Assembly (NCBI GenBank): GCA_947476065.1
Contig: CANJPG010000002.1
Location: forward strand, 1 to 64,000
Length of the DNA: 64,000 nt
Source: Fidelibacterota bacterium
GTDB taxonomy: Bacteria; Pseudomonadota; Alphaproteobacteria; Rhodospirillales; Rhodospirillaceae
Direction: 5' to 3'
Shown: piece after piece, positions 1 to 64,000 of the stretch
Position numbering within the stretch: position 1 is the stretch's first letter
Layout: the number at the start of each line of letters is the position of its first letter
Translations under genes and position numbers: made by a program
The notes under the pieces: generated by a model
Told to the model about the DNA's origin: nothing
Databases searched by the model: none
Seen by the model: the letters and a program-made list of their open reading frames with translations, nothing else

Positions 1-270
1 GCGGGGTCGCTGGGGCGAAGTGCCTGGGTGGGCTATGAGAAAGAGCGCGGGTTTGGCGGCGGTTGACTTGGCGGCGATGCGTTCCATGAATGCTTTTCCA
101 GGCCGGTTCCCGAAGCTGCATGTTTAGTCCTGCGTACTTGGCGTCCTGTTGGTTGCAGGTACGCACCAGCTGCCACAGCATTGCCACAGTGCCATCAACA
201 AGTAGCTGCGATGCGATTTAAAATCGTGTATGAGAAACCTCGGCAAGCTCGGATTTCTTCGGTAGTTTGG
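1..270. other. Region without a recognisable gene, 3' of the tRNA
   Basis: I see no gene I can name here. The minus strand stays open from about position 213 to the window edge with protein-like composition (readable segment VAMLWQLVRTCNQ), but there is no clear start and no family I recognise. It could be the end of a gene outside the window, or a decayed remnant. It lies directly downstream of the tRNA-Gly 3' end, a common integration position, but no integrase or repeated tRNA end is visible. Confidence 0.3.
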
Positions 271-344
271 TGGAGCGGGTAGAGGGAATCGAACCCTCGC
301 CTAAAGCTTGGGAAGCTTTCGTTCTACCATTGAACTACACCCGC
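271..344 (-). tRNA. tRNA-Gly (anticodon CCC)
   Basis: The minus strand reads a full cloverleaf of 74 nt. The acceptor stem GCGGGTG pairs with TACCCGC, the D-arm carries TAGTTCAATGGTAGA, the anticodon loop TTCCCAA gives anticodon CCC, and the T-arm is GAGGGTTCGATTCCCTC. Discriminator T is followed by an encoded CCA (rc of 271-273). It decodes GGG glycine codons. Confidence 0.95.
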
Positions 345-492
345 GAAGACCAACCCTGAACGCACGACCGGCCATGTGAAAAACCGGCTTTCCGCCCACA
401 TTTTCATAACACATAACCTGCCAGCAGCAAACCGCGCGGATTTGCGCCGCCAGCGCCTTGCTTTCGTCGCGTGGCTTCCTTATAGGCCTGCC

Positions 493-1104
493 ATGGAAGC
501 TTTTCTGATTTCGCTCGGCGTCGTCGCGGTGTCCGAGATCGGCGACAAAACGCAACTCCTCGCCCTTCTTCTCGCCGCCCGTTTTAAGCGCCCCATACCG
601 ATTATCGCGGGTATTTTTGTCGCGACGGTTTTCAACCATGCAGTTGCAGGTGCGGTCGGCGGCCTGGTGGCCGCCTACCTCAACCCGGTCGTGTTACGTT
701 GGGGCCTCGGTCTTCTCTTCATCGGCATGGGCGCATGGGCGCTGATACCCGATAAACTTGATGAAGACGAAAAAGTAAAAGATGCGACCACGACTGCCGG
801 GGTTTTTTGGATCACGACGGTGAGCTTTTTCATCGCCGAAATGGGCGACAAGACCCAACTCGCCACCGCCGCGTTGGCGGCACGGCTGGACTCGGTCATC
901 GTGGTCGTCGCCGGCACCACCGCGGGCATGCTGCTCGCCGACGTTCCGGCGGTCTTTCTGGGCCGCCTGGCCACGGAAAAAGTACAATCGCGCTGGATCC
1001 GTTACGTGGCGGCGGCGCTGTTTGTCGCCATGGGTCTCTTCACCATTTGGGCGGACTCGCTGGATAGTCTCTGGGGTCTTTCACCGCAAGGCGCCGCCCC
1101 GTAA
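493..1104 (+). CDS. GDT1/TMEM165 family (UPF0016) integral membrane cation transporter
   Basis: This is a 203-residue membrane protein with two homologous halves, each carrying the family signature E-x-G-D-K-T-Q at residues 15-21 (EIGDKTQ) and 116-122 (EMGDKTQ). Several hydrophobic helices surround the motifs, and a short charged loop (around residues 83-95) separates the halves. The family is known for Mn2+/Ca2+ transport; in bacteria the members are usually Mn2+ exporters. Length fits the family. The frame is open further upstream, but the ATG at 493 gives the normal start just before the first motif helix. It sits between the tRNA and the prepilin peptidase gene (9 bp gap). The ion specificity is inferred from the family only. 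Confidence 0.88.
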   Translation: MEAFLISLGVVAVSEIGDKTQLLALLLAARFKRPIPIIAGIFVATVFNHAVAGAVGGLVAAYLNPVVLRWGLGLLFIGMGAWALIPDKLDEDEKVKDATTTAGVFWITTVSFFIAEMGDKTQLATAALAARLDSVIVVVAGTTAGMLLADVPAVFLGRLATEKVQSRWIRYVAAALFVAMGLFTIWADSLDSLWGLSPQGAAP

Positions 1105-1113
1105 GCTGGTGCG

Positions 1114-1617
1114 ATGCTCGACCCCTGGTCACTTGGTTGCCTCACGGTTCTTGCCGTCTGCTTGATTTGGCTGGCGGTCGTGGACTTACGCACGGGATAC
1201 CTGCCCGATGCCCTGCAAATCGCGCTGGCCGTTTCTGGGCTGGCGGTGGTCTTCATCGGCTCCCCCATCGGCATCTCGTGGCAGGCAGCCCTCATCGGAG
1301 CCCTCGTGAACGGCGGGGTCTTCTGGGGCCTTCGCTGGGCCGTCAGCCGCCTGAAGGGCCGCGAGGCCATGGGATTTGGCGATGTGAAGCTGGTGGCGGC
1401 CGGCGGGCTGTGGCTTGGCCCCTGGGCCCTGCCGTACATCATGGCCGCCGGGGGGGTCTTGACCCTCGCCGGTGCCGGGATCGCCGGCCTCATCAAGGGC
1501 AAGCCAGTCTGGCAGGGTGAGATGCCCCTGGGCCCTGGCCTTGCCGCAGGCATCCTGGGCACCTTCATCGGCGGCCTGGCGCAGCTGTCCTGGCTGATCC
1601 TGATGCCCGCCTACTGA
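1114..1617 (+). CDS. Prepilin peptidase, A24 family, one-domain type
   Basis: This is a 167-residue polytopic membrane protease. The two catalytic aspartates of A24 peptidases are visible: D24 in VVDLRTGYLPD and D90 in the GFGDVKL motif (Gly-x-Gly-Asp). The N-terminal cytoplasmic cysteine-rich methyltransferase domain of classical GspO/PilD (about 100 residues) is missing, so it resembles the short CpaA/TadV type. No Flp pilin genes are seen nearby, whereas five pseudopilin genes (gspG, H, I, J, K) lie within 28 kb, so it is the likely processing enzyme of this secretion system. That link is inference from position. It converges with the SGNH hydrolase gene, 3 bp away. Confidence 0.85.
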   Translation: MLDPWSLGCLTVLAVCLIWLAVVDLRTGYLPDALQIALAVSGLAVVFIGSPIGISWQAALIGALVNGGVFWGLRWAVSRLKGREAMGFGDVKLVAAGGLWLGPWALPYIMAAGGVLTLAGAGIAGLIKGKPVWQGEMPLGPGLAAGILGTFIGGLAQLSWLILMPAY

Positions 1618-1620
1618 CAC

Positions 1621-2607
1621 CTAAAGGCCGGGAACACCCTTGGTGAGGTAGCCGGCGAGTTCGCGGGCCATGAGGGCCTGGGCGCGGGCATTGGGGTGCG
1701 GATCGGGCACCGTAACCCAGAGGGTCTTCGGATCTTCCGCCTGCACCGCCGGCAACAGATCGACGTATTTAATGCTATTGGCTGCAGCCAGGTCCCTGAT
1801 CTTCGACTGCACGTCGGGGAAGGCATAGGGCTTCAGCTCCCGCAGTTCCGGGATGTTGGTCATGATCAGGCGAATGCCGTGGCTTCGGCAGTAGGCGGCC
1901 AGCTCGCCGACTTTCTTCTGGGCCTGTTGCCAGCCGGGCGCGCCTTCGGCGTAGAGACTGGCGTAGTAACTGCGCCAATCCTGCTCCTCGCCGGTGAACC
2001 GGCGTTTAAAGCCATCCCAAGCCCCACCCAGCACGGCATATGCATAGGCGTGGCGGGCCAGCCACGGTACGTCGCGATAGACCGGCGTCGGCTCGGCGTC
2101 GTTGATGAAATAGTTGAGGATGACGATGTCGGGCGTATAGGCGATGCCGTGCGCGAGGAAGTAGGCGACTTCCATGGCGGTGTTGTAGTTGCCCACGCCG
2201 GCATTGATGACCTCAACCGGATCGCCGGTCGTTCCCGCCAGGTCGCGTTCGAGCTGCACCGGCAGAGTCTCGTCCTGGCCGACGCCCCAGCCGAAGATAA
2301 TGGAATCCCCCAGCATGAGGATGCGCTTGGTGCCGGCTGGCTTGGCGAGCGCTATCTCTCGGTCGCGCAGGCCCTGGCTGTTGATTGCCGCCTCATGACC
2401 CATCAGGTTGGCGTGGCTGCCCGGGAGATGCTCGTGGCCGATCTCAGGGTCGGCGGAGATGCGCTTGAGCCCGACCGCGTATTTCCACATTTCGAGGTGA
2501 TACTGGACGCCGGTATCAAGCACCGTGCGGCACGCGACTTCAAAGCCGGCCGCCATGACGGCCGCCGATCCAGCCAATGCCAGGAAATTGCCCAACCAGC
2601 GCTTCAT
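1621..2607 (-). CDS. SGNH/GDSL-family hydrolase, membrane anchored
   Basis: This 328-residue protein has an N-terminal hydrophobic segment (residues about 5-24) that should place the catalytic domain in the periplasm. The SGNH blocks are present: GDSIIFGWG with the nucleophile Ser near residue 100, the block III-like NAGVGNYN with its Asn, and near the C-terminus DPHPN, which supplies the Asp-x-x-His-type dyad. Such enzymes deacetylate or O-acetylate glycans (compare AlgX-type and related polysaccharide esterases) or act as lipases. Given the glycan genes in the window, a role in glycan O-acetylation is plausible but not shown. It is divergent from gspE. Confidence 0.75.
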   Translation of the reverse strand: MKRWLGNFLALAGSAAVMAAGFEVACRTVLDTGVQYHLEMWKYAVGLKRISADPEIGHEHLPGSHANLMGHEAAINSQGLRDREIALAKPAGTKRILMLGDSIIFGWGVGQDETLPVQLERDLAGTTGDPVEVINAGVGNYNTAMEVAYFLAHGIAYTPDIVILNYFINDAEPTPVYRDVPWLARHAYAYAVLGGAWDGFKRRFTGEEQDWRSYYASLYAEGAPGWQQAQKKVGELAAYCRSHGIRLIMTNIPELRELKPYAFPDVQSKIRDLAAANSIKYVDLLPAVQAEDPKTLWVTVPDPHPNARAQALMARELAGYLTKGVPGL

Positions 2608-2755
2608 GTCAGCCCTTCCCGACGCTCCTGAACGGCCCCGGAGCCGCTAAAACCCGCCCTGGGCGGCGAATAATCTGTCAAGACGCCCCATTTACCCAAA
2701 GTTTTCGCTGGATTCCCGCGCATTCTGAAGAGTTTGTAACAAGCCTAAAGACACC

Positions 2756-2790
2756 TCATACCGCAGATTAAAATATCGGGTAAGGTATGA
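2756..2790. promoter_or_regulatory. Inverted repeat upstream of gspE, candidate operator
   Basis: A perfect inverted repeat TCATACC - 21 bp - GGTATGA lies 66-100 bp in front of the gspE start, inside the 248-bp divergent region shared with the SGNH hydrolase gene. Its spacer contains TAAAAT (2769-2774), which resembles a -10 box, but no convincing -35 box is at the right distance. It may bind a dimeric regulator; two 7-bp arms could also arise by chance. Confidence 0.3.
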
Positions 2791-2855
2791 TCTAAATCAA
2801 CATCTTAGGCGCCGCCGGGCCACACGGCCGGCTGGACGAGATATCAGACACGGCG

Positions 2856-4586
2856 ATGAACGCTTTGACCAAAACAGCCGAGGCTGCGGCGCACTCCACT
2901 ATTGGACAGATCCTGCTTCATCGCGACCTCATTGATGATGCCGATCTGGCCAAAGCGCTGACTTTCCAGTCGACCCTAGGAGGTCGCCTTGGCGCCATCC
3001 TGGTGCGCATCGGATCGGTCTCCGAAGACAACGTGCTTGATACGTTGTCATATCAGCTTGGCCTCGATGTGCTCGCCAGCGAGCAACTGCCGCAGGACCC
3101 CAGCACCTACATCGAAATCATGCGCGGTTCAGGAATTGAGCCTGAGTGGTGGATCGACCAGGGCGCGCTCGCGTGGCAGTTGGAAGACGGCGCAATCTGC
3201 TGCATATGCCGCGATCCCCTGATGCCGAGCTTGCAGGAAGCCCTCGCCGCCGCATTCCCCGACAAAAGCTTGGTCTGGCGCCTGGTGCGCAACCGCGATC
3301 TCGACATGATGCTCGATCTCGTCCGCCGCAGCCTGGCCGATGTCGGCCGCGACGTCACCGGCGATGTGGCCTTGCTGCGCGAACTGGCCGAAGAGGCACC
3401 GGTCGTTGAACTCGTCTCCAATGCACTTGCCCAAGCGGTGAACGAGGGCGCTTCGGACATCCATGTCGAGCCCCGCGAACACGAGTTTGACATCCGCTAT
3501 CGCATCGACGGCGTGCTGCAGAACCGGCTGACGCTGCCGCGCTCGAGATTCGACGCTGTCGCCTCGCGCATCAAGCTGATTGCGGGCCTGGATATCGCCG
3601 AACGCCGCCTGCCCCAGGACGGACGCATCGGCCTGCGCATCTCAGGTAAAGACCTCGACGTACGCGTCTCGTGCCTGCCCGGCGTGTGGGGCGAGTCCAT
3701 CGTCATGCGCCTGCTCCTGAAGGAGCAGAAGAACTTCACCCTCGCCAAGATCGGCATGTCCGCCGATCATCTGGAAGCCTTCGCGCGCCTGGCCAATGAG
3801 CCGTACGGCATCATCCTCGTCACCGGCCCGACCGGTTCGGGCAAATCGACCACGCTCAAGGCGACGCTGGAAGAAATCAAGGACGGCAAGCGCAAGATCA
3901 TCACCGTCGAGGACCCGGTCGAATACAACATTCCCGGCGTCACCCAGGTGCAAACCAAAGCAGACATCGGATACACCTTCGCCAGGGCCTTACGCTCCAT
4001 TCTGCGACAGGACCCCGACACCATCATGATCGGCGAAATTCGCGACGTGGAAACCGCGCAAATCGCTGTGCAAGCCTCGCTGACGGGCCACATGGTGTTC
4101 TCGACCCTACATACCAATGACGCGCTCAGCGCGTTCACGCGCCTGATAGACATGGGCATCGAGCCGTTCCTGGTCGCTTCGTCGATCCGCGCGGTCATGG
4201 CGCAGCGCCTGGTGCGCCAGCTTTGCCCCCATTGCCGCATACCGCACGATCCGCCAGCGGCGATCATGCAAAAGTGCCTGGATCTCCAAAAATTATTTCC
4301 CCAGTTGCTGTCCAGCGCGCCGCGCTGGTTTGCCGCCAAAGGCTGCCGCCAGTGCCAGAACACCGGCTACCGCGGCCGCCTGGGTATTTATGAAATGGCA
4401 GTGGTCACCGAACAACTGTCGGACATGATCCTCCATCAGAAACCGCTCCATGAAATGGCGATCTGCGCGCGTAAATCCGGCTATCGTGATTTGCTTGAGG
4501 ATGGTTTGATCAAAGCCTGGCAAGGCGAAACCAGCGTCGAGGAAGTGCTGCGCATCGCTGGTCAAATGGGCGTCGACGGCGATTGA
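2856..4586 (+). CDS. gspE: Type II secretion ATPase GspE
   Basis: This 576-residue cytoplasmic ATPase powers pseudopilus assembly. The N-terminal GspE-N (MshEN) domain spans roughly residues 10-150. The ATPase core shows Walker A GPTGSGKST (near residue 324-332), the Asp box, Walker B region IMIGEIRD (near residue 389-396) and the His-box segment TGHMVFSTLHTND. A zinc-finger-like insert, CPHC (near 457) and CRQC (near 497), follows as in GspE/PilB. Length is normal for GspE. The other T2SS genes lie 13-29 kb away in two more blocks. The next gene, a TPR-glycosyltransferase, starts 40 bp downstream on the same strand and is likely co-transcribed. Confidence 0.95.
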   Translation: MNALTKTAEAAAHSTIGQILLHRDLIDDADLAKALTFQSTLGGRLGAILVRIGSVSEDNVLDTLSYQLGLDVLASEQLPQDPSTYIEIMRGSGIEPEWWIDQGALAWQLEDGAICCICRDPLMPSLQEALAAAFPDKSLVWRLVRNRDLDMMLDLVRRSLADVGRDVTGDVALLRELAEEAPVVELVSNALAQAVNEGASDIHVEPREHEFDIRYRIDGVLQNRLTLPRSRFDAVASRIKLIAGLDIAERRLPQDGRIGLRISGKDLDVRVSCLPGVWGESIVMRLLLKEQKNFTLAKIGMSADHLEAFARLANEPYGIILVTGPTGSGKSTTLKATLEEIKDGKRKIITVEDPVEYNIPGVTQVQTKADIGYTFARALRSILRQDPDTIMIGEIRDVETAQIAVQASLTGHMVFSTLHTNDALSAFTRLIDMGIEPFLVASSIRAVMAQRLVRQLCPHCRIPHDPPAAIMQKCLDLQKLFPQLLSSAPRWFAAKGCRQCQNTGYRGRLGIYEMAVVTEQLSDMILHQKPLHEMAICARKSGYRDLLEDGLIKAWQGETSVEEVLRIAGQMGVDGD

Positions 4587-4626
4587 TGCCGACGCGGCGC
4601 ACCGTTCAACCGCATGGCGTGGCGGC

Positions 4627-6546
4627 GTGATGACAGGCAAAACACACACCGATGGAGCCGACCTTGCAGCGCTGCTGAACGCTGCAGCGAGTCGCCATCA
4701 GGCCGGCGACCTTGCGGGTGCCGACGCTCAGTACCGTGTTGTTTTGCAGCAGGCGCCGGACCATCCCCAGGCGCTCTATTTGGCAGGCGCTCTCGCGTTT
4801 CAGATAGGTGCGGCCGACGAGGCGCGCACCAAGCTCGAGCATTCCCTGAGGTTGCGGGGGGATTACCTGCCAGCCATTGAAATGCTCGGCGCTGCAGCCG
4901 CCAAGGCCGGTGACTTCACGCGCGCAGCGCAGTGCTTCACGACCGTGGCGGCGAAAAAACCTGACTCGACCGAGGCGCACTATAATCTTGGCTATGCGCT
5001 GCTCAATGGGCAGGCTTATGACGACGCCGCCAATGCGCTGCGGCGTGCTGTTGAGCTGAAGCCGGAGGCGGGTCAAGCGCTCCACCTTTTGGCGGCGGCG
5101 CTACGGTTAAGCGGTCGCATGGATGAGGCCGCCGGCGCATATGAGCAACTCGTCGCACGGGAACCGCGCAATGGGCGGGTGCTGGACGAATACGGCGGCG
5201 TACTCATCATGCTAGGACGCATGGCCGAGGCCGAGGTCGTGTTGCGCAGGGCGATTGCATCTGCCCCCGATATGGCCAATCCCTACACCAATCTGGGGCG
5301 CATTTTTCAGACCGATTTGATGCGGGCCGACGCGGCCGTGACGCTTCATGACCAAGCGCTTGCCCGTAGCCCCGGCTATGCCGATGCCCACAACAATCGC
5401 GGCGTGGCGCTTTATACGCTCAGCCGCTTCGCCGAGGCCATCGACAGCTTCAATGCCGCTATCGCGCTCAAACCGACGCTATGTGAAGCCTTCAATAATC
5501 TGGGCAACGCGCTTTACAGAACTGGCGACGCCACAGGTGCCATTCAGAACTTCCAGCGTGCGGTCGCCCTCAACCCGGACTACGCCGAAGCCCATTGGAA
5601 TTTGGCGGTGGCGCATCTCACCGGCGGTAACTTCGCCGCCGGCTGGACGGAATACGGCTGGCGCTGGCGCTGCAAGGATTTCACCTCTCCACCGCGCCGG
5701 TTTGCGCAGCCGCAATGGCACGGCCAACCTATGGATCAGGGGACGCTGTTGCTCTGGGGCGAACAGGGCCTGGGCGAGGAAATTCTTTGCGCCGGCATGG
5801 CTGCGGATATCGTTGCAACCGGCACGTCGGTCGTTTGGGAATGCGATGCAAGACTGGCGACCTTGATCACGCGCAGCTTTCCGGGCGTACGGGCCATCGC
5901 GCGCCGCGACCCGCCTGGCGTGGTAGCCAAGGAGTTGGAAATCCACGCGCAAATTTCAACCGCCGACCTGGGCCAATACCTGCGCAACACGCCTGCAGAC
6001 TTTCCCAAAAATCGCTTGGGTTATTTGAAGGCCGATAAACACCGTATGCAGGCCTATCGCACGCGGTTACTGAGCAACAAACGCACGCGTCTCGTTGGTA
6101 TATCTTGGATCAGCAAGAACCCCGAATTCGGCGTGCACAAGTCCTGCGGTCTCTTGGACCTGCCACCGCTTTGGCAGGCGGCCGGAGAGAAAACACGCTT
6201 CGTCGATTTGCAGTACGGCGACACGACCGCAGAGCGCGTGGCAACGGCCAGCGATCTAGCCCATTTGGATGACTTGGACCTCACCAACGATATCGATAGC
6301 CTGGCTGCACTCATTGCGGCCTGCGATCTTGTCATCACTGTGTCCAACACCACCGCGCATCTGGCCGGGGCACTGGGAATCCCGACCTGGATCATGGCGC
6401 CGGCCGGCAACGGCAAGCTTTGGTATTGGGGGGACAACACAAAATCGCCGTGGTACCCCTCGGTAACCATTTTTAGACAATCCGCCGCCGGCGCCTGGGG
6501 CGACGTGATCGCAAAAATCGCGCAGCATTTGGGAGCGGCCCCATGA
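4627..6546 (+). CDS. TPR protein with GT9/heptosyltransferase-like domain (module 1)
   Basis: This is a 639-residue protein. Residues about 10-335 form roughly nine TPR units (for example residue runs ending in AHYNLGYALL, AFNNLGNAL, AHWNLAVAHL). From about 340 onward comes the conserved C-terminal module seen in all nine paralogues of the window: GW.EY.WRW, then LLLWGEQGLGEEI, a Rossmann-like central part, VDLQYGD, and the signature CDLVITVSNTTAHLAGALGIPTW followed by WYW and SPWYPS. That last block resembles the nucleotide-sugar site of GT9 heptosyltransferases. It follows gspE by 40 bp and overlaps the next paralogue by ATGA. Acceptor and donor are unknown; protein glycosylation is inferred from the OGT-like TPR plus GT layout. 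Confidence 0.85.
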   Translation: MMTGKTHTDGADLAALLNAAASRHQAGDLAGADAQYRVVLQQAPDHPQALYLAGALAFQIGAADEARTKLEHSLRLRGDYLPAIEMLGAAAAKAGDFTRAAQCFTTVAAKKPDSTEAHYNLGYALLNGQAYDDAANALRRAVELKPEAGQALHLLAAALRLSGRMDEAAGAYEQLVAREPRNGRVLDEYGGVLIMLGRMAEAEVVLRRAIASAPDMANPYTNLGRIFQTDLMRADAAVTLHDQALARSPGYADAHNNRGVALYTLSRFAEAIDSFNAAIALKPTLCEAFNNLGNALYRTGDATGAIQNFQRAVALNPDYAEAHWNLAVAHLTGGNFAAGWTEYGWRWRCKDFTSPPRRFAQPQWHGQPMDQGTLLLWGEQGLGEEILCAGMAADIVATGTSVVWECDARLATLITRSFPGVRAIARRDPPGVVAKELEIHAQISTADLGQYLRNTPADFPKNRLGYLKADKHRMQAYRTRLLSNKRTRLVGISWISKNPEFGVHKSCGLLDLPPLWQAAGEKTRFVDLQYGDTTAERVATASDLAHLDDLDLTNDIDSLAALIAACDLVITVSNTTAHLAGALGIPTWIMAPAGNGKLWYWGDNTKSPWYPSVTIFRQSAAGAWGDVIAKIAQHLGAAP

Positions 6547-8168
6547 CGGCGCCATTTTCTTCGTCCCCCGCGGTTATGACCGGCGCCGACGCCTACCGCG
6601 AAGCCGTGCGGTTGGACGGCTTGGGCCGCTACGCCGAGGCCCAGAAACTGTGCCAGCAGCTTCTGAAGGCGAAACCCGACCTTCCCGACGTCCACCATTT
6701 GCTCGGGGTGATCTTCTTCCACGCAGAACGCTTTGAGGATGCAACTCGCCATCTCAAACAGGCGCTGAAGCTGAAGCCCGACCTCACCGAAGCGGCCTTC
6801 AATCTTTCCAAGGTTTACTACCGCAAGGGCAAGTGGCCGGAGTTGCTGGCCGCTCTCGAGACGGTCCATCAGGCCTGGCCTGACCGCGCCGGCATCTTAA
6901 TAGACATCGGCTTGGCGCAGGAGCAAGTCGGCGATATTGCCGCCGCTACGGCCACCTACCGCAAAGTCCTTGAACGCGATCCCTTGTCACCGCTAGCGCA
7001 TTCCAACCTCGGCGCGATCCTGACCCGGCAGGATGCGGTGGCCGAGGCCGAGACGCACCTTAAGGCGGCCATGGCAGTTCCCCACCCGCCCCCGGCAGCC
7101 TTCCTGAACATGGCGATGCTGCATGAGGTCGCGGAACGGCGCGGCGACGTGATTGCCGCTTATGACGCCCTCATCGCCACGCATCCCGACCTCGCGCATG
7201 CGCATTTTCAGCGGGCCTTGTCCCTGCTGAATCAAGAGTGTCTTGCCGAAGGCTGGCGTGAATATGCGTGGCGATTCCGCCGCCCTGAGTCGCGCACGCT
7301 CGATAAGGCCTTCCCGATTCCGTATTGGCAGGGCGAATCGTTGCAGGGTCATAAACTTCTCATCTGGACGGAGCAGGGACCGGGGGATGAAATTCTGCTG
7401 GCGTCGATGATCCCCGATGTCCTGGCGCAGGGCGCCGAAGTGCTATTGATCTGCTCGCCGCGTCTTGTGCCGCTCTTTCGCCGATCGTTTGAAGGCTGCC
7501 GCGTGATATCCCACGACCGCATTCATCACGCCGATAGCGGCGTCACACAATGTACCCTGCAGGCTTCTTTTTCACATTTGGGCGCCGTGCTGAGGCCCGC
7601 AGCGAGCGCCTTTCCCCAACGGGAAAAGTATCTGACCGCCGATGCCGCCAAACGCGCGACTCTCCGCGCACGTTACCAATCCGGAATATCGGACCGCAAA
7701 CTCATAGGAATCGCCTGGCATAGCGCCAATGCCTCCGCCGAGAGGCAAAAGAGCGCCGGCTTGGATGCATGGGCGCCGATTCTGAAGAATGAGGCGACTT
7801 TCGTCAGCCTGCAATATGGCGATCATGCAAAGAATATTAGAGCCGCGCGCGAGGCCTTCGGCTGCGAGATCATCGCCGACAAATCAATCGACGCCCTTAA
7901 GAGCATCGATGACTTTGCCGCCCAGGTCGCGGCTATGGACCATGTAGTGACAGTCAGCAATACGACCGTGCATGTCGCCGGAGCTCTGGGCGTGCCGACA
8001 TTCGCGCTGATACCGCAGTCCTACGGCCGCCTGTGGTATTGGTTCCTGGATCGCACCGACAGCCCTTGGTACCCATCCTTGCGCCTCTTCCGCCAGCACC
8101 AGATGAACGATTGGGCACCAGCTATCGCCGAGGCCGGCGCGGCCCTGTCTCGCGCCCTGGGAGCCTGA
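6543..8168 (+). CDS. TPR protein with GT9-like domain (module 2)
   Basis: This is a 541-residue paralogue. TPRs cover about residues 15-230; the catalytic-type module begins with AEGWREYAWRFR near residue 233, followed by LLIWTEQGPGDEI, FVSLQYGDH and the MDHVVTVSNTTVHVAGALG signature, then WYWF and SPWYPS. The usual HLAGA is HVAGA here. It starts inside the stop of the previous gene (ATGA) and ends 1 bp before the next, so four paralogues at 4.6-12.6 kb form one tight operon behind gspE. Confidence 0.85.
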   Translation: MTAPFSSSPAVMTGADAYREAVRLDGLGRYAEAQKLCQQLLKAKPDLPDVHHLLGVIFFHAERFEDATRHLKQALKLKPDLTEAAFNLSKVYYRKGKWPELLAALETVHQAWPDRAGILIDIGLAQEQVGDIAAATATYRKVLERDPLSPLAHSNLGAILTRQDAVAEAETHLKAAMAVPHPPPAAFLNMAMLHEVAERRGDVIAAYDALIATHPDLAHAHFQRALSLLNQECLAEGWREYAWRFRRPESRTLDKAFPIPYWQGESLQGHKLLIWTEQGPGDEILLASMIPDVLAQGAEVLLICSPRLVPLFRRSFEGCRVISHDRIHHADSGVTQCTLQASFSHLGAVLRPAASAFPQREKYLTADAAKRATLRARYQSGISDRKLIGIAWHSANASAERQKSAGLDAWAPILKNEATFVSLQYGDHAKNIRAAREAFGCEIIADKSIDALKSIDDFAAQVAAMDHVVTVSNTTVHVAGALGVPTFALIPQSYGRLWYWFLDRTDSPWYPSLRLFRQHQMNDWAPAIAEAGAALSRALGA

Positions 8169-8169
8169 C

Positions 8170-10974
8170 ATGAACCAGGCCAAACTCGCCCGCCAATTGC
8201 AGGACGCCGCCGGACATCATCAGAGCGGAGATCTCGTCAACGCAGAGAGGCTCTATCGACTGGTCCTGAAACAAGCCCCGCAACAGCCCGATGCCCTACA
8301 TTTGCTGGGGGTCCTCCTCGATCAGCGCGGCGACACCGCCAAAGGCATAAGCCTCGTGCGCCGAGCCTTGGGCGTTCAGAGTGCCTTTCCGGATGCCCAT
8401 TTCAATCTGGCGCGCATGCTGGCGGCGGCGGGAGACGTTGACGGCGCCAGGCGTCATTATGAACTCACCCTTGCGCTTAAGCCGGGACACGCCAGGGCTC
8501 ACAATGGCCTTGGCGTGCTGTACCGCGCGCAGCACGACTACAGTCAGGCCTATGCCGCCTTCGAGCGGGCCGCACGCTTCGAGCCGCGGCTGCTGGAAGC
8601 CTATATCAACCTTTGCAACACGTTCCGCGACAGCTGCAATGAAGCTTTTATCCCCAAGGCGGCAAACCAGGGATTGGCGATCGATCCAGAGTGCACGGAA
8701 TTGCATCTGCTGCGCGCCGAAGCTTATTTCACCGCCGGAAACCTTGTCGAAGGCTGGCGTGACTATGATTGGCGATTTTCGGTCCGCAGAACCCTGCTCG
8801 ATGTGAAGCCGGTAAAGGTTCCCAATTGCGCTCTGCCGCATTGGAAAGGTGAAGACCTCGCGACAAAAGGTATCCTGATCTGGGGTGAGCAAGGCGTCGG
8901 CGATGAAATCATTTTCGCCAATATGCTGTCGGCCATTTCCGCCCGCGCAGGCCGCTGCGTTGTGCAGACCATATCCCGTCTTGTTCCGCTCTTTAGGCGG
9001 TCGTTTCCCGGCATCGAAGTGTACGCCGACGCCATACCGACCGATGTCGCCGCGGCGCTCGATGTACAGAGTTCGTTGGGGAGCATAGGGCAGTGGGTTA
9101 GGTCCTCGTTCCGGTCATTTCCGGCCATTGGGAGTTATCTCAAGGCGGACGTAGCGCGCACTGCAGCGCTGCGTGCCAAATATGCGGGTACAGCCCGCGG
9201 ACTTATTGTCGGTCTGGCTTGGCGCAGCGCCAATGTGGCCGATGCCGCCGAGAAGACCGCGGCTCTCGAACACTGGGGGCCTATCCTCAAAATTCCCGGC
9301 CTCACCTTCGTCAATCTTCAGTACGGCGAAACGGCCGAAGTCATCGCCGGAGCACGCGCCGCTTTCGGCGCTGAGGTCATTGTCGATAAGGACGTCGATG
9401 CCTTGGCTGACCTGGATGGCTTTGCAGCCCAGGTCGCCGCGATGGATGTGGTGATTTCGACCAGCAACACGGCTGCGCATATGGCGGGCGCCCTGGGCGT
9501 GCCTACATTTTGCATGGTCCCGCGTGCCTTGGGCGGCGGACGGCGCTGGTATTGGTTCGGCGAAGGCCAATATTCTCCCTGGTATCGCGCCTTGCGCCTC
9601 TTCCGCCAGACGCAAGACCATAGCTGGACCGACACGATTGCGGCGGTGGCGCTGGCGCTGATGGAATGCGCTATCGCCCACGCCCCGCCCTCCAGCGACT
9701 ACCAGAATATGTACGGCATGATGCTCGCGCGTGCGCAACGTTTTGAGGACGCCGTACAAGCTTATCGTCGAGGGATTGCCTTGGCGCCGGAGCGCGCGGA
9801 AATTCACAACAATCTCGGCACGGCTCTGCGCCGAAGTGGACGCGATAGTGAAGCCGAGGAGGCCTATGCCCAGGCTTATGCCCTGAATCCAGAACATCCA
9901 TCGATCCATCTCAACTATGCGATGTCGCTTGCCGATATCGGACGATTGGATGCGGCTTTGCAAAGCTTGGATCGCCTAATCGAACATCGGACTGGCAACG
10001 TTGATGCACAATACAACCGGGCGCTGCTCCTCATGGGCTTGGGACGTTTGGCCGAAGGCTGGGCAGCCTTCGCTTGGCGCATGAAGCGACCCTTTGTCCA
10101 CGTCAGGCACACGGACTTTCCACAGCCTCTCTGGTCGGGACAATCACTTGCCGGCAGGCACATCCTCGCCTGGACCGACCATGGCCTCGGTGACGAAATT
10201 CTGCTGGGCAGCCTGATACCGGATGCCTTGGGGGTCGCGCGTCAGGTGACGTTGCTCTGTTCAGAGCGCCTCGTCGGGCTGTTTCGCCGCTCATTCCCGG
10301 CAGCCACGGTGGACATACGCGCGGCACCATTGCCGGCGGCGGCCTTGTCGAAGGACATCGACTTTCAAATGTCGATTGCTGAACTCGGCGCGGCTTTTCG
10401 CCCTAATTTTGCATCGTTTCCGGCAACATCCAGTTATCTCAAAGTCAATGATGCCCTGCGTGCCTCCTTGCGCGACAGGTATCTCGAACATGCGCCGCGC
10501 AATAAACTGGTCGGCATCTCCTGGCGCAGTATCAACCCCGAAATTGGCGCCCAGAAAGGTGTCGATCTGGCGGCTTGGCTGCCGATCCTCAAGGTTCGCG
10601 GCGTGACCTTTATCAATTTGCAGTACGGTGACTGCAGCGCCGAGATCAGGCGTCTTCGGCAGGACCACGACGTGGAAATCATTGACGATGCCGCTGTCGA
10701 TAGACTGGGGGACATGGACCCGGTGGCGGCGCAGGTGGCGGCAATGGACCATGTCATTACCATCAGCAACACCGCGGCCCATCTGGCGGGCGCTACCGGC
10801 ACGCCGGCCTGGATCCTTGTGCCTGAAGGTCACGCACGGCTGTGGTATTGGTTCAAGGGCCTGCGGCGCTGCGCGTGGTACCCATCAGCTGAGTTGCGCG
10901 TGGTAGAGGGCGGCGATTGGCAAAAGGCCATCGCGCGCCTTGGGGCGGACTTGGCGGACCGGGTCCCGTCATGA
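8170..10974 (+). CDS. Double-module TPR-GT9-like protein
   Basis: This is a 934-residue protein built as TPR-GT-TPR-GT. The first TPR block spans about 1-185 and the first GT module about 190-500 (GWRDYDWRF, LIWGEQGVGDEI, FVNLQYGE, MDVVISTSNTAAHMAGALG, WYWF, SPWYRA). A second short TPR block spans about 505-615, and a second GT module about 620-934 (GWAAFAWRMKR, LAWTDHGLGDEI, FINLQYGD, MDHVITISNTAAHLAGATG, WYWF, AWYPS). The two halves have diverged, so this is not a recent duplication. No frameshift separates them: it is one continuous frame. Two modules in one chain could transfer two sugars in sequence, or one may be structural. Confidence 0.85.
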   Translation: MNQAKLARQLQDAAGHHQSGDLVNAERLYRLVLKQAPQQPDALHLLGVLLDQRGDTAKGISLVRRALGVQSAFPDAHFNLARMLAAAGDVDGARRHYELTLALKPGHARAHNGLGVLYRAQHDYSQAYAAFERAARFEPRLLEAYINLCNTFRDSCNEAFIPKAANQGLAIDPECTELHLLRAEAYFTAGNLVEGWRDYDWRFSVRRTLLDVKPVKVPNCALPHWKGEDLATKGILIWGEQGVGDEIIFANMLSAISARAGRCVVQTISRLVPLFRRSFPGIEVYADAIPTDVAAALDVQSSLGSIGQWVRSSFRSFPAIGSYLKADVARTAALRAKYAGTARGLIVGLAWRSANVADAAEKTAALEHWGPILKIPGLTFVNLQYGETAEVIAGARAAFGAEVIVDKDVDALADLDGFAAQVAAMDVVISTSNTAAHMAGALGVPTFCMVPRALGGGRRWYWFGEGQYSPWYRALRLFRQTQDHSWTDTIAAVALALMECAIAHAPPSSDYQNMYGMMLARAQRFEDAVQAYRRGIALAPERAEIHNNLGTALRRSGRDSEAEEAYAQAYALNPEHPSIHLNYAMSLADIGRLDAALQSLDRLIEHRTGNVDAQYNRALLLMGLGRLAEGWAAFAWRMKRPFVHVRHTDFPQPLWSGQSLAGRHILAWTDHGLGDEILLGSLIPDALGVARQVTLLCSERLVGLFRRSFPAATVDIRAAPLPAAALSKDIDFQMSIAELGAAFRPNFASFPATSSYLKVNDALRASLRDRYLEHAPRNKLVGISWRSINPEIGAQKGVDLAAWLPILKVRGVTFINLQYGDCSAEIRRLRQDHDVEIIDDAAVDRLGDMDPVAAQVAAMDHVITISNTAAHLAGATGTPAWILVPEGHARLWYWFKGLRRCAWYPSAELRVVEGGDWQKAIARLGADLADRVPS

Positions 10975-12566
10975 CATCCAACGCTAGCATAGCAGCACTG
11001 CTAGCGGCGGCACGAGACGCCCATCGCAAGGGTGACAACGCCGCAGCCCAGAACGCCATATCGACCGTCCTGACACAGTATGACGGAGCAGAGGCCTGGG
11101 ACCTCAACGGCGATATCCTGCTGGCTTTGCACCAAATCCCGGCCGCCGTCACGGCCTACGAAAAGGCTGTCGAACGCGAACCCGGCAATCCGACCTATCT
11201 GCACGACCTGGGACGCAGCCTCCTGCAAAATGGCCGGCCAACTGACGCCGAGCCGATGCTCGCGCGCGCCGCTGCTTTGAAGCCGGGGGCATGGGATGCG
11301 CTGTGCGATTTGGGCACATCGCAATTGGATCAGGGCCACGCCGCCCTTGCCGCCGAGACTTTTTCAAGGGCCCTCGCCGCGAAACCCGACGCCACCCTGG
11401 CCCACTACAACCGTGGAAATGCATTGCAAGACTTGGGACAATTCGGCGAAGCCACGGCGGCCTACCGCCAGGCGCTCCGTTTCACGCCAAATTTCCTGCC
11501 GGCCATGATGTCGCTGGCAACCTTGCTGAGTGAACTCGGCCAGGTCGATGAGGGCGAAGAACTCTTTGCGCAAGCTAAGGTATTGGGCGGGGACACGCCG
11601 CTTTTCGCGCAGTCCCATGCCCTGGTCGAACTGCGGTACGGACATTTGCGCCAAGGATTTGCCAGCTATGAAGCACGCTTTCGCCCATCGCGCTACGCTT
11701 TGCCGACGCGGCCGTTTACCGCGCCGCGCTGGCAGGGCGAGAGTTTGGCGGGGCGCGACATTCTAATTTGGACGGAACAGGGCCTCGGCGATGAAATCCT
11801 GTCCGCTAGCATGTTCTCCGAAGTCATCACTGCGGCGCGTTCATGCACGATCGAATGTTCCGAGCGCGTAGCACCCCTTTTTGCCCGCTCTTTCCCCCGA
11901 GCAACGGTAGTCGCACGACGCGATCCGGCTGATAGCGCGACGGCGGTCCATTTCGACTTTCAAACACCGGCAATGAGTCTCGCCCGCTTTTTGCGTCAGG
12001 ACCCCGCGGACTTTGCCCATAACGCAGGCTACCTGCGGGCAGATGAGAATTTGGTTCAAAAGCTGCGCCATAAATATCTCGCCCAGGGCGGCCGGGTCAT
12101 AGGAGTGTCATGGGAAAGCACCGCGCGTCACGGTGCCCGCAAACGGCTGCCGCTCGGGGCCTGGGAACCCATCCTCAAAACGCCGGGCCTGACATTTGTC
12201 AGCCTTCAGTACGGTGTGGCCCCAGGAGATGCGATCCTCGCGGCCGCTGGCGGGCGCGTCATCGTGGATGACGAGGTCGATGCCTTAAAAAGCTTGGATG
12301 CCTCCGCGGCCCAGGTTGCCGCCATGGACCTTGTCATCACCGTCAGCAACACGACAGCGCACCTGGCCGGCGCCCAAAACGTGCCGGTCTGGACTCTATT
12401 GCCCGAAGGGCCTGGATGTTTCTGGTATTGGTTCAGAAATCGCACCGACTCACCCTGGTACCCATCCATGCGCATTTTCCGCCAACCCCGGCCGGGTGAC
12501 TGGCAAGGCGCGGTGAACGCTGTTGCGCAGGCGCTAGTTGAGATTAAACCCCAAGGTCGGTTATAG
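10971..12566 (+). CDS. TPR protein with GT9-like domain (module 5)
   Basis: This 531-residue paralogue starts at the ATG overlapping the previous stop (ATGA at 10971-10974); a further upstream in-frame start would overlap more and adds no TPR sequence. TPRs span about residues 5-220, then GFASYEARFRP, LIWTEQGLGDEI, FVSLQYGV and MDLVITVSNTTAHLAGAQN, ending with WYWF and SPWYPS. It is the last of four paralogues in the operon behind gspE; a GT8-like gene follows after 49 bp. Confidence 0.85.
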   Translation: MTSNASIAALLAAARDAHRKGDNAAAQNAISTVLTQYDGAEAWDLNGDILLALHQIPAAVTAYEKAVEREPGNPTYLHDLGRSLLQNGRPTDAEPMLARAAALKPGAWDALCDLGTSQLDQGHAALAAETFSRALAAKPDATLAHYNRGNALQDLGQFGEATAAYRQALRFTPNFLPAMMSLATLLSELGQVDEGEELFAQAKVLGGDTPLFAQSHALVELRYGHLRQGFASYEARFRPSRYALPTRPFTAPRWQGESLAGRDILIWTEQGLGDEILSASMFSEVITAARSCTIECSERVAPLFARSFPRATVVARRDPADSATAVHFDFQTPAMSLARFLRQDPADFAHNAGYLRADENLVQKLRHKYLAQGGRVIGVSWESTARHGARKRLPLGAWEPILKTPGLTFVSLQYGVAPGDAILAAAGGRVIVDDEVDALKSLDASAAQVAAMDLVITVSNTTAHLAGAQNVPVWTLLPEGPGCFWYWFRNRTDSPWYPSMRIFRQPRPGDWQGAVNAVAQALVEIKPQGRL

Positions 12567-12615
12567 AAATGGAGACCTTTTTCCAGCCCCCGCGACCAGT
12601 CGAGGACAGCGCGTT

Positions 12616-13290
12616 ATGATCAAAGTGTTTATCGGTTTCGATACCCATGAAACTGTCGCTTTTCACGTCCTCGCGCACAGCATTCACGCGCGCGCCTCCG
12701 AGCCGGTTGTCATCGCGCCGCTGATGCTAACGCAATTGAAATCGCTCTTTCACCGTGAGCGCAATTCTTTGCAGTCTACCGAATTTTCCTTTTCGCGATT
12801 TCTGGTGCCACACCTCTCCGGCTACGAAGGTTGGAGCCTATTTTGCGATTGCGACATGCTGATGCTCGACGACATCGCCAAGCTGTGGGCCGTGCGCGAC
12901 GACAAGTTCGCCGTACAGGTCGTCAAGCATGAACATGTACCGCCCGAGGACATCAAGTTCCTCAATCAGCCGCAAACCAAGTACGCCAAAAAGAACTGGT
13001 CGAGCGTCATGCTGTTCAACAATGCCAAGTGCCGCGCCCTGACGCCCGAATACGTCAATACCGCGACCGGGCTCGAGCTGCATCAATTCAAATGGCTCGG
13101 CGATGATTCCCTGATCGGCGAAATACCGCACCGCTGGAATCATCTGGTGGATTACGATCAGCCGGCGCCGGTCGAGGCCCTCTCCCTCATCCATTTCACC
13201 GAGGGCGGCCCCTATTTCGAAGCCTATAAAAACTGCGGCTACGCGGACCTATGGCTCAGCGAGCGCGAACGCATGCTGTCAGCGGGCTAG
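12616..13290 (+). CDS. GT8-like glycosyltransferase
   Basis: This 224-residue, single-domain protein begins MIKVFIGFDTHE, typical of nucleotide-diphospho-sugar transferases of GT-A fold, and carries the metal-binding D-x-D motif in FCDCDMLML near residue 78. FNNAKC and a WNHLV segment also fit GT8-like enzymes. The frame is open 78 bp further up, but the ATG at 12616 gives the correct first beta-strand. It follows the four TPR-GT genes in the same direction. Its 3' end overlaps the converging TPR-GT gene by 12 bp. The acceptor is unknown. Confidence 0.7.
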   Translation: MIKVFIGFDTHETVAFHVLAHSIHARASEPVVIAPLMLTQLKSLFHRERNSLQSTEFSFSRFLVPHLSGYEGWSLFCDCDMLMLDDIAKLWAVRDDKFAVQVVKHEHVPPEDIKFLNQPQTKYAKKNWSSVMLFNNAKCRALTPEYVNTATGLELHQFKWLGDDSLIGEIPHRWNHLVDYDQPAPVEALSLIHFTEGGPYFEAYKNCGYADLWLSERERMLSAG

Positions 13291-15402
13291 GGCCGCGAGT
13301 TTCTGTTCGATCGTTAGCAATAGTTCACGCCATTCACCTAGATGGCGCTGCCGGAAAATCGTGACGTTGGGATACCAGGGCGTAGAATCGCCACCCCGCA
13401 TCCAGTACCACAAGTTTCCTGCCGACGCCGGCACAAGCACCCACGTAGCGCACCCCACGGCCGCCGCGATATGCACGACGGTGCTGCTGACCGAGATCAC
13501 CAGATCGCAGGCGGCGGCCAGCGCCGTTACCCCGTCGATATCCTCGCGCAAATCGAGATCGTCCATGTGGGTGATGGATATGCCAAGTTTGCGTTCAACA
13601 ACTGCGCGTTCCTCGGCGGTATTGCCATATTGAAGGTCGACAAAACGAATGCCGGGCACTTTCAAAACGGGTTCCCATTCTGCGAGATTGAGGGTTTTGT
13701 GCCGGCCGATCTTAGGATTGCCGCTCCCCCAGGAGATACCGACAACCAAAGCCGCCGGGCCCTCTTTAAGTCTTGAACGGTAGCGCTCGCGGCGCGGCTC
13801 ATCGGCGACAAGATAAGCGCTTTGTTTGGGAAAGCTCGCAAGGTCCGGCCGCAACCAACGGCCTAGGCCGGCTAGAGGGGTTTGCCAGCGTATATCCTTA
13901 CGGTACGTGCCGAGTTGGGGCGGGTTGCTCTTGGCCACCGCTGTAAGCCCCGGAAACGACCGCTCAAAGAGCGCAAGTAAGCGTGGGTCTGTTTCCATGA
14001 CGACGTCATGGCCTTGCGCCATCAAATCCGGGATCATGCTGGCATAGAGCACCTTGTCACCCAGGCCCTGCTCGCCCCACACCAGAACGGTGCCCCCAGC
14101 TTCGCCCTGCCAAACCGGGTGCCCAAAATCGCGCCATACGTCTTTGAGTCCGTCGGTTTGCCAGCGTGCTTCGTAGGCCTCCCAGCCGCGTTGAAAGTCT
14201 CCACGCATCAGCAGGGACAGCGCGGCGTTGCGCTGGGCTTCCGCAAGATGCGGATTAAGGTTGCGGGCCTGCTCGAAGCTAGCGAGGGCCTCATCATCCC
14301 GGCCAAGGGCCTGGAGTACGACACCCGCGCCGCTCAGCACTTCGGCCGATGTCGGGTCTTCCCGCGCGCCAGCCTGATAGTTTTCGAGGGCTTCCTCATA
14401 CCGCGCGAGCTTGAGAAGGATGCCGCTCAGATTAATTCTGGCTTTGGTATAGGGTTGCCTCAGCCCCAGCGCAGCTCGGTAGGCCTCGAGAGCCTGCTCC
14501 GACTTGCCCTGGGCTTTGAGGGCATTTCCCAAGTGAAAATGCGTGTCCGCCAGCGCGGGAGCCAGCGTGGCGGCATGACGCAAATGCATTTCCGCTTCGG
14601 ATGCCCGGTTTTCATCGATCAGGGTGTTGGCGAGATTATTGCGGATTGCCGCGTCATCAGGCCGCTCTTCGGCCGCGGCCAGCAGGTGGTCCACTGCTTC
14701 AGCTTTTCGTCCCAGGCGCTTATAGGACATCCCTAACTCGTAACGCGCCAAAGCCCTCGCCTGTCCCATCACATCACTTGGCGCCTGCAACAGGGCTTCG
14801 CTGGCGTGCGCAATCGCCCGCTCAAAGCTGGCGGCCGCTTCGGCATGGCGGCCCTGGTCCTTGAGGGCCAAACCCAAGCCATGATGGGCGCGCACGTGGC
14901 GAGGTTCCAAGGCGACGGCCCGACGGTAGCAAGTTTCCGCTTCATCAAGTCGGTTCAAGGCCAGGAGCACATTGCCAAGGTTGTTGTGGGCAGGATCGCT
15001 GTCGGGCTGAAGACTAAGGGCCTGGCGATAGCGCGCCGCGGCCTCATCATTTCGCCCCGAGCGGGCAAGAGCGCTCGCCAGCGCAAAGAGCGTTCCGTAG
15101 GGTGCCGGGCCCAGGGATACCGCCTGCTCCAGCGCTAAGACTGCTTCGCTGCTGCGCCCCAGCGTTTCCAGGCTTACACCGAGATTACTCAAATAAAGGG
15201 GCTGAGGCCCGCTGAGCGCCAGCGCACGGTTTATAAGATCTATCGCTTTTAACGACTCACCGCGCTGTTGCGCAATCATGCCGAGTAGGTGCCACGCATC
15301 CGCATGGGCGGGCTCAGCCGCCACGACGGCCTGATATCCAAGCGCTGCTTCGTCGAGACGTCCTGCGCCGTGCGCGGCGAATGCTGCTGCAAAATCCGCC
15401 AT
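13279..15402 (-). CDS. TPR protein with GT9-like domain (module 6)
   Basis: This 707-residue paralogue has the longest TPR array of the set, about eleven units over residues 1-395, beginning FAAAFAAHGAGRLDEAALGY. The GT module follows from about residue 400: GWEAYEARW, VLVWGEQGLGDKV, FVDLQYGN, CDLVISVSSTVVHIAAAVG, WYWM, TPWYPN. In the signature the usual NTTAHLAGA is replaced by STVVHIAAA; the 26.2-kb paralogue has the related STTAHLAAS, so these two form a subgroup, supported by near-identical N-termini (FxxAFAAHxAGRLDEA). It starts 3 bp after the stop of the 15.4-kb gene and is the last gene of the gspF-J operon. Confidence 0.85.
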   Translation of the reverse strand: MADFAAAFAAHGAGRLDEAALGYQAVVAAEPAHADAWHLLGMIAQQRGESLKAIDLINRALALSGPQPLYLSNLGVSLETLGRSSEAVLALEQAVSLGPAPYGTLFALASALARSGRNDEAAARYRQALSLQPDSDPAHNNLGNVLLALNRLDEAETCYRRAVALEPRHVRAHHGLGLALKDQGRHAEAAASFERAIAHASEALLQAPSDVMGQARALARYELGMSYKRLGRKAEAVDHLLAAAEERPDDAAIRNNLANTLIDENRASEAEMHLRHAATLAPALADTHFHLGNALKAQGKSEQALEAYRAALGLRQPYTKARINLSGILLKLARYEEALENYQAGAREDPTSAEVLSGAGVVLQALGRDDEALASFEQARNLNPHLAEAQRNAALSLLMRGDFQRGWEAYEARWQTDGLKDVWRDFGHPVWQGEAGGTVLVWGEQGLGDKVLYASMIPDLMAQGHDVVMETDPRLLALFERSFPGLTAVAKSNPPQLGTYRKDIRWQTPLAGLGRWLRPDLASFPKQSAYLVADEPRRERYRSRLKEGPAALVVGISWGSGNPKIGRHKTLNLAEWEPVLKVPGIRFVDLQYGNTAEERAVVERKLGISITHMDDLDLREDIDGVTALAAACDLVISVSSTVVHIAAAVGCATWVLVPASAGNLWYWMRGGDSTPWYPNVTIFRQRHLGEWRELLLTIEQKLAALAR

Positions 15403-15405
15403 GCC

Positions 15406-17124
15406 TCAGACCCTATGCAAGGCCTGGGCGGCCTGAAGATCTCTGGAAAGCCCGCTCATAATTGCCTCGTTTGTCTCTTCGGTCCGTCTGTAGATTTTCA
15501 TTGACGGATACCAGGGACTTTCGTCTGTGCCTTGAAACCAGTGCCACATGCCCGATGCATTGTGCCCAGGGATAATATTCCAGACCGGTACGTTGAGCGC
15601 GCCAGCAACGTGCGCGGCAGTGTTGCTGACGCAAATCACCAAATGCATTGCGGCGATTTGCGCAGCGACGCCGTCCATATCGCCGCGCGGGTCAATGGTG
15701 TCATCGGTGATAATTTCGATACCCAAGGCTTTGCTTACCGCAGAAATCTCCTGAGCGTCGGCGGCATATTGGAGATTGATAAAAACCACGCCTTTTAGCG
15801 CCAAAATAGGAGCAAACTCGATCAATGCCAGGGACTTAATGGCATCAAAACGCGATTGTTTGCTAGCCCAGGACAACCCGACCAAGAATGGTTCTCTCCG
15901 GCTTTGGTATTTCGTACGAAGTTGCGCGGTGCGGTCGGCATCGGCCTTAAGGTAGCCACTATGCTTTGGGAACTTGCGCCAAGCGTCACGGACAAGCCTA
16001 CCAAGGTCGCCGCCGGCGATCTGAAAATCGGCATCAATCGGAATGGCGCACGCACGGGTAGGATTTGTGCGGGGGATAATGGTCGCCGCGGGAAAGGATC
16101 GCCGAAACAACGCCTCCAGACGCGGTGAACATTCAACCGTCAATCGGGCGACGATGTCCAACACGTCGGGCAGCATGCTGGCCTGCATAATTTCCTCACC
16201 CAAGCCCAGTTCGGTCCACACCAGAAGACCTTTGCCGGCTAGCGGCTCACCATGCCACACCGGTTGAGGAAACCTGCCATGAGGATCAAGCTTGAGACCC
16301 TCAACTTCGAACCGGCGCCGGTAGTGATGCCAAGCCTCGGGCAAGTTGCCCATGAGAAAGAGCGCGGTTGTTTTATGACCAAGCGCGCTTAATAGCTTAG
16401 GTTTGACCGCCAGAGCCTGATCGAATTTTTCCAGAGCTATTGCAAGATCGCCTTTAACGACATGTATGGCGCCAAGATTGTCGAGGGCTTCGGCATATCC
16501 TGGCCGATGGCTCAGGGCGGCAGCAAAAGCGTCTATGGCAGCGGCAGGATCGGTGGCGGCCAATATCTCGCCGAGGTGGTTGTGAGCTTCGGCGAGAGTG
16601 GGATCGAGCGACAAGGCTTGGCGCAGCGCGGCCGCGGCTTCTACGGCACGCGCTTGCCTGCCCGCCACGATGCCGAGATTGAGCCATACCGCGGCAATCT
16701 GCGGGGCATTTTCGGTGGCGCGCCGCGCGTGGTGCAAGGCCTCCTCCGGCTTCTCCAACTGCAAAAGAACCGGCACCAAGGTACTGTGTAGCGGATGAGA
16801 GGCTGGGGCGTAATTCAAGCCCAGCAACAGGCACTCTGCTGATTTTTGCGGATGCCCCAGGGCCTGCAGGAGCATCGCCCATTGCAACCACCCATCAGCA
16901 TATTTTGGGTCTAGCTGGATGGCCGCATTGAATTCGGCCTGCGCCAGATCAGACTGACCCTTTGCATGCAGTGTGCGTCCAAGCAGGACATGAGCCGCCG
17001 GGGTAGGCGTGGATTTGGCGAGGATGCGTCGGCAAAGCACCTCGGCGCTATCGACGTCGCCGCGGGCCAAGCATTCGTCGGCGCGCCTCAAATCGTCGTC
17101 CATGCTCCCTGCCCCCGACTGCAT
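15406..17124 (-). CDS. TPR protein with GT9-like domain (module 7)
   Basis: This is a 572-residue paralogue. TPRs lie at about 10-255, then AWHHYRRRF, LLVWTELGLGEEI, FINLQYA, MHLVICVSNTAAHVAGALN, WHWF and SPWYPS. In the conserved WYWF the Tyr is replaced by His. An alternative in-frame ATG lies at 17103. It begins 4 bp after gspJ ends, so it is almost certainly in the gspF-G-H-I-J transcript. This is one of the strongest links between the TPR enzymes and the secretion system. Confidence 0.85.
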   Translation of the reverse strand: MQSGAGSMDDDLRRADECLARGDVDSAEVLCRRILAKSTPTPAAHVLLGRTLHAKGQSDLAQAEFNAAIQLDPKYADGWLQWAMLLQALGHPQKSAECLLLGLNYAPASHPLHSTLVPVLLQLEKPEEALHHARRATENAPQIAAVWLNLGIVAGRQARAVEAAAALRQALSLDPTLAEAHNHLGEILAATDPAAAIDAFAAALSHRPGYAEALDNLGAIHVVKGDLAIALEKFDQALAVKPKLLSALGHKTTALFLMGNLPEAWHHYRRRFEVEGLKLDPHGRFPQPVWHGEPLAGKGLLVWTELGLGEEIMQASMLPDVLDIVARLTVECSPRLEALFRRSFPAATIIPRTNPTRACAIPIDADFQIAGGDLGRLVRDAWRKFPKHSGYLKADADRTAQLRTKYQSRREPFLVGLSWASKQSRFDAIKSLALIEFAPILALKGVVFINLQYAADAQEISAVSKALGIEIITDDTIDPRGDMDGVAAQIAAMHLVICVSNTAAHVAGALNVPVWNIIPGHNASGMWHWFQGTDESPWYPSMKIYRRTEETNEAIMSGLSRDLQAAQALHRV

Positions 17125-17128
17125 AGCG

Positions 17129-17749
17129 CTATTTGGAAAAGGCTGAAGGCGGGTTGGCGAAAGGCGAGTCCTCGAGGCGGGTCACGCGATCATGCGGACC
17201 CGTCACGGCGGCGATCAGCGGCGTTATCGTCGGCCCGGCATCGATCCATATCAGCCAGGGGGTTTGCGACGTGCTGGCCGGCGGCGGCCAAGTCGGCTCC
17301 CAATTGCCGGTTATATCTCTATATTTAAAAGCTTGGTTACTGCCCCGCCAGCGCGCGAGCTCGACCTTTGGACGACCTGGCTCTTCATACACCAGGGCCG
17401 TGGTATCGTTGTCTGTGCTGTAGTCGAAAGTCATGCGAAACGGCGTAGGCGCGCCCACTGGTGAGAGCAACGGACGCAGGGTCTGGCCGGTCAGAGATCG
17501 CGATTGGCCGCGAAATTGATTGGGATTGTTTCGATAGTCGGGAAGAATTCCGCGCAGAGGATCGACTGGTATGTTCTGACTGAGAATCAGTTCTTGGAGG
17601 TTCGATATGGTATTGGTGACCGCAAGACGCGTCCCCAAGATGATGCTGAAGCCCTGCATGAGCACGGCACTCATGAGACCGGTGATGACCATGACCACCA
17701 GCATTTCAAACAGCGTAAACCCGCTCTGCGCGCGCATTGACGGCCTCAT
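17129..17749 (-). CDS. gspJ: Type II secretion minor pseudopilin GspJ
   Basis: This 206-residue protein has the type IV pilin-like N-terminus SGFTLFEMLVVMVITGLM near residues 9-26, with the prepilin cleavage site before Phe11 and the conserved Glu at +5. The soluble part carries the GspJ-like FDYSTD and PLIAAVTG segments. It works at the pseudopilus tip with GspI, GspK and GspH. Its start overlaps the gspI stop by 4 bp. Family assignment is by order and pilin-like N-terminus; the soluble part is too divergent to be certain by eye. Confidence 0.82.
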   Translation of the reverse strand: MRPSMRAQSGFTLFEMLVVMVITGLMSAVLMQGFSIILGTRLAVTNTISNLQELILSQNIPVDPLRGILPDYRNNPNQFRGQSRSLTGQTLRPLLSPVGAPTPFRMTFDYSTDNDTTALVYEEPGRPKVELARWRGSNQAFKYRDITGNWEPTWPPPASTSQTPWLIWIDAGPTITPLIAAVTGPHDRVTRLEDSPFANPPSAFSK

Positions 17750-18222
17750 TGGGAGAAACCCGGCATAGTGCCGGCGCTCAGCCGACGATATCCGACTTTA
17801 CGCATGGGAAATGAAAACCAAAGGCTGTGGTCTGGGCGCTCTACAGAGACAGTCACGACGTAGAATCCGATACCAAAACCCGACAGGCCTGTGCCGACGT
17901 GCGTTGCGGTGTTGGGAGGAACTACATTCTCAGTTTCCCATCGTAGCCCGAGATCGCCGATCTGATCTTGCCCAATCGGCCGCTCAAGGGGATTGAGCGG
18001 CTCGAGCAATTCTATAATTGCCTGTTTGGCAAGGTTTTGTGCATTGGCATCACCCGCGCGCGTCAGGCCGCCGACCATCTGCGAAACAAAGGTGAGGATC
18101 GGGATCAACGCAATGCCGACAATCGCAATAGCGACGATAGCCTCCAGCAGCGTAAAGCCGCGGCCGCCGGGCGGAAGCGCCGCGTGAGGCGCGCGTATTA
18201 GTTTCGCGGCTGGGCCTGGCAT
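17746..18222 (-). CDS. gspI: Type II secretion minor pseudopilin GspI
   Basis: This is a 158-residue minor pseudopilin. After a 22-residue leader, GRGFTLLEAIVAIAIVGIALI shows the cleavage site G/F and Glu at +5 of the mature protein, the typical GspI signature LLEAxVAxAI. The region GLTRAGDANAQNLAKQAIIE matches the GspI helix that continues into the soluble domain. It overlaps gspH by 25 bp and gspJ by 4 bp, suggesting translational coupling. Confidence 0.87.
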   Translation of the reverse strand: MPGPAAKLIRAPHAALPPGGRGFTLLEAIVAIAIVGIALIPILTFVSQMVGGLTRAGDANAQNLAKQAIIELLEPLNPLERPIGQDQIGDLGLRWETENVVPPNTATHVGTGLSGFGIGFYVVTVSVERPDHSLWFSFPMRKVGYRRLSAGTMPGFSQ

Positions 18223-18728
18223 GTAGGTGCTTTCAAGTCGTAGGCATACCGCGCATCACCGACGATGAGTGTGAGGCTACCGCCGCTGCAGAAGCCGGAA
18301 GCCTGATAGACGATGGGGCTGTCTACCGTAACGCGCCAGTCTGCCGGCAGGGTGAGGCTGGCCGGCGAAGAAAATGACGGGCGTATTGGCTTTAGTTCTC
18401 CCGCGTTGAGGAATTGAGGTTCTTTGTCGGCGGAGTCCAGGTCTTCGCTTAAAATCCGCTGCTGCTCGGCCGTCCGCGGATATGCGCCGGCAAGGATGAG
18501 CGGCCGGCCTTCCTTGAAGGCCGCATAACTCAGTCCGGTCAGCTCTTGTTCGAAGGAATCGCGGTTAAGGCTGTATGCTAAGCGGTCCTGAATGACGCTG
18601 AATTGGGGAAGCGCGAAGGCCGTCATTAGCCCCACCAACGCCAGAACCACCAGGAGCTCTAGCAACGTGAAGCCCGCCGAGCGGCGTTGATCAGGGCTGC
18701 GTCTTGGTTTTCGGCAGAATTCCGACAT
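18198..18728 (-). CDS. gspH: Type II secretion minor pseudopilin GspH
   Basis: This pseudopilin has N-terminus SAGFTLLELLVVLALVGLM with cleavage before Phe and the conserved Glu at +5. About 110 residues of soluble domain follow, ending in a segment with two Cys (residues around FCSGG and PTCQA) that may form a disulfide. I chose the ATG at 18728, preceded by GGAGAAGG; an upstream ATG at 18761 would extend the overlap with gspG from 38 to 71 bp and is also possible. Confidence 0.82.
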   Translation of the reverse strand: MSEFCRKPRRSPDQRRSAGFTLLELLVVLALVGLMTAFALPQFSVIQDRLAYSLNRDSFEQELTGLSYAAFKEGRPLILAGAYPRTAEQQRILSEDLDSADKEPQFLNAGELKPIRPSFSSPASLTLPADWRVTVDSPIVYQASGFCSGGSLTLIVGDARYAYDLKAPTCQAQPRN

Positions 18729-19194
18729 CCGCGTTGGTACCTTCTCCACCGGGTTCGCCATCAGAACCTAAGCTGTAGATGACAACCGATGCATCCCCTT
18801 CGGGCGCATAAATATAGGCATTTCCCCAGGGATCCATCGGCACGTCCTCGCTTAAGTAAGGTCCATGCCAACGACGCGCCAAGCGCTCGTCTTTGGGGGG
18901 CGTATTCAGAAGCGCCAGGCCTTCTTCCTTGGTCGGGAATCGCCCCACATCTAGCCGCATCGTCTCAAGTGACGTCTTGAGCATGCGCGCCTGTGTTTGT
19001 GCTGCGGAGACCTTTGAGGTGTCAACACGGCCAAGAAGCTGGGGGCCGACCAAGCCGGCGAGCAAACCGATGATCACAAGCACGACCAGCATTTCCAGCA
19101 GGGTGAAACCGGCCTCAACCGATGGCGCAAATGTCCGCCTGGCGGGCTTGCCCAATTTGGCGTTCAGGATGAGTCGGTCGGCGCTCGGCATCAC
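18691..19194 (-). CDS. gspG: Type II secretion major pseudopilin GspG
   Basis: This is a 167-residue major pseudopilin. EAGFTLLEMLVVLVIIGLLAGL carries the prepilin site (G/F, Glu at +5). The soluble domain shows the hallmark GspG elements: RFPTKEEGLALL, the WHGPYL segment, PMDPWGNAYIY, and the C-terminal YSLGSDGEPGGEGTNADV Ca2+-binding region. The N-terminal leader, about 28 residues, is long for GspG. It lies 10 bp after gspF. Confidence 0.95.
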   Translation of the reverse strand: MMPSADRLILNAKLGKPARRTFAPSVEAGFTLLEMLVVLVIIGLLAGLVGPQLLGRVDTSKVSAAQTQARMLKTSLETMRLDVGRFPTKEEGLALLNTPPKDERLARRWHGPYLSEDVPMDPWGNAYIYAPEGDASVVIYSLGSDGEPGGEGTNADVGILPKTKTQP

Positions 19195-19204
19195 ACGCTC
19201 CGTT

Positions 19205-20416
19205 CTAAATGGCGACTTGGTTAATGCTTGTGATGGCTAACATAATAGCTGCGACAATGCCACCGACGACGACCCCGATGAGCAGGATGGCAGCGGGCTC
19301 CAACAGGATCAGGAACTGCTTCATACGTTGGCGCCCGGAATCGTCATACAGCCTGGCAAGAGACCGTAGCATCTCATCGATCTGTCCGGACTCTTCACCT
19401 ACCTGCACCAGACTGACGGCGGTGTCGTTGAAGGCGCGTTGCTCTGCCATCGCGGCGGAGAGTGACTTTCCGGTGCGCACCATCTTACTCACTTGATCAA
19501 GGCGTACACGCAAGCTGCCGAGGGAAACGCTATCGCGGGCAAGGTCCAGGGCCTTGGTGAGTTCCACACCATTGGCGAACATCGTGCCTAACATGAAGGC
19601 CCACCGCGCCAAGTCTGATTCCAACAGCCAGGCACCCAAAATCGGAAACTTGGCAGCACGTTCGCGCAATGCGGCCATGAACTGCGGATTGCGCAGGGCC
19701 GATATAACGAGAAAAACAATCCCCGCCGCGGCCGCTAGCAAAAGGAGGCGGTGGGAATTGAGAAACATACCGGTATTAAGCACAACCGTCGAAATCCACG
19801 GCAGCGGAGCTTTGGCCTGCGCCAGCATGGTCTGGAATCTCGGAACCACGACGATGAAGATGAAGATGACCGCCGTAAGGCCAGCGCTAATCAGCACCGC
19901 GGGATAGGTCAAAGCGTTGCGGATGTCTTGGCGCACTTGGTGCTCATAGGACATTTGCTGGACGGCATCCGATAGAGCCTCGCCCAGACGCCCTATGGCC
20001 TCGCCAGCGGCGGCAAGCTGGCCGACGTAGGGCGGAAGCATGGGGAGCGAAATGGGCAGGGAGGTCGTGAATGGTTGACCCGAACGCAGGCGCCGTTCAA
20101 GGGCGGCAAAACCCTTGGAGATATCGGGGTGGAGATTCTGTTGCTTCAGCGTTTCGATCGCCCTGATCATGGGCACGCCGGATGTCAGCAGGAGCGAAAG
20201 TTGCTTCATCGCCAAAACGATGTCCTGCGTCTTTGGGCCGCGCTGAAACAAAACGCGCGATGGCCCGGCCGCTTCCTTCGAGGGAAATACCGAGAGGGGG
20301 GCAAGCCCCTGTGCCTCAATGGCTCTTAACGCATGCCGTTCGCTGCCGGCAACGATACTGCCTTTGACGACGTGGCCGCCATTGTCCAGGGCCTGATAGT
20401 CGAAGCTGTTGACCAT
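19205..20416 (-). CDS. gspF: Type II secretion inner-membrane platform protein GspF
   Basis: This is a 403-residue protein with two homologous T2SSF domains (about 70-193 and 270-393). Three membrane segments are visible: around residues 170-195, around 215-240 and at the C-terminus (LEPAAILLIGVVVGGIVAAIM). The N-terminal FDYQALDNGGHVVKG is typical GspF. It recruits GspE and helps assemble the pseudopilus. It is the first gene of the minus-strand block gspF-G-H-I-J plus two TPR-GT genes. Confidence 0.95.
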   Translation of the reverse strand: MVNSFDYQALDNGGHVVKGSIVAGSERHALRAIEAQGLAPLSVFPSKEAAGPSRVLFQRGPKTQDIVLAMKQLSLLLTSGVPMIRAIETLKQQNLHPDISKGFAALERRLRSGQPFTTSLPISLPMLPPYVGQLAAAGEAIGRLGEALSDAVQQMSYEHQVRQDIRNALTYPAVLISAGLTAVIFIFIVVVPRFQTMLAQAKAPLPWISTVVLNTGMFLNSHRLLLLAAAAGIVFLVISALRNPQFMAALRERAAKFPILGAWLLESDLARWAFMLGTMFANGVELTKALDLARDSVSLGSLRVRLDQVSKMVRTGKSLSAAMAEQRAFNDTAVSLVQVGEESGQIDEMLRSLARLYDDSGRQRMKQFLILLEPAAILLIGVVVGGIVAAIMLAITSINQVAI

Positions 20417-20565
20417 CGCTATGCGTTCAAAACCGACAGAGGGGAAACACCGGCGTCAGATAATACCAGTTTGACGCCTACTCGACTTACGAATGTGTCA
20501 TTTGGGCCGGCCAATAAGCCATTGGAAGTATTTGGAAAATGCTGGCTGGTCGTCGAAGAAACGGC

Positions 20566-20600
20566 AAAGAAAAAGGGGGGATGGAAAACCATCCCCCCTT
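20566..20600 (-). terminator. Rho-independent terminator of the Ser/Thr-rich protein gene
   Basis: On the minus strand GGGGGGATGG - TTTT - CCATCCCCCC forms a perfect 10-bp stem (20575-20598) followed by TTTTTCTTT. It lies 30 bp after the stop of the exported-protein gene and insulates it from the gspF operon. It is the strongest terminator in the left half of the window. Confidence 0.92.
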
Positions 20601-20628
20601 CTCGTCGACTTAGACTAAGTCGTCAGGC

Positions 20629-22083
20629 TTACGGATCGATCGTCAGGCCGCCGTTGCGGAAGCCGGACAGGTCGGTGAACAGACCTGTGACGCTATTCCA
20701 CAGCAGGTGCTGGACGTAGCCGTTGAAGGTGCCGGACACGGTCACCTTGTACGGAGCGCCAACCGCGAGCGCGGTGGTGATCGAGGACTCGATGTCCGCC
20801 GAGCTGATCTGCTTCGTCGCGCCGGCCGTAATGGTCGTCGTGTAGCTGCCGATCGACGCACCGGTGAGGTCGTTCTTCACCGAGATCGTCGCAACACCGT
20901 CGCTGGTGCCGGTGTTGGCAACGCGCAGGAGCGAACGATACAGGGTGCTGCCAGCGCCCGCTGTGTTGAACAGCGAGTTGAGCTCGACGCTCAAGCCGCC
21001 ACGGCTGTATGTGGCGAGGTTGCCGGAGAAGGCCGCAACCGCGCGCGTGATGACACCCGCCGAGCTCGTCGGGGTAACCGTGACCGTCGCGGTGCCAGTG
21101 GCAGCCGCGATGGGCGAGGTACCGTCGAACGTAACGGTGACGATCGAGTTGTTCAAGCTGCCCGCCGCGATCTGGAACGAAGCCGTGCCAGAAACGAACG
21201 TGCCCGGGCTCTTACTAGAAGCAGCCGTGCCGCCGATCGATACGCTGAGCAGACCCGGAAGGTCGGTCAGAGCAGGGTGAGCGACTTTCACTTCGGCCGT
21301 GCCCGAGATCGAGGCGGCGGTCGAGTAGGCGTTCGACAGATCAGAGGCGAGAGCGCTGGTTGCCGAGAAGTGGATCGTGCCCAAGGTCGCTGTAGCGGTG
21401 TTGCCAGTGAACTTCGAGAACACCGGGGTCGCCAGATTGTCGACAGTCACAGTCGCGCCGGTCTGGATGGCGTTTTCGCCAGCGCTCTTGCTGGTGACAA
21501 CGGTGGCCGAGGTGATGTTTTCGAAAGTGACCGAGCCGGCGCTGTTGGTGATCAGACCGTCGAGCTTGATGGTCTGGCCGGCCGTGGTGAGAGCGCCAGC
21601 GCTGACATAAGTCAGGCCGACGATGCGCATCGCATCCGCGCGGCTCAGGGTCGTGGTGCCCCCCGGCGTGCAAGAGGTGATCAGCAGTTTATCCGGCAGC
21701 GTCTGGACCGAGCAGCCGGCCGTCGTCGAAATCTGCAACGTGCCGGTGCTCGTCTGCGAGTACACGACAAGCGTCGGCGTGCCGGTGAAGGCCGCGTTGG
21801 TGACGTTGAGCTGGACGTTGAAAGCCGACGAAAGCTGGGCGACGAAGTCGATCAGGACGTTGGCGCCGGCGGCGGCGGTAGTCGAGGTGCTGCCGATTAC
21901 TGCAGTGGCGGCCACAGTAGCAGTGGCGCTGAATACTTCAGTCGCAAGCTCTTTGCTTGTGTAGGCCGAGGTCGACACCACACTGGTCGTATCGGTCTTA
22001 ACGAGAGCAGCTTGGCTGGCGGTCGAGAGTGCTGTTGTCGCCAACAGCGCGCCGCCAAACATATAGAGCGATTGTTTGTCCAT
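20629..22083 (-). CDS. Ser/Thr/Ala-rich exported protein, possible secreted or surface client
   Basis: I do not recognise the family. The 484-residue product starts with a clear signal peptide (cleavage likely after ALSTASQA, residue 25). The mature part is strikingly rich in Thr, Ser, Ala, Val and Gly with beta-strand-like alternation, like S-layer or adhesin proteins. There are only two Cys (GCSVQ and ITSCTP, around residues 144-157), which may pair. No transmembrane anchor or sorting motif is seen. AAGGGGAT precedes the ATG at good distance; it has its own candidate promoter and a perfect terminator. The codons in the 3' part are strongly biased to AAC, TAC, TTC, CTG and ACC, suggesting high expression. 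It lies between gspF and TPR-GT genes, so a glycosylated T2SS substrate is a reasonable but untested idea. Confidence 0.8.
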   Translation of the reverse strand: MDKQSLYMFGGALLATTALSTASQAALVKTDTTSVVSTSAYTSKELATEVFSATATVAATAVIGSTSTTAAAGANVLIDFVAQLSSAFNVQLNVTNAAFTGTPTLVVYSQTSTGTLQISTTAGCSVQTLPDKLLITSCTPGGTTTLSRADAMRIVGLTYVSAGALTTAGQTIKLDGLITNSAGSVTFENITSATVVTSKSAGENAIQTGATVTVDNLATPVFSKFTGNTATATLGTIHFSATSALASDLSNAYSTAASISGTAEVKVAHPALTDLPGLLSVSIGGTAASSKSPGTFVSGTASFQIAAGSLNNSIVTVTFDGTSPIAAATGTATVTVTPTSSAGVITRAVAAFSGNLATYSRGGLSVELNSLFNTAGAGSTLYRSLLRVANTGTSDGVATISVKNDLTGASIGSYTTTITAGATKQISSADIESSITTALAVGAPYKVTVSGTFNGYVQHLLWNSVTGLFTDLSGFRNGGLTIDP

Positions 22084-22446
22084 ATTAATAGGATCCCCTT
22101 AGAGGTTACAGATATCTGATAACAAAGCCGTGTCTGCGCACAGGCAAGCACAGCTGCGCCCGTCAGCGCGCTAGCATAACAACCCGCCTGCCTTCCAAAG
22201 TCAAGCCCATCTTTGATCGCCAGTGCGAGCTTAAGCCTTTGAACCGGGACTATTTTAGGGCCCTGTTAACTTTTGAAGAACTCTGCAGAGGCCTGTTTCT
22301 TGGCGCCATTTGACCGGATTTTTACCGCAGATGCGTTGTTTTAAAGGACGCATTTGATCCGTCGGCATGACAAAGCCTAACAAAATCTCGGCAAAGGCCT
22401 GTAAATCAAGCCTTTCTATCCGATTCTCCCGCTGGTTTTGAGCGCG
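22084..22446. other. Intergenic region upstream of the exported-protein gene
   Basis: This 363-bp gene-free stretch lies between two minus-strand genes. It holds the candidate promoter at 22176-22204, the ribosome binding site AAGGGG next to 22091-22100, and an inverted repeat ATGCGT - 11 bp - ACGCAT at 22331-22353 that could be a regulator site or weak hairpin. I see no small gene with a convincing start. Confidence 0.45.
22176..22204 (-). promoter_or_regulatory. Candidate sigma-70-type promoter for the Ser/Thr-rich protein gene
   Basis: On the minus strand TTGACT (22199-22204) and TGTTAT (22176-22181) are separated by 17 bp. That is five of six matches to the -35 and four of six to the -10 consensus. 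Transcription would start near 22169 and leave an 86-nt leader before the ATG at 22083. A computational guess only. Confidence 0.42.
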
Positions 22447-24393
22447 CTAAAGTGCCTCTCGCGTTGCGGTCAGACGCCGCAGGTGTTCCGCCGCCTCTGC
22501 GGCAAGTTCGCCCCACATCACCTCCGACTTCACGTCGTGACTTTGCAGGGTGCTGCGCAGGATACGCAGCGAGGCATACCAGGGACTGTCGGGACGCTTA
22601 CGAAACCAATACCAAATGTCAGCCGGACTTCCCAAAAGCATAAGCAGCGTGGGTACGTTGAGACTGCCCGCCACGTGGATCGTGGTGTTTGACGTGCTGA
22701 TCACGAGATCCATCGCCGCGACCTGCGCAAAAAAATCGTCCATGTTGTGCAGTGGGTCGATTTCCGCGTCATGAAACACTTCAACGCCTAGCCTCTGTTT
22801 GACGTCCGCCAGGTCTTGCGCGCAGTCACCGTACTGCAAATTGACAAATGTCACGCCGGCGGTGCCCAGAATCTCAGGCCACATCGTCAGTTCTGCACTT
22901 TTGATCTCGCCGATGTCCTGGTTTTTGCTCCGCCATGAAAGCCCAACAATGAGGTTACCAGGAGACACCGCCCGATAGCGGGACCGCAAAGTTTCGGTCC
23001 GCTCGGTGTCAGCTTTTAGATAGCCCGCACGCACCGGAAAACTTGCGAAATCGGGTCTTAGAAACTGTCCGAGGCTGGCGACGGCGATCTGATAGTCGAT
23101 GCCATCCGCTGGTGCCGCGGCCTCTGATTGCGTGAGATAAGGCCGCACCGTCGCCTTTGGAAAAGAGCGTGCAAAAACCGGGGCCAAACGCGGCGTGCAC
23201 TCCACAATGCAGTGGCCGGCCTGCGCGACTATTTCAGGTATCATGCTGCTGTAGAGAATTTGGTCCCCAGGTCCCTGCTCCATCCAGATCAGAATGGTTT
23301 TCCCGTCGAGTTTTTCGCCCCTCCAGTACGCTGGGGGGGTGGACCGCGCCACTTGGCGGCGCTCGGCGCCGACGAACCGATATTCGTAATCTCGCCACCC
23401 TTCGCGAAACACCCCCGCGACGAGATAGCAGTACGAAAGCTTGAAGATGAGTTCCGCCGAGCCTGGATCTAGCTTCAGCGCATGCTGCAGCAGGGCGGTG
23501 GCCTGATCGAACTGCTCGCGGTGTTCGTAGACTTTTGCCAGCGCGATATAGCCTTTGGTGAAATCGGGTTTGAGCGCGATGGCGCGCTCTAAAACACGTT
23601 CGGCTTCCGGCAACTGCCGCGCGGCGTAAAGCGTTGCGCCGTAATTGTGCAGAAAGACCGGATCCTCGGGCTTTGCAGCCAGAGCCGCACGATGGGCTTC
23701 CAGAGCCGCGTCAAGGTCGCCTGCCCGCTTCAGAAGCTCACCAAGACTGCTGTGATATGCCGGCGATGGGTCCAGCGCGAGCGCGGCACGCGTATGACCC
23801 AGCGCATCCGACAAGCGCTCGGCCGAGGTATAAATTTCGCTGAGCGCCAGATGTGCGTCCAGATACGACGCGTTGAGACTAACGGCGCGCTTCAGGCTAA
23901 CTTCCGCTTCAGCGGCCTTACCTTGCGCCTTGAGACAAATGCCGAGGTTGAAATGACCCCGTGGGTCGGCCACCAAGAGAGTCGTTAATTTGCGAAAACT
24001 CGCCGCGGCTTCTTCGCTCCTGCCGGCTTTCTGCAACAGCACACCCATGTTGAGGTATGCATCGCCGAGTCCCGGCTCGAGCGCGGTCGCCCGCTCATAA
24101 GACTTGAGCGCCGCCTCGACGTCATCCGTTGCCGCCAAGACGTTGGCCAAATTGAAATGTATGCTGGCAATGTTCGGCCCGGATGTCGCGGCGCGCAAAT
24201 AGAGTGCTTTGGCTTGGGCTAGCTGACTTCGGCTAAAGGCGATCGTGCCCAGCAGGTTGAGTGCATTGGCGTTGCCCGGATCGGCCGCAATTACCCGGTT
24301 GTATATCGCCTCCGCATCCTTCAGCCGTCCGGCCTGATGATGCGTCACACCCTTCTGCAGCAAATTCAACATTTCTGTGGGTCGCACGGTCAT
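22447..24393 (-). CDS. TPR protein with GT9-like domain (module 8)
   Basis: This is a 648-residue paralogue. TPRs occupy about residues 5-325 (nine units), then GWRDYEYRF, ILIWMEQGPGDQI, FVNLQYGDCAQD, MDLVISTSNTTIHVAGSLN, WYWF and SPWYAS. With the 24.4-kb neighbour it shares the signature DFFAQVAAMDLVI and an AGSLNVPT ending, so these two are closest relatives. It overlaps that neighbour by TAATG. Confidence 0.85.
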   Translation of the reverse strand: MTVRPTEMLNLLQKGVTHHQAGRLKDAEAIYNRVIAADPGNANALNLLGTIAFSRSQLAQAKALYLRAATSGPNIASIHFNLANVLAATDDVEAALKSYERATALEPGLGDAYLNMGVLLQKAGRSEEAAASFRKLTTLLVADPRGHFNLGICLKAQGKAAEAEVSLKRAVSLNASYLDAHLALSEIYTSAERLSDALGHTRAALALDPSPAYHSSLGELLKRAGDLDAALEAHRAALAAKPEDPVFLHNYGATLYAARQLPEAERVLERAIALKPDFTKGYIALAKVYEHREQFDQATALLQHALKLDPGSAELIFKLSYCYLVAGVFREGWRDYEYRFVGAERRQVARSTPPAYWRGEKLDGKTILIWMEQGPGDQILYSSMIPEIVAQAGHCIVECTPRLAPVFARSFPKATVRPYLTQSEAAAPADGIDYQIAVASLGQFLRPDFASFPVRAGYLKADTERTETLRSRYRAVSPGNLIVGLSWRSKNQDIGEIKSAELTMWPEILGTAGVTFVNLQYGDCAQDLADVKQRLGVEVFHDAEIDPLHNMDDFFAQVAAMDLVISTSNTTIHVAGSLNVPTLLMLLGSPADIWYWFRKRPDSPWYASLRILRSTLQSHDVKSEVMWGELAAEAAEHLRRLTATREAL

Positions 24394-26084
24394 TACGACG
24401 ACGGCCCGCCGGTCGCGGCACGGTGCTCCAGGACGCGCGCGGCAAGGACGTTACCCACGTCACCCACAACGCCGCGCCACCAGTTCAGGAACGTCGTATC
24501 ACCATCGTTAGCGCGGCGAAAAATGCGCACCGCCGGATACCATGGGCTGTCGTTTCGGTCGCTGAACCAATACCACAACCCGGCCACGCCGCTGTTCAGC
24601 AACAACCACGTCGGCACATTGAGGCTGCCAGCCACATGGACCGTCGAGTTTGAGGTCGTAATCACCAAATCCATCGCCGCAACTTGGGCAAAAAAATCGT
24701 CCATGCTCTTCATTGGATTTATGTCGGGGTCCTGAAATATCTCGACACCCAATTCTTTTTTCACGGCCGCGAGGTCGCGCGCGCAGTCACCGTACTGCAA
24801 GTTGACGAAGGTGATGTTCTTGACGCCGAGGATATCATGCCATGTTGCGATATCCGCACTCTTGGCTTCGCCTATGCTCGTGGCTTTGCTGCGCCATGAC
24901 AGGCCGACCACAAGATTTCCCGGTGTCAGGGCCCGATACTTTGCGCGCAGTTGGGCGCTGCATACCGGATCGGCTTTCATGTACCCGCTATGGCGTGGAA
25001 AACTGGCAAAATCTGTCCTGAGATATTCGCCCAACTTGGCAATCGACGTTTGCGTGTCGAATTCGTTGGGCGCTGTCGTGCGGCTGCCCTGCGCTTTATA
25101 ACGAACAACCTTCGCCCAGGGGAAAGAGCGGGCAAAAACCGGCACCATGCGCGGCGAGCATTCGATGATGCAGCGCGGCGCCATCTTCCGAAAATCCTCG
25201 AGCATGCTGGCATAAAGGATCTCGTCGCCCAATCCCTGTTCCGTCCAGATCAGAATCGTCTTGTCGGACAGGTCCTCGCCGTTCCAATAGGGCGGTGGCG
25301 ATTGAAACCGCGGGACATTCTCCGCCTCGACGACGTGACGGCTTTCGTAGTCCGCCCAGCCCGTCGTCAGGCGGCCGTGGCGCAACGCCATGAGCGATCG
25401 CTTATACCGCTGCTCGCCCGGCGCCGGGTCCAGGGCAACGGCTTTGTCCATCAACTCCAAAGCTTTGAGATGGTTGCCCCGGTCATAGATCACGGCGGCG
25501 ATATTGCCGTAGGCTTCGGCCATATCAGGATCAAGGCGCCGCGCCTCTTCGTAAGCCGCCAAGGCATTTTCGCCGTCGTTCTTGAGCTTGTAGGCGTTGC
25601 CAAGATTGATATAGGCCTCGGCCATCGTCGGTTTCAGCGCCAGACATTTCCGGCTGGCCGCGATCGCGGCGTCGGCATCCTCGAGTGCGAAAAGCACTTT
25701 GCCGAGATTGAAATACGCTTCGGCCAAATCCGGTTTGAGTTTTACCGCCTCTTCATAGGCCTCGCGGGCTTCTTTCAACCGCCCAGCTTTGCGGTATGCG
25801 GCACCCAGGTTTACAAAAATCGCGGGATCAAATGGACTTTTGCGCGCTGCACGTTTGATGAGGCGGACAGCCTCCTCCGCCGCATTCGACTGCAACGCCA
25901 CAACGCCCAGAAGATGGACGGCGTCGACATTGTTGGAATCCAACGTTAACACCTGGCGATAGCATCCCTCCGCCAGTCTTAGCTGCCCTTGGGCGTGGTG
26001 CGCCCTGCCCATCGCCAGCGTCGACGCGATGGCGCCAGCCTTTTGAGTTGCTGCAAGGGATGAGACTGGCGCCTTACGTGTCAT
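24393..26084 (-). CDS. TPR protein with GT9-like domain (module 9)
   Basis: This is a 563-residue paralogue starting at the ATG 26084; the frame is open 102 bp further up but without TPR sequence. TPRs span about 15-240, then GWADYESRH, ILIWTEQGLGDEI, FVNLQYGDCARD, MDLVITTSNSTVHVAGSLN, WYWF and SPWYPA. It is divergent from the 26.2-kb TPR-GT gene across 162 bp and leads a two-gene operon of close paralogues upstream of the exported-protein gene. Confidence 0.83.
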   Translation of the reverse strand: MTRKAPVSSLAATQKAGAIASTLAMGRAHHAQGQLRLAEGCYRQVLTLDSNNVDAVHLLGVVALQSNAAEEAVRLIKRAARKSPFDPAIFVNLGAAYRKAGRLKEAREAYEEAVKLKPDLAEAYFNLGKVLFALEDADAAIAASRKCLALKPTMAEAYINLGNAYKLKNDGENALAAYEEARRLDPDMAEAYGNIAAVIYDRGNHLKALELMDKAVALDPAPGEQRYKRSLMALRHGRLTTGWADYESRHVVEAENVPRFQSPPPYWNGEDLSDKTILIWTEQGLGDEILYASMLEDFRKMAPRCIIECSPRMVPVFARSFPWAKVVRYKAQGSRTTAPNEFDTQTSIAKLGEYLRTDFASFPRHSGYMKADPVCSAQLRAKYRALTPGNLVVGLSWRSKATSIGEAKSADIATWHDILGVKNITFVNLQYGDCARDLAAVKKELGVEIFQDPDINPMKSMDDFFAQVAAMDLVITTSNSTVHVAGSLNVPTWLLLNSGVAGLWYWFSDRNDSPWYPAVRIFRRANDGDTTFLNWWRGVVGDVGNVLAARVLEHRAATGGPSS

Positions 26085-26246
26085 GGTGGGTGTTAATTTC
26101 TTCCGGCTAGCGGGTTTATGTATGGAGCAGATCGCCGTGCACGAAACATGGTAATTTAAACCGGACTTTGCAGCCCCGGCGATCACAGTGAAACAGGGGC
26201 ATAGGGCGCTTCAATATACTTTTGCGGGCATGACGGAAAGTTAGGG

Positions 26247-28154
26247 ATGGCAGGCGTGAACGAATTTGGCGAGGCTTTCGCCGCCCATAGCGCGGGTCGC
26301 TTGGATGAAGCCGAGCGCGGCTACCGGGCCGTCCTGGCCCATACGCCTGGCCACGCCGATGCCTGGCACCTCCTGGGCCTGATATCACATCAACGAGGGC
26401 GGCCGGAGGAAGCAGTTCCAGCCATTCAACGGGCGTTGCAGCTTAGCGGCCCCCAAGCCACCTATTTTACCAATCTGGGCGTAGTACTCGAAACGTTGGG
26501 CCGCAGTGCGGAAGCGGCCGAGATACTAACGAAGGCCATTGCACTCGAGCCTAAGTCTTTTGGGGCGGCATTTGCGCTAGCAAGCAGCCTTGCCCGGTTG
26601 GGCAAACTAGATGGAGCCGAAGCCCACTTCAGGCAGGCAATCGCGCTCGAGCCTACTAGCGCCCCGGCGTACAACAGCTTGGGCAGTATCCTCCAGAGCC
26701 GAGGCTGTCGCGACGAGGCCGAGGCATCTTACCGTCGTGCCCTTGCACTCAACCCCCGCCATGCCCGCGCCCATTATAACCTGGGCACGCTGCTCAAGGA
26801 CTGCGGCCTTCTTGATGCCGCCGTGGAAAGTTTTCGCGTGGCACTTTCCATCAGCCCCGACCTTGCTGAGGCCCACGTCAATCTGGGGACAATTCTGCAT
26901 GACCAGGGACATATCGACCAAGCCATTGCGCATGCCCGCCAGGCCATCGCCCTCAACCCCCAGGATGCAGTTGCTCATAACAACCTTGGGGCAGCGCTGC
27001 GTGACAGTGGCCAACTCGATGCGGCCATAGACAGCTACGCGGCGGCTATTGCGCTAAAACCATCGATGGCCGAAGCGCGACACAATGAGGGCGTGGCGCT
27101 TCAAAAGCTGGGCCGCGAAGAGGAGGCGCTTGAAAGCTATAAGCGCGCGCAAGACCTGAAAAGCGACTTTGCGGAAGCGGAGCAGAACGCCGCCTTGCTG
27201 ATGCTCATGCGCGGTAATTTCGCCGAGGGCTGGAAGCTTTACGAAAGCCGATGGCGCAAGGGCCAAGCATGGCGCGACTTCCCTTACCCGCTTTGGCAAG
27301 GTCAGGACGGCGGAACTGTTTTGGTATGGGGCGAGCAGGGTGTTGGTGATGAAATTCTCTACGCCAGCATGATTCCGGATTTGATCGCCCGCGGTCAGAA
27401 TGTGGTCATAGAAACCGACAAGAGATTGACCGGGCTATTCGAGCGTTCGTTCCCCGGCGCCAAGGCAATCGCACGCCGCAGTCCGCCCGATCCAGCAACG
27501 CAAAGTGCTGAGATTAGCTGGCATAGTCCGCTGGCCAATCTTGGACGCTGGTTGCGCCCCGACGCTGCAAGTTTTCCGAAACGAGCGTCGTATCTTCGCC
27601 CCGACGCAGAACGCCAAGCTCACTACCGGGCCCTGCTGAAAGAGGGCAACCCCCGCGCCATCGTCGGCATAACCTGGGCCAGCATCAATCCGAAAATCGG
27701 TCGCCAGAAGAGTATTAATTTGGGGCAGTGGATTCCGATCTTGACCATGCCGGGCGTGCGTTTCGTCGATCTGCAGTATGGCGATACTGACACCGCGCGC
27801 GCCGCGCTTGCCTCAGAAACCGGGGTCTCCCTGACGCATATCCCCGACCTCGACCTCACCCACGACCTTGAAGGCGTGGCGGCCCTGGCTGCGGCTTGCG
27901 ATCTTGTAATCTCAGTCAGCAGCACAACGGCACATTTGGCGGCTTCGACGGGATGTCCGACCTGGGTGTTGGTCCCAGCGACGGGGGGCAACCTATGGGT
28001 ATGGATGCATGGTTTGGACCACACTCCCTGGTACCCTAACGCGACGATTTTCCGTCAATCGCAGCCCGGACATTGGACGGACGTTCTAGAAAGTGTACGA
28101 GAAGCCCTACACGCCCACATTGCGAACGTGCCGCAGTTACAGCAAATTAACTAA
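26247..28154 (+). CDS. TPR protein with GT9-like domain (module 10)
   Basis: This is a 635-residue paralogue. About nine TPRs at 1-320 start with FGEAFAAHSAGRLDEAERGY. The GT module from about 324 shows GWKLYESRW, VLVWGEQGVGDEI, FVDLQYGD, CDLVISVSSTTAHLAASTG, and VWMHG in place of WYWF, then TPWYPN. It groups with the 13.3-kb gene rather than with its immediate neighbours, which argues that the array arose by several older duplications. It lies 128 bp upstream of gspK on the same strand. Confidence 0.85.
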   Translation: MAGVNEFGEAFAAHSAGRLDEAERGYRAVLAHTPGHADAWHLLGLISHQRGRPEEAVPAIQRALQLSGPQATYFTNLGVVLETLGRSAEAAEILTKAIALEPKSFGAAFALASSLARLGKLDGAEAHFRQAIALEPTSAPAYNSLGSILQSRGCRDEAEASYRRALALNPRHARAHYNLGTLLKDCGLLDAAVESFRVALSISPDLAEAHVNLGTILHDQGHIDQAIAHARQAIALNPQDAVAHNNLGAALRDSGQLDAAIDSYAAAIALKPSMAEARHNEGVALQKLGREEEALESYKRAQDLKSDFAEAEQNAALLMLMRGNFAEGWKLYESRWRKGQAWRDFPYPLWQGQDGGTVLVWGEQGVGDEILYASMIPDLIARGQNVVIETDKRLTGLFERSFPGAKAIARRSPPDPATQSAEISWHSPLANLGRWLRPDAASFPKRASYLRPDAERQAHYRALLKEGNPRAIVGITWASINPKIGRQKSINLGQWIPILTMPGVRFVDLQYGDTDTARAALASETGVSLTHIPDLDLTHDLEGVAALAAACDLVISVSSTTAHLAASTGCPTWVLVPATGGNLWVWMHGLDHTPWYPNATIFRQSQPGHWTDVLESVREALHAHIANVPQLQQIN

Positions 28155-28282
28155 GAAATAGAAGGAGATGTCCTTACGGTCGGCCGCGTCTAGTACGACA
28201 TTATGCGCTCAGTGACCGCCACCCTGCGCCGTGAGACACTTCGTCTGACGCGCACATTGGGCGGAAAACTCCTGGATCTGAA

Positions 28283-29428
28283 ATGAGCTTGGCGGACGCA
28301 AAATATTGTGACGACCACTATGGCTGCGTCGGCTACAGGCGTGCTGCGCGCGCGCGCGGCTTTATCCTGCCCCTGACCCTTTGGCTGATCGCCATAATGG
28401 GATTGCTGGCCGCCACGCTGAACGTCTGGGTGGGCAAAACTGTCGCGAACTCCTTGGCTCTAGCCCAGCGCACCCAATTGGAGCTAGCTCAATCCAATCT
28501 GCGCAACGAATTAGTTTTTCTGATGGGAACCCGACCAACCAGTTTTCGCGGGCTGGAAGTCGGGGCAAAGATGGCATTTGCGAACATCAACGATTTCAAC
28601 TCGGTGCTAGCGGGCCCCTCGGATTCCGGCCGGTATATCAAGTTCGACGGACGCCCCTATATTTCCGAGAGTGAGCCAAACATGGTCGTCACCGTTTACG
28701 ACGGGACCGGCTTGTTCAACCTGAACATCGCAACCCCGCAAAACCTACGGCGGATGTTCACGTCCTTCGACATACCGGAGACGCAAGCCAACCGCCTGAT
28801 CGACATGCTACTCGACTATGTCGACGAAGACGACTTTACGCGGCTGGCAGGCGCTGAGAAGACAGAGTACGCCCGGCTTGGTCTGCTTCCGCCCAGCAAT
28901 ACTTTTTTGCTCACGCCCCTGGAAGCACAACGCATCATGGGATGGGACAAGCTTGGAGCGCTCTGGGATTCGGATATGAATTCACCGCTTTTCACAACCT
29001 GCCAAACCGCCGGCTTCAATCCCAACAACGCGCCGGTCAACGCGCTTGTCGCCAACGTGCGCGGCATGACCCGCGATAAGGCCGATCAGGTGATGGAGCG
29101 GCGCAATGACAAACCGTTCCGCAATAGTCGAGAGTTTGCGGCGGCAGCAGATCTGCTGATTGCCGATGAGCCGTTCTTTTATACTTTTGTTCCCGGAAAC
29201 TGCGTGGTGGTCGATATGATCGACAAGATATCCGGCCAGCACGGGCGTTTTTCTTTAACCTTAGAACCCGTCTCACAAACGCGACCATGGCGAATTGATT
29301 ATGCGATTAGAATCCCTGCCCAGTACCGCGCAGCGCTGGATCACCTCGACCCAGAAGCTGTTTTCCCAACCCCCGAGAGTATTGATATACCGACCGGGCC
29401 AGACGGAAAACCGCTCAAACTCCAATAA
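28283..29428 (+). CDS. gspK: Type II secretion minor pseudopilin GspK
   Basis: This is a 381-residue, large pseudopilin capping the tip. The N-terminus RARGFILPLTLWLIAIMGLLAATL has a prepilin-type site and, as usual for GspK, no Glu at +5. The long soluble domain includes DGTGLFNLNIA, LLDYVDEDD and NPNNAPVNAL, typical GspK landmarks, including the helix-hairpin-like domain with MTRDKADQVM. The start ATG overlaps the stop of a 27-codon frame at 28203. The last 128 bp overlap gspL in another frame. Confidence 0.92.
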   Translation: MSLADAKYCDDHYGCVGYRRAARARGFILPLTLWLIAIMGLLAATLNVWVGKTVANSLALAQRTQLELAQSNLRNELVFLMGTRPTSFRGLEVGAKMAFANINDFNSVLAGPSDSGRYIKFDGRPYISESEPNMVVTVYDGTGLFNLNIATPQNLRRMFTSFDIPETQANRLIDMLLDYVDEDDFTRLAGAEKTEYARLGLLPPSNTFLLTPLEAQRIMGWDKLGALWDSDMNSPLFTTCQTAGFNPNNAPVNALVANVRGMTRDKADQVMERRNDKPFRNSREFAAAADLLIADEPFFYTFVPGNCVVVDMIDKISGQHGRFSLTLEPVSQTRPWRIDYAIRIPAQYRAALDHLDPEAVFPTPESIDIPTGPDGKPLKLQ

Positions 29429-30425
29429 CCGTGTTCTGTGGGTTCTTGGCCGTAAAGCGACGCGACAAAGCGTATTCACGTTCCCCGCCGACGTTGCGGA
29501 GAACAAGAAGAAGGCGTTGCTGCGCGTGCAGGTGCGGCGCTGGGCGCCCTTTCCCAATGTGAAGTACGTCGCTCATTGGTCCGGCAGCCGCGCCAGCGTC
29601 TATGCCTGGAACGACGACGAGGTGAAGAAAGATATCACTGAAGCAGGATTCAACGAGCGCCGCTGTACGGTTTATCCCGAAGCCTTCATGCGCACGCCGC
29701 TGCAGAACGGCGTTCGGCTGGTAGCGGCGATCGAGGGGTTTGAGGCTCAGGTGTGGCGAGACGGTTTTCTGACCTTCAGCAGGTGGTGGTCGCAAAAACC
29801 CACTCAGCTGGAATGGAACATGTTTCTGCGCTCGGCCGGAATGCCTCTGGACCAGAACGGCGGCGACGTGCCGGAGCCGGACCCCGCGCCTTTTCTTGAA
29901 ACCCCGTGGATACGCCACGAAGGATATCTCGGCGGCACCCTTGCCGTGCTCGAGGATCCCCGCTACGCCATCGCCATCGGCGTGATGGTTGCAGCACCCT
30001 TTATGTATTTGAGCGCCGAGTATTTGACGCTCGCAATTTCGAATGCGCGCGTGAAACACAATATGGAAACCCTGTCCGTTGAAACGCAGGGCATCCGTAA
30101 GCTGCGGAGCGAAGCCATTGCCAATCTCGACGAAATCGAAGACTACCTCGCCCTCGAAGTCTACCCCAGTCAGTTCGAAGTCATGGCGACCGCGCTCGGA
30201 CTTCTTCAGGGACTCAACGTAAAAATACTTGAGTGGAATTACGACGTGGGGTCGCTTTCGTTCACAGTTCGATCCGAACGCGATATTGAAGCGACCGTCG
30301 TCATCACCGCCTTCGAAAAAAGCGGCGCCTTCTCGAACGTCGCCGCTTCGCGCGGCGGACAGGACCGACAGATGACCATGCGCATGGACGTATTGCCCAA
30401 ACAAACCAAGACGGCGAACCGATAA
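29301..30425 (+). CDS. gspL: Type II secretion protein GspL-like
   Basis: This 374-residue bitopic protein has a cytoplasmic actin-like part (about 1-235), one membrane segment (YAIAIGVMVAAPFMYLSAEY, near residues 222-241), a coiled-coil segment (RVKHNMETLSVETQGIRKL) and a periplasmic ferredoxin-like domain ending around FTVRSERDIEATVVITAF. That is the GspL layout; it links GspE to GspM. The ATG at 29301 lies 128 bp inside gspK, an unusually long overlap; no good ATG or GTG start is found just after the gspK stop, though TTG at 29382 is possible. Assignment rests on layout and position between gspK and gspM. Confidence 0.8.
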   Translation: MRLESLPSTAQRWITSTQKLFSQPPRVLIYRPGQTENRSNSNNRVLWVLGRKATRQSVFTFPADVAENKKKALLRVQVRRWAPFPNVKYVAHWSGSRASVYAWNDDEVKKDITEAGFNERRCTVYPEAFMRTPLQNGVRLVAAIEGFEAQVWRDGFLTFSRWWSQKPTQLEWNMFLRSAGMPLDQNGGDVPEPDPAPFLETPWIRHEGYLGGTLAVLEDPRYAIAIGVMVAAPFMYLSAEYLTLAISNARVKHNMETLSVETQGIRKLRSEAIANLDEIEDYLALEVYPSQFEVMATALGLLQGLNVKILEWNYDVGSLSFTVRSERDIEATVVITAFEKSGAFSNVAASRGGQDRQMTMRMDVLPKQTKTANR

Positions 30426-30429
30426 CACG

Positions 30430-31068
30430 ATGAACCTTTCCAACTCCCTCACACCAGCGCTCGCCTACCTCCGGCGCCACATCAGCCAGGAGGCGGTGAG
30501 CAACGAACGCCTCGTGCTACTGTCGGGCGGCGCGGTGGTGCTCGTGGCGCTGTCATTGCTGTTTGGTTTCTGGAGTTTGACATCGCGCAAAGGCGAGGAG
30601 TTGTCGAAGTCACGGGCGGCTATGACGCGTCTTCAAGCCGAGGTAACAGGCGATCAATGGCCGAAGCGTCTTGAAACCACTCAAGCCTTGAAAACACAAC
30701 TCAGCGTGCGCCTATGGGATGCCCCTACCCCGGGTTTGGCGGAGGCCGGGTTTGAATCGTGGCTGCGCAATCGCTTCACAAGTTACGGCGGCGCGCCGCA
30801 GCAGATCCAAATCACGCGCAGCCCGGCGGTCGGACGCGACGGACAAACCACCTCGACCCTCGCCGGTTTGCAGCGTATGACCGCCAAGGTCATCGCGCCC
30901 TTCGACCAATCTGTGATCATGAAGGTCTTGGGCGACGTAGCCGAAGCGGAAAAACTTATGGTGGTGGACCGCTTTATCGTCCGCGCCGGCGCCAACAGCC
31001 GCCTCGAAATGGACGTATCGACCTTTATCCGCACGAATGATGCAAATGCCGGCAGGGCCAAGCCATGA
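30430..31068 (+). CDS. gspM: Type II secretion protein GspM-like
   Basis: This 212-residue protein has a short cytoplasmic tail, one membrane helix (LLSGGAVVLVALSLLFGFWSL, near residues 33-53), a heptad-rich segment and a small periplasmic domain, as in GspM, the partner of GspL. It starts 4 bp after gspL and overlaps the next gene by 4 bp (ATGA). Sequence is divergent and the call depends on layout and gene order. Confidence 0.78.
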   Translation: MNLSNSLTPALAYLRRHISQEAVSNERLVLLSGGAVVLVALSLLFGFWSLTSRKGEELSKSRAAMTRLQAEVTGDQWPKRLETTQALKTQLSVRLWDAPTPGLAEAGFESWLRNRFTSYGGAPQQIQITRSPAVGRDGQTTSTLAGLQRMTAKVIAPFDQSVIMKVLGDVAEAEKLMVVDRFIVRAGANSRLEMDVSTFIRTNDANAGRAKP

Positions 31069-31550
31069 TCCAGCAGGTCCTGGCAAAGGTTCGTCTGCGC
31101 CTGCCCGACGCAAAGGCGTTTTTGCCGCATGCAGCCGCGTTGATGATCTTTGCTTTTATTGGCTGGATGAACGGCTTTTTTCAGGCGACGCGCACTATCG
31201 ACAATCCCAATCTGAAGGAAACGTGGTCGGTTCCCAATTGGGCGCCGGCTTACATCGGCCCGGAACGCGCTATGTTGTCGGCCTTGGACATTTGGGAGGG
31301 CGGCAAGAAGCCACAATCTGCCGTCAAGGAAGCCCCAAAACAGGCTTGGAAGCTTATCGGTACCGTTCAGGCGGGCAAATCATATGCTGCCGTCATCTTG
31401 CTGAGTGACGGCAAGCGCGTGCAGCGCGCGGCGGCAGGCGACGTTCTCCCCAACGGAGAAAAAGTCCTCGCGGTCGGCCATGGCTCGCTTCAAATTGATG
31501 TCTCCGGCACCCAGCAGGAGATCAAATTGTTCAAACCAGAGAAGAAGTAG
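31065..31550 (+). CDS. gspC: GspC-like inner-membrane protein (HR domain)
   Basis: This 161-residue protein has one N-terminal membrane helix (AAALMIFAFIGWMNGFFQA, about 24-42), a linker, and a C-terminal beta domain (about 93-157: WKLIGTV..GKSYAAVIL.SDGKRV...AGDVLPNGEKVLAVGHGSLQI) matching the homology region by which GspC contacts the secretin. The PDZ or coiled-coil C-terminus of classical GspC is absent. It lies directly in front of gspD, as gspC usually does. A GspP-like or PilP-like protein is the alternative. Confidence 0.68.
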   Translation: MIQQVLAKVRLRLPDAKAFLPHAAALMIFAFIGWMNGFFQATRTIDNPNLKETWSVPNWAPAYIGPERAMLSALDIWEGGKKPQSAVKEAPKQAWKLIGTVQAGKSYAAVILLSDGKRVQRAAAGDVLPNGEKVLAVGHGSLQIDVSGTQQEIKLFKPEKK

Positions 31551-31552
31551 AC

Positions 31553-33709
31553 ATGCTGAGAACTGTACCCCCGACTTTTACCCGAGCCCGCTTTGGACGG
31601 ATGTGCATGGCAGTTGCAGCCTGCGCACTTGCCAGCTGCGCCGAGCGCCAACCACATCTTCCAAAGCCGCTCCACGTACCGCAGGCCTCGAAAGATCGGG
31701 AGTTCACCATGCTCTCGGGCAACGAGGTCAAACGCACAGCCCTCTCCTCGTCGGAAGGCCTGACGCCGCCGGTGGGACGCACATTGGCAGAACCCTTCTC
31801 CAGCAGCACACCGCCGCGCCTGACGGGCGAGAATATTGGCGTCAGCTTCGAGGGTATAAAGCTGCCCGCTTTCGTCAATGCGGTGTTCGGCGAATTGCTC
31901 AAGGTGCCCTTCGACATTGACAGCGCGGTCGCGACCCGTGAGCAGCTGATTACGCTTAACATTCCCGAGCCGCTTCCGCCGGAGCAGTTCTTCCAGGTTA
32001 TCCGCCAAGTGCTCGCCAATAACGGTTTGTCGGTTATCTACCAGAGCGACACCAAGGTTTATCGTATTATCGAGGCTGCCACGGCCAAGGCCGACGTGCC
32101 GCAAATCGTACGCAACCGCGCGCTGTCCACCGTTCCGGGCGACCAGCGGCCGATTTTTTACTTTGCCCCTATTCACAATGTGCAGAGCGCCTTCATGCAG
32201 GGCTGGCTGGAGCTGGCGTTGCGCGACCGCGTGCGCTTCAGTGGCTTCGGCAATGCCAACGGCCTGTTGCTGATGGGCAAGCGCGAAGACATCAATGCCG
32301 CCCTGGAGACGCTCGAAATCCTCGATCAGCCGACCATGGCCGGCAGCCACAGCCTGAAAATCACCCCGGCTTTTTGGAGCGCCGGCAAGCTAGTCGAGCA
32401 GCTGGTCACCGTGCTTTCGGCTGAAGGCTACAGTGTGACCAATGGGGCGACGGCGACGGCGGCCATCCGTATGATTCCTATCGAGGCCTTGAATACGATC
32501 ATCGTTTTCTCGACCAATGAAACCACGCTGCAACACGTGTTGAAGTGGGCGTCCGATCTGGATCAGCCGTCGCAAACGATCAACACACAGAGCATGTTCT
32601 ACTATCCCGTCGAAAACGCATCGGCGAGCAAGATTGCGGCGCTGATAGGACAAGTTTTAGGCCAGGAGCCCGCCATCGTTGCCGCCGAGGCAAGCCGGGG
32701 AGCAGCTACCACCGGGGCCACCGGCAGCCTCGGCACTAACATGCAGCAAAGCCAGGGGAGCACAACTTCACGACCGGCAATCTCCGGTGTGAAGCAGAAG
32801 CTCATCGTCGACGAGACCCGCAATGCGATAATTTTCCAGGGCACTGCTGAAGAATACGCGCAGTTCCGCAATCTACTTGTACAAATGGATCGGGCGCCCC
32901 TAGAAGTGCTTATCGAAGCCACCGTTGCTGAAGTTACCCTCGACAAGACCGAATCACTCGGCGTGGTATTGGGCTTCAATGATGGCGCAAAGCTTGCGCC
33001 CAACAACAATCAGGTACGCTCGGATACCGGCCTGTTCGCGACCTTATTGCGCAGCCGTGGGCAAATTAGCGCCAATCTCAATGCACTGGCTTCAAATTCG
33101 CGGATAACAGTTCTGTCTACGCCGCGCCTGGTCACCATCAGCGGTAACGCCGCCAGCATCCAGGTCGGACAGCAGGTTCCCATCGTCACGACCCAGCAAA
33201 CGGCCCCCACGGGCACAGTTGGCGGCACAAGCAACATTCTTCAGGACGTGCAGTATCGTAGCACTGGCATCAATCTCAGCATAAAGCCGACCATCAATTC
33301 AAACCGCCGCGTTGAGCTGACGATATCCCAGGAAGTCAGTTCAGCGGCGGTGAACAACGTCTCGGATATCGACAGCCCGATCATTCAGCAGCGCAGTATC
33401 CAAACGACTTTGTCGCTGGGCGACGGTGAAACGGCCCTTCTCGGCGGATTGATCACCGAAAACTATAACTCCGGCAGTTCTGGGGTGCCTTACCTCAAGG
33501 ACATTCCGATCCTCGGAAACCTGTTCAAGAATCAGTCCAACAACCTGACGCGCACCGAGTTGATCGTGATCCTCACGCCCTACATCATTGACGGCCCCGA
33601 GACCTCGCGCGCAGTTCTAGATGCCTTCAAGAACCGCCTCGGCGAATGGGCACACGATATCCCCGTCACGGCCGTCGACGAGAACGGCGCCATCAAAGCA
33701 GCCCAGTAA
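31553..33709 (+). CDS. gspD: Type II secretion outer-membrane secretin GspD
   Basis: This is a 718-residue secretin. Its N-terminus ends in a lipobox LASC with Cys29, so it is probably a lipoprotein, which could make a pilotin unnecessary. N0-N3 domains precede the secretin domain (about 445-690) with VPIVTTQQT, YRSTGINLSIKPTI, QQRSIQTTLSLGDGETALLGGLI and VPYLKDIPILGNLFKN. A Gly/Ser/Ala/Thr-rich insert near residues 375-410 lies in the N3 region. It ends the gspK-L-M-C-D block and is followed by a Sel1-repeat gene. Confidence 0.95.
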   Translation: MLRTVPPTFTRARFGRMCMAVAACALASCAERQPHLPKPLHVPQASKDREFTMLSGNEVKRTALSSSEGLTPPVGRTLAEPFSSSTPPRLTGENIGVSFEGIKLPAFVNAVFGELLKVPFDIDSAVATREQLITLNIPEPLPPEQFFQVIRQVLANNGLSVIYQSDTKVYRIIEAATAKADVPQIVRNRALSTVPGDQRPIFYFAPIHNVQSAFMQGWLELALRDRVRFSGFGNANGLLLMGKREDINAALETLEILDQPTMAGSHSLKITPAFWSAGKLVEQLVTVLSAEGYSVTNGATATAAIRMIPIEALNTIIVFSTNETTLQHVLKWASDLDQPSQTINTQSMFYYPVENASASKIAALIGQVLGQEPAIVAAEASRGAATTGATGSLGTNMQQSQGSTTSRPAISGVKQKLIVDETRNAIIFQGTAEEYAQFRNLLVQMDRAPLEVLIEATVAEVTLDKTESLGVVLGFNDGAKLAPNNNQVRSDTGLFATLLRSRGQISANLNALASNSRITVLSTPRLVTISGNAASIQVGQQVPIVTTQQTAPTGTVGGTSNILQDVQYRSTGINLSIKPTINSNRRVELTISQEVSSAAVNNVSDIDSPIIQQRSIQTTLSLGDGETALLGGLITENYNSGSSGVPYLKDIPILGNLFKNQSNNLTRTELIVILTPYIIDGPETSRAVLDAFKNRLGEWAHDIPVTAVDENGAIKAAQ

Positions 33710-33746
33710 TACACACAGCCCAACCCTAGTGATAACGAGCTGATCC

Positions 33747-34529
33747 ATGTACAGAGATTCATCATACCTGCGTCCACTGCAATTACTCGGTCTGGCCGGT
33801 GCCTTCTGGTCATTCACCTGCATGGCTTCGATTGCAGCGGGGCCTGTAAAAACCGAAGCCTCTGCCGCGGCGGGCCCAAATCTTTGTCCGGTCGCAAAAG
33901 CCGACCGCCCGTTACCCTATGACGCGGCGCTCGATGCCTTGAGCTTGGACGAACTGACCAAGCGCGCCAATTCAGGCAATGCCGACGCGATAATGCTGCT
34001 GGGCCTGAAATATGCGCCGTCGCCCGACCACGACCCGGCCGCGGCGCCCGATACTGATGTCGATAAGGCCGTCACGCTGTTCCGCAAGGCCGCGAAAAAA
34101 GGCCAAAGCCACGCTGCGTTTTTGATGGGCGTGGCCTACTTGGGCGGCTCGGGGGTGGAAAAAGATGAAAAGCAGGCCGTAGATTGGTTCAGGCGGGCCG
34201 CCCGAAACGGGTCTCCCGCGGGACAGTACTGGCTCGGCGAACTGATGGCCAAAGGCCGCGCCGGGTTCAATAAAGACTGGGAGCAGGCCCTGCCGCACTT
34301 CAAGAGCGCCGCCGAAGGCGGCATCCCTGACGCCTTCATCGAATTGGGCTACATGTACTCTTCGGGGCGTGCCTTGCCCATGGATTACGAGAAAGCCGCC
34401 TTTTGCTTCCGACAGGTTATGGCTGTGTCACAAATCGCTTCATATAATTTGCGGTCACTGATTGATAAGCGGTTTGTGACTTGGCAGCAGGGTGACCCGG
34501 GAGAGCCTGTTAAACCGGAAACGCCCTAG
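33747..34529 (+). CDS. Exported Sel1-repeat protein
   Basis: This is a 260-residue protein with an N-terminal hydrophobic segment resembling a signal peptide (LLGLAGAFWSFTCMASIAAG, residues 13-32). It has four or so Sel1-like repeats: AIMLLGLKYA, AAFLMGVAYLGGSGVEKDEKQAVDWFRRAA, GQYWLGELMAKG, AFIELGYMYSSGRALPMDYEKAAF. Such solenoids bind protein partners. It lies 37 bp behind gspD on the same strand, so a periplasmic accessory of the secretion system is likely but unproven. Confidence 0.75.
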   Translation: MYRDSSYLRPLQLLGLAGAFWSFTCMASIAAGPVKTEASAAAGPNLCPVAKADRPLPYDAALDALSLDELTKRANSGNADAIMLLGLKYAPSPDHDPAAAPDTDVDKAVTLFRKAAKKGQSHAAFLMGVAYLGGSGVEKDEKQAVDWFRRAARNGSPAGQYWLGELMAKGRAGFNKDWEQALPHFKSAAEGGIPDAFIELGYMYSSGRALPMDYEKAAFCFRQVMAVSQIASYNLRSLIDKRFVTWQQGDPGEPVKPETP

Positions 34530-34563
34530 TCATCTGCGCTGATTGCTCTGATCGGATCTTCTC

Positions 34564-34785
34564 ATGAGTCTTACCATCACTATTGGCCTGTTGGTGGGCC
34601 AGCTCGCTTTTTTGCTCTTTTGCCTTGTGCAGGCCCGCAATCCGATCGATCCGCTGAAACCCAAGCTGCTGCCCTACAGGCTGCTCATTCTCGTGCTGGT
34701 CGTGACATCGCTCGCAACGATCGCGCATCTCATGGCCGTGGTGACCGGCACGCCGGTCGTGCCGCGCCGCAAGATGGGAATGTAG
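34564..34785 (+). CDS. Small two-helix membrane protein, unknown function
   Basis: This is a 73-residue protein with two predicted membrane helices (about residues 4-22 and 40-61) joined by a Pro/Lys-rich loop (NPIDPLKPKLLPYR). I do not recognise the family. It lies 34 bp after the Sel1-repeat gene in the T2SS direction and converges with the epimerase gene, 4 bp away. Confidence 0.6.
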   Translation: MSLTITIGLLVGQLAFLLFCLVQARNPIDPLKPKLLPYRLLILVLVVTSLATIAHLMAVVTGTPVVPRRKMGM

Positions 34786-34789
34786 ATCG

Positions 34790-35749
34790 CTATTTGTGCG
34801 CGGCCCGATACCACGCGATTGTCCGCCTGATTCCATCGGCCAACGATATCGTGGCGTTAAAACCCAAACGGTCTTGTGCCAGCTTGGGTGAAAACGCACG
34901 TTTAGCGATTGTGCTCGGCTTTGAGGAATCGAAGACGAGTTTTGCATCGGCATAACCGTCTGCAGCAAGCGCCGTCTCGATGATATTTCGAACAGTATAC
35001 GTGCGGCCGGCACAGATATTGACGCAGAAGAACGGCTGATCAACGGCAAAGGCCGCGAGTGCGCCGGTGACAAAGTCATCGACAAAAATCAGATCGCGGG
35101 CGTCTTCACCCGTACCCCAAACCGTAATCGGCGCCTGGCGCTCGATAACCCGGCGAATCTGAGCGGCGGTGACATGGGAGCGGTCCCAATCAAACTTGTC
35201 ATCCGGGCCGTAGACATTTGACGGACGCACAACGACGCAAGGCATCGAACGTGCAAGTTTCTCGGCATAGGTGCGGCACAACACTTCAGCGTAGCGCTTC
35301 ATCCAGCCGGCGTGGAAATACACGTCCGGCGGGTCATCTTTGAACATATCGTCTTCGCTGAGCGGCGCGCCATCAAGGGTCGGATAGGCCGCCCCGCTTG
35401 AGAGGAAAAGCACCTTCTTCACGCCCGCCGCATAGGCTGCCTCGAGAAGGTGCGTGTTCATCACGACGTTGGGCGTCACGTGGGCCATTGGCGTCTCGCG
35501 GATCATCTTGGCGCCGGCCGTGTTGGCGGCACAAATGAAGAGGAAATCCACGCTCTCCATCACGCGCGCGCAGGCTGCCGGGTCGCGCAGATCCGCTTGC
35601 TCCCAAGTCATCTCGGGGTGAGTGAATGTCGGCGGTTTGGTGCGCCTAACGCCGCGAACAATCGCCCCCTCCCCCAGCAGGCGCTGCGCGATTGCGCCGC
35701 CTAGAAAACCGCTAGCTCCCGCAACCAGACAGATACGCCCTTTAAACAT
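34790..35749 (-). CDS. NAD(P)-dependent nucleotide-sugar epimerase/reductase (GDP-fucose synthase-like)
   Basis: This is a 319-residue extended short-chain dehydrogenase. The cofactor motif GASGFLGG is at residues 11-18, the Ser segment FLSSGAAYP is present, and the substrate part includes VVRPSNVYGPDDKFD and RDLIFVDDFV. GDP-L-fucose-synthase-like reductases act on 4-keto-6-deoxy sugars, which fits the GDP-heptose genes nearby. Oddly, the active-site helix reads VYFHAGWMKRYAE: Lys151 is at the expected place but the position four residues before it is Ala147, and the nearest Tyr is Tyr144. It is a single-gene minus-strand unit between T2SS genes and the radical SAM gene. Confidence 0.75.
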   Translation of the reverse strand: MFKGRICLVAGASGFLGGAIAQRLLGEGAIVRGVRRTKPPTFTHPEMTWEQADLRDPAACARVMESVDFLFICAANTAGAKMIRETPMAHVTPNVVMNTHLLEAAYAAGVKKVLFLSSGAAYPTLDGAPLSEDDMFKDDPPDVYFHAGWMKRYAEVLCRTYAEKLARSMPCVVVRPSNVYGPDDKFDWDRSHVTAAQIRRVIERQAPITVWGTGEDARDLIFVDDFVTGALAAFAVDQPFFCVNICAGRTYTVRNIIETALAADGYADAKLVFDSSKPSTIAKRAFSPKLAQDRLGFNATISLADGIRRTIAWYRAAHK

Positions 35750-35935
35750 CAGCTTTCCTCTTATTTCCGGGGCTGTTTTAACACGTTATTAGCCTCTCCG
35801 GCAGACCATGGGCCACTGGACGAATCCGCCAATTTCGCCGATTATGTGAGATAGTTAGATCACTTGAGTAGCAGCCCCTGGCGGCACCCTGCAGACAACA
35901 CTATTTGAACCGCCACCTGGCGCAATCTGGAATTC

Positions 35936-37927
35936 ATGATGAGCGGATCGATTGATAAAAAAGTAAATATCGGACTGGTGCAGATCAACAACAGCTTCTC
36001 AGGCCAGAACTACCTGCCCTATTCCGTCGGTCTCCTGCAGGTTTATACGGAAAAGAACGCGCCGAACCCGGAGCGCTTCAACTTCCTTCCGGCCATCTAC
36101 AAGCGCGAGGCTATCGGCAAGGCCGTCGATCACCTGCGCGGCGCCGACATTGTAGGCTTCAGCCTGTATGTCTGGAATCACGAGATCTCTATGGAGATCG
36201 CGCGGCGCCTGAAACTGATCAACCCGAATATTCTGGTGCTGGTCGGCGGGCCACATGTGCCCGATTTCCCCGAAGAGTGGCTGCGCAAGCACAGCTTCGT
36301 CGATGTCGCCGTTCACAACGAAGGCGAGCGCACCTTCCTCGACATTCTAAACACCTATCCCAACAACTCCTGGGGCAATGTCGCCGGCGTCAGTTTCATC
36401 GACCCCAACGGCTCCTATGTGCGCACACCCGCACGCGAACGCTTCAAGGAATTAGACGAGGTTCCCTCGCCCTTCCTGGAAGGCACCTTCGACACCATCA
36501 TGGCCGCCAACACCAACGAGGCTTGGATCGGTCTGTGGGAAACCAACCGTGGCTGCCCGTTCCGCTGCACGTTCTGCGACTGGGGTTCGGCGACCGCCGG
36601 CAAGGTGACCAAGTTCGGCATCGACCGCCTGCTCGCGGAAGCTGATTGGTTTGCCGCCAAGAAGATCGAATATATCTTCTGTTGCGACGCCAACTTCGGC
36701 ATTCAGAAGCGCGACGTCGAGATCGCCGAATACGTCGCCAAGGTGAAAAAAGAAACCGGCTATCCGAACGCGCTCTCGGTACAGAACACTAAGAATGCCA
36801 CGGAACGCGCCTATCTTACCCAGAAAATTCTGTCCGATGCCGGCTTGAACAAGGGCGTTGCGCTGTCGATGCAGAGCGTCGACATGACCACCCTCGAGGC
36901 CATCAAGCGAGACAACATCTCGATCGAGACTTACACTGAGCTGCAAAAGCGCTTCACCATCGACGGCGTGGAAACCTACAGCGATTTGATTCTGGGCCTG
37001 CCCGGTGAGACCTATCAAAGCTTCGTCGCTGGCGTCAGCCGGCTGATCGAAAATGGCCAGCACAACCGCATTCAGTTCAACAACCTGTCGATCCTTCCCA
37101 ACGCCGAGATGGGCAGCCCGATCTACCGCGAGAAGTACGGCATCAAGACCGTCCGATCCGAGATCATCAACATCCACGGCGAACGCATCGTGCTCGACGA
37201 CGATATGCCGGAATTCCAAGATCTGGTGATTTGCACCGCGTCGACGCCGCTCGCCGAGTGGCGCCGCACGCGCGCGTTCGGCTGGATGACGGCCTTCCTG
37301 CACTTCGACAAGCTGATGCAGATTCCCCTGATGGTGCTGCATGAAAGCACCTCCATCAGCTACGGCGAGCTGATCGAATCTTTTATCAACGTCGATGCCA
37401 AGGAATATCCCCTGATCGCCGAAATCCGCGACTTCTTCCTCAAAGAAGCCAAGTCCATCCAAGACGGCGGGCCCGAGTATGTCTATTCCAAGGAATACCT
37501 CGGTATCTATTGGCCGGCCGACGAATACATGTTCATCCGCCTGTCGGTCGAAGGGCGCCTCAAGGACCTTTATGAAGAAGGCGGCCGTCTGCTGCGCAGC
37601 CATCTGCCGGCCGATGCCGACAAGCTAACCCACGACACGCTGTCGGACGCGCTGAAACTCAACCTCGCCCTAATCAAGCAGCCCTTCGTCAGTACCGATA
37701 TCAGCGTCGATCTGGATCATGACCTGATCACTTTCTACAACGGCGTGCGCACGGGGCGCATGGTGCCCATCACGCGCAAACCCACGACCGTTCACATCAA
37801 CCGCGCCGCGGCGCACTACGACGATCTGCAGCGTTGGGCCCGTGAAGTGGTGTGGTGGGGCAACAAAAAAGGCGCCTACCTCTATACCAACCGGGTTGTT
37901 GAACGGCAGCTCGCCGGTCACTACTAA
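35936..37927 (+). CDS. B12-binding-domain radical SAM protein
   Basis: This 663-residue enzyme has an N-terminal cobalamin-binding-like Rossmann domain (about 10-150; VLVGGPHVPDFPEEW is typical). The radical SAM core carries C207-x3-C211-x2-C214 (RGCPFRCTFCDWG) for the [4Fe-4S] cluster. A C-terminal helical extension of about 250 residues follows. The usual His of the DxHxxG cobalamin motif is not obvious, so B12 binding is uncertain. Members methylate unactivated carbons or do other radical chemistry, often in sugar or lipid pathways. The aldo/keto reductase gene follows 33 bp downstream. The substrate is unknown. Confidence 0.82.
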   Translation: MMSGSIDKKVNIGLVQINNSFSGQNYLPYSVGLLQVYTEKNAPNPERFNFLPAIYKREAIGKAVDHLRGADIVGFSLYVWNHEISMEIARRLKLINPNILVLVGGPHVPDFPEEWLRKHSFVDVAVHNEGERTFLDILNTYPNNSWGNVAGVSFIDPNGSYVRTPARERFKELDEVPSPFLEGTFDTIMAANTNEAWIGLWETNRGCPFRCTFCDWGSATAGKVTKFGIDRLLAEADWFAAKKIEYIFCCDANFGIQKRDVEIAEYVAKVKKETGYPNALSVQNTKNATERAYLTQKILSDAGLNKGVALSMQSVDMTTLEAIKRDNISIETYTELQKRFTIDGVETYSDLILGLPGETYQSFVAGVSRLIENGQHNRIQFNNLSILPNAEMGSPIYREKYGIKTVRSEIINIHGERIVLDDDMPEFQDLVICTASTPLAEWRRTRAFGWMTAFLHFDKLMQIPLMVLHESTSISYGELIESFINVDAKEYPLIAEIRDFFLKEAKSIQDGGPEYVYSKEYLGIYWPADEYMFIRLSVEGRLKDLYEEGGRLLRSHLPADADKLTHDTLSDALKLNLALIKQPFVSTDISVDLDHDLITFYNGVRTGRMVPITRKPTTVHINRAAAHYDDLQRWAREVVWWGNKKGAYLYTNRVVERQLAGHY

Positions 37928-37960
37928 CGGCGCCATTCCAAGCATTCATGCGAGGTCGTC

Positions 37961-38962
37961 GTGAGACGCCGCCGGCTAGGCCATACCGACATTGAAGTCT
38001 CAGTGCTGGCTTTCGGCGCCTGGGGCATTGGTGGGCGCACGGATGGCCCTACGTCATATGGCGATACGGACGATGCGGTTTCCCTGCGGGCCCTGCGCCA
38101 CGCGTTGGCCTTGGGCATCACCTTCTTCGACACCTCCAATGTCTACGGCGCGGGTCATAGCGAGAGCCTGATCGGGCGCGCCTTTTCCGGCGAGCGCAGC
38201 TCGGTCGTGATCGCGACAAAGGTCGGCTGGCCGTCCTATACCGGACCGTCGGACTTTTCGCCTGCGGGTCTAACGGCATCCCTGGATGGCAGCCTGCAGC
38301 GCTTGCAGACCGATTACCTCGATCTGCTGCAATTGCACAATCCGCCGTTCGACTGGTTGCAGACGCGTCCAGACATTCTAGAGACGCTGCGGCAGATGGT
38401 CGCCAAAGGCAAAGTTCGGGCCATTGGTGTTTCGGTTCGCTCGCCCGAGGAGGCACAGGCCCTCGTAGGCCATCCTGATTTGACAGCCCTGCAGGCCAAC
38501 TTCAACATGATGGATACCCGCGTCGCGCGGAGCGGGCTCTTGGCCGGCTTGGCATCCCATGGGCAAAGCCTGCTCGCACGCACGCCGCTGTGTTTTGGGT
38601 TTCTCTCGGGCCTCATCCGCCGCGACACGGTTTTTGCGGCGGGCGATCATCGCGCGGCGTGGTCACCTGAGCAACGTGCCAGATGGATCGAGGGCAGTGA
38701 ACAGCTTGCCGCAATGGTTGAACGCCACGGCTGCGGTCCGCTCTACGAATCGGCGCTGCGCTTCTGCATTTCTGTGCCGGGAATCGCCGCGGTGCTGTCG
38801 GGCATGCTGACCGAGGCAGAGGTGTCGCAAAATGCCCACGCCATCGATAAAGGCCCACTGCCGGATAACCTCGTGGCGGAAATCCTGGCACTGCACGACG
38901 AGATGAGTTTCTTTATTTCGCCGAGCCCGGCGGCATCGGCGGATATTCTTGTCAAAAAGTAG
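37961..38962 (+). CDS. Aldo/keto reductase
   Basis: This is a 333-residue (alpha/beta)8 NADPH reductase. It begins RRRRLGHTDIEVSVLAFGAWGIGG; the tetrad residues are recognisable as Asp in FFDTSNVYGAGHSE (D and Tyr), Lys in VIATKVGW and His in LLQLHNPP. RAIGVSVRSPEEA is the usual strand-6 segment. The start is GTG, since no ATG is available in frame. It probably reduces a sugar-derived ketone or aldehyde in the same pathway as the radical SAM gene. It converges with the SDR gene 6 bp away. Confidence 0.85.
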   Translation: MRRRRLGHTDIEVSVLAFGAWGIGGRTDGPTSYGDTDDAVSLRALRHALALGITFFDTSNVYGAGHSESLIGRAFSGERSSVVIATKVGWPSYTGPSDFSPAGLTASLDGSLQRLQTDYLDLLQLHNPPFDWLQTRPDILETLRQMVAKGKVRAIGVSVRSPEEAQALVGHPDLTALQANFNMMDTRVARSGLLAGLASHGQSLLARTPLCFGFLSGLIRRDTVFAAGDHRAAWSPEQRARWIEGSEQLAAMVERHGCGPLYESALRFCISVPGIAAVLSGMLTEAEVSQNAHAIDKGPLPDNLVAEILALHDEMSFFISPSPAASADILVKK

Positions 38963-38968
38963 AAGCTT

Positions 38969-39751
38969 CTAGAACGCGCGACTCTCCCCGCCGTCGACGG
39001 CAATGGCGGCGCCATTCACCAGGCTTGCCGCCTTGGAACATACGAAGGCAATTACCGCCGCCACTTCTTCGGGCGTGCCAAGACGTCCCAACGGACATTC
39101 CTGGGCGACGTATTTCTTGTAGCCCTCGGGGTCGCGTTTCATTTCCTCTTCCCAGCCGGTATTTGGAATCATGATGTTGCCAGGGGCCACGCTGTTGAAG
39201 GTGATGCCGTCGCCCGCCAGGTCATGGTTCATGCCCAGCGTCTTCATCATGCTCGTCTGAGCGGCCTTGGCCATATTGAACCATGGCCGTCCGCCGCCTT
39301 CGCGCCCAAGGCGCGAGGTGACCGTTACCACGCGGCCCCACTTTTGTTTGCGCATGACGGGCAGCAGCCGCATCGTGAAGCGCACTGCGGCGAGGGCGTT
39401 CTTTTCGTAGACTTCAATCCAGACTTTTTCGTCGGTGTCCTCAACCTGTGGCTTGCCCCAGCGGCCGCCGCCGCCGACGTTGTTGACGAGGATGTCCACA
39501 CCGCCCCAAGCCGCGAGGATTTGGTCGCAAAAGGCGTTAATGGCGGGACCTGAATGGACGTCGCAGACATCAGTGATGAGGCGGCGTCCAAAGGGCTTTA
39601 GAATTTGGGCGGCTTCGGACAGGCGCTCGCTGCTGCGCGAGCAGATCGCGACGTCGCAGCCCTCAGCGGCAAACGCTTCTGCCGTCGCCAGCCCAATGCC
39701 GTGGCTTCCTCCGGTGATAAGTGCCCGTTTTCCGGTGAGGCCAAGATCCAT
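38969..39751 (-). CDS. SDR-family protein with Phe in place of the catalytic Tyr
   Basis: This is a 260-residue classical short-chain dehydrogenase fold: cofactor motif TGGSHGIG (residues 14-21), NNVGGGGRWG (NNAG-like), and the C-terminal ALVNGAAIAVDGGESRAF typical of FabG-like enzymes. The active-site helix reads GGRPWFNMAKAAQ, so the Y-x3-K motif is F158-x3-K162; Ser146 is present. Known SDRs need that Tyr as general acid/base, so this one may be impaired, act differently or serve as a binding protein. It is the last gene of the minus-strand glycan operon. Confidence 0.82.
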   Translation of the reverse strand: MDLGLTGKRALITGGSHGIGLATAEAFAAEGCDVAICSRSSERLSEAAQILKPFGRRLITDVCDVHSGPAINAFCDQILAAWGGVDILVNNVGGGGRWGKPQVEDTDEKVWIEVYEKNALAAVRFTMRLLPVMRKQKWGRVVTVTSRLGREGGGRPWFNMAKAAQTSMMKTLGMNHDLAGDGITFNSVAPGNIMIPNTGWEEEMKRDPEGYKKYVAQECPLGRLGTPEEVAAVIAFVCSKAASLVNGAAIAVDGGESRAF

Positions 39752-39760
39752 GTCGCGGCC

Positions 39761-40690
39761 TTAAACCGGACGCCAGATGGTCTGTGAGTAGCCTTCCAGC
39801 ACGAGGCTGCCAAAGAAGGCGCGTTTGGTCTTGAGAATTTCGACCTTGCCCTCGTCCTTCAATTTCATCAGACGCGGATGATAGCCGCGCCAGAAGTTGC
39901 GGAGCTCATGGGCGGTGATCGCCAGATGGTCGATCAGCGAGTTGGGATCATACCAGTCATAGGTAGGCTCAACGTGCACCACCAAAGCCGGGCGCTTTTT
40001 CATCAGAAATTCAAGGAATTTGGCGTTGTTCTCGCCGGTCTGCTCGAGCGCCCCGACCGTAACGACCACCGAATTCTTGGGGATTTCGATGCTGTAGTCC
40101 GGATTGAAGAAGTCGAACAGATGGCCGTGGGTCTTCAAACCCTTCACCTTGCGCAGGCTTTCGACGATCTCCACGGACGGCTCGGCCCAATCGAGGCCGT
40201 GCACGGTGGCCGCGGGATACAGCTCAGCCAGACGGGCGACATTGAAGCCCGAGCCGCAGCCGAATTCAAAAATGTGATCAAAGCCCTTGAAGAAAGTCAG
40301 GAACAGCCACTCGCGGAAAACTTCGTACCAGTGCTTTTCAAAGAACGGGTCTTCGGTCTTCACGAAGTCGCCGAACAGGCGAACCGGCATGTTGGGGCGG
40401 ATATACTTCGGCAGCAGCGCGTCGAGATCGCCCGAGGACTGCTGGAAACCCTTGAGGTTTTCGCCCCAGCCTTCGATCCAGCGCTTTTTATCGCCGTCGG
40501 TCACGAAGGAGAACTGGCGGTCGCGGATGCGGCGCAGGAAATCCAGGATGATCTGGTCGCGCTCGGGCGTCGGGTACGGCGCATAGCCCCAGGTACCCTT
40601 GTTGATCATGTCGACGCAGACCTGCGGCATGGTGGACGCGTCGATGCCGAACAGATCGGCGAATTCCTTGAGGGTCAGACGAGAGGTCAC
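39761..40690 (-). CDS. Class I SAM-dependent methyltransferase
   Basis: This 309-residue protein has motif I EFGCGSGFN near residue 145, followed by the acidic-end strand VHGLDWAEPS. An N-terminal helical extension of about 130 residues precedes the Rossmann domain. It lies 9 bp after the SDR in the same direction and downstream of the two E1 pairs. The substrate is probably a sugar or sugar-derived acid, judging from neighbours only. Confidence 0.78.
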   Translation of the reverse strand: MTSRLTLKEFADLFGIDASTMPQVCVDMINKGTWGYAPYPTPERDQIILDFLRRIRDRQFSFVTDGDKKRWIEGWGENLKGFQQSSGDLDALLPKYIRPNMPVRLFGDFVKTEDPFFEKHWYEVFREWLFLTFFKGFDHIFEFGCGSGFNVARLAELYPAATVHGLDWAEPSVEIVESLRKVKGLKTHGHLFDFFNPDYSIEIPKNSVVVTVGALEQTGENNAKFLEFLMKKRPALVVHVEPTYDWYDPNSLIDHLAITAHELRNFWRGYHPRLMKLKDEGKVEILKTKRAFFGSLVLEGYSQTIWRPV

Positions 40691-40730
40691 GAAGCACCAG
40701 TTCCTTCTTTAAAGGCAGCAATGGTCCGGC

Positions 40731-41771
40731 TTACAGGGGCCCGCGGAAACGCCGCTCGTGGCTGAAGAAGTCTACGCCGCTTAAGTCCATCGGCGCACGC
40801 TGCAGCATCTTCTCGGCCATCCGCACAATTGTCTCGGCATTGGGATAGAAATGGTTCTCAAGGGTACGCACGGTGGGGCACGGCGTGGGCGCAAAGCCGA
40901 CGCGCTCGATCGGCTGTTTCAGCCTGCCGAAACAGGCAACGCCCACGTCAGCGGCGATCTCGGCGCTGAGGCCGGAATTGAGCCAGTCGTAATCGGCAAT
41001 GAGCAGACGACCGGTCTTTTTGACCGAAGCGATGATCGGCGCCATATCCATAGGCGCCAACGTGCGTGGGTCGATGACCTCGACGTTGATGCCCACACCG
41101 GCCAAAATTTTTGCGGCATGCACGGCCTCGATAACCATCCAGGATGTCGCAACAATCGTCAGGTCGGAGCCCTCGCGCAAAGTCTGCGCAACGCCAATTG
41201 GCGTCTCGTAGGATTCCTCGGGAACGTCGTCTTCGATCCAGTGCAGCCAACGGTGTTCCAGGAACACCACCGGGTTATTGTCGCGAATCGCGGCCGCCAG
41301 CAGGCCTTTGCCGTCGCGCGGCGTTGCGGGCGCCACCACCTTCAAACCGGGAATGTGCGTAAAGTAGTTGAACAGGCTTTTGCTGTGCTGCGCGCCCTGT
41401 CCCCAGCCGCGGCCGATGATGGCGCGGATGACAATGGGCACCGGCGTATGACCGCCAGTCATATAGTTGTGGCAGGAAATCATATTGACGAGTTGATTCA
41501 TCGCCAACAAAAGGAAATCAGTGCGGATGTGGATATGAACCGGGCGCAGGCCCTTAAGCGCTGCGCCCAGGGCAAAGCCGGTCATAATGTCTTCGCTGAG
41601 GGGCGTGTCGAAGCAGCGCTGCGGGCCGAACTTTTCGCCGAGGCCGACGGTCGTGCCAAAAATGCCCTTAAAATCGGGAACTCCGATGCCGTAGACGATC
41701 ACCGACGGGTCCCGCTCCATTTCCTGGAACAGGCATTCCCGAATGGCTTCCGCGAAACTAAGGCGCCTCAT
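40731..41771 (-). CDS. Thiamine-diphosphate E1 beta subunit, pair 2
   Basis: This is a 346-residue protein of the pyruvate/2-oxoacid dehydrogenase E1-beta family. Pyrimidine-domain features include FDTPLSEDIMTGFALGAAL with the conserved Glu that activates thiamine diphosphate, GRGWGQGAQHSKSL and HIPGLKVVAP, plus a transketolase C-terminal domain (DLTIVATSWMV, EVIDPRTLAPMD). The start at 41771 matches the alignment with the sister protein; it overlaps its alpha partner by 14 bp. No E2 or E3 gene is present, so it is likely a stand-alone E1 acting on a non-lipoyl acceptor. Confidence 0.85.
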   Translation of the reverse strand: MRRLSFAEAIRECLFQEMERDPSVIVYGIGVPDFKGIFGTTVGLGEKFGPQRCFDTPLSEDIMTGFALGAALKGLRPVHIHIRTDFLLLAMNQLVNMISCHNYMTGGHTPVPIVIRAIIGRGWGQGAQHSKSLFNYFTHIPGLKVVAPATPRDGKGLLAAAIRDNNPVVFLEHRWLHWIEDDVPEESYETPIGVAQTLREGSDLTIVATSWMVIEAVHAAKILAGVGINVEVIDPRTLAPMDMAPIIASVKKTGRLLIADYDWLNSGLSAEIAADVGVACFGRLKQPIERVGFAPTPCPTVRTLENHFYPNAETIVRMAEKMLQRAPMDLSGVDFFSHERRFRGPL

Positions 41772-42750
41772 AGAACACCCCGTAATAGAGTTGTTGGGGG
41801 GTAGGGTGTGCGGCGGCCTTGGCAGCGGCGACACTGGCGAGGATGGCCGCGTTGATCTCGTTTTCCACCGCCACGACGTCTTTTTCGGCGAGGCCATTGG
41901 CCAGCAGGCGCGCACGCTGCAGCGCCACGCAGTCGCGGCCTTTCCAATAAGCGTCCTCTTCGGCGCGGCGATAAGGTGCGTCCGAGTCCATCGTCGTACC
42001 GCACGGTTCCAGATAGCGGTAAGTCTTGACGTTCAGGAAAGCCGGCGTACCCATGGCAATGATCTGCGCGATGGCGGACCTGGTCATCGCGTAAATGCTT
42101 TCGACATCGTTGGTGTCGTCTTCATAGACTGAGCACCGGTATTTCTTGACGACTTCCACTAGCGAATTAAAGCCCTGGCGGTGGGATTTGCGCGTGTGTA
42201 CGGCGAGATCGTTGTCCTCGCAGACGAACATCATCGGCAGGCCCATGGCGCAGGAGACGTTGAGGGATTCCCAGAACACGCCTTCATCAGTGGCACCGTC
42301 GCCAAAAAAAGCCGCGGCGATGCGCCCGGGCGAGTTCTGCTTGTTGGCAAAGGCTGCGCCGACGGCAACAGGGATGCCCGCGGCGACAATTCCCGTTGAG
42401 CCGAGCATCCCCTTGGGAATGTCGGCCAGATGCATCGAGCCGCTTTTGCCATCGGCCGTGCCGTTCACGCGGCCGTGCAGTTCGCCGAAAAAGGAGCCGT
42501 GGTCTTCGGTCTGCGCGAGATAGGTCGCGTGACTGCGGTAACTGGCAACGACGTCGCCGTTATTGCCGAGCGCGCGGCAGACACCCACCGCCACGGCTTC
42601 CTGGCCCATGGACATATGCATGGGCGTCTTCATTTCGTCGTCGGGATAGATCCGGACGATGGTTTCCTCGCAACGCCGTGTCATAAACAGCGTCTTGTAG
42701 AGGGACAGCGATAATGCTGCTGAATTCGACGATGGTGCCGGAGTGTTCAT
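41758..42750 (-). CDS. Thiamine-diphosphate E1 alpha subunit, pair 2
   Basis: This 330-residue E1-alpha-like protein has ThDP/Mg2+ motif GDGATDEG near residue 149, ending in EDND where the usual motif has ENN; the first Asn is Asp here, the second Asn is kept. SGKSGSMHLAD (phosphorylation-loop equivalent, unphosphorylated in bacteria) and SYRSHATYLA are typical. It follows the first E1-beta by 12 bp. Its partner is the overlapping downstream beta gene. Confidence 0.85.
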   Translation of the reverse strand: MNTPAPSSNSAALSLSLYKTLFMTRRCEETIVRIYPDDEMKTPMHMSMGQEAVAVGVCRALGNNGDVVASYRSHATYLAQTEDHGSFFGELHGRVNGTADGKSGSMHLADIPKGMLGSTGIVAAGIPVAVGAAFANKQNSPGRIAAAFFGDGATDEGVFWESLNVSCAMGLPMMFVCEDNDLAVHTRKSHRQGFNSLVEVVKKYRCSVYEDDTNDVESIYAMTRSAIAQIIAMGTPAFLNVKTYRYLEPCGTTMDSDAPYRRAEEDAYWKGRDCVALQRARLLANGLAEKDVVAVENEINAAILASVAAAKAAAHPTPQQLYYGVFYEAP

Positions 42751-42762
42751 CGGATTGAATCT

Positions 42763-43839
42763 TTAAAACGGGCCCTTGAAGCGTTTGTACACATCGGCCA
42801 TCGACCGCTCATGCGGCAGCTCTATGCCGTGATCGGCCTTCCCGCGCACGAGCTTGGCGATACTATCGGTCAAAGTCGTAAGGTTTGGATAGTAGATATC
42901 TTCCAGCGATTTAGCCGTGGGGCAGGGTGCCGCGGCCATGCCGAGGGTGACTACCGGCGCCTTGAGCGCGCCAGGGTCCCGTTCGCAGACGATGCGGCAG
43001 ATTTCAGCACCCACGCCGTAGGGCTGCCAGCTGGTATCGGCCACCAGGAGCCTGCCGGTGCGGCCCACACTCTCCATGATCACGTTGGCGTCGATATGCG
43101 AGACGCAGTGCAGATCAATGACGTCACAGGAAACGCCCCGGTCGGCCAGCCAGTCGGCGGCACGGCGGGCTTCCAGGCTCATGATCGATGTGCTGACGAC
43201 GGTTACGTCGTTGCCCTTGCGCACGCGGCGCTGGGAGAACGGGGTCTTACCCAAAACCGTCGGCTCATGGTCGCGCTCGAAGGTCAGGTCGTACATCAGA
43301 CGGTGTTCGAGGCTGATAACCGGACCCCGGTGATGCTGCACGGCATGGGCATAGCTATCGACGATGGCGCCCGAACTCGCGGGCATAATGACCCTCAGGC
43401 CGGGAATATGCGCGAACAACGACTGCAAACTCTGGCTGTGCTGCGCACCCTGACCCCAGGAACGGCCGATAACCAGACGCACCAGCATCGGCACATCGAA
43501 CAAGCCGCCGAACATGTATTTGTACTTGGCGGCCAGATTGATGATCTGGTTCATCGCCAGCAGAACAAAGTCGGCGCGGATATGGATATTGATCGGATAG
43601 GCGCCGTTCAGCGCCGCGCCAATGCATATGCCGGTCACGCCTTCTTCCGCCAGCGGCACTTCGATCATGCGGTTCTTGCCGAATTTCTCGCCAAGACCGG
43701 TAGTGGTGCCGAAGATGCCCTTGTGGTCGTTCACGCCCTGGCCGAAGACCAGCGTATTGGGCAACGCCATGGCGTCGTGCATCGCTTTGAACAAAGCTTC
43801 GCGGTAACTAAGGGCCGTCGGTTGTGCCTGATGTGTCAT
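42763..43839 (-). CDS. Thiamine-diphosphate E1 beta subunit, pair 1
   Basis: This 358-residue E1-beta has EVPLAEEGVTGICIGAAL with the catalytic Glu, GRSWGQGAQHSQSL, HIPGLRVIMP and a C-terminal transketolase domain with VTVVSTSIMS and CDVIDLHCVSHID. Pair 1 and pair 2 betas share INIHIRADF/VHIHIRTDF where classical E1-beta subunits have a Glu-rich strand, so both belong to one divergent subfamily. It starts 14 bp after the alpha subunit of pair 1. Confidence 0.85.
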   Translation of the reverse strand: MTHQAQPTALSYREALFKAMHDAMALPNTLVFGQGVNDHKGIFGTTTGLGEKFGKNRMIEVPLAEEGVTGICIGAALNGAYPINIHIRADFVLLAMNQIINLAAKYKYMFGGLFDVPMLVRLVIGRSWGQGAQHSQSLQSLFAHIPGLRVIMPASSGAIVDSYAHAVQHHRGPVISLEHRLMYDLTFERDHEPTVLGKTPFSQRRVRKGNDVTVVSTSIMSLEARRAADWLADRGVSCDVIDLHCVSHIDANVIMESVGRTGRLLVADTSWQPYGVGAEICRIVCERDPGALKAPVVTLGMAAAPCPTAKSLEDIYYPNLTTLTDSIAKLVRGKADHGIELPHERSMADVYKRFKGPF

Positions 43840-43853
43840 GTGCGTGCGGCTTC

Positions 43854-44789
43854 TTATTCGACGTCGGTGAGAAGGTCGGCAAGGCCCGGAGCCGGGCTGG
43901 CTTCGGCAAAGGCCACGGCGCGGTCGATTTCCGACTTAACATCGGCTTCCATCTCTTTGACGAGATCGGCCCAGCGGTACAGCGGGTCGGTGGCGAGCCA
44001 TTTTTCCATCTCGGCGCGGCTGCGGTAGCCGGAATCAAAGTCGTCACCGGGACCCACGTGCTCCTTGTAGCGGTATGTCTTGATCATCAGCCACTCCGGC
44101 CCGCCGCCGCTACGCAAGGACTCAAGCAGCTTGGCGCTGGTATCGGCGATCTTGATGAGATCGTTGCCGTCTTCGATGACAGTGGTGTTGATGTTATAGG
44201 CCTTGGCGTGCGTTACGATGTCGAAAGCCTGGCGTTCCCGCAGGGGTGTGTGGACGGCGAGCGCATTGTTTTCGCAGACGAAGAGCACTGGCAGCTTGTG
44301 AAGAGACGCGAAGTTGAGGCTCTCGTGATAGACCCCCTCCTCGATGGCGCCGTCGCCGAAAATCGTAATGATCGCCTGTTTGTCGCCGCGCACTTTTGCT
44401 GCGAGTGCTGCGCCAACGGCATGGGGGATAGTGCTGGCCACGACGGCGGACGAACCCATCATGCCAACTTCGGGTGCCGCCAAGTGCATTGAGCCGGCTT
44501 TGCCGCCGGAGACACCGCCCTTGCGCCCATACAACTCAGCCATGAGCTCGGGCAGCTTGCCGCCCTTGGCGACGTAATAGGCGTGACCGCGGTAGGTGGT
44601 GAAAAGCACGTCGCGCGCTGTCATGGGCTCGCACAGGCCGACGGCCACGGGCTCCTGGCCGATGGACAAATGCACCGGGCTTTGAATCTTGTCCGATGGA
44701 TAGAGTTCGATCACGCGTTCTTCGATCCGGCGGATCAGCAAAGTCTGATAGATCAGCCGTTTTAGGCGCTCGTTATGCGTATTTGCCAC
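43854..44789 (-). CDS. Thiamine-diphosphate E1 alpha subunit, pair 1
   Basis: This 311-residue E1-alpha has a canonical ThDP motif GDGAIEEG ... CENNALAVH starting near residue 144, GGKAGSMHLAAPEVG, and TTYRGHAYYVAKG. It forms with the downstream beta gene the first of two tandem alpha/beta pairs. In the minus-strand operon it follows the NUDIX gene by 18 bp. Confidence 0.86.
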   Translation of the reverse strand: MANTHNERLKRLIYQTLLIRRIEERVIELYPSDKIQSPVHLSIGQEPVAVGLCEPMTARDVLFTTYRGHAYYVAKGGKLPELMAELYGRKGGVSGGKAGSMHLAAPEVGMMGSSAVVASTIPHAVGAALAAKVRGDKQAIITIFGDGAIEEGVYHESLNFASLHKLPVLFVCENNALAVHTPLRERQAFDIVTHAKAYNINTTVIEDGNDLIKIADTSAKLLESLRSGGGPEWLMIKTYRYKEHVGPGDDFDSGYRSRAEMEKWLATDPLYRWADLVKEMEADVKSEIDRAVAFAEASPAPGLADLLTDVE

Positions 44790-44807
44790 GTCTTCCCCGC
44801 TGGGCCG

Positions 44808-45425
44808 TCATTCCGCGCCGTGAGTGTTTGCGCTAAATTGTTGATTAATCTCGTTAATACTTGCTTTAAATATATCGATCGACCACAGCAATTCCGCCAA
44901 TTTTATAGCCCCCAGAGCCACCAGGCAGTGCATGCCCTCCTGCTGGATAACACTTAGGAATTGCGCCCGCGGCACAATGACCATCTCCGGGCCCCGCTCC
45001 TTAACCGGCGTTACGGCGGCCGCCGCCACTCCAATAAACAATGATTGGAGCGTGTGCAAACGGCTTGGAATCGGCTCCGTCTGGCCCAGGCATTGCACCC
45101 GGGCGAGGCGCATTCCGGTCTCTTCAAAGACCTCGCGGCGCACGGCTTGCTCGGGTGTCTCGCCGGCGTCGATACGGCCTGCGGGGAACTCCAGGGTAAA
45201 CATTTCGACGACCGGCCGGGGCTGACGGACCATGACAAAATCGCCGTCCGCCGAAAGCAAGACGCAGATGACCCCGGCATTCTCGACCACGCGGTAATAG
45301 GGAGCGGGCACATAAGCTGGGTCGCCGTGGGAAGGGTCTGCGGCGCCCATATCAAGCGCCTCCACCCGCAGCCATTGTGATTCAAACACAATGGATGTTG
45401 CGACGGGCGTCACCTTCTGCGGCAT
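44808..45425 (-). CDS. NUDIX hydrolase
   Basis: This 205-residue protein has a perfect Nudix box (G-x5-E-x7-R-E-V-x-E-E-x-G: GRIDAGETPEQAVRREVFEETG) near residues 81-102. The N-terminal half resembles ADP-ribose/nucleotide-sugar pyrophosphatases. The ATG at 45425 lies 1 bp after the kinase gene; the longer upstream frame only runs inside that gene. It could cleave a nucleotide sugar or clear a toxic intermediate of the heptose pathway. Confidence 0.85.
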   Translation of the reverse strand: MPQKVTPVATSIVFESQWLRVEALDMGAADPSHGDPAYVPAPYYRVVENAGVICVLLSADGDFVMVRQPRPVVEMFTLEFPAGRIDAGETPEQAVRREVFEETGMRLARVQCLGQTEPIPSRLHTLQSLFIGVAAAAVTPVKERGPEMVIVPRAQFLSVIQQEGMHCLVALGAIKLAELLWSIDIFKASINEINQQFSANTHGAE

Positions 45426-45426
45426 T

Positions 45427-46437
45427 TTAACCGCCTGCGGCAGCGTCGGCCGAATAGACGACCTGTGTGCCCGAGGTGCCCAGCTGGAACGGCACGAAAG
45501 TGCCGATGTCATCCAGCTTTGAAATAACTTGTTCGCGCCGCTCGGGCGGCACGACAAAACACATGAACCCGGCTTGGCCCGCGCCCAGTAGCTTGCCGCC
45601 CCAGGCCCCATTCTCGCGCGCTAACGTATAAACGCGGTCGATGAACTCAGTGGAGACCTGATCACTGATGCCACGCTTCAAAGTCCAGGCTTCATGGAGC
45701 AGATTGCCGAAGGCTTCGATGTCGCCGTTCTGCAGAATTCCGACACCTTCAGCGGCCATGGCCTGCATACGCGTGACCTGGGCCTTGCGGTCGCCCAGAT
45801 TGCGGATGACGGCCTCGGCGACGCTGGACGCCGTGCGCTGGCGGCCAGTAAAAAACAGCAGCAGATGCTGATTTAGGCGATCGAAGTGCACCTTAGGCAA
45901 GTTGATCGGTTTGACGTTGATGGAGCTGTCCTTACCGAACTCGATGTAGTTAAGGCCGCCGTAGGCGGCGGCAGCCTGATCCTGCGAACCAACACGGTCG
46001 CCCAGCAAATTGCGCTCCAGGTGGATGGCTTCCATCGTCAGGCTCTGCGGACTCGGCTTTTCGCCACGTACCGTCCGCAGGGCATTAATCAGACCCACCG
46101 CAAACGTCGAGCTCGAGCCCATGCCCGAGCGGGCCGGCAAGTCGCCTTGATAGGTGATCTCGTAACCGATCGAATCGTCGAAGTTCAGGAACTTCATGCC
46201 TTCGCGCACGGCCGGGTGCAGAATGTCGTGCAATGTTTCTACGGTCTCGACATGGCGCCAGATGACGCGGTGGACGAGGCCGCCGATCTTCGGCAGATGC
46301 CGCGCCGTGATGTAGACGTATTTATTGATGGACGTCGACAGCACCGCGCCGCCGTTCTGCAAATACCATTCAGGATAGTCGCTCCCCCCGCCAAAAAACG
46401 AGATTCGGTAGGGCGTGCGTGTAATTACGAAGCTCAT
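45427..46437 (-). CDS. hddA: GHMP kinase, D-glycero-D-manno-heptose 7-phosphate 1-kinase (HddA-like)
   Basis: This 336-residue protein starts ITRTPYRISFFGGGSDYPEWY, typical of HddA/fucokinase-like GHMP kinases, and has the ATP-binding loop ARSGMGSSSTFAVG near residue 105-118 and a C-terminal KLLGAGQAGFMCF motif. HddA makes heptose 1,7-bisphosphate, which GmhB then dephosphorylates. The presence of gmhA and the hddC-gmhB fusion in the window supports this substrate. It overlaps the dehydratase gene by 4 bp. Confidence 0.85.
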   Translation of the reverse strand: MSFVITRTPYRISFFGGGSDYPEWYLQNGGAVLSTSINKYVYITARHLPKIGGLVHRVIWRHVETVETLHDILHPAVREGMKFLNFDDSIGYEITYQGDLPARSGMGSSSTFAVGLINALRTVRGEKPSPQSLTMEAIHLERNLLGDRVGSQDQAAAAYGGLNYIEFGKDSSINVKPINLPKVHFDRLNQHLLLFFTGRQRTASSVAEAVIRNLGDRKAQVTRMQAMAAEGVGILQNGDIEAFGNLLHEAWTLKRGISDQVSTEFIDRVYTLARENGAWGGKLLGAGQAGFMCFVVPPERREQVISKLDDIGTFVPFQLGTSGTQVVYSADAAAGG

Positions 46438-47408
46438 TTGCTGTACAGACTCTTGAGGCGAACGCGGTGGTAGTTGAGCAGGTCGAGCAGTGTTTCTTCC
46501 ATCGAGATGGTGGGCGCCCAGCCTGTGGCCTTCCTGAATTTGGAAACGTCGGGGATCTGCAGCGTCACATCAGAAGGCCGCAAGCGCGCGGGGTCCACTT
46601 CATGCGTCACGGCAACGGTGGCATGGGATTTGAGAATGTCCAGAATCTTGCCAATGGTGGCGGTTTCTTCGCCCCCGATGTTGTAGACCTCTCCCGGCGG
46701 ACATTTCTCCAGAAGCGTCCAGTAAGCGCGCACGGCATCCTTGACGTGGGTGATTGTGCGCACGCTGTCGAGGTTACCCACCTTGATCGGCCCTTGCGCG
46801 AGGCCCAGTTCGCGCTCGGCGATCTGCTCGGCAAAGGTACTTTCGGCAAACACGCTGCCACGGCGCGGGCCGGTGTGAGTGAACATGCGCGTGCGCAGCG
46901 TCTTGATACCGTAGGACAGGAAATACTGAAGGCCGAGCATATCCTCGCCGACTTTGGATACGGCATAGGGGCTGGCTGGGCGCAGCACATTGCTCTCCGT
47001 AATCGGCACCTCGTCCGGGCGCACTTGGCCGTAGACCTCAGACGACGAACAGATGTGGATAACGGGGTCCGTCTTCGAGAGCCGTATGGCCTCCAGTAGG
47101 TTCGCCGTCCCAATAATGTTGGTATCGAGGGTATCGATCGGCGCAGCAAAGCTTTGATCGACATAGGACTGAGCAGCCAGGTGGAATATGCGCTCAGGCC
47201 TGACACGCGACAGCAAGTTGGTAAGACCGCTCAAGTCGCGCAGATCGCCAAGATGCAAGTTAAGGCGGTTGAGGATAGGCCGGATATTGTCTTTTGGGCT
47301 GCGCCAGCGCAGCAAGCCATGGATTTCAACGTCGCGGTGTTCGGCCAGGACATACTCGGCCAAGTGGCTGCCGACCATGCCGGTCACGCCGGTAATCAGG
47401 ATTTTCAT
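46434..47408 (-). CDS. GDP-mannose/GDP-heptose 4,6-dehydratase-like (GMD/DmhA)
   Basis: This is a 324-residue extended SDR. NAD motif GVTGMVGSH is at residues 7-15, then FHLAAQSYVDQSF, CSSSEVYG, YAVSK and the NIGG segment. The sequence HGLLRWRSPKDNI after the first strands is reminiscent of GDP-mannose dehydratases. Being operonic with hddA and near the other GDP-heptose genes, it probably converts GDP-heptose to the 4-keto-6-deoxy form, as DmhA does in Yersinia. GDP-mannose is the alternative substrate. Confidence 0.75.
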   Translation of the reverse strand: MKILITGVTGMVGSHLAEYVLAEHRDVEIHGLLRWRSPKDNIRPILNRLNLHLGDLRDLSGLTNLLSRVRPERIFHLAAQSYVDQSFAAPIDTLDTNIIGTANLLEAIRLSKTDPVIHICSSSEVYGQVRPDEVPITESNVLRPASPYAVSKVGEDMLGLQYFLSYGIKTLRTRMFTHTGPRRGSVFAESTFAEQIAERELGLAQGPIKVGNLDSVRTITHVKDAVRAYWTLLEKCPPGEVYNIGGEETATIGKILDILKSHATVAVTHEVDPARLRPSDVTLQIPDVSKFRKATGWAPTISMEETLLDLLNYHRVRLKSLYSK

Positions 47409-47500
47409 TGTTAGGTTCTCGCCGCTTGGGGTCTTGCAGAAGGCGTCAGGCTATCCGAAGGCTCCCGACTTGGGCAGCCCGAACCGGACCCTAATGGGAC

Positions 47501-48646
47501 TTAGTTGGGACTTTGTAAACTTTTAGATGCGGAATGCTGGCTTTCCTTAAGATCGATGGCTTTTTCTACAACCTGCTTTACGTCGCTTAAGGCCACGGTA
47601 AAGTCAGCATTTGCGCCTTCCTTGGGCCAGTCACCAGACACGGCCCGGGGCAGACGGTCATAGGTTTGGCCCAAAACCGCAGCGATACCCATAGGACCAA
47701 ACACACCGGTCATATGGGCCGGTAAGATTCCTACAATGATGGAGTCAGTGGGGGCAAAATGCGTCAGCGCGGTCGCCGAGCCAATAACCGCGACGACAAT
47801 TTCGGCCGATCGCATCAAATTGACCTGCTCCGCAGCGGTCTTTCCTGCGAACTCTACATAATTGAATCCCTGGCCCTCAAGATAGCGCCAAACCTCGTCT
47901 TCATTCAGAAGCCTGCGGTGCGCCGTATCGCGGCGGCCAATGAAAATTCGCTTTGGCCCGACCGAGCCTGCCGGCGCGGCGTTCATGAGCAACTTCCGGC
48001 GCACGGCCATGATGCCATCGTCCCAAAATGCATAGCCCTCAATCCAAGCCGCGATGGGAGCTGACGTTACCCACACGCTGCGAAATTTCGGCGCCGGGTG
48101 GTGCGGCACCTTAAGGAAGCGGTCCCGCGGCACTCCAAACAGTTCAATGAACGATAGCCAGGATTCAGGCACGCCCTCGTAAACCGCCAGCGGGAACTTA
48201 TCCAAAAGACCGCACCGCTCGAAGGCAGGCAGACGAAACAGGAATTCATAAATAAAGTGGCCAAAAAATTTGGTGTCGCCGGAGTAGCCACCGAGAAAGC
48301 AGCACTCTTCAGCTATATACGGGCGAGGTCGTTCCTCCTCGATGACCTGCTCCCTGTAGTAATGAGCAAATTCTTTCGGCAAATAGTTCCGATGCGACTG
48401 ATGCGCAAAAGCCGCCCGCGCGTGGCTGTCTTTGACATAACTTTTGCCGAAGACAATGGCCTCGCGAACGCGTCCGCAATACATGGCACCAGACTGGATA
48501 GACATCTCGGTCACGCCGCTTAAGGACTTTAACGGACGCAGCAGGGTCTCGGTCGCGCGCGCGAGCCATTGAAACGGCTCTCCCTGCTCTTCGCAAATCC
48601 GCTCCAGCGTAACGCTGTCAATTTCATGAGTTTGCGTGGTTACCAT
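47501..48646 (-). CDS. Glycosyltransferase family 61 (DUF563), copy 2
   Basis: This 381-residue GT61-like protein has GGYSGDTKFFGHFIYEFLFRLPAFE (the His-containing N-terminal block), KRIFIGRRDTAHRRLLNEDEV, and the C-terminal GSATALTHFAPTDSIIVGILP block where donor binding is expected. The ATG at 48646 is preferred to the TTG 21 bp upstream. It is highly similar to the adjacent upstream gene, so the pair arose by tandem duplication. It is intracellular by composition (no membrane helix). Confidence 0.8.
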   Translation of the reverse strand: MVTTQTHEIDSVTLERICEEQGEPFQWLARATETLLRPLKSLSGVTEMSIQSGAMYCGRVREAIVFGKSYVKDSHARAAFAHQSHRNYLPKEFAHYYREQVIEEERPRPYIAEECCFLGGYSGDTKFFGHFIYEFLFRLPAFERCGLLDKFPLAVYEGVPESWLSFIELFGVPRDRFLKVPHHPAPKFRSVWVTSAPIAAWIEGYAFWDDGIMAVRRKLLMNAAPAGSVGPKRIFIGRRDTAHRRLLNEDEVWRYLEGQGFNYVEFAGKTAAEQVNLMRSAEIVVAVIGSATALTHFAPTDSIIVGILPAHMTGVFGPMGIAAVLGQTYDRLPRAVSGDWPKEGANADFTVALSDVKQVVEKAIDLKESQHSASKSLQSPN

Positions 48647-48687
48647 TGGCCCACCGGACGAAGGCAATTGTGACGTCTTGCAATCAA

Positions 48688-49806
48688 TTATTTTTCCACC
48701 ACTGCTGAGCCGCCTTTAAATTCGATTGCCAGACTTACGGCACGACGCACGGCTTCTATATCAACATCGAAGTCGTTAGATAAACCGACCTTTGAACCAT
48801 CATCGACAATCCTAGCGGGTATGCGTTCATAGATTTGGCCCAGAACGGCTGCAAAGCCCTTCGCCCCCAATCCGCCTTGTATATGGATCGGCAGGAAATC
48901 GATGATGATGCAGTCTCGTGGAGCGAATGGGGTTAGGCTGCCATTGGATCCCGAGACCACGACAGCGATTTCGGCTGATCGCATCAGCCTTATCTGCTCA
49001 GCCGCTGGTTTGCCGGCAAACTCCACATACTCGAAGCCATTGGCTTCCAAGAACGCCCATACCTCAGCTTCATTCAGCAATTTTCTATGGGTCGCGTCAC
49101 GGCGTCCGATAAAGATGCGTTTTGGTCCTGCGTCACCGGCGCTAATGGCATTGGCAAGTAATCTTTCCCGCATCCGGAATATACCCTCATCCCAGAACGC
49201 ATATCCGGCGGAGGACAATGCATTGGGACATGAGGCCGTCCAGACATTCCTAAAAAACGGCGCCGGCAGCCGGGAAATCTTTTTCAAGCGGCTCTTTGGA
49301 ACGCCGTAGAGTTCGATAAACGAGAGCCAGGAATCAGGAACGTCGTCGAACACCGCAACCGGAAATCGCTCAAGCAGACCGGACATTTCGAACGCAGCTA
49401 GGCGATATAAGAATTCAAAAATGAAGTGACCGAAATATTTTGCATCCCCAGAATAACCACCCAAAAAACAGCATTCCTCGCTAACATAGGGTCGCGGCCT
49501 AGTATCGTTGATGATCTGGGCCTTGTAGTAGTGCGCAAACTCCTGCGGTACGTAATCTCTATGTGACTGATGCACAAACGCTACATGCTTGGACTCAGCC
49601 ATGACGTAGCTTTTGCCAAAGATGACAGCGTTACTCACCCGCCCGCAATACGCCAAGTTTAAGCGATAGGCCTCGACGCCCACGCCAGATATCAATGATT
49701 GGAGAGGACGGTGAAGCGTAAAATCGCCGCGATTTAAATATTGAAATGGCTGCCCCTGGCCGTCGCAGATCAACTCAAGCGGAACGCTAATAACGCCGGA
49801 GGACAT
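48688..49806 (-). CDS. Glycosyltransferase family 61 (DUF563), copy 1
   Basis: This is a 372-residue paralogue of the next gene, with the same blocks: GGYSGDAKYFGHFIFEFLYRLAAFE, KRIFIGRRDATHRKLLNEAEV and GSNGSLTPFAPRDCIIIDFLP. The His-Phe of THFAP in the sister protein is Pro-Phe here (TPFAP), a possible functional difference. It is the first gene of the approximately 11-gene minus-strand operon. Confidence 0.8.
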   Translation of the reverse strand: MSSGVISVPLELICDGQGQPFQYLNRGDFTLHRPLQSLISGVGVEAYRLNLAYCGRVSNAVIFGKSYVMAESKHVAFVHQSHRDYVPQEFAHYYKAQIINDTRPRPYVSEECCFLGGYSGDAKYFGHFIFEFLYRLAAFEMSGLLERFPVAVFDDVPDSWLSFIELYGVPKSRLKKISRLPAPFFRNVWTASCPNALSSAGYAFWDEGIFRMRERLLANAISAGDAGPKRIFIGRRDATHRKLLNEAEVWAFLEANGFEYVEFAGKPAAEQIRLMRSAEIAVVVSGSNGSLTPFAPRDCIIIDFLPIHIQGGLGAKGFAAVLGQIYERIPARIVDDGSKVGLSNDFDVDIEAVRRAVSLAIEFKGGSAVVEK

Positions 49807-50181
49807 CAGAGGGAACCGGGATACGCAATCGGACGATTGCAGGAATTCAATGCCAATTTCCTCACCTGCTTAAGAATTGGTGATAGGGCCAAAAAAAACG
49901 CATAGTTCCCCGCGTATTGGTCGCGAGAAGGTGGCAGTTCTGGCCTAAAATCCCAATCCGTTCAAGCGACAAGCGGTCGGCGCGGGAAGTTGCTGTAAGC
50001 GCCCTCTTCACCATTTCGAGAGTTTTATACTATATGCTGACGCTCACCTGCACGCAGAGCCGCACGCTAAAAAATGAAACTTAAGATTGATTAAATTCGA
50101 TTTTTGCATTGGCGTTGATCTGACACCTCTGTTGCTCCCTTTGCATACCCGCCAACGACCTAAACTGAAGGCGAAACCAGC
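49807..50181. other. Divergent intergenic region between the two glycan operons
   Basis: This 375-bp gene-free stretch must contain the promoters of both the minus-strand (GT61 first) and plus-strand (epimerase first) operons. It has AT-rich segments at 50022-50038 (TATACTATA-like, on either strand a -10 candidate) and 50068-50117, but I found no convincing -35/-10 pair. No RNA gene or small coding frame is evident. Confidence 0.4.
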
Positions 50182-50712
50182 GTGAATATCGAAAAAACCA
50201 AGCTCGACGGCGTACTGCTCATCAAGCCCGAGGTCTTCGAAGACCACCGCGGTTGGTACACTATGACCTATAACGAGCGGGAGTATACGGCGGCGCTCGA
50301 GCCACACGGTGTATCCGGACTGCGATTCGTCGAAGACGATATCTCGATCTCAAGCGCCAACGTGCTGCGCGGCATCCACGGCGACCGCCGCACGACCAAG
50401 TTGATCAGTTGTCTGGAAGGCAAATTCTACCTTGTTGTCATCAACAATATCGAAGGCCACAAGCAGTACCGTCAATGGACGGCGTTTACACTGTCGGAAC
50501 ACAATCGCCATCAAGTTCTGGTGCCCGCGGGCTTCGGTAACGGCCATCTTGTAATTAGCGAGCGGGCGATTTTCAGCTACAAACAAAGCGCCTATTACGA
50601 CCCGGCTTCCCAATTCACACTTGTCTGGAACGACCCTGCCTTGGGCATCTGGTGGCCGACATCTGACCCGGTGCTTTCACGCCGGGATCAGGTCGGCCAT
50701 TTCGTGACCTGA
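50182..50712 (+). CDS. RmlC-like nucleotide-sugar 3/5-epimerase (cupin)
   Basis: This is a 176-residue dTDP-4-dehydrorhamnose 3,5-epimerase-family protein. RmlC landmarks are present: EDHRGW, the catalytic-His segment VLRGIHGD, FSYKQSAYYDP with the acid Tyr, and WNDPALGIWWP. C-3/C-5 epimerases of this fold act on GDP-4-keto-6-deoxyheptose in Campylobacter (DdahB/MlghB), which fits the heptose genes that follow. The start is GTG, 23 bp before gmhA's region ends the gap; no in-frame ATG is nearer. Confidence 0.8.
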   Translation: MNIEKTKLDGVLLIKPEVFEDHRGWYTMTYNEREYTAALEPHGVSGLRFVEDDISISSANVLRGIHGDRRTTKLISCLEGKFYLVVINNIEGHKQYRQWTAFTLSEHNRHQVLVPAGFGNGHLVISERAIFSYKQSAYYDPASQFTLVWNDPALGIWWPTSDPVLSRRDQVGHFVT

Positions 50713-50735
50713 ATTGTCTGACAACGCGAGCAATC

Positions 50736-51314
50736 ATGAATTCTCTATCCAATGCGCAGGCGATTTCCGAAGCCATCTCGGTGAATATCGCGAACCTGGA
50801 AAAGCTTAAAGCCCAGATCGGCGATATCGAACGGGCCGCCAATATTATTGTCGAGGCTTTGCACGCAGGATGCGCCATCTACTTTTGCGGTAATGGCGGC
50901 TCGGCGGCCGACGCCCAACATCTTGCCGCCGAGCTTTCGGGGCGTTTCCTGAAAAACCGTCGTCCTCTGCCAGGTGTCGCGCTGACCACCAATTCCTCGG
51001 CCTTGACGGCCATCGGAAATGATTTTGGTTTCGACGAGGTCTTCTCCCGCCAATTGGAAGGCGTGGCAAAAAAAGGGGACGTGCTGGTGTCGCTCTCGAC
51101 CAGCGGCAACAGCGCGAATGTGGTCAAAGCAATCGAGAGCGCGCTTGCGCACGGCATGAAAACCATCGGCCTAACGGGCGAGCGTGACAGCGCTATGTCG
51201 GCGAAGTGCAGCATATGCTTGAAGATGCCGTCGGCCGCCACGCCGCGTATTCAGGAAATGCACATCCTCGTTGGCCATATCTTGTGCGAACTGGCAGAGA
51301 ACGCCGTCACTTGA
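50736..51314 (+). CDS. gmhA: Sedoheptulose-7-phosphate isomerase GmhA
   Basis: This is a 192-residue SIS-domain isomerase. FCGNGGSAADAQHLAAEL near residues 49-66, ALTTNSSALTAIGND, SLSTSGNSANV, and TPRIQEMHILVGHILCELAE are all GmhA hallmarks, including the catalytic Glu and His. It converts sedoheptulose 7-phosphate to D-glycero-D-manno-heptose 7-phosphate, the first step of the GDP-heptose route. It is followed 11 bp later by the hddC-gmhB fusion. Confidence 0.94.
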   Translation: MNSLSNAQAISEAISVNIANLEKLKAQIGDIERAANIIVEALHAGCAIYFCGNGGSAADAQHLAAELSGRFLKNRRPLPGVALTTNSSALTAIGNDFGFDEVFSRQLEGVAKKGDVLVSLSTSGNSANVVKAIESALAHGMKTIGLTGERDSAMSAKCSICLKMPSAATPRIQEMHILVGHILCELAENAVT

Positions 51315-51325
51315 CCAGCAAGCCT

Positions 51326-52546
51326 ATGATGGCCGGCCGCCAATGTGTGATTCTCGTGGGGGGCAGGGGTACGCGCCTGGGCGCTTTGACGCAGAATTGC
51401 CCCAAACCCTTGCTGGCAGTGGGTGGGCGGCCATTTGTGAGCTACCTGATTCAAGAGGCCGCGCGTCACGGCTTCAGACGCATACTACTTTTGGCCGGCT
51501 TCAAAGCCGAATCCTTTGCCGATGAATTGGCCGCACTCCACAAGCATGCGCCGGGCAATGTTGAACTTTCCATCGTCACCGAGCCGGTGCCTCTCGGCAC
51601 AGCGGGCGCCTTAAAATTTGCGGCGGCGCGGCTTGACACACATTTCCTCTTGCTCAACGGCGACAGTATTTTCGATGTGAACCTTCTCGATTTGGCCGCG
51701 CCGCCATTTCCCGCCGGCATCATTGGGCGGTTGGCCCTGAAACCGGAGCAGGACACTGCCCGCTATGGAACCGTGGCCTTTGAGGACGGCTATGTCCGTA
51801 AGTTCATTGAGAAAAACCCCGCAAGTGAACCTGGACTGATCAACGGTGGGGTCTATTGGCTAAGCCGTCAGATCGTTGCTCATATCGCAGACGGCTTCGT
51901 TTCGTTGGAGAACGATGTTTTGCCAAAACTGGCTACCGGCGGACATCTCCAGGGCACAGTTTATGACCGCTTCATGCTGGATATCGGGCTCCCTGACACC
52001 CTTCAACAGGCCCAATCCGGTGTCCCTGCGCGGATGCACAGACCGGCGGTTTTTTTTGACCGCGATGGCGTCCTCAACAAGGACGTCGGATACGCTCATC
52101 GCAGCGACCAGATCGTCTGGATCGATGGAGCAATAGCGGCCGTCAAGACTTTCAACGATGCCGGATATTACGTTTTTGTGGTCACAAATCAGGCTGGCGT
52201 GGCGCGCGGGCTTTATGCCGAAGCCGACGTACAGGCCCTCCATTTCTGGATGAACGATGAGCTTGCGCGGTCGGGCGGCCATATCGACGCTTTCATGTAT
52301 TGCCCGCATCATCCCCAAGGAACGGTGGCAAAATACACAAGGGCTTCGCAGCACCGCAAACCGGCCCCCGGGATGATTGTCGACCTCTTGAACGCCTGGC
52401 CCATAGTCCGTGACCGCAGCTTTCTAATCGGCGATAAAGATACAGATATCGCAGCAGCGGAAGCCGCGGGGGTGCGCGGATACCTGTACAAAGGCGGTAA
52501 TATGGCTAATTTTGCCAGGAAATGCGCTGGCATGCGTGAGTTATAG
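51326..52546 (+). CDS. Fused heptose-1-phosphate guanylyltransferase / heptose-1,7-bisphosphate phosphatase (HddC-GmhB)
   Basis: This 406-residue bifunctional protein has an N-terminal part (about 1-230), a nucleotidyltransferase: VILVGGRGTRLGALT..CPKPLLAVGGRPF, LLLNGDSIFDVN, GRLALKPEQDTARYGTV. The C-terminal part (about 240-400) is a HAD phosphatase of the GmhB type: FFDRDGVLNKD with the DxD nucleophiles D245 and D247, VVTNQAGVARG, CPHHPQG with zinc-binding Cys, HRKPAPGM and LIGDKDTDI. Together they make heptose 1-phosphate from the bisphosphate and then GDP-heptose. In most species these are two genes. The start could also be TTG at 51311 overlapping the gmhA stop. Confidence 0.88.
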   Translation: MMAGRQCVILVGGRGTRLGALTQNCPKPLLAVGGRPFVSYLIQEAARHGFRRILLLAGFKAESFADELAALHKHAPGNVELSIVTEPVPLGTAGALKFAAARLDTHFLLLNGDSIFDVNLLDLAAPPFPAGIIGRLALKPEQDTARYGTVAFEDGYVRKFIEKNPASEPGLINGGVYWLSRQIVAHIADGFVSLENDVLPKLATGGHLQGTVYDRFMLDIGLPDTLQQAQSGVPARMHRPAVFFDRDGVLNKDVGYAHRSDQIVWIDGAIAAVKTFNDAGYYVFVVTNQAGVARGLYAEADVQALHFWMNDELARSGGHIDAFMYCPHHPQGTVAKYTRASQHRKPAPGMIVDLLNAWPIVRDRSFLIGDKDTDIAAAEAAGVRGYLYKGGNMANFARKCAGMREL

Positions 52547-52621
52547 CCCGGACGCGAGGGCTACGTTACCATTTCAGCTTAACGAATTGCGACGACAAAA
52601 CTTTCATAAGGCAGACCACAC

Positions 52622-53329
52622 ATGAACGACCTCCTTCTATCCGAGGCAATGATTGCGCGGGTATTCTGGACCGAGTTGCGCGCCTCCGGATGCGCGCGGG
52701 ACGCCGCGACCGACATCAACACAGCGGTCCTTCCGCACTCCCAGGAAGTTTCCAAGTCGTTCACCCATCAGACCGGCTCAATCTCATCACAGGCTGCGGA
52801 ATTGATTTGGTTGCTCGCGCGCTACTTTCAACCCAAATCGATCGCCGAAGTCGGCACATTCATCGGCCGTTCGACACTGGCCCTCTACATGGGGGCCCGG
52901 CAGACAGTCGAGTTCCTGGCCACATGCGACTTCAGCCACAACACATGGCGCGCGCCGCCGACCGAGGCCGGCGATAAAATTCGTTATTTTGGGCTGACGT
53001 CCAGCACGCAGATGTTTCAAAGGCTGGTCGAAGAAAATCGCAAGATCGAGCTGTTCTTGTTTGATGGGCGCATCGCGCCCGAAGACCTAGATCTCATCGA
53101 GCAACTTGCGACGCCGCAGTCCGTCTTCATTCTCGATGATTTCGAAGGCGTCGAAAAAGGCGTCGTCAATGCGCTGCATCTTCGGGAAAAGTTTAAGAAC
53201 TATCTGCTGCTTGCGCCGGACGCCAGTCTGGAAACGGGATGGAATGCTTCCAATTGTCTCGGTGTCATGCTACCCGCCTCTAGTCTGCGGCTCTCGCGGC
53301 AACAGCGCCTGCCGCTGAGCATGATGTGA
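52622..53329 (+). CDS. Class I methyltransferase-like protein
   Basis: This 235-residue protein with IAEVGTFIGRSTLALYMG (motif I-like, near residues 76-93) and FLFDGRIAPEDLDLIEQL resembles class I methyltransferases of the Methyltransf_24 type (compare SAM-binding V-E-V-G). VFILDDFEGVEKG is motif-like for the acidic strand. It lies between the GDP-heptose genes and the TPR-OGT-like gene. The acceptor is unknown. Confidence 0.65.
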   Translation: MNDLLLSEAMIARVFWTELRASGCARDAATDINTAVLPHSQEVSKSFTHQTGSISSQAAELIWLLARYFQPKSIAEVGTFIGRSTLALYMGARQTVEFLATCDFSHNTWRAPPTEAGDKIRYFGLTSSTQMFQRLVEENRKIELFLFDGRIAPEDLDLIEQLATPQSVFILDDFEGVEKGVVNALHLREKFKNYLLLAPDASLETGWNASNCLGVMLPASSLRLSRQQRLPLSMM

Positions 53330-53379
53330 TATCAGCGCTAGAATAAGCCTTATCCGTCTCACAAAGCACGCTCTCCCCG

Positions 53380-55455
53380 ATGGTCAAAAAAGTTTTCACG
53401 CTCCAAGAGGCTTTGAAGCTTGCGGCGGCCTATGCAGATGCCGGGCAGTTTGATAGCGCTGAAATCTTCTACCGCAGTGTATTGAGCAAAGCACCCGACA
53501 ACGCGGAGGCGCTCAGGGGCTTTGCACGCGCACTCGCTGGCCAGGGAAAAGAAAAGCCCGTGAACGCGGCCCCAGCGGGCGACACGCATGTATCTCTTCG
53601 GTCGCTGGCAAGCGCCGGCCGTTTTGAGGAAGCCGAGGCCGCGGTCCGAAATCTCCTCGTGGCAGCGCCCGCAAGCTTCGAACTCTACGACGCGTTGGGC
53701 ATCATCCTGCGTGAGCAAAAGAAATACGGCGAAGCCTTAGAGGCCTACAAGAAATGTCTCGATATTGCCCCTGGCAACGCCACCGCGAGCAATAGTCTCG
53801 GCTTTGTCCTCTACCTGCAGGGCAAGCATAACGAAGCTTTGCCTTACTTCGAGGCTGCCATCGCCAGCGATCCAGGACATGCCGCCGCGCATTTCAGCTT
53901 AGCAAAGACGTTACGCAAACTGGGAGACCCGGTGCGGGCTGTCACTGCCGGACTTAAAGCAGTGCAACTCAGATCCGATATCCCGGCCCATCACCTTGAA
54001 CTTGCGCACATCTTGAAAGAAGTCGGGGATGTAAATACCGCAAATTCGTGGGCCTTAAACTATGCCCTGCCCGCCATGCAAAAGTTCGCGGCTCAGGGAC
54101 GGCTCAGTCATCTCGCTGATCTGGTGTCGGCATACTATCTCTTCCTCAAAGTGCGAGACACCGAAGAGCAGTATGCGCAGTTTTGCGTGCCGGCCATGGA
54201 ACTCTTTTATAACGCCGTAAAAAACGCTCAAGACCTTTTGGACGCGGCGCCGCCGATATTGGCTTCATCTCAAGCAGGCAAACGCAAGGTGGCTTTTTTT
54301 GCCGAAACAATTAGTCCCCTCGCTCACACGCGAAATCTGTTCAACTATTCCAGCGCAGTGGTTAACCGACCGGATTTGAATATTCAGCCGGTTCTTTATT
54401 ACGGCGAGGCCAGCGGCCAAGACGTTCTCGATCAATATCACGAGCAAGGCATCGCAACATTCAAGGTCCCGACCGACAGCGCCATCGAAACGCCGGGCTT
54501 ATGGCTGCGCCAAAATTTGCGCGACAACGGAATAGACACCTGCGTCATTCTCGGCACAATTTCGCCGACATTTATTTTCATGCTGGGCTTGCGTGTGGCG
54601 CCAATCCAGATTTGGTGGTCGCAAAAATATCATGGCCTCAAGCTCGACAATATTGACGGTTATCTGACGCTGGGCGGCTTCGAACCCACGCGTGAAATTC
54701 AGGGCCGGGTTTGGCGATGCATTCCCGGCCTGTTTGGTCCCGAGATCACGGCGCCGCTGACGTCTGACGAAATGGCCAAGGTAGCTGTGATACGCCGAAC
54801 GTATCTTAGAGATCGCTTCACATTGCTAGCCGGCGTCATCGGGCGGGAAGAAAAGATCGACAATGACGAATATTGGGACTGTGTCGCGACGATACTCAAT
54901 AAGCACCCCGAAATCGTCTTTATCTGGTCGGGTCAGAGCGAACGCCCCACGATCAAAAGCCGCATCGAAGCACGCGGACTCATGGACCGCTGTCACTACA
55001 TCGGCTGGGTTCAGACCAAGCTTTATGCCAATGCCGTTGATCTTTACCTCGATTCATTCCCCTTCCCAGGCGGCCATACGCTGATCGAAGCCATGGTGGC
55101 CGGAAGGCCGGCGATCTCGCTGGTGACGGACGCCGGCCGGCGCATCGGTATCCCGATTTTCGCCGAACCCTGGCTCAAAAACGACGGTGGAGAAACCCTG
55201 AGGCGCCACAACTTCGAGCCGATATTTACCGGGCCCGGTGGGGAATATCTGCTGCCCTTCGTCGCCGACACCCAAACCTATATCGAAAGGGCTCTCGCGC
55301 TGATTGAAAACCCCGGTTTTCGGGAGCGCTGGGTAGCCGCCAGCCGGCGATTTGTCCTGGAATATCTGACGGATATGAACCGGCCGGCGGAGATGCTAAA
55401 TATGCACATCATGGACGTAATCCGTGATAGAGAACGGATTATTAAGGCATCATAA
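53380..55455 (+). CDS. TPR protein with OGT/GT41-like glycosyltransferase domain
   Basis: This 691-residue protein has TPRs at about residues 5-230 (SAEIFYRSVLS, SNSLGFVLYLQGKHNEALPYFEAAI). From about 300 a GT-B fold begins (RKVAFFAETISPLAHTRN), with TLLAGVIGREEKIDN near 487, WSGQSE, CHYIGWVQTKLYANAVDLYLDSFPFPGGHTLIEAM, a segment like that of SPINDLY/OGT and HMW1C-type protein glycosyltransferases. It differs from the nine GT9-like paralogues of the left half, so the window contains two unrelated TPR-GT designs. Protein O- or N-glycosylation is the likely role, by analogy. Confidence 0.78.
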   Translation: MVKKVFTLQEALKLAAAYADAGQFDSAEIFYRSVLSKAPDNAEALRGFARALAGQGKEKPVNAAPAGDTHVSLRSLASAGRFEEAEAAVRNLLVAAPASFELYDALGIILREQKKYGEALEAYKKCLDIAPGNATASNSLGFVLYLQGKHNEALPYFEAAIASDPGHAAAHFSLAKTLRKLGDPVRAVTAGLKAVQLRSDIPAHHLELAHILKEVGDVNTANSWALNYALPAMQKFAAQGRLSHLADLVSAYYLFLKVRDTEEQYAQFCVPAMELFYNAVKNAQDLLDAAPPILASSQAGKRKVAFFAETISPLAHTRNLFNYSSAVVNRPDLNIQPVLYYGEASGQDVLDQYHEQGIATFKVPTDSAIETPGLWLRQNLRDNGIDTCVILGTISPTFIFMLGLRVAPIQIWWSQKYHGLKLDNIDGYLTLGGFEPTREIQGRVWRCIPGLFGPEITAPLTSDEMAKVAVIRRTYLRDRFTLLAGVIGREEKIDNDEYWDCVATILNKHPEIVFIWSGQSERPTIKSRIEARGLMDRCHYIGWVQTKLYANAVDLYLDSFPFPGGHTLIEAMVAGRPAISLVTDAGRRIGIPIFAEPWLKNDGGETLRRHNFEPIFTGPGGEYLLPFVADTQTYIERALALIENPGFRERWVAASRRFVLEYLTDMNRPAEMLNMHIMDVIRDRERIIKAS

Positions 55456-55499
55456 GCGATAAATCCGCCCCATACCCAGGTCCTACAGCGAGAGCCGAG

Positions 55500-55976
55500 A
55501 TGAACCAAATTCTGACCAAAAGCGTCATGCATCCTTTGATCGATCCTCCCACCGAGGAAGAGCGCGCGGCATGGCCCAAGGAAACCGTTTTTGACATGCC
55601 GGCGATGCATCGCGATGCCCGCGGCGACATGGTGCCGATCCTCGATGCCATGATGAAGAGCTGCGTGCTTATCAGGTCGGCGGTCGGCGCGGTGCGCGCC
55701 AACCACTATCACCGCACCGACTGGCATTACTGCTACATGCTGGACGGCGCCGTGGAATATATCTACCGCCCGATCGGCTCCAAGGAAACTCCGACGGTCG
55801 TACGTGCGGTCGGCGGTCAGTGCGTCTTCACGCCGCCGATGCTTGAACATGCGATGGTCTTCACGAAGCCGACCAATATGCTGACCCTTGGCCGTAACTT
55901 CCGCACGCAGGAAGTCTATGAAGCCGACATCGTCCGCATCGATCCGCTCGAGAAGCTGGTCAGCATCAAGCTTTAA
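55500..55976 (+). CDS. Cupin-domain protein, probable sugar-modifying enzyme
   Basis: This 158-residue single cupin has metal-ligand-like NHYHRTDWHYCYMLDG near residues 67-82 and PPMLEHAMVF near residues 116-125. A sugar isomerase or epimerase role is suggested by the overlapping C-methyltransferase gene (TAATG) and the downstream oxidoreductase and dehydratase. Ligand and reaction are unknown. Confidence 0.7.
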   Translation: MNQILTKSVMHPLIDPPTEEERAAWPKETVFDMPAMHRDARGDMVPILDAMMKSCVLIRSAVGAVRANHYHRTDWHYCYMLDGAVEYIYRPIGSKETPTVVRAVGGQCVFTPPMLEHAMVFTKPTNMLTLGRNFRTQEVYEADIVRIDPLEKLVSIKL

Positions 55977-57265
55977 TGAGCGCCAATAAGGTCCATAGCA
56001 AGCGCACGGCCTGCCGGCTTTGCGGCGGCCCTGACTTTGACGTTGCGTTTCGGCTGAAGCCCACGCCACCGGCCAATGCCTATCTCCAGAAAGATGAGCT
56101 TGGCACGCCGGAACCTTGCTTTCCCCTGGACCTCTATGTCTGCCGTGCCTGTCATCATGCGCAGTTGCTGGACATCGTCGATCCGTCGGTGATGTTTCGC
56201 CACTACGCATATGTATCCGGCACGTCATCGGTCTTTGTTCAGCACCTCAAGGAACTGCGCGACGACGTTTTAGGGCGCTGTCTGAACAAGTCCCCTTTCA
56301 TGGTGGAGATTGGCTCCAACGACGGCACGCTGCTGAAGCTGTTCAAAGAGCGTGGCGTTAAAGTGCTGGGCGTCGAGCCCGCGGATAATCTGGCGGCCTT
56401 CGCCAACGAAAACGGCCGCCCTACCCTGAATGCCTTTTTCAATTCAGACACCGCTGCGGCGGTTCGGGCCAAAGACGGACCCGCTCATATCATCTGTGCC
56501 AACAACGTGCTCGCCCATATCGATGCGCTGAGCGACGTCTTCGGCGGCATCAAGGATTTGATGGACAAGGACGGGCTGTGCGTATTCGAGGTGTCCTATC
56601 TAGTCGACGTGATCGAAAAAGGCCTGTTCGATACGATTTACCATGAACATGTCAGTTACCATTCGGTCGGCCCCGTGATCGGATTCCTTGCGCGCGCAGG
56701 ATTGGAGCTTTTCGCCGCGCAGCGCATCAGCACGCAGGGCGGAAGCATCCGCTTTTTTGTTCAGCATGCTAATGGCCCCTATAAACATGACGGCTCCGTC
56801 GAACAGTTGTTGGGCTACGAACAGGAACTGGGGCTGGGCACCTTGTCGCCCTTCAATGCCCTCGCCGCACGCATCGAGCGATCTTCCGAGGCGCTGCGCG
56901 CCAAAATCAAGGACAGCAAGTCGAAGGGGGCGCGTGTCGGCGGCTACGGCGCGCCGGCAAAGGTGACCACCTTGATGCATCACTTTGGCCTCGGCGCTGA
57001 CGACGTCGAATTCTTGGCCGACGACAATCCGCTCAAGCAGGGCCTCTACACGCCGGGCAAACATGTACCGATCGTGGATACATCGGCGATCTCCCGTAAT
57101 GCTCCGGACTACGTCGTAATCTTCGCCTGGAATTTTGCACGTTCCATCGTCGAGACACATCGTGCATTTGTCGACAAGGGCGGCAAGTTTGTGATTCCGC
57201 TTCCGTCGCTGGTGGAAGTCAGTTCCGCGAATATCGATCAATATCTCGCGACGACAAAAAATTAG
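55976..57265 (+). CDS. Sugar C-methyltransferase (NovU/TylCIII type)
   Basis: This is a 429-residue protein with the three-part NovU/TylCIII architecture. The N-terminal zinc region has C13-x2-C16 and C56-x2-C59 (CRACHHAQL), the central SAM domain has MVEIGSNDGTLL near residue 108-119, and there is a C-terminal domain with GGYGAPAKVTTLMHHF. Family members methylate a carbon (C3 or C5) next to a keto group of nucleotide sugars. With the RmlB-like dehydratase downstream, a C-methylated deoxy sugar is likely. It overlaps the cupin gene. Confidence 0.87.
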   Translation: MSANKVHSKRTACRLCGGPDFDVAFRLKPTPPANAYLQKDELGTPEPCFPLDLYVCRACHHAQLLDIVDPSVMFRHYAYVSGTSSVFVQHLKELRDDVLGRCLNKSPFMVEIGSNDGTLLKLFKERGVKVLGVEPADNLAAFANENGRPTLNAFFNSDTAAAVRAKDGPAHIICANNVLAHIDALSDVFGGIKDLMDKDGLCVFEVSYLVDVIEKGLFDTIYHEHVSYHSVGPVIGFLARAGLELFAAQRISTQGGSIRFFVQHANGPYKHDGSVEQLLGYEQELGLGTLSPFNALAARIERSSEALRAKIKDSKSKGARVGGYGAPAKVTTLMHHFGLGADDVEFLADDNPLKQGLYTPGKHVPIVDTSAISRNAPDYVVIFAWNFARSIVETHRAFVDKGGKFVIPLPSLVEVSSANIDQYLATTKN

Positions 57266-57277
57266 GCGGTACGGCCC

Positions 57278-58210
57278 ATGCCATTCAAAATGGCTCTCTT
57301 CGGTGCGGGAAAGTGGGCCAGGAATATTGCGCGCGCATTGACCGAACGCGGCGACGTTCACATCGAGGCTGCGCTGGTACGCGATCCGAGCAAGCCGCGT
57401 GATTGGCTCCACGGCACGCCGGTTTATACCGACCCTTCAGCTTTGCTGCGCAAACATGCCTGCGACGGGGCCGTCATCTGCACGCCGCCAGCGACCCATT
57501 CTGATTTTTGCATTACCGCGCTGGAACACGGCTTGCCCTGTTTTTTGGAAAAGCCGGCCACCCTTTCCCTAGCAGAAATGAAACGCATTGAAACCGCTGC
57601 GATGCGGGCCGGCTTGCCGGTGGTGGTCGACTACATCCATCTGCACAGCGTGCCCTTCCAACGTCTGGTGGAGGAAACACAGCGACGGGGTCGGCCCGTG
57701 AAAGTCATTGCACTGGCAGGCAATAAAGAGGCCGCCGTGCGCGACTGCTCCATCCTATGGGATTGGGGCGCCCACGATATTGCCATGGCCGTCGCCTGCC
57801 TCGGTGGGGTTGGCGCCGTACCGCACCAGGTGGACGCCTGGCCGGCTCATACCGCCGCCTTTGACAGCATACGCTTACGCTTGGATTGGGCCGGTATACC
57901 TGTTCATTTCAGGTTTTCTCAGGAATTGCCCCGTAAGGCGCGGGCTTTTTGCGTCCAGTTCCAGGAAGAGGTCTTCCTCTACACCGACCGGCCGGTACAT
58001 ACACTCACCCGGTGGCCACGCGGCGCGGCCGGGCGCTATCGCAAGGCGTCTGGCGAGGTGCTGGTGCAGGGCGGGGTCAATCCTTTGCATGCCGCATTGG
58101 ATTCGTTCATCAACAAGGCTAGAAAGCGGGCTGTTGTCAGGGATGATCTATCGTCATCGGTCGAGGTTACGCGTATCCTCGAACTGTGCGACCGGCAGCT
58201 AGCCATTTAA
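57278..58210 (+). CDS. Gfo/Idh/MocA family oxidoreductase
   Basis: This is a 310-residue protein with NAD(P) motif FGAGKWARN at residues 8-16, CTPPATHSDF, and the family's FLEKPATLSLAEM containing the catalytic-type Glu-Lys-Pro near residue 92. C-terminal beta-sheet domain follows. These enzymes oxidise or reduce nucleotide-linked sugars, for instance at C3. It starts 12 bp after the C-methyltransferase and ends 12 bp before the dehydratase. Confidence 0.85.
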   Translation: MPFKMALFGAGKWARNIARALTERGDVHIEAALVRDPSKPRDWLHGTPVYTDPSALLRKHACDGAVICTPPATHSDFCITALEHGLPCFLEKPATLSLAEMKRIETAAMRAGLPVVVDYIHLHSVPFQRLVEETQRRGRPVKVIALAGNKEAAVRDCSILWDWGAHDIAMAVACLGGVGAVPHQVDAWPAHTAAFDSIRLRLDWAGIPVHFRFSQELPRKARAFCVQFQEEVFLYTDRPVHTLTRWPRGAAGRYRKASGEVLVQGGVNPLHAALDSFINKARKRAVVRDDLSSSVEVTRILELCDRQLAI

Positions 58211-58222
58211 GAGGGAACGGAC

Positions 58223-59179
58223 GTGAAAATTGTTGTGACAGGCGGAGCCGGGTTCCTCGGCTCGCACCTCGTAGACCTGCTCGCCGAAACCTATCCCACG
58301 GCGCAGATAGTGGTTTTCGACAAGCTCACTTACGCGGGCGACTTGCGTAATCTGGAAGACGCCGAGAAAAAAGCGAAGGTCGATATTGTCGTCGGCGACA
58401 TCTGCGATCAAAGCCTGTGCCGGCGCACCTTGTCGCGGGCCGATTTGCTGATCCACACCGCCGCCGAAAGCCATGTCGACAATTCGTTCGGAAATTCGCT
58501 TGAGTTCACAACCACCAACGTTCTTGGCACGCACGTGCTGCTGGAAGCCTGCCGATTCGAGAACGTGCCGCGCATTCTGCATGTATCGACCGACGAAGTG
58601 TACGGCGAGATCCCGGTGGGTTCCGCCCACGAAGGCTCGCCGATCGTGCCGACCAACCCTTATTCCGCGAGCAAGGCCGCGGCGGAAATGATCGTCAACG
58701 GCTATTGGAAGTCTTACAAAGCGCCCATCACGATGGTGCGCGGCAACAACATCTTCGGTATCCGCCAATATCCGGAAAAGATTATTCCGATCTTCATCAT
58801 GAAGCTGATCGCCGGACAGAAGCTGCCCGTGCACGGCAACGGCAAAAACCAGCGCCACTACATCTCAGGCCCCGATGCCGCCGCCGCGATACTGACGGTC
58901 ATCAACAAGGGCGACCTCATGACCACCTATAATATCGGCTCGAAAGAGGAATATTCGAACCTCGAGATCGCGGCGATGATCTGCGAACAGTTTGGCTATG
59001 ATCCCAAGGACTGGATCGATTTTGTACCGGATCGTCCCTACAACGACATTCGGTATGGAGTCTCCCTCGACAGAATTTATGGCTTGGGTTGGGCGCCAAA
59101 ACGCAACGTGAAAGCCGACCTGCCGGCGATCGTCGCCTGGTACAAGAAGAATGGCTATCGTTACTCCGGCTTCGGCTGA
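58223..59179 (+). CDS. Nucleotide-sugar 4,6-dehydratase (RmlB-like)
   Basis: This is a 318-residue extended SDR: GGAGFLGSH at residues 7-15, FDKLTYAGDLRNL, HTAAESHVDNSF, STDEVYGEI (Thr-Asp-Glu of dTDP-glucose dehydratases) and YSASKAAAE (Tyr-x3-Lys, near residue 147-151). The NAD and substrate parts (VRGNNIFGIRQYPEKIIP) closely resemble RmlB. It makes a 4-keto-6-deoxy sugar used by the C-methyltransferase and the oxidoreductase beside it. Confidence 0.87.
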   Translation: MKIVVTGGAGFLGSHLVDLLAETYPTAQIVVFDKLTYAGDLRNLEDAEKKAKVDIVVGDICDQSLCRRTLSRADLLIHTAAESHVDNSFGNSLEFTTTNVLGTHVLLEACRFENVPRILHVSTDEVYGEIPVGSAHEGSPIVPTNPYSASKAAAEMIVNGYWKSYKAPITMVRGNNIFGIRQYPEKIIPIFIMKLIAGQKLPVHGNGKNQRHYISGPDAAAAILTVINKGDLMTTYNIGSKEEYSNLEIAAMICEQFGYDPKDWIDFVPDRPYNDIRYGVSLDRIYGLGWAPKRNVKADLPAIVAWYKKNGYRYSGFG

Positions 59180-59198
59180 TACGGACCGGACACGCTGC

Positions 59199-60305
59199 GT
59201 GAACGAGAAACCCTCGCTGAGCGACGCCGCCGCCGCCGCTGACGCAGGCGACATACCCAAGGCCACGAAAATCCTCACTGGATTGCTGGCTCAAACGCCG
59301 CACGATCCCGCCGTTCACTATAACCTCGGCATCATTGCCGCAGCGGCAGGAGATACCGTTCAAGCCGCACGGCATCTCGATGATGCCATTCTCCACGCCG
59401 AACGCGCGTTGCGCGCCGACCCGACCAGCGCGGCCGGCACACTGCTCGCCCGCTATCTCGTTGCCGCAGGCCGGCAGGCGGACGCTGGCCGGTTTTTTGG
59501 GGCGATACGCGAAGACGCACATTACGACCTGTTGATGAGCTACGGGCAGGTCTTCACGCAGCTCGGCCAGCGCGAAAGCGCCATTGCCGCCTATGACGCC
59601 GCTGCCGGGCGGCGGGCCTTGGCCGTTACAAAAAACACATCGCCGCCGGCTGCGTGGGCAAAGCACAGTCCTTTCAGCGCGGAAAACCCAAGTCCCCGCT
59701 ACGGCGCGCTGCTGGCACAGTACGAGGCCATGCACGACGCCGGCCGCAGCGATACCCACAGCGAGGGCGCCAAAACCTTCGAAGGCTTTGTCGGATTCTC
59801 AATCATGGCGCCCTATGTCCGCCGCTTTGCGCGGGAGCTCGGCGCACAATCGATGCTCGACTATGGCGGCGGGCGCGGCGCGCAGTATCAGCTGGGTCCC
59901 ATCACGCTGGACGATGCGGTCTTCCCCGATCCCAAAGCCTATTTGGGAATAGACCATATCGTCTGTTTCGATCCCGGTTTCACGCGGGCGCTGCCGCCCG
60001 ACACCTTGGATCTCGTCATCTGTATTGATGCGCTCGAGCATTGTGACCGCCAGGACCTGCCCTGGATCGTCAGGCAACTGTTCGCCAAGGCGCGATTGGG
60101 CGTATTTGCGAATATCGCGTCGTACCCGGCCGCAAAGATTCTGCCCAATGGTGAAAACGCGCACTGCACGGTGGAAGACTCCCCGTGGTGGATGGCCTTG
60201 TTCGGGACCGTCGCCGAGGATTTCCCCGCGATCAGATACCAGGTAATTGTCTCCAAGGACTTGCGGCAGAACAATCGTACCGTATTCGGAGGCGGCACGG
60301 CATAG
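59199..60305 (+). CDS. TPR protein with C-terminal methyltransferase-like domain
   Basis: This is a 368-residue protein. Residues about 5-140 are TPR-like (AVHYNLGIIAAAAGDTVQAARHL). From about 200 a class I methyltransferase fold appears: SMLDYGGGRGAQY (motif I), DHIVCFDPGFT, LDLVICIDALEHCDRQDLPWIV and an ending with VIVSKD. I chose the GTG at 59199 (GGA 8 bp upstream); ATG at 59151 would overlap the dehydratase gene by 29 bp. It could methylate a glycan attached to a TPR-bound protein, but this is inference. Confidence 0.72.
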   Translation: MNEKPSLSDAAAAADAGDIPKATKILTGLLAQTPHDPAVHYNLGIIAAAAGDTVQAARHLDDAILHAERALRADPTSAAGTLLARYLVAAGRQADAGRFFGAIREDAHYDLLMSYGQVFTQLGQRESAIAAYDAAAGRRALAVTKNTSPPAAWAKHSPFSAENPSPRYGALLAQYEAMHDAGRSDTHSEGAKTFEGFVGFSIMAPYVRRFARELGAQSMLDYGGGRGAQYQLGPITLDDAVFPDPKAYLGIDHIVCFDPGFTRALPPDTLDLVICIDALEHCDRQDLPWIVRQLFAKARLGVFANIASYPAAKILPNGENAHCTVEDSPWWMALFGTVAEDFPAIRYQVIVSKDLRQNNRTVFGGGTA

Positions 60306-60320
60306 GGCGTGGCCACCCTC

Positions 60321-60349
60321 TTGACCGCGAGCGCCGCCGGGAGTAGGAC
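60321..60349 (+). promoter_or_regulatory. Candidate promoter of metZ
   Basis: TTGACC (60321-60326) and TAGGAC (60344-60349) are 17 bp apart; the -10 match is weak (3 of 6). The predicted transcript would start near 60356, exactly at the riboswitch. Confidence 0.4.
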
Positions 60350-60355
60350 AAATAT

Positions 60356-60407
60356 CCGTGGTGATTTGAGACCGGATTGCGGCCACGTTAAAAACCGCTA
60401 AAAGGTC
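60356..60407 (+). ncRNA. SAM-II riboswitch (metA/metZ type)
   Basis: The sequence contains the SAM-II core: CGTGG (60357-60361) pairs with CCACG (60383-60387), with the conserved GTGATTTG between them and CCACGTTAAAA then CGCTAAAAGG on the 3' side. Pseudoknot pairings are visible: GACC (60370-60373) with GGTC (60404-60407), and GCGG (60379-60382) with CCGC (60395-60398). The class senses S-adenosylmethionine and lowers expression of methionine genes in alphaproteobacteria. It sits directly in front of metZ and its terminator. Confidence 0.92.
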
Positions 60408-60416
60408 GAGGGCTGT

Positions 60417-60450
60417 AGCCCCCGTGCCGTATCCGGTCGGGGGCTTTTTT
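60417..60450 (+). terminator. Terminator (expression platform) after the SAM-II riboswitch
   Basis: AGCCCCCG (60417-60424) pairs perfectly with CGGGGGCT (60438-60445), followed by TTTTTTATTT. An alternative hairpin GGGC-TGTA-GCCC (60410-60421) shares the AGCC strand and could act as an antiterminator. Control by transcription termination is thus likely. Confidence 0.85.
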
Positions 60451-60487
60451 ATTTATTGCCTCCGCCCTCTTGAGCAAGGACGACGTC

Positions 60488-61681
60488 ATGAAAGCCGATT
60501 ACGAAACACAACGCGACTGGGCGTTGAACACGCAGCTGGTGCGCGGCGCCACCGAGCGCAGCCAGTTCGAAGAAACCAGTGAAGCCATCTATCTCAACTC
60601 GGGCTATGTCTACAAAACCGCCGAAGAAGCCGAGAAGGCCTTCAAGAACGAGATCGAACGCTACGTTTATTCACGCTTTCGCAATCCCACCGTGGCGATG
60701 TTCGAGAAGCGCCTCGCGCTGATCGAAGGCGCCGAAGAGTGCCGCGCCATGGCCAGCGGCATGGCTGCCGTCTACGCCGCACTGGCGTCGCACTTGAGCA
60801 CCGGGCAGCGCCTCGTGGCCTCGCGTGCCATTTTTGGATCGTGCCAATATATCTGCGCCGAACTCCTGCCGCGCTTCGGCATCAAAACAGATTTTGTTGA
60901 CGGGTCCGACTTGGCCCAGTGGAAAGCAGCGCTTTCAACGCCCGCCGACGCCGTGTTCCTAGAATCGCCGTCCAACCCCGGGCTGGAGATGATCGATCTG
61001 AAGGCGGTATGCGATTTGGCGCACAAGGCCGGCGCCCTGGTGATAGTCGACAACGTTTTCGCCACACCGCTTTTACAGAAGCCGCTGACGTTCGGCGCCG
61101 ACGTCGTCGTCTATTCGGCCACCAAGCATATCGACGGTCAGGGCCGTTGCCTGGGCGGCGCCGTGCTGAGCTCGAAACAGTTCATCACCGACAAACTTAC
61201 GCCGTTTATGCGCCACACCGGGCCCAGCCTGTCGCCGTTCAATGCCTGGGTCCTGCTCAAGGGCTTGGAAACGCTCGAACTGCGGGTACAGCGTCATTGC
61301 GAGAACGCCCTCACGGTTGCACGGGCGTTGGAAAAGCAAAAAGGTATTACGCGAATCTTGTACCCCTGGCTGCCCTCGCATCCGCAGCATGCGCTGGCAA
61401 AGGCGCAAATGAGCGCCGGCGGGTCGGTGATTTCGTTCGAGGTGGCCGGCGGCAAGGAGGCCGCCTTCCGCCTGCTGAACCGCCTCAAGATCATCGACAT
61501 CTCCAACAATCTGGGCGATGCCAAAAGCCTGATTTGCCATCCGGCGACAACCACCCACCAGCGCCTGCCGCCGGAAGAACGCGCTCACCTTGGAATAACC
61601 GAGGGCTTTTTGCGTCTGTCAGTAGGCCTAGAGAATGTAGATGATTTATTGGCGGACTTGGCGCAAGCCTTCCAGAGTTAA
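60488..61681 (+). CDS. metZ: O-succinylhomoserine sulfhydrylase MetZ
   Basis: This is a 397-residue PLP-dependent Cys/Met-metabolism enzyme. The PLP lysine is Lys213 in SATKHIDGQGRCLGG; YSRFRNPTVAMFEKRLALIEGAE, SGMAAVYAAL and ESPSNPGLEMID are family signatures. It makes homocysteine from O-succinylhomoserine and sulfide. The ATG at 60488 has AAGGA seven bases upstream, better than the TTG at 60470. The SAM-II riboswitch in front is typical for metZ and confirms the role. Confidence 0.94.
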   Translation: MKADYETQRDWALNTQLVRGATERSQFEETSEAIYLNSGYVYKTAEEAEKAFKNEIERYVYSRFRNPTVAMFEKRLALIEGAEECRAMASGMAAVYAALASHLSTGQRLVASRAIFGSCQYICAELLPRFGIKTDFVDGSDLAQWKAALSTPADAVFLESPSNPGLEMIDLKAVCDLAHKAGALVIVDNVFATPLLQKPLTFGADVVVYSATKHIDGQGRCLGGAVLSSKQFITDKLTPFMRHTGPSLSPFNAWVLLKGLETLELRVQRHCENALTVARALEKQKGITRILYPWLPSHPQHALAKAQMSAGGSVISFEVAGGKEAAFRLLNRLKIIDISNNLGDAKSLICHPATTTHQRLPPEERAHLGITEGFLRLSVGLENVDDLLADLAQAFQS

Positions 61682-61784
61682 GAAAGCCGCGCCGGGGTCT
61701 TTCATACCAACCACCGATGCCTATATGCTTGTGGCCGGGAGCCATTTTGCCTAGTCGTCCAAGCGATGGGAGAGCTTGAACACC

Positions 61785-62177
61785 ATGTACGAAAAAACCA
61801 CGCGCAGCATTAGCGTGTCCGTTAAGCCATTTTACTTGGAAGAGCAGTCTTCGCCCGACGAAGACCGCTTTGTTTGGGCTTATAAGGTAAACATCGCGAA
61901 CAGAGGCGCCGAGACGGTTCAGCTTCTGCGCCGTCACTGGCGAATTACCGACAAGTTCGGTCGTCTACAGGAGGTCGAAGGCCCCGGCGTCGTCGGCGAA
62001 ACACCGGTGTTGAAGCCCGGCGAGTCTTTTGAATACACCAGCGGCTGCCCGTTAGGCACGCCATCGGGAATCATGGCCGGCACCTATCAAATGACAACCA
62101 CGGGCGGCGAAGCGTTCGACATTGAAATCCCCGCCTTTTCTCTCGACAGTCCCTACGACAAGGCGACTCTGAACTGA
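61785..62177 (+). CDS. apaG: ApaG/CorD protein
   Basis: This is a 130-residue beta-sandwich protein with the family hallmarks FVWAYKVNIANRGAETVQLLRRHW, VEGPGVVGETPVLKPGESFEYTSG and GSMxGTY-like GIMAGTYQM. In enterobacteria it affects Co2+/Mg2+ sensitivity; its biochemical role is unclear. GGGAGAG sits well before the ATG at 61785, so the TTG 9 bp upstream is not needed. It follows metZ, as in many alphaproteobacteria. Confidence 0.93.
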   Translation: MYEKTTRSISVSVKPFYLEEQSSPDEDRFVWAYKVNIANRGAETVQLLRRHWRITDKFGRLQEVEGPGVVGETPVLKPGESFEYTSGCPLGTPSGIMAGTYQMTTTGGEAFDIEIPAFSLDSPYDKATLN

Positions 62178-62204
62178 CGGCAAGCCTGCAAACAGGATAA
62201 GCCC

Positions 62205-62822
62205 ATGACCTTTGTTCCGGAAAAGCCATCCACGACGAGTAACGGCCGCAGTATCGCCAGGCCGACGCGCGAAGAAGCCGAGAAGGCCGTGCGCACCCTG
62301 ATCCTGTGGGCCGGCGACAATCCCGACCGCGAGGGCCTCGGCGGCACACCCGACCGCGTCGTGCGCTCCTATGAGGAGTTCTACGCCGGCTATGCCCAAG
62401 ACCCCGTGGAAATTCTGCGCACGACCTTCGAGGAAACCGAAGGCTACGACGAAATGGTCGTCCTGAAAGACATCACCTTCGAGAGTCACTGCGAGCACCA
62501 TATGGTGCCGGTGATCGGCAAAGCCTTTGTGGCCTACCTGCCTGACAAACGCGTCGTCGGCATTTCAAAGCTCGTGCGTGTCGTCGAAGCCTACGCCAAG
62601 CGCCTTCAGATCCAGGAGAAGATGACGGCGCAAATCGCCAATGCCATCAACGACACCCTGCATCCCAAGGGCGTGGCGGTGGTCGTGGAAGGTGAGCATC
62701 AGTGCATGACCACGCGCGGCGTGCACAAGCCGGGCGTGGGCATGGTGACCTCAACAATGTTGGGCGCCTTCCGCGAGGATGCGTCCACCCGCCGCGAATT
62801 CCTGGCTATTATCGGCAAGTAG
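62205..62822 (+). CDS. folE: GTP cyclohydrolase I FolE
   Basis: This is a 205-residue enzyme that opens the pteridine pathway to folate. Zn ligand segment [48 protein letters not shown], and the C-terminal [19 protein letters not shown] with the second Cys are all conserved. The N-terminal 25 residues are variable. Normal length for the family. Confidence 0.96.
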
Positions 62823-62829
62823 CTGCGGC

Positions 62830-63432
62830 TTAGCGGATGTATTGCGCCATTACCTGGCGCAGTTGCGGCTGGAATTCTCTGTCCAACGCGTCGAAGGCCG
62901 AAATAATCATTCCACTCCAGACGGCCTGCTTGTCGTCTTCGGTAGCGCCTTCAGTTACAGTTTGCGTGCTCGAAGACTTTCCGCTGGCGGTGGAGATCAC
63001 CCGGCCATTGGGATCAATGAGCGCGAGGTCGAGCTCGAGAGTGGCTGCGTATTCGGCCGCCTGATCCTTGGTGAACCAGCCCTTGATGCCCTTTTTCACG
63101 GGCAGCAGCTTTTCGACAAGGTCGCCCTTGCGGATGATGATCTGCAAGGTGTTGACGCTATTGCCCGTCAGCATGAAGTGGCTTTTGGCCCAATCGCGCG
63201 CGGCATCTTCGAAGCGGACGTGCGAGCGGTAATTGACGTGCGGATATTCTCGCGGAGGGATGTTTTCGATTTTCACGTCCATCGACGTTGCATCGACATT
63301 CAACACCGTCTTATTCGCGAAGATCAGTTCGGGCGTGCCTTGCGCAAAGGCCTGGGCGCCTACCGCGCCGGCCAGTGTGAACATCAGCGCGGCAGCGGTG
63401 AAACGCAGTGTCAGGTCACGAAAGCGTGTCAT
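62830..63432 (-). CDS. Exported protein of unknown function
   Basis: I do not recognise this 200-residue family. It has a clear signal peptide (AAALMFTLAGAVGAQAFA, cleavage after about residue 30) and a mature part with no Cys and alternating beta and helix segments. SSTQTVTEGATEDDKQAVW is a polar loop near the middle. Its start overlaps the hslO stop by 4 bp, so it is in the hslO operon and converges with folE (7 bp apart). Confidence 0.7.
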   Translation of the reverse strand: MTRFRDLTLRFTAAALMFTLAGAVGAQAFAQGTPELIFANKTVLNVDATSMDVKIENIPPREYPHVNYRSHVRFEDAARDWAKSHFMLTGNSVNTLQIIIRKGDLVEKLLPVKKGIKGWFTKDQAAEYAATLELDLALIDPNGRVISTASGKSSSTQTVTEGATEDDKQAVWSGMIISAFDALDREFQPQLRQVMAQYIR

Positions 63433-64000
63433 GGGGATTCACCTTCTTCGGTTTCGGTTCGGCGCTTACGCATGATCGCATCCAGTTCGTCCACATCAAA
63501 AACATAGTCGGTGCGGCAGAACTCGCAGGTCATGTGGACCTTGCCATTCTCGGCGTAGGAACGGACTTCTTCTACCGGAAATGAGGCAAGAATGCGTTCG
63601 CTGCGCTCTTGCGAGCATCGGCAGCCGAAACGAATCGGCCGCCGTGCCTGAGGTATAACGCCGATGGTGATGAAAAGTCGCGTTAACAAACGTTCGGGCG
63701 CCAACGACAAATCCAGCAGCTCCGCGTCCTTGACGCTGCCCATGAGGATTACCGCCGTCCGCCAGTCGTCTTCCAGCTCTTCGCGGGGCGCCAGGCGGAT
63801 GCCGCCGTCATCAGGCATGCGCTGTAGCAAAATTGCCGCCGCTCGCCAGGGCTCGCCTGCGGCCTTTGGCGCGGCGACCGCCACTTTGAGGGCGGACTCC
63901 AGCTGCTCGGACAGGCGGAAATAATGATGGACAGCCTCGGCCAGACTTTCCCCGGCAAGCTCGACAATGCCCTGGTAGCGTTCGGTATCCGGCCCCTGGT
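63429..64000 (-). CDS. hslO: Redox-regulated chaperonin Hsp33 (HslO), partial
   Basis: This is the C-terminal 190 or so residues of Hsp33; the frame runs out of the window at 64000. Visible features are YQGIVELAGESLAEAVHHYFRLSEQL of the core domain, then the zinc switch FGCRCSQERSE (C-x-C) and MTCEFCRTDYVFD (C-x2-C). Oxidation of these Cys releases zinc and turns the chaperone on. The family length is near 290-300, so about a third lies outside. Confidence 0.92.
   Translation of the reverse strand, partial: QGPDTERYQGIVELAGESLAEAVHHYFRLSEQLESALKVAVAAPKAAGEPWRAAAILLQRMPDDGGIRLAPREELEDDWRTAVILMGSVKDAELLDLSLAPERLLTRLFITIGVIPQARRPIRFGCRCSQERSERILASFPVEEVRSYAENGKVHMTCEFCRTDYVFDVDELDAIMRKRRTETEEGESP

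Follow-up and report, generated by a model that had tools for sequence, protein, structure and literature searches.

Gene content and order of the locus

The window (the whole stretch of DNA analysed, 64,000 nt) contains a type II secretion system (T2SS) whose genes fall into three blocks, gspE, gspF to gspJ and gspK to gspD, lying among nine genes for TPR-glycosyltransferases (TPR-GTs). This arrangement had been described in an initial annotation, and its coordinates and intergenic gaps were confirmed. On the plus strand, a prepilin peptidase gene of the A24 family, presumably gspO (1114–1617; Pfam Peptidase_A24, 59.5 bits), is followed by gspE, the ATPase gene (2856–4586; Pfam T2SSE, 454 bits; NCBIfam gspE, 565 bits against a cut-off of 630), after 40 bp by the TPR-GT genes T1 (4627–6546, GT domain at 5623–6543), T2 (6543–8168), T3 (8170–10974) and T4 (10917–12566), and by U1 (12616–13290, start codon assigned by eye), which encodes a GT8-like glycosyltransferase. 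A homologue of the A24 peptidase gene is also close to gspE in genomes G001, G009, G014, G016 and G020. The minus strand carries, by increasing coordinate, T5 (13279–15402), T6 (15406–17124, starting 4 bp past gspJ), genes for gspJ-like (17129–17749), gspI-like (17746–18222) and gspH-like (18198–18761) pseudopilins, gspG (18691–19194), gspF (19205–20416, the sole PF00482 gene found in the source assembly), an intrinsic terminator (20573–20600), the gene for a Ser/Thr-rich protein with a signal-like N-terminus, here called X (20629–22083), T7 (22447–24393) and T8 (24393–26186). The plus strand resumes with T9 (26247–28154), which ends 128 bp ahead of gspK (28283–29428), followed by a gspL-like gene (29295–30425), gspM (30430–31068), a gspC-like gene (31065–31550), the secretin gene gspD (31553–33709) and, immediately 3' of it, a gene for a Sel1-repeat protein (33747–34529; Pfam Sel1), a homologue of which comes after gspD in 18 loci.

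GspG was identified as the T2SS major pseudopilin (Pfam T2SSG, 109 bits; NCBIfam TIGR01710, 165.5 bits against a cut-off of 88.85). The GspE ATPase, the GspF platform protein and the GspD secretin (Pfam Secretin, 163 bits; NCBIfam GspD, 322 bits against a cut-off of 351) are all present but score under their NCBIfam equivalog cut-offs, and the system is thus divergent. The minor pseudopilins H to K are represented by N_methyl matches in H, I and J, to which the gene names were given from position and weak matches (GspH for H, GspI/XpsI for I), and by T2SSK_1st (32.9 bits) in GspK. GspM was matched weakly (NCBIfam GspM/XpsM, 36 bits, below the cut-off). GspL, which is without a family match, was assigned by position and one membrane-like segment seen by eye, and GspC by position and topology, also by eye.

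The gsp genes are colinear on one strand in genomes G002, G003 and G019, and lie on one strand as far as read in G022, L142, L146 and L151. The three-block order is therefore not the usual one among the relatives and is probably derived. The annotation had overlooked this, as well as X and the GT8-like gene.

The TPR-glycosyltransferases and their distribution

Pfam TPRs were found in all nine TPR-GT proteins, and the nine genes encode ten GT domains since T3 specifies one protein with a double TPR-GT unit, its full GT domains lying at 8734–9663 and 10039–10971. Seven to eleven GT units are present per locus. The assignment of the C-termini as GT domains is weak by sequence: when three of the ten were compared with Pfam Glyco_transf_9, two gave E values of 0.0017 and 0.012, both missing the curated cut-off (18.2 and 15.4 bits versus 22), and the third had no match, while a TPR-GT profile searched against PDB sequences reached a heptosyltransferase at no better than E 0.099. 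GT41 was absent among the Pfam matches listed for the proteins of the locus. The assignment is backed by the predicted fold, the model of T8 showing a TPR superhelix followed by a Rossmann-like domain at the C-terminus (pLDDT 87), and an architecture of N-terminal TPRs with a C-terminal GT-B domain is thus indicated by the Pfam TPRs, this one model and the weak GT9 matches together. In a Foldseek search with a TPR-GT model, SPINDLY and O-GlcNAc transferase (OGT) were the top full-length matches (E 7.5e-16, TM 0.38); in a second structural alignment, TPR-only proteins led and full-length OGT reached a Z of about 19–20 at an rmsd of 9–16, so that the fold match comes mostly from the TPR part. 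The GT half has 36 columns that are invariant across all ten domains in the window, indicating that it is under selection. No signal peptide was seen by eye in the TPR-GT enzymes.

In a tree of 150 GT domains, the nearest neighbour came from the same genome in 7 cases, as compared with 6.9 under shuffled labels. A recent expansion within genomes was rejected on this basis, and the copies must be old; they have been kept by position in the locus. The separate GT8-like enzyme U1 is also kept. It matched Pfam GT8 at E 0.0019, below the cut-off, which its homologue in L124 exceeds; a DCD motif is visible in its sequence, and a search against PDB sequences gave no match.

The gspF of this system was found in 36 of 73 genomes of the family. 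Of these 36 loci, 32 have TPR-GTs within the sequence read, and the remaining four are cut off by a contig end at X or gspF. By comparison, no TPR-GT domain occurred in up to about 10 kb on each side of 51 other GspF/PilC/Tad loci (40 + 11) from 61 genomes (Fisher, 9e-20). The interleaving occurs in 8 genera, and the tie is real and confined to one T2SS lineage. The initial annotation had counted an equal frequency of the family far from gsp genes against its reading, and this applies in part: in ten genomes, 52 of the 141 domains do lie far from gsp genes. Of the seven copies outside the locus in the source genome, however, six fall in a distant subfamily (157–179 bits versus 432–470 in the locus), and 10 of this genome's 17 GT domains are concentrated in 23.5 kb of its 3.26 Mb (binomial P about 7e-18, the stretch having been picked post hoc). 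TPR-GTs with no T2SS link are widespread, being found in 41 of 289 genomes of the class at E < 1e-60. Two other contexts are worth describing: 1) in G118, five tandem TPR-GTs scoring above 300 bits and a fragment adjoin FliS, FliD and flagellin; and 2) in four genomes, a TPR-GT forms a cassette with a type I ABC protein, HlyD and an ALTTAQ Ser/Thr-rich protein.

Protein X and the domain shared with exoenzymes

X is encoded immediately 5' of gspF in all 36 loci. It is low in charge and rich in Ser, Thr and Ala, a composition fitting a surface-layer protein, with export judged by eye and abundance by proxies. An intrinsic terminator follows X in 35 of the 36 loci, and in the window it consists of a perfect 12-bp stem, a TTTT loop and a T-rich tail. 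In the other same-strand gaps one terminator was found in 485, most of these gaps being too short for the hairpin search, which needs at least 40 nt and six T in 12. The gap between gspJ and its neighbouring TPR-GT gene, which the initial annotation had placed in direct operonic contact, yielded no terminator in any of 19 loci, most of these gaps having no room for one. The terminator past X had been missed by a promoter/terminator scan and was detected by folding of the X–gspF gap (z -2.7) and the separate hairpin search. The scan found no sigma-70-like promoter upstream of X, leaving a separate X promoter unsupported.

Since ribosomal protein L22, sought as a codon-usage reference, was not found in the source assembly, Nc was chosen as the codon measure. 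In 25 of 31 loci, against an expectation of about 3.8, Nc is lowest and codon bias thus strongest in X, although the unusual amino-acid composition of X may account for part of this, and in three loci (G011, L141 and L142) it has no special bias. Among seven genes compared between close relatives, X is the least conserved (identity 0.54, versus 0.86 for gspF). Fast evolution together with codon bias is as would be expected for an exposed, abundant protein, and the terminator and codon bias suggest that X output is far above that of the machine genes, a high output that we infer from proxies only.

The C-terminal domain of X (XCTD) recurs on exported proteases and on other enzymes, in up to four copies. 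Of the XCTD proteins scanned, 12/24 are proteases over the Pfam cut-off, and Pfam has no family covering the domain in these proteins. Forty of the 73 genomes of the family contain XCTD, among them every one of the 36 with this gspF, and it was found only in the eight genera carrying this T2SS; in the class sample it was present in 1 of 289 genomes, the source genome. As for the four genomes with XCTD but not this gspF, gspJ of this system sits at a contig end in G010, G017 and G018 are 76% and 89% complete, and G351, at 98% complete, is unexplained. The genome-level P value for this co-occurrence overstates independence because the eight genera, of 23, may be one clade. XCTD proteins other than X contain 15–30% Ser+Thr, and so need not be glycosylated.

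The predicted model of X is poor (pLDDT 55). Foldseek gave it no whole-chain match, the two matches under E 0.001 having TM values of 0.13–0.15, but the C-terminal part of this low-confidence model resembles the sensory rhodopsin transducer of Anabaena (95 columns, E 0.016, TM 0.71 normalised to target length), which the XCTD profile also reaches at E 0.38. For the transducer family, binding of small molecules, sugars among them, has been proposed, and the likeness is a lead only towards sugar binding by XCTD.

Proposed glycosylation before export and comparison with known systems

In this group of environmental bacteria, the packing of many TPR-GTs and one Ser/Thr-rich exported protein together with an export machine suggests that this protein is sugar-coated in the cell before it is exported. 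The best explanation of the locus is that X, and perhaps the exoenzymes too, are O-glycosylated in the cytoplasm by the TPR-GTs and the GT8-like enzyme, ahead of passage through Sec and the T2SS. That X is cargo of this T2SS we consider likely, and that the TPR-GTs modify it, reasonably probable; on balance we favour the view that this T2SS lineage possesses a cytoplasmic module for protein glycosylation and a main cargo, X, both of them specific to it. In such a system, X would be made in large amounts, its transcript mostly ending ahead of gspF. The TPR arms of the array would bind X before it passes the inner membrane through Sec, each GT unit would glycosylate the Ser/Thr residues specific to it, and the GT8-like enzyme would extend some of these sugars. 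The timing would follow from the apparent lack of signal peptides in the enzymes, if X is the acceptor. The T2SS would then carry glycosylated X to the outside, where X would form a surface coat or matrix, and the same T2SS would export proteases and other enzymes bearing XCTD, a domain that may either mark enzymes for this T2SS or dock them on the X coat.

TPR proteins often serve as chaperones, and a wide range of XCTD cargos could be handled by the many paralogues; the TPR-GTs might accordingly act mainly to chaperone or target X and the XCTD enzymes for secretion, with GT activity secondary or lost. We regard this as unlikely, because the GT half of the enzymes is under selection and because a separate GT8-like enzyme is kept. 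It is quite improbable that the cluster builds a cell-surface glycan or part of an LPS, with the T2SS a bystander kept by linkage: the weak GT9-like signature and the sugar-nucleotide genes at 35–60 kb, including a GDP-heptose-type set, would fit, but the interleaving recurs across genera, TPR arms point to protein acceptors, and Pfam revealed no flippase, polymerase or ligase from gspE to gspD. There is an equally small chance that X, with its fixed position ahead of gspF, assists the T2SS from the inner membrane or the periplasm and is not cargo, given its suggested output, its fast evolution and the sharing of its C-terminal domain with exoenzymes. The initial annotation had proposed that the enzymes act on what the system exports or on the pseudopilus; the first remains the best reading, with X the better target, but glycosylation of pseudopilins or other machine parts is very improbable despite the adjacency of TPR-GTs to gspJ, gspK and gspE, as seven to eleven GT units would be excessive for a handful of short pseudopilins, X is a Ser/Thr-rich neighbour that is always present, and TPR-GTs elsewhere adjoin flagellin or a Ser/Thr-rich cargo-like protein.

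If the array does glycosylate X, this T2SS would possess glycosylation enzymes of its own, and the coupling of cytoplasmic glycosylation to secretion, established for flagellin and type V proteins, would reach type II secretion as well. What governs cargo choice by a T2SS is, to our knowledge, an open question, and XCTD, confined to the genera with this T2SS, is a testable candidate signal. The old paralogous set would be a natural system for how protein glycosyltransferases divide one acceptor's sites. More tentatively, this T2SS lineage could be dedicated to a glycoprotein coat: the old, position-specific paralogues would share out the work on a single abundant Ser/Thr-rich protein ahead of Sec, and a private domain would tie exoenzymes to the T2SS or, perhaps by binding sugars, to the coat. 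The TPR-GTs would then be a modular system for glycosylating proteins in step with secretion, taken up independently by flagellar, type I and type II export.

Among open-licence PMC papers, none were retrieved on T2SSs with TPR glycosyltransferases or O-glycosylation, or on alphaproteobacterial S-layers with a T2SS, and none of the others listed concerned this locus, judged by title or the opening of the abstract. Four known systems are comparable: 1) FlmG, the flagellin O-glycosyltransferase of Caulobacter crescentus, is alike in its N-terminal TPR and C-terminal GT-B domains and its cytoplasmic modification before export; its TPR domain binds flagellin and its GT domain does not, and as described there it is one enzyme acting on flagellins for flagellar export, whereas here an array accompanies a T2SS and a putative cargo whose N-terminus is signal-like (PMC7591256). 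The tandem cluster beside flagellin in G118, matched by the TPR-GT profile, is an indirect link to FlmG, which was compared by description. 2) SPINDLY and OGT (GT41) join a TPR superhelix to a protein O-glycosyltransferase, as the enzymes of the locus are predicted to, but by sequence the GT domain of the locus resembles GT9, weakly, with GT41 absent among the Pfam matches listed. 3) YghJ/SslE of E. coli is a T2SS cargo O-glycosylated at many Ser/Thr residues, but the available part of its description names no dedicated transferase, and its glycosylation relies on the general hldE gene for heptose (PMC8718676). 4) HMW1C/NGT and the BAHT enzymes (TibC, Aah) of type V secretion share the dedicated cytoplasmic glycosylation of Sec-dependent exoproteins, and NGT genes, and sometimes BAHT genes, are co-transcribed with the cargo gene; as portrayed in these sources, they differ in secretion route, in acting as a single enzyme and, as far as tested, in enzyme family (PMC3012730, PMC8151025).

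Organization and conservation of the secretion locus

The type II secretion system (T2SS) genes consist of a prepilin peptidase gene (1114-1617), gspE (2856-4586), a gspJ-F block on the minus strand (17129-20416) and a block of gspK, L, M, C-like and D genes (28283-33709). Nine TPR-glycosyltransferase (TPR-GT) genes, encoding ten GT domains, lie among these blocks, together with U1, a GT8-like gene (12616-13290), and X, which encodes a Ser/Thr-rich protein (20629-22083, minus strand) and was absent from the list in the initial annotation. The interleaving of T2SS and TPR-GT genes described there was borne out by family matches, and its gaps of 4, 40 and 128 bp between TPR-GT and gsp genes were exact on coordinate check. 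GspG scores over the curated T2SS cut-off; since gspE, gspF and gspD fall under theirs, the machine is, as judged from profile scores, divergent. The gspM match is weak, gspL and gspC were named from position, and the single PF00482 gene found in the source assembly is gspF of the window. GspE contains an N-terminal MshE-type c-di-GMP-binding motif (49.7 bits against a cut-off of 38), so that export may be under c-di-GMP control.

Other features were also recorded. A GDP-heptose-type gene set (GDP-D-glycero-D-manno-heptose type, 45430-52543) at 45-52 kb comprises a kinase, a gmhA-like gene and an hddC/gmhB-like fusion, all under equivalog cut-offs, within a sugar cluster that includes rmlC, a GT61 gene and another gene resembling it by eye. 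Two E1 alpha/beta-like dehydrogenase gene pairs occupy 40731-44789 of this cluster (one gene of each kind scanned, the others assigned by eye). The source assembly gave no match to ribosomal protein L22 despite a completeness rating of 99.8%, which is perhaps a binning gap.

Orthologues of this gspF, defined by an E value below 1e-90, were found in 36 of the 73 family genomes and 8 of 23 genera, and the DNA around all 36, window included, was read. X lies directly 5' of gspF in every locus (a contig end cuts X in three), and TPR-GTs of the locus kind occur on the same stretch in 32. In the other four, the contig ends in X (genomes G012, G020 and G352) or in gspF (G035); TPR-GTs adjoin gspG-J on another contig of G035, and gspE on other contigs of G020 and G012. 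As a control, all 51 (40 + 11) other GspF, PilC or Tad loci listed across 61 genomes were read for about 10 kb on each side or to the contig end, and TPR-GT domains were found at none of them, second systems of the same genomes included. The initial proposal that TPR-GTs recur next to T2SS genes therefore holds for this system.

In G002, G003 and G019, gspE through gspD are all on one strand, and a single-strand arrangement was also seen in the parts read of G022 and of loci L142, L146 and L151. Because the one-strand loci include other genera, the simplest reading of the three-block order in the window is that inversions took place within one sub-clade. A different rearrangement is seen in G035 and G377.

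TPR-glycosyltransferases inside and outside the locus

Alignment of the ten GT domains revealed 36 invariant columns. Their sequence similarity to GT9 is weak, with scores of 18.2 and 15.4 bits (cut-off 22) for two of three domains tested and no match for the third; a profile built from all ten matched a single PDB chain, a heptosyltransferase (E 0.099). The predicted structure of one TPR-GT (24393-26186, minus strand), built on 16 sequences with a mean pLDDT of 87, consists of a TPR superhelix with an alpha/beta domain C-terminal to it, and the best full-length Foldseek matches to this model were SPINDLY and O-GlcNAc transferase (OGT). In a second structural alignment, TPR-only proteins ranked top and OGT came next (Z about 19-20, rmsd 9-16); the TPR part therefore carries much of the fold match. 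A further TPR protein (53380-55455), outside the TPR-GT profile matches, has a C-terminal part that is GT41-like by eye.

As a family, the TPR-GTs are not specific to the T2SS locus. The initial annotation would have taken equal abundance far from gsp genes as evidence against its proposal, and this objection holds in part. In ten genomes with the locus on one contig (in G015 the contig stops within the array), the locus accounts for 89 of the 141 GT domains with E below 1e-10 and the other 52 lie elsewhere, but six of the seven outside copies in the source genome score 157-179 bits, compared with 432-470 for the locus copies. The profile was derived from locus copies and is biased toward the locus; full-length locus copies of relatives, absent from the profile, also score about 235-440 bits. 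Matches below 1e-60 occur in 41 of the 289 genomes of the class sample.

A tree was built from 150 locus GT domains (>250 bits, near full length) and 23 others, with 14 further loci left out. By eye, the copies cluster mainly by position rather than by genome, and the nearest neighbour comes from the same genome in just 7 of 150 cases; thus, the copies are old and have remained distinct, a pattern that would be expected of enzymes with separate tasks. Between distant genera, copies correspond less closely by position.

Several outlying copies adjoin other export genes. On another contig of the source genome (C45, locus L134), a TPR-GT is followed by a type I ABC exporter, an HlyD protein and an ALTTAQ-repeat protein (35-37% Ser+Thr). 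The same order was present at three of nine further outlying places read (G001, G003 and G024), the other six being without the cassette. These cassettes (L134, L187, L188 and L191), in four genomes of two genera, encode ALTTAQ proteins with 34-37% Ser+Thr and possibly represent a system for glycosylated type I cargo. In G118, another genome of the class, five tandem TPR-GTs scoring over 300 bits and a fragment adjoin FliS, FliD and flagellin (contig C32, L121/L122). U1 homologues occur near TPR-GTs in G110, G103 and G196, where no gsp gene was recognised. Given the T2SS, type I cassette and flagellin contexts, TPR-GTs appear to be linked with three routes of export, and in every case a known or likely target of glycosylation lies close by.

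The Ser/Thr-rich protein X and its C-terminal domain

X begins with what by eye is a Sec-type signal and has few charges and 24-30% Ser+Thr in 20 orthologues (21-30% in 14 further loci). Among seven genes compared between close relatives, identity was lowest for X (0.54, versus 0.86 for gspF). A strong hairpin with a T-rich tail lies between X and gspF in 35 of 36 loci, G035 being the exception; the same search detected one in 485 other same-strand gaps, most of them too short to scan, and within long gaps it gave 1/30 for TPR-GT to X, 0/18 for TPR-GT to gspK and 0/9 for gspJ to gspK. Of the 31 loci that had enough genes, 25 have their lowest Nc, i.e. the strongest codon bias, in X (about 3.8 expected); G011, L141 and L142 are contrary to this pattern. 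A promoter search for X identified none. Taken together, the terminator hairpin and lowest Nc suggest output of X much above the level of the T2SS machine.

The last 100 residues of X (XCTD) are outside Pfam coverage; the predicted domain (20650-20964) resembles Anabaena sensory rhodopsin transducer (Foldseek E 0.016, TM 0.71 by target; profile E 0.38). XCTD was also found on a subtilase, two trypsin-like proteases, a reprolysin-like protease, a MauG-like protein and one family-less protein of the source genome. Among 27 distinct proteins from seven genomes (six from the source genome, the others hand-picked among the matches listed), XCTD lies at most 23 residues from the C-terminus in 22. 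A Pfam scan of 24 XCTD proteins assigned 12 proteases over cut-off, 3 Vgb-lyase-like proteins and 1 MauG; the remainder had InlB repeats only (4), a match below cut-off (1) or no family (3).

Forty of the 73 family genomes contain XCTD, including all 36 with this gspF, and 33 have neither. The four with XCTD only (G010, G017, G018 and G351) belong to genera that carry this T2SS. By genus, XCTD and the T2SS are both present in 8 and both absent from 15 (Fisher 2e-6), where the eight may be one clade. In the class sample, XCTD was detected in 1 of 289 genomes, the source genome itself.

Proposed mechanism and related systems

Most likely, the TPR-GTs would O-glycosylate X in the cytoplasm and U1 would extend the sugar. 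Sec would then move glycosylated X into the periplasm, from which the T2SS would export it to form a surface coat, while enzymes bearing XCTD might leave by the same exit or dock on X.

Among studied bacterial enzymes, the nearest is presumably FlmG of Caulobacter, likened here on architecture. According to the FlmG study, its TPR domain, and not its GT-B domain, binds flagellins, and flagellin is modified in the cytoplasm (PMC7591256). FlmG, as described there, has the TPR plus GT-B architecture and cytoplasmic action proposed for the TPR-GTs, whose GT-B assignment comes from one predicted model and weak GT9 matches. Published accounts also describe Sec-dependent exoproteins of type V secretion that are glycosylated in the cytoplasm (PMC3012730, PMC8151025) and, in E. 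coli, an O-glycosylated T2SS cargo, YghJ/SslE (PMC8718676). The combination of a T2SS, a TPR-GT array and X was not found in the open-licence papers searched. Every part of the locus has a known relative, and the locus would be a variant of secretion-coupled protein glycosylation.
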